Below are positions 1-32,998 of a stretch of 32,998 bases of DNA, piece by piece. The stretch comes from an uncultured Anaerolineae bacterium (GTDB taxonomy: Bacteria > Chloroflexota > Anaerolineae > Anaerolineales > Villigracilaceae), in assembly GCA_903846015.1 (NCBI GenBank), contig CAIMZS010000518.1, forward strand, positions 1 to 32,998, written 5' to 3'. A program made the translations under genes and the position numbers. The notes below the pieces were generated by a model. It worked only from the letters and a program-made list of their open reading frames with translations, was not told the origin of the DNA and did no database searches. Positions within the stretch are counted from its first letter, which is position 1. Each line of letters begins with the position of its first letter.

Positions 1-12
1 TCAAAGCCGCCA

Positions 13-264
13 TTACAAAATGCCTGGATGAAACATCAACCACGCATCAGTCAGCCTTAAATTCCTTGCTATCCCTTCGTTTTCAGCTCTTTCAAAAAGC
101 GCAATTAGTGACCGTGTAAGGTATAGCAGCGTGGCTGTGATCGCTCCGGCAGATGTGCCCAGCAGGCGACCACACTTGTGACCACGCGCCTCAAACTCCT
201 GCATCGCCCCCACAAATACCATGCCTTTTGCACCACCACCTTCAAAAACCAAGTCGAAATCCAT
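13..264 (-). pseudogene. Patatin-like phospholipase, truncated N-terminal fragment
   Basis: The 83-residue product carries the two N-terminal signatures of the patatin family. These are the glycine-rich oxyanion loop (EGGGAKG, about residues 8-14) and the nucleophile elbow GTSAG (about residues 37-41), whose Ser would pair with a downstream Asp. A TAA stop follows at 15-13, well before the catalytic Asp; family members usually run to about 250-350 residues. Sequence after the GTSAG helix no longer looks like the family, so a frameshift or internal deletion is likely. I start at the ATG at 264 because AGGAG lies 9 bases upstream; the ATG at 273 abuts that site. The rest of any remnant lies off the left edge, so whether this is a dead gene or a short real protein is unresolved. 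Confidence 0.55.
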
Positions 265-306
265 AGATATCATCTCCTATCCGAATTGTATAAAATTGGA
301 TGCTTT

Positions 307-335
307 ACTATACAACAAAAAGAAACAAGATTCAA
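307..335 (-). promoter_or_regulatory. Putative sigma70 promoter of the patatin-like gene
   Basis: Read on the minus strand, TTGAAT (335-330) and TATAGT (312-307) are separated by 17 bases. The site sits about 40 bases upstream of the patatin-like start, in the short gap after the PPC-domain gene. The match is by eye only. Confidence 0.4.
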
Positions 336-358
336 TAATCTTTGCGAGTTTTGTCTTG

Positions 359-754
359 CTAATTTTTAAGAACCACCAGTTCATCGTATCCCGAAAGCGG
401 ACACGGCTCACGCCTGTAAACAACATCCTGAAAGACTGCTAAAACAATCTCGGCGGTTGTGTAAATTTTGCAACCTGGCACAAGATGACCACCGATTGTG
501 CGTCCATCCTCATCTGAAACGCTAATGTGAATGTGCGAGCCATGAATTGAGGTGGTGCCGGTCAGTGAAACGATCTCAAAATGGCCTTCATAATCAGAAT
601 AGCTATTTCGATCAGCAAGGCGCAGGCGGGCATGCGTAAGACTGCCTACCGCGCACAGCAGGCAGCCGGCCGCGATGCCTTGTTCCGCCACCACCTTCTC
701 AATTTCTTCAAATAGATCCTGCCCCGGTTTCAACCGGAAGCTTAAGGTTTCCAT
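359..754 (-). CDS. PPC/DUF296 domain protein (PCC-type, AT-hook-associated fold)
   Basis: This 131-residue protein is a single PPC (DUF296) domain, the family found alone in bacteria and fused to AT-hooks in plants. Visible hallmarks are the early GSLTHARLR strand, the His-x-His segment (about residues 75-77, HIHIS) followed by a GGHLVPG turn, which form the usual metal site, and the C-terminal hydrophobic TTAEIVLAVF strand. Length is normal for a stand-alone bacterial member. Its biochemical role is not established. Its ATG overlaps the recQ stop by one base (TAATG), so the two genes are co-transcribed and probably translationally coupled. A DNA-related role is conceivable but not shown. Confidence 0.82.
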   Translation of the reverse strand: METLSFRLKPGQDLFEEIEKVVAEQGIAAGCLLCAVGSLTHARLRLADRNSYSDYEGHFEIVSLTGTTSIHGSHIHISVSDEDGRTIGGHLVPGCKIYTTAEIVLAVFQDVVYRREPCPLSGYDELVVLKN

Positions 755-2943
755 TATTCGCTCCTGCTCAGATAGATCAGCCGTAATATTCTCAATTCAG
801 TGTAATTGACAGTGCCATTCAACTGGTCAAAGACCGGTTTGAGAAAACCGGTGCCCAGGTGGTCAAAGGCTCCAAATACTGTTTTTTGGATCAATGGAGA
901 GACCGATGTCAATGCCAGCATCTGATCATCGTTTCTGAGCGCATTACCAGATGTGCTAAATTTTAATAAATGATCCAAGATCGTTGCTTCGGTTACAGCG
1001 TATCTTTCCACCAGGCTTTTTATGCTTTCTCCGGCGTTGTAAGCTTCACCAACCAGAATGGAACGATTCCCCACCTCAGGCCTGGCTTCTTTCTGCACAC
1101 CTGGGTTCCTCTTCCCGGCTAGCGCCGGAAGATGTTTTTGCTCAATCTGATGCTTTTTACAGTAATCCAAGATTAATGTTAGAAAGGTTTTACCATACCG
1201 GAGCGCCTTCACCTGCCCAACCCCATTGATATTAAGTAATTCTTTGTTAGTCTGCGGCATGTAGGCGGCCATTTCCACCAATGTCCGGTCTGAGAATACT
1301 ACATAAGGTGGGACAGCTTCCTTGTCGGCTAGCTCCTTGCGTTTTGACCGCAAGATCGCAAACAAAGCATGGTTGTATTCCAATTCGGCCTGATTGGCCT
1401 TCTTTGGGGCACGTTCTTCCACCTCCTGCAACTGCCCTAAGATTTTCGTGCGATTACGCAGAGCTTCCAGCGCCGCCGGGGTCAGGCTCAAGGTGTGAAA
1501 TTCACCATCTTGCTTGAGGTAGCCCAACTGAGCAAGCTGGCGAGACAGATGCATCCACTGTTTCTGGGCCAGTTCCTTGCCGATTCCATAAGTTGAGAGC
1601 TTGTCATGCTCGTTTTTCAGGACTTTTTCGTTTTTGGAACCCAGCAATACATCCACCACATGCCCCGCGCCAAATCGTTCCCCGGTACGCCGCACGCACG
1701 ATAAAAACTTCTGCGCAGGAATGGTAATGTCTTCCAGAATAGGCGCTTCAGCATTACAGTTGTCGCAATTATTACAATTCTCCAAAGTATAGGGTTCGCC
1801 AAAATAGGTCAGCAATGGTTTGCGGCGACAGTTGACTTCATCCTCCGCATAACTTACCATCGCATCCAAATGCTGGTTGGAAACCCGGCGCTCGCCGTCT
1901 GCTTTTTGGTTGATAAAATATTTCAACTTGGCTGCGTCGCCATAGCTGTAAAGCAGCAGACAATGAGCCGGCAGACCGTCGCGCCCGGCCCGCCCAATTT
2001 CCTGGTAATAGTTTTCCACGCTTTTGGGCAGATCGTAGTGAATGACAAAACGCACATTCGGTTTATTGATACCCATGCCAAAAGCGATGGTTGCAACAAT
2101 GATCTGGACATCGTCACGAATGAAGGCTTCCTGATTCAGCCGGCGTTGGTCGTCTTCCAGCCCCGCATGATAGGGTCGAACTGAGTAGCCTTTACGGGTA
2201 AGATATTCGGCCAGTTCATCAACCTGTTTGCGAGAAAAACAATAGATAATGCCTGATTGTTCTTTAAATCTTTCCAGAAACTTGACAGTCTGAATGAGGG
2301 CATCACTTTTTGGCATCACCTCGATATACAAATTATCGCGGTTAAAACTGGCAACAAATTCATTTGACGCACTGAATCCCAGGCTGGATTTTATATCTAT
2401 GCGCACCCTAGGAGTAGCGGTCGCCGTCAATGCCAGGCAGACAGCACCCGGGAAACGCCGGCGAACATCCACCAACTGGCGATATTCCGGGCGAAAATCA
2501 TGGCCCCATTCTGAAATACAGTGCGCCTCATCAATCGTGAAACAATCCACCCGCACGCTGGCCAGCAAATCAAAAATACGAGCGGTCAACAGGGTTTCGG
2601 GAGCCAGGTAAAGCAGCCTGGTCTGCCCCTGTCGAACGGATTGCATATTATCCTGATAAGCCTCAGGTGAAAGCGTGCTGTTAAGAAAAAGAGCGGGCAC
2701 ACCAGCAGCGTGCATTTGTTCAACCTGGTCTTTCATCAAGGCGATCAGAGGCGAAACAACCACCGTCAGACCATCAAAAAGCAACGCCGGAATCTGGTAA
2801 CACAGTGATTTTCCGCCACCGGTGGGCATTACTGCCAGCGTATCACGCTTGTTAAGCACATTCTCGATCACCTCGCGCTGCAAAGGACGGAAGGTATCAT
2901 AACCAAAGGTTTTCTTAAGGATTGATTGGGGAGTCAGGGACAT
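754..2943 (-). CDS. recQ: ATP-dependent DNA helicase RecQ
   Basis: This 729-residue protein is a RecQ 3'-5' helicase that acts in recombination and fork repair. In order it has a Q-motif/N-terminal segment, Walker A (MPTGGGKS, about 39-46), the DEAH box with the SEWGHDFRPEY aromatic loop (about 137-152), helicase motifs V-VI (IAFGMGINKPNVR, then YQEIGRAGRDG), and a Cys4 zinc site (CRRK, then CNNCDNC, about 370-397). A winged-helix RQC domain and an HRDC domain (about 525-600) follow. A further 100-residue C-terminal tail resembles a helix-turn-helix module seen in many bacterial RecQ proteins. AGGAAG lies just upstream of the ATG. It is the first gene of a two-gene unit with the PPC-domain protein. 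Confidence 0.96.
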   Translation of the reverse strand: MSLTPQSILKKTFGYDTFRPLQREVIENVLNKRDTLAVMPTGGGKSLCYQIPALLFDGLTVVVSPLIALMKDQVEQMHAAGVPALFLNSTLSPEAYQDNMQSVRQGQTRLLYLAPETLLTARIFDLLASVRVDCFTIDEAHCISEWGHDFRPEYRQLVDVRRRFPGAVCLALTATATPRVRIDIKSSLGFSASNEFVASFNRDNLYIEVMPKSDALIQTVKFLERFKEQSGIIYCFSRKQVDELAEYLTRKGYSVRPYHAGLEDDQRRLNQEAFIRDDVQIIVATIAFGMGINKPNVRFVIHYDLPKSVENYYQEIGRAGRDGLPAHCLLLYSYGDAAKLKYFINQKADGERRVSNQHLDAMVSYAEDEVNCRRKPLLTYFGEPYTLENCNNCDNCNAEAPILEDITIPAQKFLSCVRRTGERFGAGHVVDVLLGSKNEKVLKNEHDKLSTYGIGKELAQKQWMHLSRQLAQLGYLKQDGEFHTLSLTPAALEALRNRTKILGQLQEVEERAPKKANQAELEYNHALFAILRSKRKELADKEAVPPYVVFSDRTLVEMAAYMPQTNKELLNINGVGQVKALRYGKTFLTLILDYCKKHQIEQKHLPALAGKRNPGVQKEARPEVGNRSILVGEAYNAGESIKSLVERYAVTEATILDHLLKFSTSGNALRNDDQMLALTSVSPLIQKTVFGAFDHLGTGFLKPVFDQLNGTVNYTELRILRLIYLSRSE

Positions 2944-2980
2944 GAGTCTTCCTACCGGAGAATGTCGGAATTATACAATA

Positions 2981-3003
2981 CCCGCGCAGAACCGGGTACC
3001 ATA
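2981..3003 (+). repeat. AGAAC-loop hairpin repeat, copy A
   Basis: Stem ACCCG/CGGGT closes the loop CGCAGAAC. The 18 bases from GCAGAACC onward are identical to copy C near 19918. It lies about 40 bases upstream of recQ, read on the strand opposite to recQ. See the repeat-family finding. Confidence 0.6.
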
Positions 3004-3081
3004 AAGTGCCTGTTGAAAACGTTGGTACTATGCAAATGCCCACCTGACCTACACATACCTGGGATGCTCATCTGTTCTAAT

Positions 3082-3135
3082 AAAAGACATTCCATCTCAC
3101 TATGGAGACAGAATGTCTTTTATTTTATTTTTTTT
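3082..3135. terminator. Bidirectional rho-independent terminator
   Basis: The arms AAAAGACATTC (3082-3092) and GAATGTCTTTT (3111-3121) form an 11-bp perfect stem. An inner TCTC/GAGA pairing extends it. A long T-rich tract follows on the plus strand, and TTTTATTA follows on the minus strand. It sits just downstream of the minus-strand Gly-rich membrane protein gene, so the minus-strand use is the obvious one; it may also shield recQ. Confidence 0.85.
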
Positions 3136-3150
3136 ATAGCGGTGAAACGG

Positions 3151-3750
3151 TCACGAAAACAGGTCACGTACCGATGGCAGGATGCCATATACCAGGACGG
3201 GAGTAGATGCGACCACGTTCAAGATGGTTGTTGATATCCGCAGCCAATTGAGGTTGCGGCCACCCAACGTAAAGAGGCCCGGAACCGCCCCCACCAGGAA
3301 TATAAGAGCCATCAGCATGGCCAGGTTCAAGCCCCAACGTTTTTGCTTCCAGACGCCAAAGGCGCTGAGCAGTGCCAGAACGATCCCCAGGATGGTGAAC
3401 CCCAGGCTGATGTAAATGATATATTGAGGGTTAATGCCAAAGTTGCGAACCAGACTGAATGCATTGAAGCCACCCCCGCCACGGCCTGCAAAGTTACCTC
3501 CGCCAGCGTTGCCGCTGCCCTGGAAATTCCCACCGCCATTAGTGCCGCCGCCGGTGTCAGTTCCCCCGCCCTGGAAATTCCCACCACCAGTAGTGCCGCC
3601 GCCCTGGGTATTTCCACCCTGGATATTTGCTCCACCTGTCCGTCTGGTGAACCCCAACCGGCTGGTCGCTACAGATGTGATACTCACCAACGCAAGAACA
3701 ACCAGAAGAACTGTAATAATCATGATTTGTTTTGGTTTTGCTGTTAACAT
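3151..3750 (-). CDS. Gly/Asn/Gln-rich membrane protein of unknown function
   Basis: The 199-residue product has one N-terminal transmembrane helix (about residues 6-27). A low-complexity stretch of about 60 residues follows, built from GGGNFQGG and GGNTQGGG-like units. Three further hydrophobic segments follow (around IIYISLGFTILGIVLALL, the WGLNLAMLMALIFLV region and the C-terminal VVASTPVLVYGIL). I do not recognise a family. The ATG at 3750 is chosen over the GTG at 3774 because AGGAG ends 5 bases upstream of it. It lies downstream of the ferric-reductase-like gene on the same strand, separated by 119 bases with a hairpin, so it may be an attenuated last gene of the redox operon. The Gly-rich loop is encoded by partly duplicated DNA and may vary between strains. 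Confidence 0.7.
   Translation of the reverse strand: MLTAKPKQIMIITVLLVVLALVSITSVATSRLGFTRRTGGANIQGGNTQGGGTTGGGNFQGGGTDTGGGTNGGGNFQGSGNAGGGNFAGRGGGGFNAFSLVRNFGINPQYIIYISLGFTILGIVLALLSAFGVWKQKRWGLNLAMLMALIFLVGAVPGLFTLGGRNLNWLRISTTILNVVASTPVLVYGILPSVRDLFS
3520..3603 (-). repeat. Tandem repeat encoding the Gly-rich loop
   Basis: Two 33-base units (3520-3552 and 3571-3603) start with CTGGAAATTCCCACC and differ at only two positions. Their period is 51 bases, or 17 codons, so copy-number change would keep the frame. The surrounding sequence has more diverged units. Confidence 0.7.
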
Positions 3751-3779
3751 TTTAACTCCTTTATATTTTTTCACTCAAA

Positions 3780-3800
3780 GCGCCTGCCACAGACAGGCGC
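3780..3800 (-). promoter_or_regulatory. Intercistronic hairpin
   Basis: GCGCCTG (3780-3786) and CAGGCGC (3794-3800) form a perfect 7-bp stem with a 7-base loop, in the gap between the ferric-reductase-like gene and the Gly-rich gene. On the minus strand only a short TTTGAGTG follows, so it is a weak terminator or an mRNA-stabilising element. Confidence 0.5.
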
Positions 3801-3869
3801 ATCACAATCGATAAATATACCAATGAATTGTGTCGAAATTATGCAGGTATTTATTTAAAAGAATTGCTT

Positions 3870-4688
3870 TTAGCGGTTTTTTCTGCGTGACACCCCGACC
3901 TGTTGGGCTGAGACTACCGGCTTTACCGTTGGTTTTACAGTTGGCCCGACCTGCAAGGCCTTCTTTTTATCTTCCTGACTCTGCATGAATTTTAGTACCA
4001 ACCAGTATACGGTCAAAAACACCACGGTAAGCCCGGTACCACGATAAATCAACTGCATCGATAACAGTGGAGCATCTGTGCCGGCATACAAGCCGTGCAA
4101 GGTGATGCCCAGGTAACCCAGCAGGCTGAATACATGGATGGCTCGAAAAGCGCTCATCCCAATACGCTTTCGCAGGTAAAACGTCACCGTCACAATCGCA
4201 ATAATGTAAAAAGAGATCACCCCGAGCCCGACCCATAACGGGCGGTACGGTGAAAGGAAGGGCACCAGGATTTGCAGGGTGGAATAGGGCAAGTAGCGGT
4301 CAAGCGTCAAAACCAGGATGTGCAAAAGCGCAAACCCTATCGAGAGCAGGGAAATGAATTGGTGAAAGTCAAAGATATAAACGCCATCCAACAAAGGAGC
4401 AGCAATCCGGGATGGAACAGCCAATCCCCACACCATCGAAAGCCACAGCAGCAGATAGGCAATGATCCCCGCCGAACGAGTGACATACCACCACAACTGC
4501 TTACTATCAGCAGCGAACAACCAATTCAAAGAAGATGCCAGCCAGCTTCCTGCAGGTGTTAACAACAAGATCAACCCCACAACTAACAAAGCCAGAACGC
4601 CAAAAATGGCGAGCCCTTCGAGAAAGATCATCCATAGCGCCTGCTTGCTGCTGCGTTCATGATCCGGAATCATATTTCTATTGTTCAT
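3870..4688 (-). CDS. Ferric-reductase-like transmembrane (bis-heme) protein
   Basis: The 272-residue protein has about seven hydrophobic segments and the four-histidine pattern of ferric-reductase-like heme domains. His109 and His123 lie in one helix and His185 and His198 in another, with H-x13-H and H-x12-H spacing. That would hold two stacked b-type hemes for electron transfer across the membrane. There is no FAD/NAD(P)H domain, so it must take electrons from a partner, as in the MsrQ/YedZ group. The C-terminal 40 residues are basic and cytosolic by the positive-inside rule. Its ATG overlaps the apbE stop (ATGA), so it is translationally coupled to the flavin transferase. That pairing is common in extracytoplasmic flavin and heme electron-transfer systems. 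Confidence 0.82.
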   Translation of the reverse strand: MNNRNMIPDHERSSKQALWMIFLEGLAIFGVLALLVVGLILLLTPAGSWLASSLNWLFAADSKQLWWYVTRSAGIIAYLLLWLSMVWGLAVPSRIAAPLLDGVYIFDFHQFISLLSIGFALLHILVLTLDRYLPYSTLQILVPFLSPYRPLWVGLGVISFYIIAIVTVTFYLRKRIGMSAFRAIHVFSLLGYLGITLHGLYAGTDAPLLSMQLIYRGTGLTVVFLTVYWLVLKFMQSQEDKKKALQVGPTVKPTVKPVVSAQQVGVSRRKNR

Positions 4689-5605
4689 AATACGTACTCC
4701 AAACTTTTTTGCGTGCCACAGATATTGCCGAGGCGGTCTACCGCCAGGAAAGATATATCAGCATTTTCCGCCAAAGCCTGCGCTTCGCGCGGTCCTGCAA
4801 TCAGCAGCGCCTTGGCAAATACTTCACATAAATCGGTATGATCGGCAATCACGGTTACGCTTAACCACTCCGTCACAGCCGGTTCGCCAGTACGAGGATC
4901 GATCAGATGATGGCGCATCTTTTCGCCTTGTTTCCAGGCGCGCTTTGTAATGGATGATGTGGCCACCCCACCAGGCGGAAGATGCATCAAGGCCAGCTTT
5001 TGATCGGGATGCAAAGGGTCGTCCAACTCCACCGGCCAGCTGAGCTGCTCTTTCGGCAGACCCACCAAATACATATCCCCACCAGCGCTGACCCCACAAG
5101 CTGAAGAATATTCAGAGAGCAGCATCGCGGCCCTTTCAGCGATCCAACCTTTGGCAATACCGCCAAGATCAAGACTGAGCCCATGGGGTAAAGAAATAAG
5201 GCTCTCATCTGGTCGGATTACAATCGCATCGAATGGCGTGTGTTGGCGCGGAGCCGCATCTGGCAGGTAAAAAACTCCATCCGATCGTATCATATCCATC
5301 GTGCGATCATAACCAACTCTGCGAAGATCGGGCAAAATCGATGGGTCAAATAACCCACGGGTTTGTTCCACATAATGCTGGGCCAAAAGGATAACATCCA
5401 GCAAATCCGGTGAGGCATGGAACCAGTCTCCGCCGGATCGATTCATTCTTGAAAGCTCGCTTTCTGGTGAAAAACGTGTGAACCTTAGTTCACTCTCCAT
5501 GATAAATTGTCTGGCCTTCTCAAATCCGATTCCTGATTGCCGCGTTGATGCTTCTGCAGCCATGAGCACGTCCGTGTTCATAGCGCGGAATTGCATATTC
5601 TTCAT
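4685..5605 (-). CDS. apbE: FAD:protein FMN transferase (ApbE family)
   Basis: The protein of about 306 residues has the ApbE landmarks: the N-terminal MNTDV strand, the segment from RFSPESELSRMN to GLFDPSI, the central DLGGIAKGWIAE motif, the GVSAGGDMYLVG strand, and the Mg-site motif HHLIDPRTGEP. ApbE uses FAD to attach FMN covalently to a Ser or Thr of exported proteins. No signal peptide or lipobox is visible with the chosen start, so this copy may act in the cytoplasm, or the true start may be upstream. I take the ATG at 5605, 4 bases after the stop of the preceding small gene, rather than 5653, which would overlap that gene heavily. No canonical FMN_bind acceptor protein was seen in the window. 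Confidence 0.9.
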   Translation of the reverse strand: MKNMQFRAMNTDVLMAAEASTRQSGIGFEKARQFIMESELRFTRFSPESELSRMNRSGGDWFHASPDLLDVILLAQHYVEQTRGLFDPSILPDLRRVGYDRTMDMIRSDGVFYLPDAAPRQHTPFDAIVIRPDESLISLPHGLSLDLGGIAKGWIAERAAMLLSEYSSACGVSAGGDMYLVGLPKEQLSWPVELDDPLHPDQKLALMHLPPGGVATSSITKRAWKQGEKMRHHLIDPRTGEPAVTEWLSVTVIADHTDLCEVFAKALLIAGPREAQALAENADISFLAVDRLGNICGTQKSLEYVL

Positions 5606-5609
5606 ATTA

Positions 5610-5885
5610 TTAAGAACCACCAGATGAGAAGAACGACCGTGAAGGGCGCACACGAACTGGAGGAGCGATGATGGTCAGGCTCCCATTGCCGTTATCGCTG
5701 GATGTTCCTGATACGTTGATCGGCGTGAGCGGAGCCAGGGTGGGCAGCGCTTCAACCACGGGATCGCCAGCCGGTGTATTCTGGACCGGTTTGCGCGAGT
5801 GCGCCAGAGTAGCCCAACCACCCAAGAAACCGATCATACTGGCAAATGTAAGCATAATACGCAGCCCACTTTTAATGTTATTCAT
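5610..5885 (-). CDS. Small single-pass exported/anchored protein, unknown function
   Basis: The 91-residue protein has an N-terminal hydrophobic helix (about residues 9-27) after a short basic start, then a Pro/Ser/Thr-rich tail ending SFFSSGGS. It is probably anchored in the membrane with the tail outside. AGGAG lies upstream of the ATG. It is sandwiched between the coiled-coil protein and apbE with gaps of 27 and 4 bases, so it belongs to that operon. The tail contains SGTSS, loosely like the (S/T)GA(S/T) flavinylation site, but no FMN_bind fold surrounds it. No family recognised. Confidence 0.65.
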   Translation of the reverse strand: MNNIKSGLRIMLTFASMIGFLGGWATLAHSRKPVQNTPAGDPVVEALPTLAPLTPINVSGTSSDNGNGSLTIIAPPVRVRPSRSFFSSGGS

Positions 5886-5912
5886 AAGTTATGCTCCTGA
5901 CAATCCTTTGAA

Positions 5913-6311
5913 TTAACCACCGTTGATCAAAATAGCGCCATCATCACGGATGGTGATCAGCCCGCGCTGCTGCAAGGCTTGAAGCAGCTGGCGAATCTGG
6001 TCAACCTGGGTGGATGCCTTTTGCACCAGGTCCTGATTGGACTGGATGGTTTGCTGATATTGTTTTTCGCGCTGCTGATACTGTTGCTCCCGCTGGGCGT
6101 ATTCATTGATGCGATCCTGCAACTGTTTAATAGTAGCCTGATCAGCAACCGCAACTGAAACTGCGGCGGCGTTGACTGAGGTTGAAGAAGTATTGACAGT
6201 ATCCACTGTGTTCTTGTTGAACAAAGCATTTGCGCTCGTCACCACCATTGCCAGGGTAATTACCGCCGTCATTGCGGTTGCCGCCAAAAGAGCTGCCAGT
6301 TGTTTTTTCAT
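5913..6311 (-). CDS. Exported Gln-rich coiled-coil protein, unknown function
   Basis: The 132-residue product has a signal-like hydrophobic N-terminus (about residues 5-28, ending around SANA) and a low-complexity Ser/Thr/Val linker. A strong Gln/Glu-rich coiled coil of about 50 residues follows (from ATIKQLQDRI, through repeated QREQQYQQ units). The C-terminus DDGAILINGG resembles a small beta hairpin. GAGGAG lies directly upstream of the ATG at 6311, which is why I prefer it to 6323. It is the first gene of the minus-strand redox operon and diverges from the response regulator. It may be a structural or assembly partner of the redox proteins; this is inference from position only. Confidence 0.68.
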   Translation of the reverse strand: MKKQLAALLAATAMTAVITLAMVVTSANALFNKNTVDTVNTSSTSVNAAAVSVAVADQATIKQLQDRINEYAQREQQYQQREKQYQQTIQSNQDLVQKASTQVDQIRQLLQALQQRGLITIRDDGAILINGG

Positions 6312-6540
6312 ATTTCTCCTCAATTTGATTGATAATGGCAGTATACAACCTCAAAATGACAACTAGATGAACGCAGACCCTGATTTTCCGGATTCCCCCC
6401 AACCCAACAAAACTGGGATCTATCTCGAAGAATGCGGCTTCATACTCCTGTCATCTATCCGTGCTAGAATCGACTCGTTTCATATCTTGCAGTTTTTATT
6501 CGGAAAATTGATTGGTTTGCTCGATTGGAGAACATCCCAG

Positions 6541-7224
6541 ATGCGCCTCTTGCTGATTGAAGATAATAAACGCCTGAGCGACTCACTGCGGTTAACGCTT
6601 GAAGATGACGGCTACGCCGTCGATGCTGTGTATGATGGGCTGGACGGGGAAGAAATGGGTCTCCTGGATGTTTACGACATCATCATCCTCGATATTATGC
6701 TGCCCGGAAAAGATGGTTTGCAGCTCTGCCGGGCACTGCGCAATAAACGCGTCCGCACGCCTATCCTGATGCTTACCGCCCGTGACGCACTGGAGAATCG
6801 TGTTTCCGGGCTGGACAGTGGCGCGGATGATTATCTGATCAAACCCTTTGAAGTAGATGAACTGCGCGCGCGCATCCGTGCCTTGCTGCGCCGTGAATCT
6901 GGCACCAAAACCGGTGAACTACAAGTGGGTGACCTGCTGCTCGATCCGGCAACACATACTGCCAAACGGGGTGATCTATCACTGGAACTGACCGCCAAGG
7001 AATTTGGTCTGCTTGAATACCTGATGCGACACCCCAACAACCTGGTAACGCGAGAAATGGCCGAAAGTCACCTCTGGAGCTATGAGAATATCGTTGCATC
7101 CAACGTTGTGGATGTTTACATCCGCCGGCTGCGCCGCAAGATAGATGACCCGTTTGAGATCAAGCTGCTCGAAACCGTGCGCGGGGCTGGTTATCGCATT
7201 CACGACCCCCAGAAAAAAGCATGA
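6541..7224 (+). CDS. OmpR-type response regulator
   Basis: The 227-residue protein has a receiver domain (about 1-115) with acidic pocket Glu7/Asp8, phospho-acceptor Asp51 (in ILDIMLPGKDG), the Thr of LMLTARD and the Lys of YLIKPF. A winged-helix DNA-binding domain (about 125-223) carries the VVDVYIRRLRRKID recognition helix and the C-terminal RGAGYRI wing. The frame is open upstream to 6367, but the family begins at MRLLLIEDN, with GGAGA upstream, so I use 6541. Its stop overlaps the kinase ATG (ATGA). Divergent orientation from the ApbE/ferric-reductase operon suggests that operon and the downstream DUF4405 gene as targets. Confidence 0.94.
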   Translation: MRLLLIEDNKRLSDSLRLTLEDDGYAVDAVYDGLDGEEMGLLDVYDIIILDIMLPGKDGLQLCRALRNKRVRTPILMLTARDALENRVSGLDSGADDYLIKPFEVDELRARIRALLRRESGTKTGELQVGDLLLDPATHTAKRGDLSLELTAKEFGLLEYLMRHPNNLVTREMAESHLWSYENIVASNVVDVYIRRLRRKIDDPFEIKLLETVRGAGYRIHDPQKKA

Positions 7225-8681
7225 AAAAAATTCCCGGCATTCCTGTTTTTTTCCATAGCATTCGCTTCCGCCTGGTGGTTTGGTTCACAGTCATCCTGGC
7301 GCTGGTATTATCAATCTTTAGCGCCTTCATTTATTACAATCAGGCGCGTGATATTCGCGGAGATGCTTTCTACAGCCTTGAACGCAAGATGACCGATATT
7401 GAGATCGCTCTGGCCGGGGATGGCGGCACCCCAGTGATGCTACAGGCCTCGGATGTCTTGGTTATCATTGATTCCGGCGGAAAAGTGCTGGCCTATCAGG
7501 GTGCAGTCACTGAAAAAAACGTTATTGATCTGGTAAAAAACGCGCAGGCTGCTCAACAGCAAGCCAATGTTTCACATGCCGAGCCACAGATCTCGTGGTT
7601 TCAGGAATGGAAAGGTGTTTCTTCTCCCGGCGCCGGAGCCGTATTGACATCACATTATTTTTTTATTCTCAAACCTGTTTCCGCGGGAATGCGAAGCGGT
7701 TTTATTATCCTGGGCAATCCGTTTGACCCATACGGTCTTAACGACCGCTTGTTATTTACCCTGGTAATAGGTGTCCTACTTACGCTGGCCGTGGCGATGG
7801 GCGGCGGTCTGTGGCTGGCTGACCGAGCCATGCGCCCGGTACATACCATCACCAACACGGCCCGAACGATCAGTGAAACCGATCTCAACCGCCGCCTGAA
7901 CATAACCGGACGTGATGAGCTTGCCGAGCTTGCAAATACCTTTGATGCCATGCTGGCGCGTTTACAAACCGCATTTGAGCGCCAACGCCAGTTTGTTGCA
8001 GATGCCAGCCACGAGCTGCGTACTCCACTGACAATCGTTAACCTGGAATCCAGCCGGGCCCTGGCCTCACGGCGCACAGTCGATGAATACCAACGGGTAC
8101 TCGGCGTCATCCGCAGCGAGAATGAGTTTATGTCGCACCTGGTCAATGACCTGCTCACACTGGCGCGGATGGATTCGGGTCAGATGGGCATGGAGATGAA
8201 TCGCGTCGATTTGAGCGATATCTCTTTGGAAGCGGTCGAACGACTGGCTTCCCTGGCCGAACGCAAAAATGTGCGACTTGAAACCGGCGACTTGCCGGAA
8301 TTGACCATCGACGGCGACAAGCGCTACCTGCTGCAAATGTTGAGCAACCTGATCGAAAACGGCATCAAATACACAAGTGGCGATGATAAAAAAGTGCGCG
8401 TGGATACCGGCCAGGATGGCAATTCGGTCTGGGTGCGAGTCTCGGACAGCGGCGAAGGCATCCCCCCTGAACACCTGCCCCATCTCTTTAACCGCTTCTA
8501 CCGTGTGGACAAAGCCCGTTCACGCGACGATAACAACGAAACTGGGGGCAGCGGCTTGGGGCTTGCGATCGTAGATTGGATCGCGCGTGCCCACGGTGGC
8601 GAGGTGCGTGTGGAAAGCGTCCCCGGCGAAGGCACTGCGTTTGAAGTGCATTTCAAAATTTCGAGAACCGCACACGACTGA
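7221..8681 (+). CDS. Sensor histidine kinase
   Basis: The 486-residue kinase has TM1 (about 15-37), an extracytoplasmic sensor region of about 130 residues, TM2 (about 172-195), a HAMP domain starting at the ADRAMRPV segment, HisKA with the phospho-acceptor in DASHELRTPLT (about residue 263), and a HATPase domain. That domain shows the N box (NLIENGIKY), G1 (DSGEGIP), F box and G2 (GGSGLGLAIV). The sensor region matches no input domain I recognise. It is coupled to the upstream response regulator by a 4-base overlap. It is most likely to sense a redox or envelope signal, judged only from the neighbouring heme and flavin genes. Confidence 0.94.
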   Translation: MKKIPGIPVFFHSIRFRLVVWFTVILALVLSIFSAFIYYNQARDIRGDAFYSLERKMTDIEIALAGDGGTPVMLQASDVLVIIDSGGKVLAYQGAVTEKNVIDLVKNAQAAQQQANVSHAEPQISWFQEWKGVSSPGAGAVLTSHYFFILKPVSAGMRSGFIILGNPFDPYGLNDRLLFTLVIGVLLTLAVAMGGGLWLADRAMRPVHTITNTARTISETDLNRRLNITGRDELAELANTFDAMLARLQTAFERQRQFVADASHELRTPLTIVNLESSRALASRRTVDEYQRVLGVIRSENEFMSHLVNDLLTLARMDSGQMGMEMNRVDLSDISLEAVERLASLAERKNVRLETGDLPELTIDGDKRYLLQMLSNLIENGIKYTSGDDKKVRVDTGQDGNSVWVRVSDSGEGIPPEHLPHLFNRFYRVDKARSRDDNNETGGSGLGLAIVDWIARAHGGEVRVESVPGEGTAFEVHFKISRTAHD

Positions 8682-8892
8682 TTTTAAATTTCAGATCAAG
8701 AGCAAGCTGAAGTGGGTTCCCGTGCCGCGCGCAGGAACCGGAAACATCATTAACCATGCAAGTGACCCGGCTCGAACAGTCCAAACGTTACCCATCATTT
8801 CTACACAATTAAACTCATTTTATTCATCCTTTTGTCATTTCCTTGCCCTAAAATCAAGGTTATCAACAAGGAAAAACAAAAGGAAACTTTTA

Positions 8893-9393
8893 ATGTCCAC
8901 TAAAACCAATCTCGTAATCGATATCGCCATCTTTTCGGCCTTTCTGGCAGCCAGCAACCCTGTTTTCACCGGGCTGGCTGTACATGAATGGCTGAGTGTG
9001 GCATTTATTGCTGTACTTGTCACCCACATCCTGCTGCATTGGGCCTGGATCGCAGCGCTTACAACTACATTCTTCAAAAAACTATTTCATTCATCCAGGT
9101 TAAACTTCGTCGTGGATGGGTTCTTATTCGTAGCCATGACCGCTGCCATGTTGAGCGGGATAGTTGTCTCAAGAACTGTGCTGGCAACGCTGGGCATCAC
9201 CATCTCAGCCAGCCCGGCCTGGCGTTCGATCCATTCGCTTTCGGCCAATGCATCGCTGGTTTTCGTGGCCCTGCATTTTGCCTTGCACTGGAACTGGGTC
9301 GTAAGCAGTGTGAAACGCTACATCTTTACCCCACTTAATGCGCTCATCCGGCGCCCGACTGCCGAAACCATCCATATTAGCGACAATAACTAA
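8893..9393 (+). CDS. DUF4405 cytochrome b-like membrane protein
   Basis: The 166-residue protein has four transmembrane helices. Paired histidines sit at H31/H45/H49 and H114/H128/H132, the pattern of the DUF4405 group of small b-type cytochrome-like proteins. The 14-residue spacings fit heme ligation by two helices. The frame is open upstream into the kinase gene, but the ATG at 8893 has AAAGGAAAC just upstream and begins the family-like sequence. It is followed at 15 bases by another small membrane protein. It probably forms part of an extracytoplasmic electron-transfer chain with the ferric-reductase-like protein on the other side of the kinase genes. Confidence 0.82.
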   Translation: MSTKTNLVIDIAIFSAFLAASNPVFTGLAVHEWLSVAFIAVLVTHILLHWAWIAALTTTFFKKLFHSSRLNFVVDGFLFVAMTAAMLSGIVVSRTVLATLGITISASPAWRSIHSLSANASLVFVALHFALHWNWVVSSVKRYIFTPLNALIRRPTAETIHISDNN

Positions 9394-9408
9394 CCGGGTA
9401 GGCAAAAT

Positions 9409-9723
9409 ATGATCAAAGTAACGATTAGAATCATCGTCATCCTGCTTGTTGCTGCCATCGTCTCTGCAGGGTTGTACGCCCTGGTACAAAATGGCGCATC
9501 AAGCGCCAGATTCCGTCCCGAGCGCCAATTCAATCCTTCAGGGGCAAACAACGCGCAAGTTCGCCCGGAGGGCTTTAGAGGTGAGGGTCGCGATTTTGGC
9601 GGCAGCGCATCAATAGGGCGCGGGCTGGCGGGTATAATTGTCACACTGCTGCAAATCAGCGCCATCACTTTTATCGTGGTGCAATTCCAAAAAGCGTTCA
9701 GATCGCCCCGCCGTACAACCTGA
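9409..9723 (+). CDS. Small two-helix membrane protein with Arg/Gly/Asn-rich loop
   Basis: The 104-residue protein has hydrophobic helices at about 5-25 and 72-92 joined by a polar loop rich in Arg, Gly, Asn and Phe. A short basic C-terminus follows. The layout recalls the Gly-rich protein at 3151-3750 at the other end of the cluster, though the sequences are not obviously homologous. The loop starts with NGASS, only a loose echo of an FMN-attachment site. It is the last gene before a strong terminator, so it belongs with the kinase/DUF4405 unit. No family recognised. Confidence 0.65.
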   Translation: MIKVTIRIIVILLVAAIVSAGLYALVQNGASSARFRPERQFNPSGANNAQVRPEGFRGEGRDFGGSASIGRGLAGIIVTLLQISAITFIVVQFQKAFRSPRRTT

Positions 9724-9748
9724 ACCTGAAAATTCTCATCCTCCTTTC

Positions 9749-9786
9749 AAGTCACCATCGCACCTCGATGGTGACTTTTTATTTTG
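9749..9786 (+). terminator. Rho-independent terminator
   Basis: AAGTCACCATCG (9749-9760) and CGATGGTGACTT (9766-9777) form a 12-bp perfect stem with a 5-base loop, followed by a T-rich tail. It closes the response regulator/kinase/DUF4405 unit. Confidence 0.93.
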
Positions 9787-9913
9787 TGCAGGTGGCCGTG
9801 ACTAAAGGACACAACGTTTCGATAGATCAGAAAATAAACCGTCTTTTTGGGAAAAAGAAAATGCAGAGACCATCAATTACAAGATTAACTGCTTCTTTGG
9901 CTGTCAGGCACAC

Positions 9914-9919
9914 TATAAT
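9914..9919 (+). promoter_or_regulatory. Possible -10 box of the fucosidase gene
   Basis: A perfect TATAAT lies about 80 bases upstream of the fucosidase start, but I see no convincing -35 at 16-18 bases. The rest of the 274-base gap (9724-9997) holds only the terminator above and A-rich sequence. Confidence 0.3.
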
Positions 9920-9997
9920 CAACACAAGCTGATAATTGCCCGGGTCTCGTGAGATTAATCCGGATAACCATGATCAAAAAACTTGGAGGAATTTCAC

Positions 9998-11935
9998 TTG
10001 GCACAACAACGCAAGCAAAGTTTGGATACCAATCAGCGTATGTTACGGTATCAAGATGCAAAGTTTGGCATGTTCATTCATTGGGGCGTGTATACCGTTG
10101 CCGGGGTGGAAGCATCCTGGCCGATCATGGCACCTGATCTGTCGGAAGCCATGTTTAGAAACCAAACACGTATCACTGAAAAAGAATATATTGAATTACC
10201 TACCAGGTTCAATCCTAAAGATTTCGATGCCGATGATTGGGTACGTATCGCCAAAGAAGCCGGGATGCGTTATATGGTCTTCACGTCCAAGCACCATGAT
10301 GGCTTCTGTATGTTCGATGCCCCAGGTACAGATTACAAGATCACGAATACGGCCTATGGAAAAGATATCTGTCTGGAATTGGCGCAAGCCTGTGCCCGTT
10401 CCGGGATGCCACTGGGCTTCTACTACTCGCCGCCCGATATGCACCATCCCGGGTATAGGGATATGAGCAAACCGGCGACCCAAAACTGGACCGGCGAACC
10501 GAAGCGCAAACAATGGGACCAGTATCTGGATACCATGGAAAGCCACCTCCGAAAATTGCTCACCGATTATGGCGATGTGAGTTTAATCTGGTTTGATGGA
10601 TTGGCCAACCACGGCAAATATGATCCGGTGCGCTTCCACAACCTGATACACGAACTAAGCCCGAACACCCTGATAAACGATCGAATGGGAGATGGCTTTG
10701 ACTTCGTCACCCCCGAACAATTCATTCCAAAATCCGGCATACCGGCACGCACGGGCAAACCCCCGGCTGGACTTGATCCGGACGGTGATGGATTCTTCAA
10801 ATTGGTATGTTCCATGTTCAATGTTCCAGTGCTTCGGGGCCTGATTCGCACGCAGATGCAGAAATATTCTGATGGCTCGCTCGAATTGACCCCGGTACAT
10901 CAGGAACCATATCCATCCCCCCAGCAATTTCAGCCCTGGGAAACCTGCATGACCATGGGACAAAGCTGGGCACACAATCCCCATGAAACGAATTGGAAAA
11001 CGCCGAAAAGCCTGGTCCAGAATCTGGTGAGTGTGGTCGCCCGCGGCGGAAATTATTTGCTCAATGTTGGTCCAACTTCCAGTGGAGTATTTCCGCCTGA
11101 GGCGATCGAACGCTTGCAATATGTTGGCAGATGGATGAAAACTTACGATAAGGCTATTTATGGGAGTACCTACACGCCCCTGCAAGGACAATCCTGGGGA
11201 CAAGCAACTCGCAAAGATGACAAAGTGTACCTGCATATCTTTAATTGGCCTGCCAATGGCAAACTTGAAATCGAATCTTTCCCAGGCCAGGCACGGGCTG
11301 TTGCCCAATTCACCGGTGAACCGGTGACCTTCAGTCAACACGAGAAACGGCTTGAAATTTTGCTCCTGCCGCAAAGCCCGGACCCGGACATATCGGTGCT
11401 GGTGGTTGATATTGATTGCGCGGAAAAAGGTTGGAGCGAATATTCTGTCCTGGCTGTCACCACCACAGCGCCTAAAAAATACATTCAAACCCAGGCAATT
11501 GCCAGCGGACTGATCAACGCGATCATCAATGGCTTGATCGCCTTATTCTCTTATCGTGCCCGCACAAACATCCCCTTCGCCGAGGCATCCATCGATATCC
11601 TCATAACAGTCTTCATCATCGTTTTTCTGGTGGCCTGGCTTTCCGTTGGTCCGGCACGCAAGGAGTTCGCAAAAGGCAACATTACCAGGCTTGCATCCAC
11701 CCGGAGCAGTCTGAAACTGCCCCAAGGATCCACCCTGCGTGCGTTGGTGATTGCCACGGCTTGTAGCTTCCTATTCGGTGGCTTGTTCATGGATGGGTTG
11801 GTCTATTTCTTGAGACCAGACGGATTCAGCAATTGGACCTATATCGTCTTTAAAACATTCTACACCGCAGTGACCGCCGTTCTGGCATCCGCACTTACCA
11901 TCCAGAGTGTTGTTAATGATGAGAACGGGCAGTAA
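9998..11935 (+). CDS. GH29 alpha-L-fucosidase with a C-terminal membrane domain
   Basis: The protein is 645 residues from the TTG at 9998, chosen because GGAGGA lies 7 bases upstream; the in-frame TTG at 9983 has no site. Residues 1 to about 370 are a GH29 catalytic barrel: FGMFIHWGVYTV, TSKHHDGFCMF, and the nucleophile Asp (about 200) in IWFDG. GH29 enzymes remove alpha-L-fucose with retention. A beta-sandwich of about 90 residues follows (KVYLHIFNWP) and ends near 485. From about 498 on there are four hydrophobic helices, ending at about 640. There is no signal peptide, so the enzyme may be held at the inner face of the membrane. I know of no such tail in the family. It could be a fusion with a neighbouring small membrane-protein gene. 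Confidence 0.88.
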   Translation: MAQQRKQSLDTNQRMLRYQDAKFGMFIHWGVYTVAGVEASWPIMAPDLSEAMFRNQTRITEKEYIELPTRFNPKDFDADDWVRIAKEAGMRYMVFTSKHHDGFCMFDAPGTDYKITNTAYGKDICLELAQACARSGMPLGFYYSPPDMHHPGYRDMSKPATQNWTGEPKRKQWDQYLDTMESHLRKLLTDYGDVSLIWFDGLANHGKYDPVRFHNLIHELSPNTLINDRMGDGFDFVTPEQFIPKSGIPARTGKPPAGLDPDGDGFFKLVCSMFNVPVLRGLIRTQMQKYSDGSLELTPVHQEPYPSPQQFQPWETCMTMGQSWAHNPHETNWKTPKSLVQNLVSVVARGGNYLLNVGPTSSGVFPPEAIERLQYVGRWMKTYDKAIYGSTYTPLQGQSWGQATRKDDKVYLHIFNWPANGKLEIESFPGQARAVAQFTGEPVTFSQHEKRLEILLLPQSPDPDISVLVVDIDCAEKGWSEYSVLAVTTTAPKKYIQTQAIASGLINAIINGLIALFSYRARTNIPFAEASIDILITVFIIVFLVAWLSVGPARKEFAKGNITRLASTRSSLKLPQGSTLRALVIATACSFLFGGLFMDGLVYFLRPDGFSNWTYIVFKTFYTAVTAVLASALTIQSVVNDENGQ

Positions 11936-11938
11936 CCA

Positions 11939-11965
11939 GGCCCCATGCCTGAACCGGGACTGCCA
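11939..11965 (+). repeat. AGAAC-loop hairpin repeat, degenerate copy G
   Basis: GGCCCC, ATGCCTGAA, CCGGGACT matches the family at the stem and the GAACCGGGACT part, but the loop AG is replaced by TG. It starts four bases after the fucosidase stop. Confidence 0.4.
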
Positions 11966-12077
11966 GGCAACACTGATGTTTTTTGAGATTGGCAAACCAC
12001 AAATTCAGTTAGAGTTTGGGAATTTCATATAGCGTAAAACATCGTGTTCACTAAAATTTTGATCTGAGGGTTCCATT

Positions 12078-12944
12078 TTGAAAGTTGTTAGAGCAATAAT
12101 CATCTTATTGATTGGCCTTCTCAGCGCTTCTTGCGCTTCGTCGCCGGTAGAAATAACCACACTGTCGCCTGAAAAATATCGTCTTGGCAAAGATCAGGTT
12201 GTCCAGATTGAAGTCAATACGGGTCAGGTACTTATCACGGCCAGCCAGACAGACAGCGTTGAAGTGCTTGGCAGTCTCACCCAGGATGCAGCACTGGTTT
12301 ACTCAGTTGAACAAACCAGCGCTGGTATTCATATTCTTGCCCAGTATCCAAAACGTATTTTCCCCCCGCCTGAAGAGCATCCCATTCAACTGGAGATACG
12401 AATACCGAGCGGCTGCCAGGTTCAATTCGACAGCCTGGAAGCCAACTTGACGGTGCAAAATTTCTCGGGAAAACTGGATATTTCGGACGTTGGAGGCGAT
12501 GTTCTGGTAACTGGGCTGACCGGCTTCGCAGCGCTAAAAGTCAACCGGGGCGATGTTACTATGCGAACCAGCCAGGGTGAATTCCATTTACTTGGGAATT
12601 ATGGTCTTCTTTCAATGGAAGATGTGCATGGCGACATTTTCGCATCCACTATTATGGGCACGATCCGCTATCAGGGAGCGGCACTGCCTGGCGATAAATT
12701 CAATTTCGAATCAGACCACGGCCCGGTGCAGATTGACCTTGCAAATCAGCCCAACCTGCTGGTGGATGTTCACTCCACCAGCGGAGAGGTAGTATGTATG
12801 TTTTCGACGCTCACCCGGGAACCTAGAAACTGCCGCGGAATGATCGGAGATGGCAGCAGCAGCCAGTTGGATGTCCGCACGGTTAGCGGCAATGTTACGT
12901 TTCAGCCTGGTGCTGGGACCGGGATAGCCTCGCCAGTTCCTTAA
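12078..12944 (+). CDS. Lipoprotein with DUF4097-like beta-repeat domain
   Basis: The 288-residue product has a lipoprotein signal peptide with the lipobox LSASC (Cys19) and should be anchored outside the membrane. The body is a repetitive beta-rich domain with recurring patterns such as FSGKLDISDVGGDVLVTGLTG, RGDVTMRTSQG and SGNVTF. Those patterns are typical of the DUF4097 and head-GIN families of putative adhesin-like beta-helix proteins. Function unknown. The start is TTG, with GAGGG upstream; no ATG in frame fits. Its 3' end overlaps the convergent epimerase gene by 50 bases. It stands alone after the fucosidase, about 140 bases away. Confidence 0.75.
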   Translation: MKVVRAIIILLIGLLSASCASSPVEITTLSPEKYRLGKDQVVQIEVNTGQVLITASQTDSVEVLGSLTQDAALVYSVEQTSAGIHILAQYPKRIFPPPEEHPIQLEIRIPSGCQVQFDSLEANLTVQNFSGKLDISDVGGDVLVTGLTGFAALKVNRGDVTMRTSQGEFHLLGNYGLLSMEDVHGDIFASTIMGTIRYQGAALPGDKFNFESDHGPVQIDLANQPNLLVDVHSTSGEVVCMFSTLTREPRNCRGMIGDGSSSQLDVRTVSGNVTFQPGAGTGIASPVP

Positions 12945-13584
12945 ATTCGGTGATAATGCGGCGCATGTTATTAGCCTGAAACAAGGCCGTGCCGGCAATT
13001 AAAAAATCTGCGCCCGCGGCCACCAGTTCTGCCGCAGTTTGGTTGTTGACGCCGCCGTCCACGCCAATCGGAAGATCCAATCCCAGGGAGCGAATCTCTT
13101 GATGCGCTTGGGTAATCTTTCTCTTTACACCCGGCTGCATCACCTGGCCACCAAAACCAGGGAAGACGCCCAAAATAAGCAGCAGGTCAATTTCCGAGAG
13201 GTAATCCAGGGCGGCACTCAGGGGTTCATCAGGATTCACGCTCAGACCAGCGCGCATGCCCAGGGCGTGAATACGCGCCAGGGTTCGTGAAGGAGCCGCA
13301 AGTGTGTCGCGACAGACGATAATCAAGTCAGCTTGCAAAGGCTGAAACTTGTCCAGCACTTCATCTGGATTTTCCAATTCGAGGTGCACGTGAAAAGGCA
13401 GGCGGGTGTGCGCTCGCAGCGCGATCAGATGGTCCGGGGATAAGGCCAGATTGGGGACGTAATGCCCATCCATCAAATCAAAATGAAATGAATCAGCGCC
13501 AGCGCGTTCAGCGCGCTGAACTTCCTGTCCCATGCGAGCATAATTAGCCGCTAACAGCGAGGCGCTGACATGAATCGTGCTCAA
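12895..13584 (-). CDS. Ribulose-phosphate 3-epimerase family protein (pentulose/hexulose-phosphate epimerase)
   Basis: The 229-residue (beta/alpha)8-barrel has all four metal/catalytic positions of the RPE family: His34, Asp36 (FHFDLMDGHYVPN), His67 (HVHLELENPD) and Asp176 (IGVDGGVNN). The phosphate-binding GTALF turn is also present. The usual HLMV and NPGFGGQ motifs read HLEL and FPGFGGQ, so it is a divergent member. An allulose-6-phosphate or other ketose-phosphate epimerase is as likely as true Rpe. The TTG start overlaps the stop of the upstream decarboxylase-family gene (TTGA), indicating translational coupling. The pairing suggests consecutive steps on a ketose phosphate. The 3' end overlaps the convergent lipoprotein gene. 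Confidence 0.85.
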   Translation of the reverse strand: MSTIHVSASLLAANYARMGQEVQRAERAGADSFHFDLMDGHYVPNLALSPDHLIALRAHTRLPFHVHLELENPDEVLDKFQPLQADLIIVCRDTLAAPSRTLARIHALGMRAGLSVNPDEPLSAALDYLSEIDLLLILGVFPGFGGQVMQPGVKRKITQAHQEIRSLGLDLPIGVDGGVNNQTAAELVAAGADFLIAGTALFQANNMRRIITEFKELARLSRSQHQAET

Positions 13585-14237
13585 GCAGGCCAGATTTCTT
13601 TGACACTCTCGAAGACAGCCTTGGCCGTGGCTGCCGGGTCGGGCTGGGCGGTGATGCCGCGCCCGATCACGATCCCGTAAAGCGGAACCCCTTTCAGGAG
13701 TGGCAGAACGTCCAGGTTGACGCCACCTGCGATAGCCACATCCAGGCCCATTTCACACAGGCTTCGTACCGTCTGAACTGCGGCTTCGTCCCACAAAGCA
13801 CCTGCAGTGACTTCTTCATCGATGCTGCGGTGGTAGAGCACCAGGCTGACACCGACCGCCTTGACTTCGCGAGCGCGAGCAATCACATCTTTTACACCGG
13901 TCATATCCACTTCGGCGCGGCGCTTCCATTTATCAGCTTCGCGCTGGACCTCTGTGATGGTAGCCAGGGTGGTAATGCCCTGGGTTGTGACAACATCTGC
14001 GCCAGCCTCAAAAGCCATATTGGCTTCGTAAGCACCCACATCACTGGACTTTAGGTCGGCTAAGATGATCTTATTGGGGTAAGCTGCCCGTAGCTGTCTG
14101 ACGATTTCGATGCCTACTGACTTAATCAGTGGGGTACCAGCTTCGATAATATCCACATACGGGGAGGTCTGACGGGCTAACTCAAGCGCGTGGTTGAAAT
14201 CCAGCGTATCCATTGCAAGTTGAATTTTGGGTGACAT
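13581..14237 (-). CDS. 3-keto-L-gulonate-6-phosphate decarboxylase / hexulose-6-phosphate synthase family protein
   Basis: The 218-residue barrel belongs to the orotidine-5'-phosphate decarboxylase suprafamily: Asp10, Glu32 (DIIEAGT), Asp61, Lys63 and Asp66 (ADLKSSDVG), and the phosphate site IAGGV...IVIGRGI. KGPDC enzymes turn 3-keto-L-gulonate-6-P into L-xylulose-5-P and CO2. HPS joins formaldehyde to ribulose-5-P. YHRSID (His136) matches KGPDC, but Asp111 in EVDMTG replaces the KGPDC Glu and recalls HPS, so the exact reaction is open. I favour KGPDC-like chemistry given the PTS and sugar context. The ATG at 14237 has AAGGAG 7 bases upstream. It is the first gene of a two-gene operon under a consensus promoter with a paired operator. 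Confidence 0.83.
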   Translation of the reverse strand: MSPKIQLAMDTLDFNHALELARQTSPYVDIIEAGTPLIKSVGIEIVRQLRAAYPNKIILADLKSSDVGAYEANMAFEAGADVVTTQGITTLATITEVQREADKWKRRAEVDMTGVKDVIARAREVKAVGVSLVLYHRSIDEEVTAGALWDEAAVQTVRSLCEMGLDVAIAGGVNLDVLPLLKGVPLYGIVIGRGITAQPDPAATAKAVFESVKEIWPA

Positions 14238-14241
14238 GGTC

Positions 14242-14270
14242 TTGCTCCTTTTCACAATCGTGAGTATAAT
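14242..14270 (+). promoter_or_regulatory. Putative promoter of the Zn-dehydrogenase gene
   Basis: TTGCTC (14242-14247) and a perfect TATAAT (14265-14270) are 17 bases apart. One operator palindrome lies inside the spacer and the other begins directly after the -10. Confidence 0.5.
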
Positions 14271-14284
14271 ATCACATATGTGAG
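14251..14284. promoter_or_regulatory. Paired operator shared by the divergent genes
   Basis: TTCACAATCGTGAG (14251-14264) and ATCACATATGTGAG (14271-14284) are inverted repeats 20 bases apart start to start. The pair lies between the divergent promoters and would block both. Half-site TCAC/GTGA matches the operators near 15690, 22583 and 32985. Confidence 0.7.
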
Positions 14285-14285
14285 T

Positions 14286-14314
14286 ATTATACTTGCAGGC
14301 TTCTTATTTGTCAA
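14286..14314 (-). promoter_or_regulatory. Consensus sigma70 promoter of the decarboxylase/epimerase operon
   Basis: On the minus strand TTGACA (14314-14309), a 17-base spacer and TATAAT (14291-14286) match the consensus perfectly. The first operator palindrome begins one base after the -10. Confidence 0.75.
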
Positions 14315-14337
14315 ATCAGAGAAAAAGGCAGATGATC

Positions 14338-15387
14338 ATGCTACCCGATGTTATGCGAGCGGTTGTTTATTTAGGCCCTGAACAGGTCGAATTACGCCAG
14401 GTGCCGGTTCCAGAACCCAAGACAGGCGAACTGCTCGTGCGAGTACGCGCCGCCACCACCTGTGGCACAGATGTTAAAACATATCGACGCGGTCACCCCA
14501 AGTTTCCACCACCTTTTGTATTCGGGCATGAATTTGGCGGGGATGTAGTACAAGTGGGTGCTGGAGTAGAAACATTCCGCGCCGGGATGCGAGTAACCGC
14601 GAATGTTTTTGCCGAGTGTGGAGAATGTTTCTATTGCAAACACGGCCAGGGAAACTTATGCGAGAACCTGGTGTATAACTTTGGCGCTTTTGCCGAATAC
14701 ATGCTTGTCCCGACTTCCATTGTAAAGCGGACAACTTTTGAAATCCCGGCACACGTCTCGTACGCGCAGGCTGCAATCATTGAGCCTTTGGTCACTGTGG
14801 TGGGCGGCCAACGTATCATCGCTATCCAGCCAGGAGAGACGGTGGCTATCCTGGGCGCGGGCGGAGCGGTGGGCTTGCTGCATCAACAGATGGCGCTGCG
14901 GGCTGGGGCGAAACGAGTGATCGCCGTTGGGCACAGCCAGATGCGTTTGCAGGCTGCGGCCAAGTTGGGAGCTGACCCGCTGATTAACGCCAAGGAGACC
15001 GATAGTGTGAAAGCCATCCGCGATTTGACGGACGGTAGAGGTGCGGATGTGGTCATCGAATGCGCTGGTTCACTATCGACCTGGGAGAATGCTGTCCAGG
15101 CAGTGCGCCGCGGCGGGCGGGTGCTGTGGTTCGGCGGGCTGCCCAGCGGTACAAAGATAACCCTGGATACCGGGCTCATTCATTATGGGGCAATCACGCT
15201 GTATAACTCACATGGCGGTACAGCGGATGATGCCCGTGAGGCATTCAGGCTAATCACCAGCGCAGAAGTCGACGTACAGTCGCTGCTGTCCGGTGAATTG
15301 CCCTTGGAACAGGTGGAAATTGCGCTTAAAAAAATGATTGCCGGGGAAGTGATTAAAATGGCGATCAACCCTGATCTGGCTGCCTGA
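14338..15387 (+). CDS. Zn-dependent medium-chain alcohol/polyol dehydrogenase
   Basis: The 349-residue protein is a medium-chain dehydrogenase of the sorbitol/threonine dehydrogenase type. Catalytic zinc ligands are Cys42 (TTCGTD) and His64/Glu65 (FGHEF). The structural zinc is held by Cys94, Cys97, Cys100 and Cys108. A Rossmann fold with GAGGAVG (about 175-181) binds NAD(P). It should oxidise a secondary alcohol of a polyol, sugar acid or sugar phosphate, or do the reverse. AAAAAGG lies 9 bases before the ATG at 14338; nearby ATGs at 14332 and 14353 are alternatives. It is divergent from the decarboxylase/epimerase operon, with a shared operator pair, so both sides are probably induced together. 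Confidence 0.88.
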   Translation: MLPDVMRAVVYLGPEQVELRQVPVPEPKTGELLVRVRAATTCGTDVKTYRRGHPKFPPPFVFGHEFGGDVVQVGAGVETFRAGMRVTANVFAECGECFYCKHGQGNLCENLVYNFGAFAEYMLVPTSIVKRTTFEIPAHVSYAQAAIIEPLVTVVGGQRIIAIQPGETVAILGAGGAVGLLHQQMALRAGAKRVIAVGHSQMRLQAAAKLGADPLINAKETDSVKAIRDLTDGRGADVVIECAGSLSTWENAVQAVRRGGRVLWFGGLPSGTKITLDTGLIHYGAITLYNSHGGTADDAREAFRLITSAEVDVQSLLSGELPLEQVEIALKKMIAGEVIKMAINPDLAA

Positions 15388-15448
15388 CCTGATAGATTAG
15401 AGTTTTTTTATTCAAATATTCGACTTGACTTCAACCGGGGGTCTGATT

Positions 15449-15627
15449 CGTTGTGCATACTGTCATAACGACGCATAAGTGGAAATAATCGGCCACAATT
15501 GTGGGGTCGATCAGGCGGGTATGAAAGACACACCCATTCCTGCGAAGAAATCACCCAAACTACGATCAAAAACGGGGCCTGGAAAACCAGGAAATTGTTT
15601 TAAATATCGATCAACCATGACCCGCCT
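15449..15627 (+). other. Hairpin-rich intergenic region
   Basis: The 349-base gap between the dehydrogenase and the first URO-D gene has no convincing ORF. It contains CGTTGTG/CATAACG (15449-15470), the palindrome CCACAATTGTGG (15493-15504), CCTGG-AAAA-CCAGG (15578-15591) and a long-range pairing AGGCGGGT (15513-15520) with ACCCGCCT (15620-15627). It lies upstream of the operon 1 promoter, so it is not part of that leader. No known riboswitch was recognised. Confidence 0.35.
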
Positions 15628-15658
15628 AAAACCAAAAGATGCGAGTTTTTAAAACCTA

Positions 15659-15687
15659 TTGACTTTTAGATTTTTGTATGCTAAGAT
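15659..15687 (+). promoter_or_regulatory. Promoter of PTS operon 1
   Basis: TTGACT (15659-15664), a 17-base spacer and TAAGAT (15682-15687) form a good sigma70 promoter. The operator pair begins two bases after the -10. Confidence 0.7.
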
Positions 15688-15689
15688 CA

Positions 15690-15723
15690 TTCATATTAGT
15701 GAATAATTATTCACAAATATGAA
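15690..15723 (+). promoter_or_regulatory. Paired operator of PTS operon 1
   Basis: TTCATATTAGTGAA (15690-15703) and TTCACAAATATGAA (15710-15723) are imperfect palindromes 20 bases apart start to start. The junction itself makes the perfect palindrome GTGAATAATTATTCAC (15699-15714). The spacer TAATTA resembles CAATTA at the operon 2 operator. Confidence 0.68.
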
Positions 15724-15736
15724 TTCGGAGACCAGC

Positions 15737-16897
15737 ATGCTAGAGACGATGACACCCCGGCAACGCGTAGAAGCCACACTCAACCATAAAGAGCCCGACC
15801 GCGTCCCGATTACATTGGGAGGTTCGGCTAACCATCTGACTGAACAACGTTATTTTCTTTTACGCGATCACTTTAGGGTCACCGATGTTCCGCGACGGAC
15901 GCTGGTGGGGTTTTACACAACACCGGATTACAACCCGGTATTGGACAAACTGGGCACCGACTTTCGTTTTGTTCACATGCGCCCTCCAAGCAGTTACATT
16001 TCCAACCCCATGGTGGGAGAATTCAAAGAATTTATTGATGAATGGGGTTTGCATCACCGGCTTGTCTCCGGTTATTACGATATGGGTGGAGCCCCCCTGG
16101 CCAAAGATTTAAGCAAAGAAAGCATCGAAAAATTCCCCTGGCCAGACCCTTATGACTCAGTGCGAGTTATGGGGCTAAAAGAAGAAGTCGAAAATCTTTA
16201 TCACAATACTGATTATTCAATCGTCGCCCACCGACCGGTTTACGGCAACCTGTGGGAAATGGTGCGCTCGCTTGTTGGCATGGAAAATGCATTAATAATG
16301 ACCACGCTGGATACAGTCATGTTTGAATACCTGCTTGGGAAATTAGCTGAAATCCAGGATGCATTTTATGATGCCTTCCTGACGGTTGTCGGGCCTTATG
16401 TTCAGATTGTGGAGATGGCCGATGACTATGGCACAAATGTCGGCCCAATGTTCAACCCAAAGGTATATAAGAAATTCTTGATGCCTCATTATAAGAAGAC
16501 TATCGAAATGATCAAGAAAAAAGCACCGCATGCAAAAGTTCTTTTGCATAATGACGGCGCAATCCGCAAGTTCATACCTGATTTAATCGAGACTGGCTTT
16601 GATGTTCTCAATCCAATCGAAGCGCACCTGGTGGGTATGAATCCGGTCGAACTGAAACGTGATTTTGGCAACGACATCACGTTCCAAGGCGGAGTAGATA
16701 TTAAGCACGTACTGACAAATGGCTCAATTGAAGACGTTCGCAGCGAGGTGCGCCTGCGGATCGAACAAATGGGCGTTGGAGGTGGCTACATCCTTGCTCC
16801 GGCGCACAACTTCGGAAATGATATTCCACTGAAAAATATGCTGGCTTTCTTTCAGGCCGGACACGAACTCGGTTATTACCCTCTCCAGGATAAATAA
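15737..16897 (+). CDS. Uroporphyrinogen decarboxylase-like (URO-D superfamily) protein, paralogue 1
   Basis: The 386-residue protein belongs to the URO-D/methyltransferase superfamily (COG0407-like). It has the N-terminal TPRQRVEATLNHKEPDRVPI segment, the barrel motif LLHNDGAIRKFIPDLIETG, then VLNPIEAHLVGM and the C-terminal GGGYILAPAHNFGNDIP. The zinc-binding His-x-Cys...Cys of MtaA/MtbA-type methyltransferases is absent (HNDG instead), and true HemE is unlikely because the locus is about sugars. Function unknown. Relatives of this type are often found next to sugar aldolases and SorC regulators. The ATG at 15737 is preferred to 15719 because GGAGA lies upstream and 15719 falls inside the second operator. 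First gene of PTS operon 1; it ends one base before the aldolase start codon. Confidence 0.85.
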   Translation: MLETMTPRQRVEATLNHKEPDRVPITLGGSANHLTEQRYFLLRDHFRVTDVPRRTLVGFYTTPDYNPVLDKLGTDFRFVHMRPPSSYISNPMVGEFKEFIDEWGLHHRLVSGYYDMGGAPLAKDLSKESIEKFPWPDPYDSVRVMGLKEEVENLYHNTDYSIVAHRPVYGNLWEMVRSLVGMENALIMTTLDTVMFEYLLGKLAEIQDAFYDAFLTVVGPYVQIVEMADDYGTNVGPMFNPKVYKKFLMPHYKKTIEMIKKKAPHAKVLLHNDGAIRKFIPDLIETGFDVLNPIEAHLVGMNPVELKRDFGNDITFQGGVDIKHVLTNGSIEDVRSEVRLRIEQMGVGGGYILAPAHNFGNDIPLKNMLAFFQAGHELGYYPLQDK

Positions 16898-16898
16898 T

Positions 16899-17561
16899 AT
16901 GATCCTCGAAGAACTTCGCCAGAAAGTTTTGGATACTGCGAACTTGCTGCCAAAGTTTGGTCTGGTGTGGATGGCGGGCGGCACTGTTTGTGCGCGTGAC
17001 CCACAAACAGGTTACGTGATTGTTACGCCCAGTGGCATGCCTTATGAAGCCCTGACCGCATCAGATATGATCGTGACAGATATCAACATGAATCTTATAG
17101 AAGGAAAAAACCGGCCCTCAGTTGCACTTAACTTGTGGACCGGTTTTTTGTTAGCACGACCGGATATTAACGCAGTCGTGCATACCCATTCTGCGTATGC
17201 GACGGCATTTTCTGTCATCAATGAATCGATCCCGATCATCACCGAAACACAAGCGGACTGGTTCGGCCAACCAATACCGGTTGCCCCTTACCTGTCTGTT
17301 GAGGATAAACGCTTTTCAAGCCTGCCCGTGGAAGTGATGGGGACTGGTTTCGCCGTCCTGTTGGGCCAGCATGGTCCCATCACAGTAGGTAAATCGCTCG
17401 AGCATGCTCTCGAACGGGCCGTTACATTGGAAGAAGCCGCGCACACCTATGCCATTGCCAGAAGTATCGGCAATTCGCTGATTTTCACTGATCAGATGGC
17501 GCGTAGTTCATTTGATTATTATCACAACCGCTATGGACAACGCAACGAAAATCTCGATTAG
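16899..17561 (+). CDS. Class II aldolase/epimerase (AraD/FucA) family protein with altered active site
   Basis: The 220-residue protein has the class II aldolase zinc ligands His95 and His97 (VVHTHS) and His159 (LLGQHGPITVG). Overall spacing matches FucA/AraD, which cleave or epimerise sugar phosphates. Two sites are unusual by motif alignment. The phosphate-binding GNxS loop reads GGTVCARD. The PSSE/PSSD segment that carries the catalytic acid (Glu73 in FucA) reads PSVA, so Ala76 sits where the acid should be. It may have a different reaction or use another residue. AGGA lies about 8 bases upstream of the ATG, one base after the URO-D stop. EIIA follows 12 bases later. Confidence 0.85.
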   Translation: MILEELRQKVLDTANLLPKFGLVWMAGGTVCARDPQTGYVIVTPSGMPYEALTASDMIVTDINMNLIEGKNRPSVALNLWTGFLLARPDINAVVHTHSAYATAFSVINESIPIITETQADWFGQPIPVAPYLSVEDKRFSSLPVEVMGTGFAVLLGQHGPITVGKSLEHALERAVTLEEAAHTYAIARSIGNSLIFTDQMARSSFDYYHNRYGQRNENLD

Positions 17562-17573
17562 GAGCAAAACCCT

Positions 17574-18035
17574 TTGCTGGCTTTCAATGAATCATCTGTA
17601 ATGATAGATCTGGATGCGCCTGACGCGCACACGGTTATCAGTCTCCTGGCAGAAGCCCTGCACATCCAGGGCCTGGTCTCGGCCGATTATGGCAAGCAGA
17701 CCTGGACCAGAGAGCTTGAACATCCCACCGGGCTGCCAACAAAACCATTCTCCATCGCATTCCCACATGCGGACGCCGAGGGAGTTCATCAATCTGCCCT
17801 GGCAGTCGCCATCTTGCGCAATCCGATTAAGTTTCAAAATATGGGCGATCCGGATGAAACCCTGGATGTCTTTATTGTTTTGATGCTGGCAAATAAGAAT
17901 CCGGAAGAACAAATTCAAACCTTGAGAAATTTGGCCATGCTTTTTGGCCAACCAGAAAAGCTGGTCGAATTACGTGACCTGACCACCAACCAGGCAGTTA
18001 CAGCCTGGCTGAAGCAAGAGCTTCTTCTGAACTAG
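17574..18035 (+). CDS. PTS EIIA component, galactitol/fructose type
   Basis: The 153-residue protein is a PTS EIIA-2 domain. His65 in SIAFPHADAEGV is the phosphorylated residue that receives phosphate from HPr and passes it to EIIB Cys9. The AFPH form of the motif is like galactitol-family GatA rather than mannitol EIIA. Start is TTG, with AGGAG about 9 bases upstream overlapping the end of the aldolase gene. It is cytoplasmic and the first of three separate EII polypeptides; a 117-base gap to EIIB holds a hairpin and a possible 27-codon ORF. Confidence 0.9.
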   Translation: MLAFNESSVMIDLDAPDAHTVISLLAEALHIQGLVSADYGKQTWTRELEHPTGLPTKPFSIAFPHADAEGVHQSALAVAILRNPIKFQNMGDPDETLDVFIVLMLANKNPEEQIQTLRNLAMLFGQPEKLVELRDLTTNQAVTAWLKQELLLN

Positions 18036-18040
18036 AAATG

Positions 18041-18063
18041 TTCCGGGTGATCACACACCGGAA
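18041..18063 (+). promoter_or_regulatory. Hairpin between EIIA and EIIB
   Basis: TTCCGG (18041-18046) pairs with CCGGAA (18058-18063), with an inner GTG/CAC pairing around ATCA. A strong Shine-Dalgarno AAAGGAGG follows at once. No T-run, so it is more likely an mRNA processing or stability element than a terminator. Confidence 0.5.
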
Positions 18064-18072
18064 AGGAGGTCA

Positions 18073-18156
18073 ATGGCAAGCGTAGTTCGTTATTTTTGTC
18101 CCACGCAAGCTGAAACAGGTAGTATTTTTTTCACAAGGAGGCAAAGGAACCGATGA
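18073..18156 (+). CDS. Possible 27-codon small ORF ahead of EIIB
   Basis: An ATG preceded by AAAGGAGG (3-base gap) opens a 27-codon frame starting MASVVRYF and ending RRQRNR. Its TGA overlaps the EIIB ATG as ATGA. The product is basic at the C-terminus. The last part of the frame contains the EIIB ribosome-binding site. It could be a leader peptide coupling translation of EIIB to upstream events, or chance: an open frame of this length is not improbable. No homologue is recognised. Confidence 0.35.
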   Translation: MASVVRYFCPTQAETGSIFFTRRQRNR

Positions 18157-18452
18157 GTAAATTAATTGTTGTTGCATGTGGTGCAGGAATCAATACATCA
18201 ACCATTGCGGAAGATTCTATAAGGGAACGGGTAAGCCAGGAAGGTATGTCGGACGTACTGGTCAAACGGATTTTGATGGCTGACATCGATGGCTATCTTG
18301 ACCGAACAGACCTGATCATGGTTGTCTCCATGATGAAAATCTTCCGCACCTTTAAAGTACCCGTTTTTCAGGGCATGCCTTTCTTGATTGGCTCAAAACA
18401 GGAAAGAGATGCGCTCTTAGACAAGATCGTCGCAGAAATCAAAAAAGTGTAA
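18153..18452 (+). CDS. PTS EIIB component, galactitol (GatB) type
   Basis: The 99-residue protein has the EIIB phosphocysteine loop VVACGAGINTSTIAED. Cys9 accepts phosphate from EIIA His65 and donates it to the sugar as EIIC transports it. The CGxGxxTS pattern and short length match GatB-like EIIB of the galactitol family. AAGGAGG lies 13-19 bases and AAAGGA 5-10 bases upstream of the ATG. A 46-base gap containing the small hairpin CGGATC/GATCCG (18455-18470) separates it from EIIC. Confidence 0.93.
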   Translation: MSKLIVVACGAGINTSTIAEDSIRERVSQEGMSDVLVKRILMADIDGYLDRTDLIMVVSMMKIFRTFKVPVFQGMPFLIGSKQERDALLDKIVAEIKKV

Positions 18453-18454
18453 AC

Positions 18455-18470
18455 CGGATCACATGATCCG
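18455..18470 (+). promoter_or_regulatory. Small hairpin between EIIB and EIIC
   Basis: CGGATC (18455-18460) and GATCCG (18465-18470) form a 6-bp stem with loop ACAT just before the EIIC ribosome-binding site. It may tune relative expression of EIIB and EIIC. Confidence 0.4.
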
Positions 18471-18498
18471 AAATTAGATTTTCAAAGGAGAATGTAAA

Positions 18499-19794
18499 AT
18501 GGGAATCCTATCTACTGCTGTTGGTTGGTTACTTAGCCTCGGCTCGTCTCTGATCGTGATGCTCGTACTGATCGTCCTCGGTCTGGTCTTCCGAGTAGGC
18601 TGGCAGAAGGCTGTTCGTGGCGGCATCACCACTGGCGTTGGCCTGGCTGGCTTGTTCCTGGTAGTCAATGTGATCGTCGGAGCCTTGCAGCCGGCTGTGG
18701 CCGAAATGGCTACCAGATTTGGCATACAAAAAACACTCGTCGACGTCAACTGGGCCGATGCGGGCATTGCCTGGGGTTGGCCCGGAGTGGCTGGCCTGAT
18801 CGTGTCGATCTTGATCGTCAATATCCTGATGCTGGTGCTCAAGCTGACCAAGACCCTGTGGACCGATGTCTGGTCCTACTGGCATGGTTCTGCTCTCGCC
18901 GGCTTCGTCTGGGCTCTAACGGGTGGCAACATATTCCTAGGCATACTTGCTGGCGTCTTATATTTGGTGGCAGGCAGCCTGATGAGTGATATGACAGCCA
19001 AGAAATACCAGGAATTCAATGATATGCCAGGTATTGGCGTGCCCTGCGGCACTACCGTCCAGGCCAGTTTATTCGCAATGCCAGTTGTGTGGTTGTTAGA
19101 CCGCATTCCCGGCCTCAAAGATTGGGATGCGTCCCCAGAAGGTATCAAGAAACGCTTTGGCCTGGTGGGTGAACCCGGCGTTATGGGTTTCCTGCTGGGA
19201 ACCGTTATCGGCATCTTCGCCTACGGTACCGGAACTGGTGATCTGGGCATTGCCAAGATCCTGGGATTGGGCATGAATGTGGCTGTCATGATGATGATCC
19301 TGCCCCGCATGGTCTCAATCATTGCCGAAGGCATCATCCCGATCACGATGTCGATCGTTCAATACATGCGAGAACGCTTCAAGGATCGTGAGATCTATGT
19401 GGCGGTTGACTGCGCCGTGTTATTGGGCCATCCGGCTGTAATGGCTTCCACAATCATCCTCTTCCCGCTGCTTGTTCTGCTTGCGGCGGTTCTGCCCGGC
19501 GTGCAAATGCTGCCGATTGCCTCCCTGGCTGCCGTTCCCTTCTGGGCCGGCGCAGTAGTGCCTTACACCAAGGGCAACGTAGTAAAGACCGTGATCGTAC
19601 TCTTGCTCTATGCGATCCCCTTCATGTACTTATCAACCTGGAGCGCCACGTCACACACAGCAGCATTCCAGATGATGGGCCAATATGGTGATCAGATTGG
19701 TCAGGGCCTGAAGCTGGCCAGTTGGGACATGGGCGGTGATATTCTGGGCAACATCATCCAGGGTGCCTTCCGTTTGTTTGGTTTTGGGGCCTAG
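18499..19794 (+). CDS. PTS EIIC permease, galactitol (GatC/SgcC) type
   Basis: The 431-residue integral membrane protein has about ten to twelve hydrophobic segments and the galactitol-family EIIC pattern. This includes the N-terminal LVFRVGWQKAVRGGITTGVG, the YWHGSALAG loop, GEPGVMGFLLG and the C-terminal LLGHPAVMAST segment. It binds the sugar outside and presents it to phospho-EIIB during transport. Family members carry galactitol, and relatives carry pentitols and other polyols, so the substrate cannot be read off. GGAG lies upstream of the ATG. The gene is followed by a large stem-loop. Confidence 0.93.
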   Translation: MGILSTAVGWLLSLGSSLIVMLVLIVLGLVFRVGWQKAVRGGITTGVGLAGLFLVVNVIVGALQPAVAEMATRFGIQKTLVDVNWADAGIAWGWPGVAGLIVSILIVNILMLVLKLTKTLWTDVWSYWHGSALAGFVWALTGGNIFLGILAGVLYLVAGSLMSDMTAKKYQEFNDMPGIGVPCGTTVQASLFAMPVVWLLDRIPGLKDWDASPEGIKKRFGLVGEPGVMGFLLGTVIGIFAYGTGTGDLGIAKILGLGMNVAVMMMILPRMVSIIAEGIIPITMSIVQYMRERFKDREIYVAVDCAVLLGHPAVMASTIILFPLLVLLAAVLPGVQMLPIASLAAVPFWAGAVVPYTKGNVVKTVIVLLLYAIPFMYLSTWSATSHTAAFQMMGQYGDQIGQGLKLASWDMGGDILGNIIQGAFRLFGFGA

Positions 19795-19817
19795 TAGTTC
19801 AACCATAATTTAATATT

Positions 19818-19888
19818 CCAGGGGAGCTTCCGCCGGCCCTGCTAGAACGGGCACTATCGGATTTTCAAAAACCGGAAGCTCCCTCTGG
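19818..19888 (+). promoter_or_regulatory. Long stem-loop after EIIC containing repeat copy B
   Basis: CCAGGGGAGCTTCCG (19818-19832) pairs with CGGAAGCTCCCTCTGG (19873-19888), about 15 bp with one bulge. The loop of about 40 bases holds the B copy of the hairpin repeat. There is no clear T-run after it, and the downstream genes share the strand. It may act as a partial terminator or 3'-end protector that sets high EII and lower downstream expression. Confidence 0.6.
19835..19860 (+). repeat. AGAAC-loop hairpin repeat, copy B
   Basis: Stem GCCC/GGGC around TGCTAGAAC, then ACTATCGG. The 26 bases are identical to copy D at 20272-20297. Confidence 0.7.
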
Positions 19889-19910
19889 TTCATAACTAGA
19901 ATTTATCTTT

Positions 19911-19933
19911 GCCCGTGCAGAACCGGGTACCAT
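19911..19933 (+). repeat. AGAAC-loop hairpin repeat, copy C
   Basis: CCCG/CGGG around TGCAGAAC, followed by TACCAT. It lies immediately upstream of the ribosome-binding site of the EIIB-like gene. Confidence 0.62.
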
Positions 19934-19947
19934 ATCAGGAGACTGCC

Positions 19948-20262
19948 ATGTCAAAATATCGCATATGCGTAATCGGTGGCTGGTGTGGCAACCGCTTAGT
20001 CATGGTTGCAGAACATCTCGATGAATTATTGCAGAAGGCAGGTTTTCCCTGCCAGGTGAAAAGCCACAGCGTTTGGGAAAACTTTAACCAACCCCCAACC
20101 TCCAACCTGATCTTGCAACTGCTGCCAGCCTTCACTGAGGCCGAAACCGGCTGCCCGATCATCAATGTCAGGCCTTTCCTGATTGATATCGATCATCCAC
20201 AGACAATGGAAAAAATCTTCACGCAAATCAATCACGATTATTCCACGGTGATTCAGCTCTAG
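19948..20262 (+). CDS. Degenerate EIIB-like small protein
   Basis: The 104-residue protein begins KYRICVIGGWCGNR and has an alternating beta-alpha layout ending in PIINVRPFLIDID and a C-terminal helix. This closely mirrors the fold order of galactitol EIIB (compare PVFQGMPFLIGS in the neighbouring EIIB). The phosphocysteine loop is altered: a Cys is present but displaced, and the CGxGxxTS pattern is lost. It may be a regulatory or sugar-sensing EIIB paralogue rather than a phosphocarrier. AGGAG lies 6 bases upstream of the ATG. It is flanked on both sides by copies of the hairpin repeat. The family assignment is inference from pattern only. Confidence 0.55.
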   Translation: MSKYRICVIGGWCGNRLVMVAEHLDELLQKAGFPCQVKSHSVWENFNQPPTSNLILQLLPAFTEAETGCPIINVRPFLIDIDHPQTMEKIFTQINHDYSTVIQL

Positions 20263-20271
20263 ATTCCAACT

Positions 20272-20297
20272 GGCCCTGCTAGAACGGGCACTATCGG
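20272..20297 (+). repeat. AGAAC-loop hairpin repeat, copy D
   Basis: Identical over 26 bases to copy B. It occupies most of the 42-base gap between the EIIB-like gene and the cysteine desulfurase gene. Confidence 0.7.
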
Positions 20298-20304
20298 GAT
20301 AAAA

Positions 20305-21447
20305 ATGCAAAGATACATATACCTGGATTATTGCGCCACAACACCTGTCCATCCTGATGTGCGTGCCGCCATGCTGAAAACGCTGGATGATGATTTTGGC
20401 AACCCATCCAGCATGCATTCTTTCGGAAAAACTGCGGCGCAAATCATTGCAGGAGCCCGGGCAGAAGTTGCCTTGGGGTTGGGCTGCAGCCCGGAAGAGA
20501 TCATTTTTACAAGCGGCGCCACCGAATCCGACAACCTGGCTTTGTTGGGCACAATGCGCCAGCGGCAACCAGGCAAAGCTCATTTCATCACAACATCGAT
20601 CGAACATCATGCTATTTTGCACACTGCCAGGCAGTTGCAATCCGAAGGTTATGAGATTACAATTCTTCCAGTCGATCAACGCGGTCTGCTTAATCCCGCA
20701 GATGTGCGTAATGCCATCCGACCGGATACAATGCTGATTTCGGTAATGCTGGTTAATAACGAGGTAGGTTCAATCCAACCAGTTCAAGAGATCGGAGAAA
20801 TTGCCCGGGAAAATGGGGTTTTATTTCATACAGATGCCGTTCAAGCGGTCGGATTGCTGGATGTAAATGTCCAAACCCAAAACATTGATCTGCTCTCGCT
20901 CTCAGCTCATAAAATTTATGGACCGAAGGGTGTGGGGGCCTTATTTGTTCGCAAGGGTGTGCGCCTGGCACCGCTCGGTTTCGGCGGTTCACAGGAAAAC
21001 AGCATGCGGCCTGGCACCGAAAACGTGCCCGGTATTGCCGGGTTAGGCGCAGCCATGCACCTGACAAACCAGCACAAAACCGGCGAAAGGGAACGCCTTG
21101 CCCGTTTGCGCAGTAAGTTGATTTCCGGGCTGCACGAACGAATTCCGGCCTTGATCGTTAATGGGCCGTCAAATGCTGATGCGCACGTGCTTTCGTTGAG
21201 TTTTCCAAACGCCGACGGCGAAATGATGCTTATTCGCCTGAATGGAGCCGGAATCGCGGTTTCGATGGGTTCTGCTTGTACTTCAAAGGACATTGAACCA
21301 TCACATGTTCTGACTGCCATGCATATGCCGCTCAACCAGATCGATGGTACCCTGCGAATTTCGTTTGGATACCCGACAACCGAGGCTGAGATCGATGTCT
21401 TATTAGAAATACTGCCCGATGTTTGGCACAGGGCAAAGAACAACTGA
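20305..21447 (+). CDS. Cysteine desulfurase (NifS/IscS-like)
   Basis: The 380-residue PLP enzyme has the class V aminotransferase features of cysteine desulfurases. These are YLDYCATTPVHP at the N-terminus, the His of SIEHHAIL stacking on PLP, Lys203 (SAHKIYGPKG) as the Schiff-base lysine, and Cys325 (GSACTSKD) on the mobile loop that takes the persulfide. The GSQENSMRPGTEN segment departs slightly from the usual QERGLRSGTEN. These enzymes supply sulfur for Fe-S clusters, thiolated tRNA or cofactors. Its place between PTS genes and a SorC regulator is odd; it could supply lipoate or thiamin sulfur for the dehydrogenase complex in operon 2, but that is speculation. No scaffold gene (IscU/NifU) is adjacent. 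Confidence 0.9.
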   Translation: MQRYIYLDYCATTPVHPDVRAAMLKTLDDDFGNPSSMHSFGKTAAQIIAGARAEVALGLGCSPEEIIFTSGATESDNLALLGTMRQRQPGKAHFITTSIEHHAILHTARQLQSEGYEITILPVDQRGLLNPADVRNAIRPDTMLISVMLVNNEVGSIQPVQEIGEIARENGVLFHTDAVQAVGLLDVNVQTQNIDLLSLSAHKIYGPKGVGALFVRKGVRLAPLGFGGSQENSMRPGTENVPGIAGLGAAMHLTNQHKTGERERLARLRSKLISGLHERIPALIVNGPSNADAHVLSLSFPNADGEMMLIRLNGAGIAVSMGSACTSKDIEPSHVLTAMHMPLNQIDGTLRISFGYPTTEAEIDVLLEILPDVWHRAKNN

Positions 21448-21464
21448 ATGGAGCTGCTGTCGCA

Positions 21465-22433
21465 ATGCCAGATTATCATCCCCCGATTGACCGTGATTTA
21501 CTGCTGGCAGATGTCGCTGAGATGTATTATCTCGAAGGTAAAAGACAGTCTGACATTGCACAGATCATCGGTCTAACCACCTCAATGGTTTCGCGTTTAC
21601 TAACCGAAGCCCACCAACGCGACATCGTGGATATCCGTATTCGCCGTCCTTTGCAGTCGGATTATGCCCTTGAAATTGCCCTGAAAGAAAAATTCAATCT
21701 AAAGACTGTCAGCGTAGTTACAGTTCGAAACCATGAAATCACTTTCCTTAAATACCTGGGGGCAGCCGGGGCGCAAACATTTAAACGCTTCCTGACTCCC
21801 GGAAGCACCATTGGAATAGCCTGGGGCACCACGCTTAGCATTCTTGCAGATGAGTTTGAAATAGTAACCCCAGTTCCATCGAACCTGGTGGAGCTCGTGG
21901 GCGCAATGGGTTCGCGGAACAGCGAGTATGACGGTCACGGCACCATTATGCGCCTGGGTGAAAAATTGGGGGCCGAACATTACATCCTTAATGCGCCATT
22001 CCTGTGCTCCACCGCCAAGATTGCCCAGGCTTTACTCACCGATGAAATCCTGGCAAAACCGCTGAATATGGCCAGAAGTGCTCAAATAGCATTGCTCGGG
22101 GCTGGCAGCCTTGACATGCCTTACGCAACACTTTTCCGATACGGATATTTTTCTCCCGAACTGGTTGCGGATTTGAAGCGGGTTGGGGCGGTTGGTAATG
22201 TTTGCGGTTTGTATTACGATTTAAACGGACTGGAAACTCGCGCAGAATTTTGTGATCGTATCATTACGATCAGTAAACAAGACCTTCTGTCCATTCCAAT
22301 TCGAATTGGGGTTGCCGGCGGGCCTGACAAGGCCAAACCAATTCTGGGGGCGCTGCGTGGGGGGTATTTTAATGTCCTGGTAACTGACTGCCTGACCGCA
22401 CAAAAAGTACTGGAACTCGACGAAAAGCTCTGA
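21465..22433 (+). CDS. SorC/DeoR-type sugar-binding transcriptional regulator, paralogue 1
   Basis: The 322-residue protein has an N-terminal HTH (about 10-58: LLADVAEMYYLEGKRQSDIA, then SMVSRLLTEAHQR) and the SorC C-terminal effector domain. Its signatures are the NLVELVGAMG strand, AGGPDKAKPILGALRG and VLVTDCLTAQKVLEL. Such proteins bind phosphorylated sugars and act as tetramers on paired operators. I use the ATG at 21465, with GGAG upstream, rather than TTG at 21423 inside the desulfurase gene; it then aligns with the second SorC protein. It is the last gene of operon 1 and a likely binder of the paired operators in this locus. Confidence 0.9.
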   Translation: MPDYHPPIDRDLLLADVAEMYYLEGKRQSDIAQIIGLTTSMVSRLLTEAHQRDIVDIRIRRPLQSDYALEIALKEKFNLKTVSVVTVRNHEITFLKYLGAAGAQTFKRFLTPGSTIGIAWGTTLSILADEFEIVTPVPSNLVELVGAMGSRNSEYDGHGTIMRLGEKLGAEHYILNAPFLCSTAKIAQALLTDEILAKPLNMARSAQIALLGAGSLDMPYATLFRYGYFSPELVADLKRVGAVGNVCGLYYDLNGLETRAEFCDRIITISKQDLLSIPIRIGVAGGPDKAKPILGALRGGYFNVLVTDCLTAQKVLELDEKL

Positions 22434-22469
22434 TCACAACTTCCATTTTGATACATTCAAATTTACCTT

Positions 22470-22495
22470 GTCCCGAGCAAGAACCGGGACTATCG
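22470..22495 (+). repeat. AGAAC-loop hairpin repeat, copy E
   Basis: GTCCCG/CGGGAC stem around AGCAAGAAC, followed by TATCG. It is directly followed by copy F. Its outer stem pair is T-A where copy A has A-T, i.e. covariation. Confidence 0.66.
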
Positions 22496-22520
22496 CCCCG
22501 TGCGAGAACCGGGACTATCG
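22496..22520 (+). repeat. AGAAC-loop hairpin repeat, copy F
   Basis: CCCG/CGGG stem around TGCGAGAAC, then ACTATCG. Tandem with copy E, between the SorC1 stop and the operon 2 promoter. Confidence 0.66.
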
Positions 22521-22555
22521 TAAAACGATAATAGCACTCCCATCAATCTCATCTA

Positions 22556-22584
22556 TTGACAATGACGGCATAGCTTGCTATACT
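22556..22584 (+). promoter_or_regulatory. Promoter of operon 2
   Basis: TTGACA (22556-22561), a 17-base spacer and TATACT (22579-22584) match the sigma70 consensus well. The operator overlaps its last two bases. Confidence 0.78.
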
Positions 22585-22616
22585 CACGTATGTGAACAAT
22601 TACTCACATACGTGAC
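22583..22616 (+). promoter_or_regulatory. Paired operator of operon 2
   Basis: CTCACGTATGTGAA (22583-22596) and CTCACATACGTGAC (22603-22616) are 14-bp palindromes 20 bases apart start to start. A further half-site TTCACATAT lies at 22621. Confidence 0.75.
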
Positions 22617-22655
22617 TGATTTCACATATCTAAACCTCTCTGCCAGGAGATGATA

Positions 22656-23810
22656 ATGGGTTGGACTTCCCGCGAACGGGTTTGTGCTGTTTTGCGCCAC
22701 GAGGAACCAGATCGTGTGCCAATCGATGTACAGTGTGGGTTAGACTTTTATCTTAATTTAAAGTCCTTTCTTGGTTTGGATTTTGACGAACCGCTTGAAG
22801 CCAATTATTTCCGCGAAGTGATCCCACATCCCCGCGTGTGCGCTCGTATGGGTTGGGATGCCGTCTCTGTCAAGCTGAGCAAACCCCGCAAAGCGGTCGA
22901 TAATTTTATTGAACCGGCGGAAGTTGTGGATGCCTGGGGTGTACACCGCAGGCGAATTGTACTGCCCGGAGGCGGCATTCAGTACGAAGCGGTTTTTCAC
23001 CCGTTGGCGAATGCATGTTTGGATGATTTGGAGACCTATCCATGGCCCGACCCTTATCCGTCCGGCACTGCCGAAGCAACCGAAAAACAAGCCCAATGGA
23101 TGTTTGAGAATACCGAACTGGCCCTGATTGGCCGGTTTGGCGGAACGATTATTGAACAGGCAATTGACTTGATGGGTTTTGAAAAATGGCTAATGACGAC
23201 AGCCCTCGATCCGGAATTTGCCGGGGCGCTGCTCGACCGATTAACCGCCATTGCTATTCAAGGCGATCGGATTGGCCTGCAGGCGGCTGGAAGATTCATT
23301 CAGATTCTCAAAGTCAGCGGTGACGATCTTGGCATGCAAACCCGCACACTGTATTCGCCGCGCACATTTCGCGAACTGCTCATGCCTCGGCTGCGAAAGC
23401 GCTGGCAGGCAGCGCGTAACTATATTGACGAAAACCTGGATGCCGCCATCCCGCTTATGTTCCATACCGATGGAGCTGTCCGTCCATTCATCCCGGATAT
23501 GCTCGATGCTGGACTGGTGGTACTTAACCCAGTTCAGCCCAACTGCACAGGGATGGAACTGGAAGGTTTGAAGCGCGATTTTGGCGACAAACTGGTTTTT
23601 CATGGGGCCATTGATGTTCAAAGCGTGCTGCCCTTTGGAACACCAGAGCAAGTACGCCTTTCAACACGGCATGCCATCCAGGCGCTTGCAGCGGGTGGCG
23701 GCTATATTTTGTCCCCATCGCATTTTGTCCAATCCGACACTTCCCCGGAAAATATTATAGCGATGACTGAAGCAGCTCACGAATTCGGAAGTTACCCACT
23801 CAAACTTTAG
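22656..23810 (+). CDS. Uroporphyrinogen decarboxylase-like (URO-D superfamily) protein, paralogue 2
   Basis: The 384-residue protein is a diverged paralogue of the one at 15737. Shared motifs include the N-terminal RERVCAVLRHEEPDRVPI, the FHTDGAVRPFIPDMLDAG barrel strand, VLNPVQPNCTGM and GGGYILSPSHFVQSD. It too lacks the His-x-Cys zinc signature of cobamide methyltransferases. Function unknown; I do not assign a heme role. AGGAG lies 6 bases before the ATG at 22656, while the ATG at 22650 abuts it. It is the first gene of operon 2, mirroring paralogue 1 in operon 1, and is followed at 19 bases by a SorC regulator. Confidence 0.85.
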   Translation: MGWTSRERVCAVLRHEEPDRVPIDVQCGLDFYLNLKSFLGLDFDEPLEANYFREVIPHPRVCARMGWDAVSVKLSKPRKAVDNFIEPAEVVDAWGVHRRRIVLPGGGIQYEAVFHPLANACLDDLETYPWPDPYPSGTAEATEKQAQWMFENTELALIGRFGGTIIEQAIDLMGFEKWLMTTALDPEFAGALLDRLTAIAIQGDRIGLQAAGRFIQILKVSGDDLGMQTRTLYSPRTFRELLMPRLRKRWQAARNYIDENLDAAIPLMFHTDGAVRPFIPDMLDAGLVVLNPVQPNCTGMELEGLKRDFGDKLVFHGAIDVQSVLPFGTPEQVRLSTRHAIQALAAGGGYILSPSHFVQSDTSPENIIAMTEAAHEFGSYPLKL

Positions 23811-23829
23811 AATAAAAGGATGGATTACG

Positions 23830-24819
23830 ATGGCAAAAGGGGCTGATCCTTTTGAACAATACCAAACACCAGAGCGAATTGATTTACTGGCAGATGTAGC
23901 CGAAATGTACTATCTGGAAGGGAAAGACCAGATGGAAATCTCGCAAGTGGTGGGCGTGACCCGTTCGATGATCTCGCGTATGTTAACAGAAGCGCGCCAA
24001 CGCGGCATCGTCGAAATCCGCGTCAACCGGTCTATGCAAACCGAGCCAGAGCTCGAATCCGCTCTGATTGCGCGTTTTGGTATTAAAACGGCCCGAGTCA
24101 TTTCAATGCGAGGCGCAGAGCAGGAACCTACCCTCGCCAACCTGGGCCGGGCTGGAGCGCAAGTGCTGCGAGAATACTTCTTGCCAGAAGCTATTATCGC
24201 TTTGGCCTGGGGCACATCGATCAGTGCCACCATTGACGCCGTGGAAGAACGCGAAACTCTGCCCGCCAAAATCGTTCAATTGGTCGGCGCCATGGGGGCG
24301 CGCAATGTGGAATACGACGGGCACGCGCTTGTCCAGCGTTTGGCAAGCAAGCTGGGCGGTGAAAGCTATTTCATCAATGCCCCTTATATCTGCCCAAGCC
24401 CTGAAGTTGCAACCGCCATGCTCTCCATTAAGGGAATCGAGGAAACCGTTGCCATGGGGAAGCAGGCTCAAGTTGCCCTGTTTGGAATTGGCAGTACCGA
24501 TCCAAAATATTCCAGTTATTTCCTGGCCGGTTACGTACCCCAAGAAGACATGGATCTAATCCGGGCCTCTGGCGCTGTCGGTGATATTGCGGGGATTCAT
24601 TTTGATATAAATGGCAAATTAGCATGCGAGGACTTCTATCGGAGATTGGTAACTTTACGCTACGATGACTTGTTGCACATCCCGGTCAGGATAGGTGTGG
24701 CGGGAGGTTCTGGAAAAGTCATCCCAATTCTTGGAGCATTACGTGGCAACTTGATCAATGTACTTGTCACTGACAGTATTACTGCCCGTAAGGTGTTGGA
24801 ACTGAATAATATTCATTAA
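23830..24819 (+). CDS. SorC/DeoR-type sugar-binding transcriptional regulator, paralogue 2
   Basis: The 329-residue protein has the same layout as the SorC protein at 21465. It has an HTH (LLADVAEMYYLEGKDQMEIS, then SMISRMLTEARQRG), then the effector domain with IVQLVGAMGARN, the IGVAGGSGKVIPILGALRG loop and VLVTDSITARKVLEL. The recognition helices of the two (TTSMVSRLLTEAHQR versus TRSMISRMLTEARQR) are very similar, so both may read the same operators. AAAGGA lies upstream of the ATG. It sits between URO-D paralogue 2 and the dehydrogenase genes. It may respond to a different phosphorylated ligand than paralogue 1. Confidence 0.9.
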   Translation: MAKGADPFEQYQTPERIDLLADVAEMYYLEGKDQMEISQVVGVTRSMISRMLTEARQRGIVEIRVNRSMQTEPELESALIARFGIKTARVISMRGAEQEPTLANLGRAGAQVLREYFLPEAIIALAWGTSISATIDAVEERETLPAKIVQLVGAMGARNVEYDGHALVQRLASKLGGESYFINAPYICPSPEVATAMLSIKGIEETVAMGKQAQVALFGIGSTDPKYSSYFLAGYVPQEDMDLIRASGAVGDIAGIHFDINGKLACEDFYRRLVTLRYDDLLHIPVRIGVAGGSGKVIPILGALRGNLINVLVTDSITARKVLELNNIH

Positions 24820-24844
24820 AACTCTATTCATAAACGAGGTTTCA

Positions 24845-25858
24845 ATGTCAATAGAAAATTTAGCACAGGAAGTATTTAGCCAGAAAGTGGCCCGATTAAA
24901 ATTGTCAAATGACCAGTTGCTGATTGCTTATCGTACCATGACAACTATTCGACAATTCGAATTAATGGCCGATAAACTGTATGCAATGGGAAAGGTACAT
25001 GGAACCATGCATCTTTCAGCCGGGCAAGAGGCTGTCGCCGTTGGACTTAGCATGGCTGTTCGTAAAGATGATTACTTCATCAATCATCACCGCGGCCATG
25101 GGCACTTTGTCGCCAAAGGTGCCGATGTCAACCTGATGATGGCTGAGTTCATGGGCAAGGATACCGGCTACTGCCGTGGTCGTGGTGGCTCAATGCATAT
25201 CGCCGACTTCCCATCCCACAGCCTGGGCGCCAATGGCATCGTCGGGGGGGGTATTCCTTACTCGGTTGGGGTCGGATTGGCCCTTCAAATGCAGCGTAGG
25301 AATGAGCTGGTTATCACTGTATTTGGCGATGGCGCCTCCAACGAGGGCGTTTTCCACGAAGCGCTCAACATGGCTGCACTGTGGAAATTGCCCAATCTGT
25401 ACGTCTGTGAGAACAATAAATATGGAATGTCCATGGATATCGCAAACGCTGCCGCCAGGCTGCCCATTGCCCAACGCGCTGAAGGATATGGCATTCCCTG
25501 GTCTTATATCGATGGGAATGATCTTCTGACAGTTTACGAAACTATGCGGGATGCTGTTACACACATCCGTTCTGGCCAGGGGCCTGTGTTGGTGGAAGCT
25601 CAAACCTACCGTTACTTCGGTCATTCTAAAAGCGACCGAAATTTGTATCGCAGCAAGGAAGAAATTGATGATTGGCGAAGTACCAAGGATCCAATTCAGC
25701 GTTTCCGCACTGATCTTTTGGAAATTGGTCTATTAAGTGAAACACTTATTGAAGAAATTGAGCAGGAGACTATGAAGGTGATCGATGCAGCCGTAGCTTT
25801 TGCAGAAGCCTCTCCTGAGCCTGACCCAACCACTGTAATGGAGTTTGTATATGCCTGA
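24845..25858 (+). CDS. 2-oxo-acid (pyruvate/acetoin) dehydrogenase E1 alpha subunit
   Basis: The 337-residue protein is the TPP-binding alpha subunit of a heterotetrameric E1. It has the N-terminal [15 protein letters not shown] segment, the HHRGHGHF loop, the GGSMH strand, the TPP motif [17 protein letters not shown] (about 161-177) ending in VCENN, and the [10 protein letters not shown] loop. It decarboxylates a 2-oxo acid (or cleaves acetoin) and transfers the product to lipoate on E2. Pyruvate and acetoin members cannot be told apart by eye. It overlaps E1 beta by 8 bases. The location inside a PTS operon suggests it handles the end product of the imported sugar. Confidence 0.92.
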
Positions 25859-26837
25859 AATCACTTATCTTGAAGCCATCCGGCAAGCATTGTGGGAAGA
25901 AATGAAACGCGATGAGCGTGTTTTCATTATTGGTGAAGATATTGGACGGTACGGCGGTGCCTTTGGGGTGACCCATGGAATGTTAGATGAATTTGGCCCC
26001 GAACGCATTCGCGAAACGCCCATCTCTGAGCCAACGATTGTTGCCGCTGCAATTGGCGCTTCCCTGCTGGGAATGCGCCCGGTGGCCGAAATCATGTTCA
26101 TGGATTTTGTTCTGCTCACCCTCGATCAACTTGGGAATCAGGCCGCAAAGATGCGCTATATGTTTGGCGGCAAGGCGAACGTCCCGATTGTGGTGCGCAT
26201 GCCTGGCGGCTCCGGCACGGGTGCAGCCGCCCAACATTCCCAATCTCTCGAAACAATCCTGATGCATCTGCCTGGATTGAAAGTCGTCATGCCCACCACA
26301 CCTTACGAAGCCAAAGGCTTGCTGCTGACTGCCATCCGCGACCCCAACCCGGTCTGTTTTGTAGAGCACAAGCTGCTATACAAAACCAAGGGCGAGGTGC
26401 CCGAAGGTGACTACACCATTCCATTTGGAGTAGCGGATATCAAGCGCACAGGCAAGGATCTGACGGTGGTTGCCAACAACATCATGGTGTTGAAAACACT
26501 GGCAGTTGCTGAACGATTGGCGAAAGAGGGCATGGATATCGAAGTAATAGATCCGCGCACACTGGTACCCCTGGACCGCGAAACCATCATTAATTCGGTT
26601 TGTAAAACAGGCCGTCTGCTGGTGATCCACGAAGCCTGCCAAACGGGTGGATGGGCCGGCGAGGTCATCGCCAGTGTCGCATCGAGCCGGGCGTTTGGCT
26701 ATCTGGATGCCCCCATCCGCCGGCTAGCAGGCAAGGATTGCCCGATTCCTTATAATCGCGGTCTTGAACGCGCTGCAGTTCCACAGGAAGATGATATTGA
26801 AGCTGAAATCCGCGCGATTTTGAAGGGTGGGTATTGA
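25851..26837 (+). CDS. 2-oxo-acid (pyruvate/acetoin) dehydrogenase E1 beta subunit
   Basis: The 328-residue protein has the E1 beta landmarks [13 protein letters not shown], the [14 protein letters not shown] loop, TPISEP, the strand [23 protein letters not shown] with the conserved His, and a transketolase C-terminal domain with [11 protein letters not shown]. The dimer with E1 alpha makes the TPP site. I use the ATG at 25851, with GGAG 7 bases upstream, rather than TTG at 25845. Its stop lies one base before the E2 ATG. Together with E1 alpha and E2 it is a complete E1/E2 set with no E3 gene nearby. Confidence 0.92.
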
Positions 26838-26838
26838 T

Positions 26839-28299
26839 ATGCCCATTGCCTTTATCATGCCCAAAGTTGACATGGATCAGGAGAAAGCCACCATTATCTC
26901 CTGGTTAAAAAATGAGGGCGATTTCATAAAAATGGATGAAACCGTTCTCGTGGTCGAGACTGAAAAGGTTGCGATTGATATCACTGCGCCTGCCACCGGA
27001 ACGCTGGTGGGCATTCGTTTCAAAGATGGTGACGTTGTTCCTATTGCGCAGGTGATCGCATATATTTTGAAAGAAGGTGAGTCAACCAATGATTTACCAG
27101 TTAACGCGGCACCACCAGCCCAACCTGTTGTCATACCCATTAATCCCACGCCTGCTGCTCCCGCACCGCAAACTCTGGAAGCCGCTCAGACCGCTGTCAT
27201 CCCCACATCCGTTCCCGGACAGGTCATGACGCATACTGCCACTCCCATTGCAATGCGAATTGCGAAAGAAATGGGCATTGATATCAGCCAGGTGCCATCT
27301 TCCAGTGAACGCATCACTCGCGAAGATTTGGAACGCTTCATCCAGAGCCGCGCTCAGGCGCCTGACCTGAAAATAGCCCCTTACGAGGGCCAGGACTACG
27401 CCGCAAAAATTAGCGCCACTCCAGCCGCGCGGCGTCTCGCCCGAGAAACGGGTATCGAATTAGGCTCCATTACAGGCAGTGGCCCTCAAGGCCGCATCCA
27501 GGCCACAGATGTTGTTTCCACATCTCGTGCAACTGCGCCGGTAACGACCTCGGCGACAGCCATGCCTGAACGCCCGGCAATCTCTGCCCCCAACCCTGAG
27601 CGCCCTGCCCAGATCGTACCGCTGGCGGGCATGCGCCTGAAAATTGCACAGCGCTTACAGGCTAGCTTTCAAGAATCGCCGCATATCGCCCTGACCGTGG
27701 AAGCTGATGTGACCCGCCTGGAGGCAGCGCGATCTCACATGAACACAATTGCCACGCGTGAAAAGACTGGCAAGATTTCGCTTACTGCCTTGTTGGTCAA
27801 GGTGGTTGCCTGGGCCCTGGAGCGTAATCCGTATATTAACGCCTCCCTGATAGACAACCAGATTTACCTCTGGCAGGATGTCAATATTGGCGTGGCAACT
27901 GCGCTTGAAGATGGTTTAATTGTGCCTGTCATTCACAAGACCAGCCGCCTTTCTGTTCGCCAGATTGCAGACGCTCTTGGAGATTTGAGCGCCCGCGCCC
28001 GCGCGGGTCGACTGGCTTTATCCGATGTGCAGCGCGGCACCTTCACCATTTCCAATTTGGGCATGTTCGGTGTCCAGCAATTCCGGGCTGTCATCAACCC
28101 ACCAGAGAGTGCCATTCTGGCGGTTGGCGCAGTGGTACGGAAACCAATAGTCGTTGACGAGCAAGACACTGTTGCCGTGCGCCCAATAGTGACCCTGACC
28201 ATCGCTGCAGATCACCGTGTAATTGATGGCGTTATAGCAGCGCGCTTTCTGGCAGATCTGGTTCAGGGCATTGAGTTCCCTGAAACACTGCTTTATTAA
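26839..28299 (+). CDS. Dihydrolipoamide acyltransferase (E2) with two peripheral-subunit-binding-like segments
   Basis: The 486-residue E2 has one lipoyl domain (1-78, lipoyl Lys43 in VETEKVAID), then a Pro/Ala linker. Two segments resembling the peripheral-subunit-binding domain follow, at about 134-171 (ATPIAMRIAKEMGIDI...ITREDLERF) and 192-227 (ATPAARRLARETGIEL...GSGPQGRIQATDV). The catalytic domain (about 255-486) has the active site DHRVIDG (His459, Asp463). It moves the acyl group from lipoate to CoA. The first binding segment lacks the GTGxxGR loop and may be degenerate; most E2 proteins have only one. The ATG follows the E1 beta stop by one base. Confidence 0.92.
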   Translation: MPIAFIMPKVDMDQEKATIISWLKNEGDFIKMDETVLVVETEKVAIDITAPATGTLVGIRFKDGDVVPIAQVIAYILKEGESTNDLPVNAAPPAQPVVIPINPTPAAPAPQTLEAAQTAVIPTSVPGQVMTHTATPIAMRIAKEMGIDISQVPSSSERITREDLERFIQSRAQAPDLKIAPYEGQDYAAKISATPAARRLARETGIELGSITGSGPQGRIQATDVVSTSRATAPVTTSATAMPERPAISAPNPERPAQIVPLAGMRLKIAQRLQASFQESPHIALTVEADVTRLEAARSHMNTIATREKTGKISLTALLVKVVAWALERNPYINASLIDNQIYLWQDVNIGVATALEDGLIVPVIHKTSRLSVRQIADALGDLSARARAGRLALSDVQRGTFTISNLGMFGVQQFRAVINPPESAILAVGAVVRKPIVVDEQDTVAVRPIVTLTIAADHRVIDGVIAARFLADLVQGIEFPETLLY

Positions 28300-28309
28300 G
28301 GAGATCTCC

Positions 28310-28585
28310 ATGCTTCAAACAAAAATCACTGTTACCAATAAAGTTGGTTTGCACGCCCGCCCGGCCTCATTATTCGTACAGGTGGCAAATAAGTGTGCAT
28401 CCAATATCACGGTTTGCAACCTGACCACAAATGGCAAGCCGGTAAACGCAAAGAGCATTATCAGCATCCTGACTTTAGGAGTCATGCAGAATCACGAGAT
28501 TTTGATCCAGGCAGATGGTCCGGATGAAGTAGAAGCCCTCGAGAAGCTTAAGGCATTAGCCCTGGGCAATTTTGGAGAAAGCTAA
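28310..28585 (+). CDS. ptsH: PTS phosphocarrier protein HPr
   Basis: The 91-residue protein has the active-site motif GLHARPAS with His15, which takes phosphate from EI and gives it to EIIA. A Ser49 in NAKSIISIL matches the regulatory Ser46 of Gram-positive HPr, although no HPr kinase gene is seen here. AAGGAGA lies upstream of the ATG at 28310. Its stop overlaps the ATG of EI by one base (TAATG). It is 10 bases after E2, so it is firmly within operon 2 rather than a separate pts operon. Confidence 0.94.
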   Translation: MLQTKITVTNKVGLHARPASLFVQVANKCASNITVCNLTTNGKPVNAKSIISILTLGVMQNHEILIQADGPDEVEALEKLKALALGNFGES

Positions 28586-30342
28586 TGGCCCAGGTTCCGC
28601 ACGAGGTGGCCCCGGAACTTTTTCTTCAAGGCATTGCCGCCAGTGATGGCATCGCCATCGGGCCTGCTTTCCTTTACGCGGTTCAAGAGCTGACGATTCC
28701 AGCCCGGCCTCCAGGACAGCCCAACGTCGAAATTGCGCGCTTCATCTCTGCGAGTGAGCGGGCGCGTTTGGAGCTGAAAAGTCTGCGGGAAAGCGTTCTG
28801 CTGCGTATCAAAGGCGAGGAACTGGCAGCCATCTTTGATGCACACCAAATGATGCTGGAAGATCCGCTGCTGACAGAAAAGGTCAACACCAAGATCGCGA
28901 GTGGCCTGACCGTGGAACAAGCCGTCGCCGAGGCAACGCGTGAACTTGCCGAATTGCTCGCCTCGATGCAGGATGAACTCTTTGCTGCCCGCGCAGCCGA
29001 TGTGCTGGATGTTGGGAACCGAATTTTGCGTATTCTGCTCGGCTTGCCAGATACTGCCTTGAACAACTTGCAAGCCCCAGCCATCATCATTGCCCAGGAT
29101 TTAACACCCTCCGACACTGCCAGACTGGACCCCGAATTAGTCCTGGGGTTTTGCACCGCTGTTGGGGGCCTGACTTCGCACAGCGCCATCCTGGCACGCA
29201 CACTTGGGATCCCGGCTCTGGTAGGCATGGGTGCCAATTTACTGGAGACAGTCAAACTGGATGATTCGCTCTTAATGGATGGTTCGACCGGCCTATTGAT
29301 TGTTGATCCGACCCAGGAAACAGTTTCAGAATATCGTGAAATCAAACGCAAGAAAGATGCCCTTATGGTGGGCATAAAGGCTAATGCCCAGAGCGAGGCC
29401 CACACAGCCAATGGACGTCATGTGGAAGTGGCTGCAAATATCGGCGAAGTGGAGACGGCGCTGGAGGCCGTTGAGTATGGGGCAGAAGGTGTTGGCTTAT
29501 TGCGCACGGAATTCCTATACTTAAGCGAAACACGCGCACCGGATGAAGACAAGCAATTTGAAATTTACAAAGAAATATTCAATGTAATAGGCCCGCGCCC
29601 GCTCATCATTCGAACGCTGGATATCGGCGGAGATAAGCCGCCTTCCTATATGCCATTTCCAAAAGAAATGAACCCATTCCTGGGCTGGCGCGCAATCCGA
29701 ATGTGCATGGACGACACTGGTTTGTTTAAAACCCAACTGCGCGCCATTCTACGCAGTGCAGTTGGACATGACATCCGCATCATGTTTCCCATGATCATCA
29801 GCCTGGATGAATTGTTATGCGCCCGTGGTCTGATTGCCCAGGTAGAAAACGAGCTGGCTGAAGAAGGGAAACCCTTCGCAAAAAATGTGCCGGTCGGCAT
29901 CATGGTCGAAACACCGGCAGCTGCTATCCTGGTGGATGTGCTGGCCAGCGCCTCAGACTTCTTCAGCCTGGGAACAAATGACCTGACCCAGTACACATTG
30001 GCGGTTGACCGCGGAAACGAAAAGGTCGCTGGTCTGTTCCAACCGCTGCACCCGGCGGTACTGCGTCTCATCAAGCTGACTATCGATTCCGCCCACAGCA
30101 AGGGCAAGTGGGTAGGCATGTGCGGCGAACTGGCTGGAATGCAAAAAGCCATTCCTATTTTACTGGGACTGGGCCTGGATGAATTCAGCATGGCATCTCG
30201 TTCCATCCCCATGGCCAAGCATTTGATAGCAAAACTCAGTGACGAAAGGGCTCAAGAAATTACAGCGCACGCTCTTTCACTGCCAACGGCTGTTGAAATC
30301 GAAGACTACATGAAAACCGTGCTGGCTGAACTGGAAGACTGA
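28585..30342 (+). CDS. ptsI: Phosphoenolpyruvate-protein phosphotransferase (PTS enzyme I)
   Basis: The 585-residue protein has the EI domain order. This is an N-terminal GIAASDGIAIGPAF segment, the HPr-binding helical region, the phospho-His domain with His199 in GGLTSHSAILAR, and a PEP-binding barrel. The barrel carries LLRTEFLYL, RTLDIGGDK, GTNDLTQYTLAVDRGN and the late active-site Cys513 (GMCGELAGM). It moves phosphate from PEP to HPr His15. Length is typical. It starts at the last base of the ptsH stop. It pairs with HPr to energise the galactitol-type EIIABC of operon 1, which has no other EI in this window. Confidence 0.95.
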   Translation: MAQVPHEVAPELFLQGIAASDGIAIGPAFLYAVQELTIPARPPGQPNVEIARFISASERARLELKSLRESVLLRIKGEELAAIFDAHQMMLEDPLLTEKVNTKIASGLTVEQAVAEATRELAELLASMQDELFAARAADVLDVGNRILRILLGLPDTALNNLQAPAIIIAQDLTPSDTARLDPELVLGFCTAVGGLTSHSAILARTLGIPALVGMGANLLETVKLDDSLLMDGSTGLLIVDPTQETVSEYREIKRKKDALMVGIKANAQSEAHTANGRHVEVAANIGEVETALEAVEYGAEGVGLLRTEFLYLSETRAPDEDKQFEIYKEIFNVIGPRPLIIRTLDIGGDKPPSYMPFPKEMNPFLGWRAIRMCMDDTGLFKTQLRAILRSAVGHDIRIMFPMIISLDELLCARGLIAQVENELAEEGKPFAKNVPVGIMVETPAAAILVDVLASASDFFSLGTNDLTQYTLAVDRGNEKVAGLFQPLHPAVLRLIKLTIDSAHSKGKWVGMCGELAGMQKAIPILLGLGLDEFSMASRSIPMAKHLIAKLSDERAQEITAHALSLPTAVEIEDYMKTVLAELED

Positions 30343-30351
30343 GTAGATAAA

Positions 30352-30993
30352 ATGTCGATCTATATTGATTCGGCTATATTGAAAGAGGTCGAGGCCGCTC
30401 AATCCCTGGGCTGGGTGCGCGGAGTAACCACCAATCCGATACTTCTCGCCCGGGCCGGCGCTGACCCAGGTGAAGTCTTGAGCGCACTGGCACAGCTAAA
30501 ATTCGAGCAGCTTTTTTATCAATTGGTTTCGCCCACCCTGGAGAGCATGTACCTGGAAGCACAGTTGATTGCGAAAATAGCAGGGAACACCCTGGTATTG
30601 AAGCTGCCACCGAACCAGACCGGTTTCCAGTTTACCAGCCGCTATGGAAATCAATTTCTTTGCTGCGTCACGGCTGTCTACAGTCCGGCGCAAGCGCTGG
30701 TAGCGCGCGAAGCTGGGGCACGTTATGTGGCAGTATATGTCAACCGGGCCACGCGGCTGATGGGCAACGGGTATCAGTTGGTGGAAGATGTAACCAACAT
30801 GCTGCGCGGCAGTCAGACAGAACTCATTGCCGCCAGCATCAAATCCTCTGAAGAAGCCTGTCTGTCTGTGCTGGCAGGAGCACAGCACTTGACCCTGCCC
30901 TTCAGCGTGCTCACCGGCCTGATGTCCCACCCGCTATCCGAAGAAACACTGGCAGAGTTCCGCGCTGAAGGGACCGGCGTTGTTCACCCCTAA
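30352..30993 (+). CDS. Transaldolase-like protein (fructose-6-phosphate aldolase/TalC family)
   Basis: The 213-residue barrel starts with the family motif IYIDSAILKEVEAA and WVRGVTTNPILLA. It has Lys84 in LVLKLP, aligned with the Schiff-base lysine of fructose-6-phosphate aldolase, and a C-terminal AASIKSSEEACLSVLAGAQHLTLP. It should split or join a ketose phosphate through a lysine adduct. Many members of this small family have unknown substrates. The ATG is 9 bases after the EI stop, with no strong Shine-Dalgarno, so it depends on coupling. Its stop lies inside the terminator stem that closes operon 2. Confidence 0.86.
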   Translation: MSIYIDSAILKEVEAAQSLGWVRGVTTNPILLARAGADPGEVLSALAQLKFEQLFYQLVSPTLESMYLEAQLIAKIAGNTLVLKLPPNQTGFQFTSRYGNQFLCCVTAVYSPAQALVAREAGARYVAVYVNRATRLMGNGYQLVEDVTNMLRGSQTELIAASIKSSEEACLSVLAGAQHLTLPFSVLTGLMSHPLSEETLAEFRAEGTGVVHP

Positions 30994-31020
30994 CCTGACC
31001 GATGATGGTTAGGGGTGAAC
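30982..31020. terminator. Bidirectional terminator between convergent genes
   Basis: GTTCACCCCTAACC (30982-30995) and GGTTAGGGGTGAAC (31007-31020) form a 14-bp perfect stem with an 11-base loop. The T-run is weak on both sides, but the position between the TalC-like and oxidoreductase 3' ends supports the call. Confidence 0.8.
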
Positions 31021-31024
31021 AATT

Positions 31025-32008
31025 TCAGATGGGTTTCGAAAAAACCCATTGTGCACGAATCTCGTCCAGCGTCTTCATAATTTCCAAAGTTTGATCAAGC
31101 GGCATGATCTCACATTCCATCTTTCCCTGCTGGATACAATCCATCACGGCGCAAGCTTCGTACTCGTAGCCAGTGTAATGATTTAGCGGCATGGCAAACA
31201 CTTCTGGTTGTTGCCCTTCGCTATAGAAAGTCATCCGGGTTGGTTTGTACCACGGATCATGAATTTCGATTCTTCCCTGGGTGCCGAAGATAACCGCTTC
31301 TTTATAATCATAAGAAATCTGTGAGCAGGTGATCGTAACGATCTGACCGGCTGGATACTTAAGGAGGGAAGCTGACGAGTAATCTGCGCCTGATTCGCCA
31401 AAAAAAGCCAGGCTCTTTACCTGTTCCGGTTTTCCAAACAGGCTGTAAGCCCAGGAAACGCCATAAGAACCAGTATCCATCATCACGCCCGCGCCAAGAC
31501 GGAGATCAAAGAAACGGTTGTTCAAGTCGTAGGGTGGTTTTGCCATAAAGTTGATCACCATTCCGGTGACATCTCCGATGGCTTTTTGCTCCAACATTTC
31601 TCGGATTTTGACATGGATAGGGAAGAAGCGTGTCCACATCGCCTCCATCAAAAAGAGGTTTTTTTGGCGCGCCAGCAATATTAATTTTTCAGCTTCTTGA
31701 GCATTTGCAGTAAAGGCTTTTTCACACAGAACATGCTTGCCCGCAGCGAGGCACATACTAACATCGCGTAGGTGGAACACGCCAGGCGTACCCACATAAA
31801 CAATCTCAACATCAGGGTCATCGGCTACAGCCTGATACTCGGTGTAACATCTGGGGATATCGTATTTTTTTGCAAAAGCCTGGCCCGTTTCTAAACTGCG
31901 CGAGCCGACAGCCAAAAGCTCGGCTCGATCCGGGATGTTCTTTAGCGCAGTTGCAAACCTGTTTGCGATTTTTCCTGTGCCAAGAATGGCCCATTTCATT
32001 TTTTGCAT
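31025..32008 (-). CDS. Gfo/Idh/MocA family NAD(P)-dependent oxidoreductase
   Basis: The 327-residue protein has an N-terminal Rossmann fold (WAILGTGKIANRF, about 5-17), the family segment VGTPGVFHLRDVS, the EK signature (CEKAFTANAQEAE) and the C-terminal alpha/beta domain starting at GMVINFMAKPPYDLNNR. These enzymes oxidise or reduce sugar and cyclitol hydroxyls. Substrate unknown. AAAGGAGG lies upstream of the ATG at 32008. It is 56 bases after the surE stop on the same strand, so it may share a transcript with surE. Its proximity to the PTS locus suggests a role with the same sugar class, but it has a separate strand and no operator pair. Confidence 0.88.
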   Translation of the reverse strand: MQKMKWAILGTGKIANRFATALKNIPDRAELLAVGSRSLETGQAFAKKYDIPRCYTEYQAVADDPDVEIVYVGTPGVFHLRDVSMCLAAGKHVLCEKAFTANAQEAEKLILLARQKNLFLMEAMWTRFFPIHVKIREMLEQKAIGDVTGMVINFMAKPPYDLNNRFFDLRLGAGVMMDTGSYGVSWAYSLFGKPEQVKSLAFFGESGADYSSASLLKYPAGQIVTITCSQISYDYKEAVIFGTQGRIEIHDPWYKPTRMTFYSEGQQPEVFAMPLNHYTGYEYEACAVMDCIQQGKMECEIMPLDQTLEIMKTLDEIRAQWVFSKPI

Positions 32009-32064
32009 ACCTACCTCCTTTAAAAAACACTGGCTGGTCCCCGGTCATTGCACGGGATTAATGG

Positions 32065-32877
32065 TTATCTGCTCGACTCCACTAATTTTTGCAGATCGAG
32101 AAGATCGGTGCGCGAGCTGCAGTCCAGGCTGAGAGGCGTGATGGATACAAACCCCTTCGCCAACGCATGGGCATCTGTACCGATTCGGGTGAACTGGCCT
32201 TTCGCGACCGAAGTTTCAAATAGCTGATCAGGTTTTAGCTCCCCTGAAGACCTGATGATTCTGAGGGAGTAATATGAGAGTCTGTCCTGACGAGTCACCA
32301 CCCAGGGGCTGTCCGGAGTGGAATTTTTTGGAATTTCAATTTTTAACACATCCACATCTGCCGGGAACGGCTTACCCAACATGCGTCCAGCAAAATAATT
32401 TGCAAAATGCATGGCTGAACGAAAATCAACCGATTCATCGTGCTTAAAAAACTCCCCATTTTCTATCTCAAGGGAAACAGTCATAGCTGGAATCCCACGA
32501 TCTGCCGCCTCCAAGGCAGCTCCAATGGTTCCGGAAACCGTGACACACGAACCAATATTTTCCCCGTAATTAATACCTGAAATTGCCAGGCTGATGGGGC
32601 GTGAGGCAAGTACCTGCAGGGCATATTCAACCACCAATGCCGGCGTTGCCCGAACAGAGAACCCATCCCAATATTTTTCTCCAAATCGGACTTTCTGTGG
32701 GATGATCTGCCCATCCCGGTCAGACAGCCGGGTCCGGCTGCGTCCCATACTGGTCTGTTGCTCAGCCGGGGCAGCGATCAATAACTCACCTAACGGATCA
32801 AGGGCAGCAACAAGAGCTGCCAAACCGGGAGATTTAATCCCATCATCATTGGTTACAAGAATAAGTGGGCGTTCCAT
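32065..32877 (-). CDS. surE: 5'/3'-nucleotidase SurE
   Basis: The 270-residue protein has the SurE metal site LVTNDDGIKSPG (Asp11, Asp12), the AAPAEQQTSMGRS loop with its conserved Ser, and the ISGINYGENIG motif with its Asn. Together these bind a divalent metal. The enzyme removes phosphate from 5' and 3' nucleotides. The ATG at 32877 has AAAGGA about 5 bases upstream; the ATG at 32916 lacks a site and would add residues outside the family. It appears to head a two-gene unit with the oxidoreductase. Confidence 0.93.
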   Translation of the reverse strand: MERPLILVTNDDGIKSPGLAALVAALDPLGELLIAAPAEQQTSMGRSRTRLSDRDGQIIPQKVRFGEKYWDGFSVRATPALVVEYALQVLASRPISLAISGINYGENIGSCVTVSGTIGAALEAADRGIPAMTVSLEIENGEFFKHDESVDFRSAMHFANYFAGRMLGKPFPADVDVLKIEIPKNSTPDSPWVVTRQDRLSYYSLRIIRSSGELKPDQLFETSVAKGQFTRIGTDAHALAKGFVSITPLSLDCSSRTDLLDLQKLVESSR

Positions 32878-32956
32878 ATTTCCTTTCTCAATCTCTATAC
32901 TTTCCAGACTGTTCATATCAGGAAAAAACAGCTTGAATTAATCTTCTATTAAGGTA

Positions 32957-32985
32957 TTGACAATTATGCAAACTTGAATTAGTAT
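32957..32985 (+). promoter_or_regulatory. Outward promoter at the right edge
   Basis: TTGACA (32957-32962), a 17-base spacer and TAGTAT (32980-32985) form a good plus-strand promoter directed to a gene beyond the window. An operator copy overlaps the -10. Confidence 0.68.
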
Positions 32986-32998
32986 TCACATACGTGAA
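32985..32998 (+). promoter_or_regulatory. Operator copy at the right edge
   Basis: TTCACATACGTGAA is a perfect 14-bp palindrome and the closest to the consensus. It ends exactly at the window edge, so a second copy 20 bases on, as in the other operators, cannot be seen. The sequence 20 bases upstream (32965-32978) matches only at 9 of 14 positions. Confidence 0.7.

Follow-up and report, generated by a model that had tools for sequence, protein, structure and literature searches.

The window, by which we mean the whole 32,998-nucleotide stretch of DNA that was analysed, contains a gene cluster read in both directions. Rpe-like epimerase and HUMPS-family (hexulose-phosphate synthase/ketogulonate-phosphate decarboxylase-like) genes occupy the minus strand at 12895–14237, and all the following genes lie on the plus strand: a zinc-binding dehydrogenase (adh, 14341–15387); a UROD1-family protein, a class II aldolase/epimerase and galactitol-type PTS components IIA, IIB and IIC (15737–19794); a protein of about 100 amino acids without a Pfam or NCBIfam match and a NifS/IscS-type cysteine desulfurase (19948–21447), which relatives also have between IIC and SorC; the SorC/DeoR-type regulator SorC1 (21423–22433); a UROD2-family protein (22650–23810); a second such regulator, SorC2 (23830–24819); and E1-alpha, E1-beta and E2 of a 2-oxoacid dehydrogenase, HPr, PTS enzyme I and a transaldolase/FSA-like protein (24845–30993). 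The gene beyond the contig edge was sought through homologues of SurE, the best of which, outside the window's own copy, reached 47% identity.

SorC1 and SorC2 are 47% identical, and SorC1, in our reading, probably starts at the ATG near 21465, past the nifS stop. Both carry the C-terminal sugar-binding domain PF04198 (190.9 and 215.1 bits, cut-off 27), and no other PF04198 gene was found in the genome. The DeoR model aligned nearly whole with each (181 and 189 bits), in line with a DeoR-type N-terminal helix-turn-helix, but these scores lie under the DeoR equivalog cut-off of 420, so the proteins are not DeoR itself. SorC2 matched SorC of Klebsiella (2w48), LsrR of E. coli (4go1, the regulator of a signal-uptake system) and DeoR of B. 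subtilis (8r7y) from the N-terminal region to residue 323–324; the first two are full-length structural homologues, and DeoR has the same domain layout and helix-turn-helix subfamily as SorC2. Membership of the SorC/CggR subfamily was rejected, since the CggR chains match SorC2 residues 75–323 only and the CggR-type DNA-binding domain is not found in it.

A search of the window with TTCACATACGTGAA, allowing up to 3 mismatches, returned 15 matches where 2.64 were expected, a number that none of 100 shuffles reached. Three pairs of 14-bp palindromes and a perfect copy at the right edge had been proposed from the sequence-only reading; all seven 14-mers were recovered in place (14251/14271, 15690/15710, 22583/22603 and 32985), with the coordinates and the 20-bp pitch reproduced. 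The palindromes share the core TCAY-N4-RTGA, and in all three window pairs the pitch is exactly 20 bp, roughly two turns of the helix, and the inner spacing N8. The first predicted operator pair (14251–14284, unstranded) lies between the divergent genes; an alignment of 10 chosen loci, the window among them, has TATAAT in the linker in all 10. The second (15690–15723, plus strand) precedes UROD1 and the PTS operon and was aligned in 13 chosen loci, again including the window; its palindromes, at 15690 and 15710, are each one strict core base short (TCAT, ATGA). The third (22583–22616, plus strand) stands before UROD2-SorC2-E1/E2-HPr-EI-FSA, and a degenerate third site was seen after it at 22621–22634. 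The perfect palindrome at 32985–32998 (unstranded) is single and abuts the contig edge, so that any second copy would be off the contig.

In a promoter scan run without a shuffled control, every region had a sigma70-like site whose spacer is 17 bp long. On the minus strand, a perfect TTGACA-N17-TATAAT (14286–14314, boxes at 14314 and 14291) faces the gene ending at 13581 and is assigned to the HUMPS-rpe transcript. The opposing plus-strand promoter toward adh (14242–14270) has a weak -35 box, TTGCTC, which overlaps the Shine-Dalgarno sequence of the minus-strand gene, and its -10 box, TATAAT (14265), falls between both palindromes. The remaining sites, all on the plus strand, are TTGACT-N17-TAAGAT (15659–15687), TTGACA-N17-TATACT (22556–22584), whose final base coincides with the start of the operator core, and TTGACA-N17-TAGTAT (32957–32985), which reads off the contig. 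The pairs had been described as lying at or just after a -10 box with a 17-base spacer, and a sigma70-like promoter was indeed present at every region, but the 14251 site sits between two divergent promoters.

Across 42 pair sites, TTGAC was found 28–33 bp upstream of the core, on either strand, at 34 (23 of them at 28–29 bp), while distance bins outside 24–35 bp held at most 5 TTGAC each; no TTGAC in register was found at 8 of the 42. The pairs are thus mostly register-locked to a TTGAC(A)-N17 promoter, the same promoters keep their pairs across relatives, and at most loci the pair overlaps or follows the -10 box and covers the start site. The imperfect UROD1 site of the window is 4 bp off the commonest register. 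The SorC family includes regulators described as activators, and the weak -35 box of the plus-strand 14242 promoter would suit a SorC protein acting on the pairs as an activator or dual regulator; such a role is nevertheless quite unlikely, since a position over or after the -10 box and the start site suits blocking, and the in-register -35 element at those 34 sites seemingly leaves no need for an activator.

The genome (6.5 Mb, 97% complete, 662 contigs) contains exactly three matches to the degenerate pair TCAYNNNNRTGA-N8-TCAYNNNNRTGA, all inside the window, and the reversed control gave none; allowing one mismatch added a single further place (C655). Two strict TCAC-N4-GTGA sites separated by 1–28 bp occurred, in the whole genome, at the 14252 and 22584 pairs only. 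The exact pair is therefore absent from the rest of the genome, in keeping with the earlier claim of a local regulon. With as many as 2 mismatches allowed, single palindromes were hardly enriched (12 forward and 11 reverse, against 9 and 8 in the control), which indicates that the signal resides in the pair. For a single site with one mismatch, at C512 (L008), no partner 20 bp away was found by eye.

When 400 genomes of the order were scanned pattern-first, 18 sites in 13 genomes were found, against 1 site in the reversed control. Twelve of the 18 lie in this gene cluster in seven genomes of the family (in one of which, G093, the cluster carries the pair and a different contig the SorC gene). 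The remaining six, one in each of six genomes from two other families, stand immediately before a SorC-like gene, so that all 18 are in the cluster or directly before such a gene. The exact degenerate pair occurred in 11 of the 13 family genomes whose SorC shares 54% identity or more with SorC2, against 6 of 139 other family genomes (Fisher p 5e-11, with the sets entered by hand), and the remaining two of the 13 (G073 and G125) had a pair with one strict mismatch. The pair is kept in relatives that keep these genes. The loci are akin and the counts therefore not independent; L050 and L124 are near-copies. A SorC gene was not found in 6 of the 17 family genomes bearing the exact degenerate pair; three of these six share one near-identical sequence.

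That AT-rich palindromes had clustered around promoters by chance would fit the small excess of single forward palindromes (12 against 9), but the fixed pitch, the whole-genome confinement and the conservation across families reduce its probability to a negligible one, and we judge it refuted by the cross-genome scans. Binding of the palindromes by a protein from a different regulator family, such as a CRP/FNR- or LacI/GntR-like one encoded elsewhere, with the SorC genes as mere neighbours, is also very improbable. The GTGA-N8-TCAC within the pair is superficially CRP-like, and a distant regulator gene could hide in an incomplete genome bin; however, the CRP site is TGTGA-N6-TCACA, with N6 and not N8, a global regulator would own many sites where this genome has three exact pairs, and a SorC-like gene adjoins the pair in six of six genomes of the two other families. 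Furthermore, 26 loci of other SorC clades yielded no pair with up to one mismatch at any pitch from 13 to 40.

On a SorC tree the pair-bearing rows formed one clade of 22 (support 100/98), and a second tree with three out-of-family proteins added gave a pair-bearing clade of 25 rows (support 100/99). This second tree was built without the out-of-family SorC of G306 (a 158-aa short frame with an N-terminal match only), G338 and G403 (cut by the contig end), the G338 and G403 genes being those directly after the pair; it also mislabels as pair-bearing the other SorC gene of G392 (L159_2), whose position outside the clade is no counter-evidence. The labels of L053 and L057 are based on two-mismatch pairs, and G073 has two pairs on a contig whose SorC (L128) falls outside the clade, its clade SorC being on another contig. 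The sequences themselves show that the paired sites exist, are confined to the cluster and conserved, mostly keep a promoter register and co-occur with one SorC clade, and the reading as a shared operator of a local regulon was supported by the genome-wide and cross-genome scans.

In 26 clade loci, which include L033 (no SorC gene) and L128, we counted, with up to one mismatch, 28 pairs at 20 bp, 3 at 21 and 2 at 22, and no further pair over the pitch range 13 to 40; this count left out the near-copies L101, L107, L110, L112, L116, L121, L122, L127 and L148, as well as L114, L115, L125, L061–L065 and other short loci. Allowing two mismatches added one clade pair at 24 bp and two pairs, at 21 and 30 bp, in the other SorC clades. 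The constant pitch that had been claimed therefore holds at 20 bp in the window and most of the clade, but some clade members have 21–22.

SorC tetramers binding paired operators have already been published (PMC11229326), so the principle is not new; according to the available excerpt of that paper, the operators of DeoR and CggR each consist of two half-operators bound by a tetramer. From the operators as given there, we computed a repeat pitch of 22 bp for DeoR and 20 bp for CggR. In the excerpt, the DeoR (dra-nupC-pdp) operator resembles the window pairs in that both half-operators are readable as 5-4-5 over 14 bp, the right one of DeoR being degenerate, but it differs in half-site (TGAAC/TTTCA against TTCAC/GTGAA), in pitch (22 against 20) and in position, spanning -60 to -21 where the window pairs lie at or after the -10 box (PMC11229326). 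The gapA operator of B. subtilis CggR (8r3g) has, in the same excerpt, two palindromes at exactly the 20-bp pitch of the window, both covered by the tetramer; it begins 32 bp past the start site and extends to +77, further downstream than the window pairs, and its half-site is CGGGAC (PMC11229326). CggR also has another DNA-binding domain than SorC2.

Taken with the position and conservation of the pairs, these parallels make it very probable that the pairs serve as operators for a SorC/DeoR-type repressor whose gene lies in the cluster itself. By analogy with the published systems we infer a tetramer, repression and a sugar-phosphate effector. Each 14-bp palindrome (5-bp half-sites around a 4-bp centre) would be read by the helix-turn-helix of one dimer, and the sugar-binding domains would join two such dimers into a tetramer that reaches across the pair. 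At loci with the commonest register the operator would run from the last -10 base to about 30 bp into the transcribed region, and a tetramer held there would block RNA polymerase; at the divergent 14251 site a single tetramer would shut off both transcripts. Release would come from a phosphorylated intermediate of the sugar that the PTS imports: by loosening the complex, it would derepress the uptake and breakdown genes, along with the regulator's own gene.

The most likely binder is predicted to be SorC2, which keeps the equivalent of DeoR Arg39 as R45. By hand assignment from the alignment, the same position is Thr in SorC1 and Ser in the G403 relative of SorC1. The link to a SorC protein drawn in the earlier reading stood, in that the pair tracks one SorC clade in whole-genome scans, but a role for both SorC proteins became doubtful because the Thr of SorC1 aligns with Arg39. 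In mixed SorC1-SorC2 tetramers, SorC1, without the base-contacting arginine, might add sugar sensing and little DNA reading. The two members of the SorC1 lineage group together at 100/100, and in both the window and G403 genomes a pair separates neighbouring SorC1- and SorC2-like genes; yet these are two genomes only, other residues could read the DNA, and one chain of a published DeoR structure has its Arg39 in contact with the backbone only. We consider mixed tetramers unlikely, albeit a reading with some substance, and favour SorC2 as the operator binder.

The motif, the regulon and the clade-dependent pitch (18, 20 and 21–22) appear to be undescribed. Transcriptional control in Chloroflexota has, in our impression, been little studied, and the present work offers a sequence-supported predicted operator and local regulon for regulators of this phylum, whereby regulated promoters of uncultured genomes become predictable from DNA alone.

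The variation in pitch suggests, tentatively and as slightly less than an even proposition, that a SorC tetramer has a two-part address in which the recognition helix sets the half-site and the dimer-dimer geometry sets a palindrome distance that evolves by clade, with TTCAC mostly at 20 bp, a nested TCAC group at 21–22 and another clade with TGAAA at 18. If true, the 18-bp pitch would put the second dimer on a clearly different helix face. The clade-dependent pitch makes the flexibility of the dimer-dimer link a testable matter. We scanned as much as 180 bases of upstream sequence for 37 SorC genes, comparing each with 8 rough shuffles, and 9 of the genes scored above all their shuffles: L047, L058 and L060 of the TCAC clade; L095, L096 and L098 with TGAAA at pitch 18; and L102, L103 and L106, by one point. 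The L056 pair at pitch 22 lies further upstream and was missed, and L059 was not above its shuffles. L108, L119, L113 and L130 were suggestive, yet not above their own shuffles. A de novo scan of perfect paired palindromes, its output dominated by N runs in one locus, had among the matches listed the TGAAA pair of L095 and single matches in L106 and L125.

Three intergenic regions of the window each contain two 14-bp palindromes (core TCAY-N4-RTGA) at a start-to-start pitch of 20 bp, at 14251/14271, 15690/15710 and 22583/22603, as the sequence-only reading had reported, and a sigma70-like promoter with a 17-bp spacer was found at each region, as it had also stated, in a promoter scan run without a shuffled control. 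The 14251 pair serves two divergent promoters: the minus-strand promoter of the HUMPS-rpe genes is a perfect TTGACA-17-TATAAT, and the plus-strand promoter towards adh has its TATAAT between the two palindromes. The three pairs therefore account for four promoters. The perfect single palindrome claimed for the right edge, which occupies the last bases of the contig (32985–32998), would mark a fifth. The window spans contig C518 from base 1 to base 32998, and its right end is the contig end, since the locus fetched there (L007, 1514 bases) came without a right flank.

Chance had been thought an unlikely source of the pairs, and the genome-wide scan agrees. In the source genome bin (6.5 Mb, 662 contigs, 97.4% complete, 5.9% contaminated) the exact degenerate pair occurs three times, always at the window's three sites, and the reversed control gave none; tolerating one mismatch added one place, on contig C655, and two strict cores with 1–28 bp between them occurred only at two of the window's pair sites. 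Near matches to the single palindrome numbered 15 in the window (2.64 expected) and, with up to two mismatches, 12 genome-wide on the forward strand against 9 in the control; as single palindromes are hardly enriched genome-wide, the signal resides in the pair.

Among 152 Villigracilaceae genomes, 17 had the exact degenerate pair and 34 had any SorC gene. The exact pair was present in 11 of the 13 genomes with a SorC protein at least 54% identical to the window's SorC2, the other two (G073, G125) having a pair with one strict mismatch, versus 6 of the remaining 139, in which six no SorC gene was found (Fisher p 5e-11, sets entered by hand). The strict pair gave 18 sites in 13 of 400 Anaerolineales genomes, against one control site, and all 18 were in the sugar-PTS/SorC gene cluster (12 sites, seven family genomes) or directly upstream of a SorC-like gene (six sites, six genomes of two other families, among them G347, apparently the source of locus L047). 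In G093 the pair lies in the cluster and the SorC gene on a different contig. The SorC genes of G338 and G403 (in G403 the one immediately following the pair) are truncated where the contig stops, and the gene following the pair in G306 reads as an open frame of 158 aa with only the N-terminal part matched. In G306 a perfect pair persists beside what looks like a shortened SorC gene (L157, about 9587–9883).

Pairs were found at corresponding promoters in many relatives that keep these genes. Of 21 named loci matched with SorC1 or SorC2, 16 were Chloroflexota, several labelled Anaerolineales. The order kept in many is rpe-HUMPS, pair, adh, pair, UROD1, aldolase and PTS IIA-IIB-IIC, then a small protein, nifS, SorC, E1a, E1b, E2, HPr and EI, with FSA in some; two promoter regions were aligned, across 10 and 13 loci including the window. 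In L047, L053 and L158 the adh-PTS part is absent from the fetched stretch and the pair directly precedes SorC and 2-oxoacid dehydrogenase genes; L057 is similarly arranged, with distant PTS genes further off. Because the pair precedes SorC where the adh-PTS part is missing, the operator seems, from gene order, to move together with the SorC gene.

In a tree of 55 SorC proteins, all 17 rows that we had labelled pair-bearing fell in one 22-row clade (support 100/98) that includes both window proteins, and the label required 2 changes versus 14.7 in shuffles; for L053 and L057 the label depends on two-mismatch pairs, and L114 received it from a pair in the same genome but on a different contig (L128, where a SorC gene outside the clade also lies). 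The clade's five unlabelled rows have pairs at 21–22 bp (L056, L058, L059, L060) or a two-mismatch 20-bp pair and a 22-bp pair (L054). When full-length out-of-family proteins were added in a second tree, the SorC genes beside the pair in G403 (SorC1-like), G385 and G392 joined the clade (25 rows, 100/99).

Pitches of 13–40 bp were compared between 26 loci of this clade (396 kb) and 26 of other SorC clades (398 kb). When no more than one mismatch was allowed, the clade loci gave 28 pairs at 20 bp, three at 21 bp, two at 22 bp and none at other pitches, versus no pairs in the other clades, the counts not being independent events as the loci include near-copies; with two mismatches in all, the figures were 30, 5 and 2, with a further pair at 24 bp, versus one pair each at 21 and 30 bp. 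At 34 of 42 pair sites, one strand carries TTGAC 28–33 bp upstream of the core (at 28–29 bp in 23 of these), with at most five in any 6-base bin outside 24–35 bp, out to 120 bp; the operator start therefore mostly coincides with the final base of the -10 box or falls a few bases beyond it. In the window this distance is 31 bp for 14252 (on the minus strand), 32 bp for 15691 and 28 bp for 22584. The UROD1 promoter (15659–15687) is shifted by 4 bp relative to its operator, compared with the relatives' commonest register.

A separate SorC clade (L095, L096, L098) has TGAAA-N4-TTTCA pairs at an 18-bp pitch, beginning 42–48 bp before the SorC start (noted at L095:334), which suggests, from the sequences of three loci in this second clade, that pitch may be a clade-specific property. 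With at most one mismatch this pair occurred in two of 152 genomes (G057, G113), at those SorC-upstream places, and not in the control; in G064 (L098) it carries two mismatches. Further clades have suggestive pairs before SorC, TGCAC/TGAAC-like at 21 bp (L113, L130) and TGAAT/TGTAA-like at 18 bp (L108, L119), with scores not above shuffled, and PTS genes flank a perfect TGAAA-N4-TTTCA pair with a pitch of 19 bp at L125:4317.

The two SorC genes claimed for the locus, SorC1 (21423–22433) and SorC2 (23830–24819), are the only genes with the SorC sugar-binding domain (PF04198) found in the genome, and their products are 47% identical. Alignments of SorC2 extend over almost the whole protein for SorC (2w48), DeoR (8r7y) and LsrR (4go1) and, for CggR, over the sugar-binding domain only. 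Both align with the DeoR model far under its equivalog cut-off and are therefore called SorC/DeoR-type regulators. A single SorC gene separates nifS from E1a in most relatives that have the full cluster; at that place the window has SorC1, pair, UROD2 and SorC2, and G403, of another family, has nifS, a SorC1-like gene (57% identical to SorC1), pair and a SorC2-like gene. According to PMC11229326, DeoR Arg39 contacts bases in the full-length structure and only the backbone in one chain of an earlier structure. At the aligned position SorC2 has Arg, SorC1 has Thr and the SorC1-like copy of G403 has Ser; SorC2, as it keeps the arginine, is the better candidate binder. This Thr/Ser lineage was seen in two genomes (window 21423–22433; L145/L156 of G403), both with a SorC2-like gene beside it and the pair between.

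The position of the pair fits a repressor covering the -10 box and start site. SorC-family tetramers on paired sites, cited earlier as known, are published for DeoR and CggR, each on an operator of two half-operators (PMC11229326), a parallel that favours one tetramer for each pair; on the sequences printed there, the CggR repeat pitch is 20 bp, as in the window, whereas that of DeoR is 22 bp. From the family and the PTS genes, we infer that a phosphorylated intermediate of the PTS sugar would be the effector. The cluster encodes a galactitol-type PTS, an epimerase, an AraD/FucA-like protein and a HUMPS protein resembling ketogulonate-phosphate decarboxylase/hexulose-phosphate synthase, on which basis the substrate might, speculatively, be a polyol or a sugar acid that is converted to a pentulose phosphate.

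The paired sites are confirmed, and the proposed local regulon with a shared operator is well supported by genome confinement, conservation and SorC co-occurrence; operator and regulon appear new, and the kind of regulator is already known. No description of either was found in the open-access literature searched by title and abstract start, in line with the earlier claim, and the motif's novelty is provisional.

Other genes of the cluster deserve mention. A protein of about 100 aa (19948–20262), between PTS IIC and nifS, is kept at 40–66% identity in fetched relatives spanning the stretch, had no match in Pfam or NCBIfam, and on inspection by eye suggests a PTS IIB-like domain whose cysteine is shifted. 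A NifS/IscS-type cysteine desulfurase (20305–21447) is conserved within the sugar PTS operon for no obvious reason. Two uroporphyrinogen-decarboxylase-family proteins lie in the sugar regulon: UROD1 (15737–16897), with weak methyltransferase matches, and UROD2 (22650–23810), with a 51% identical relative adjoining SorC and dehydrogenase genes in G385 (L158). SurE and GFO-family genes, which may belong to the regulon, occur downstream of SorC in L059 (10001–14170) and at the window's right end (31025–32916).
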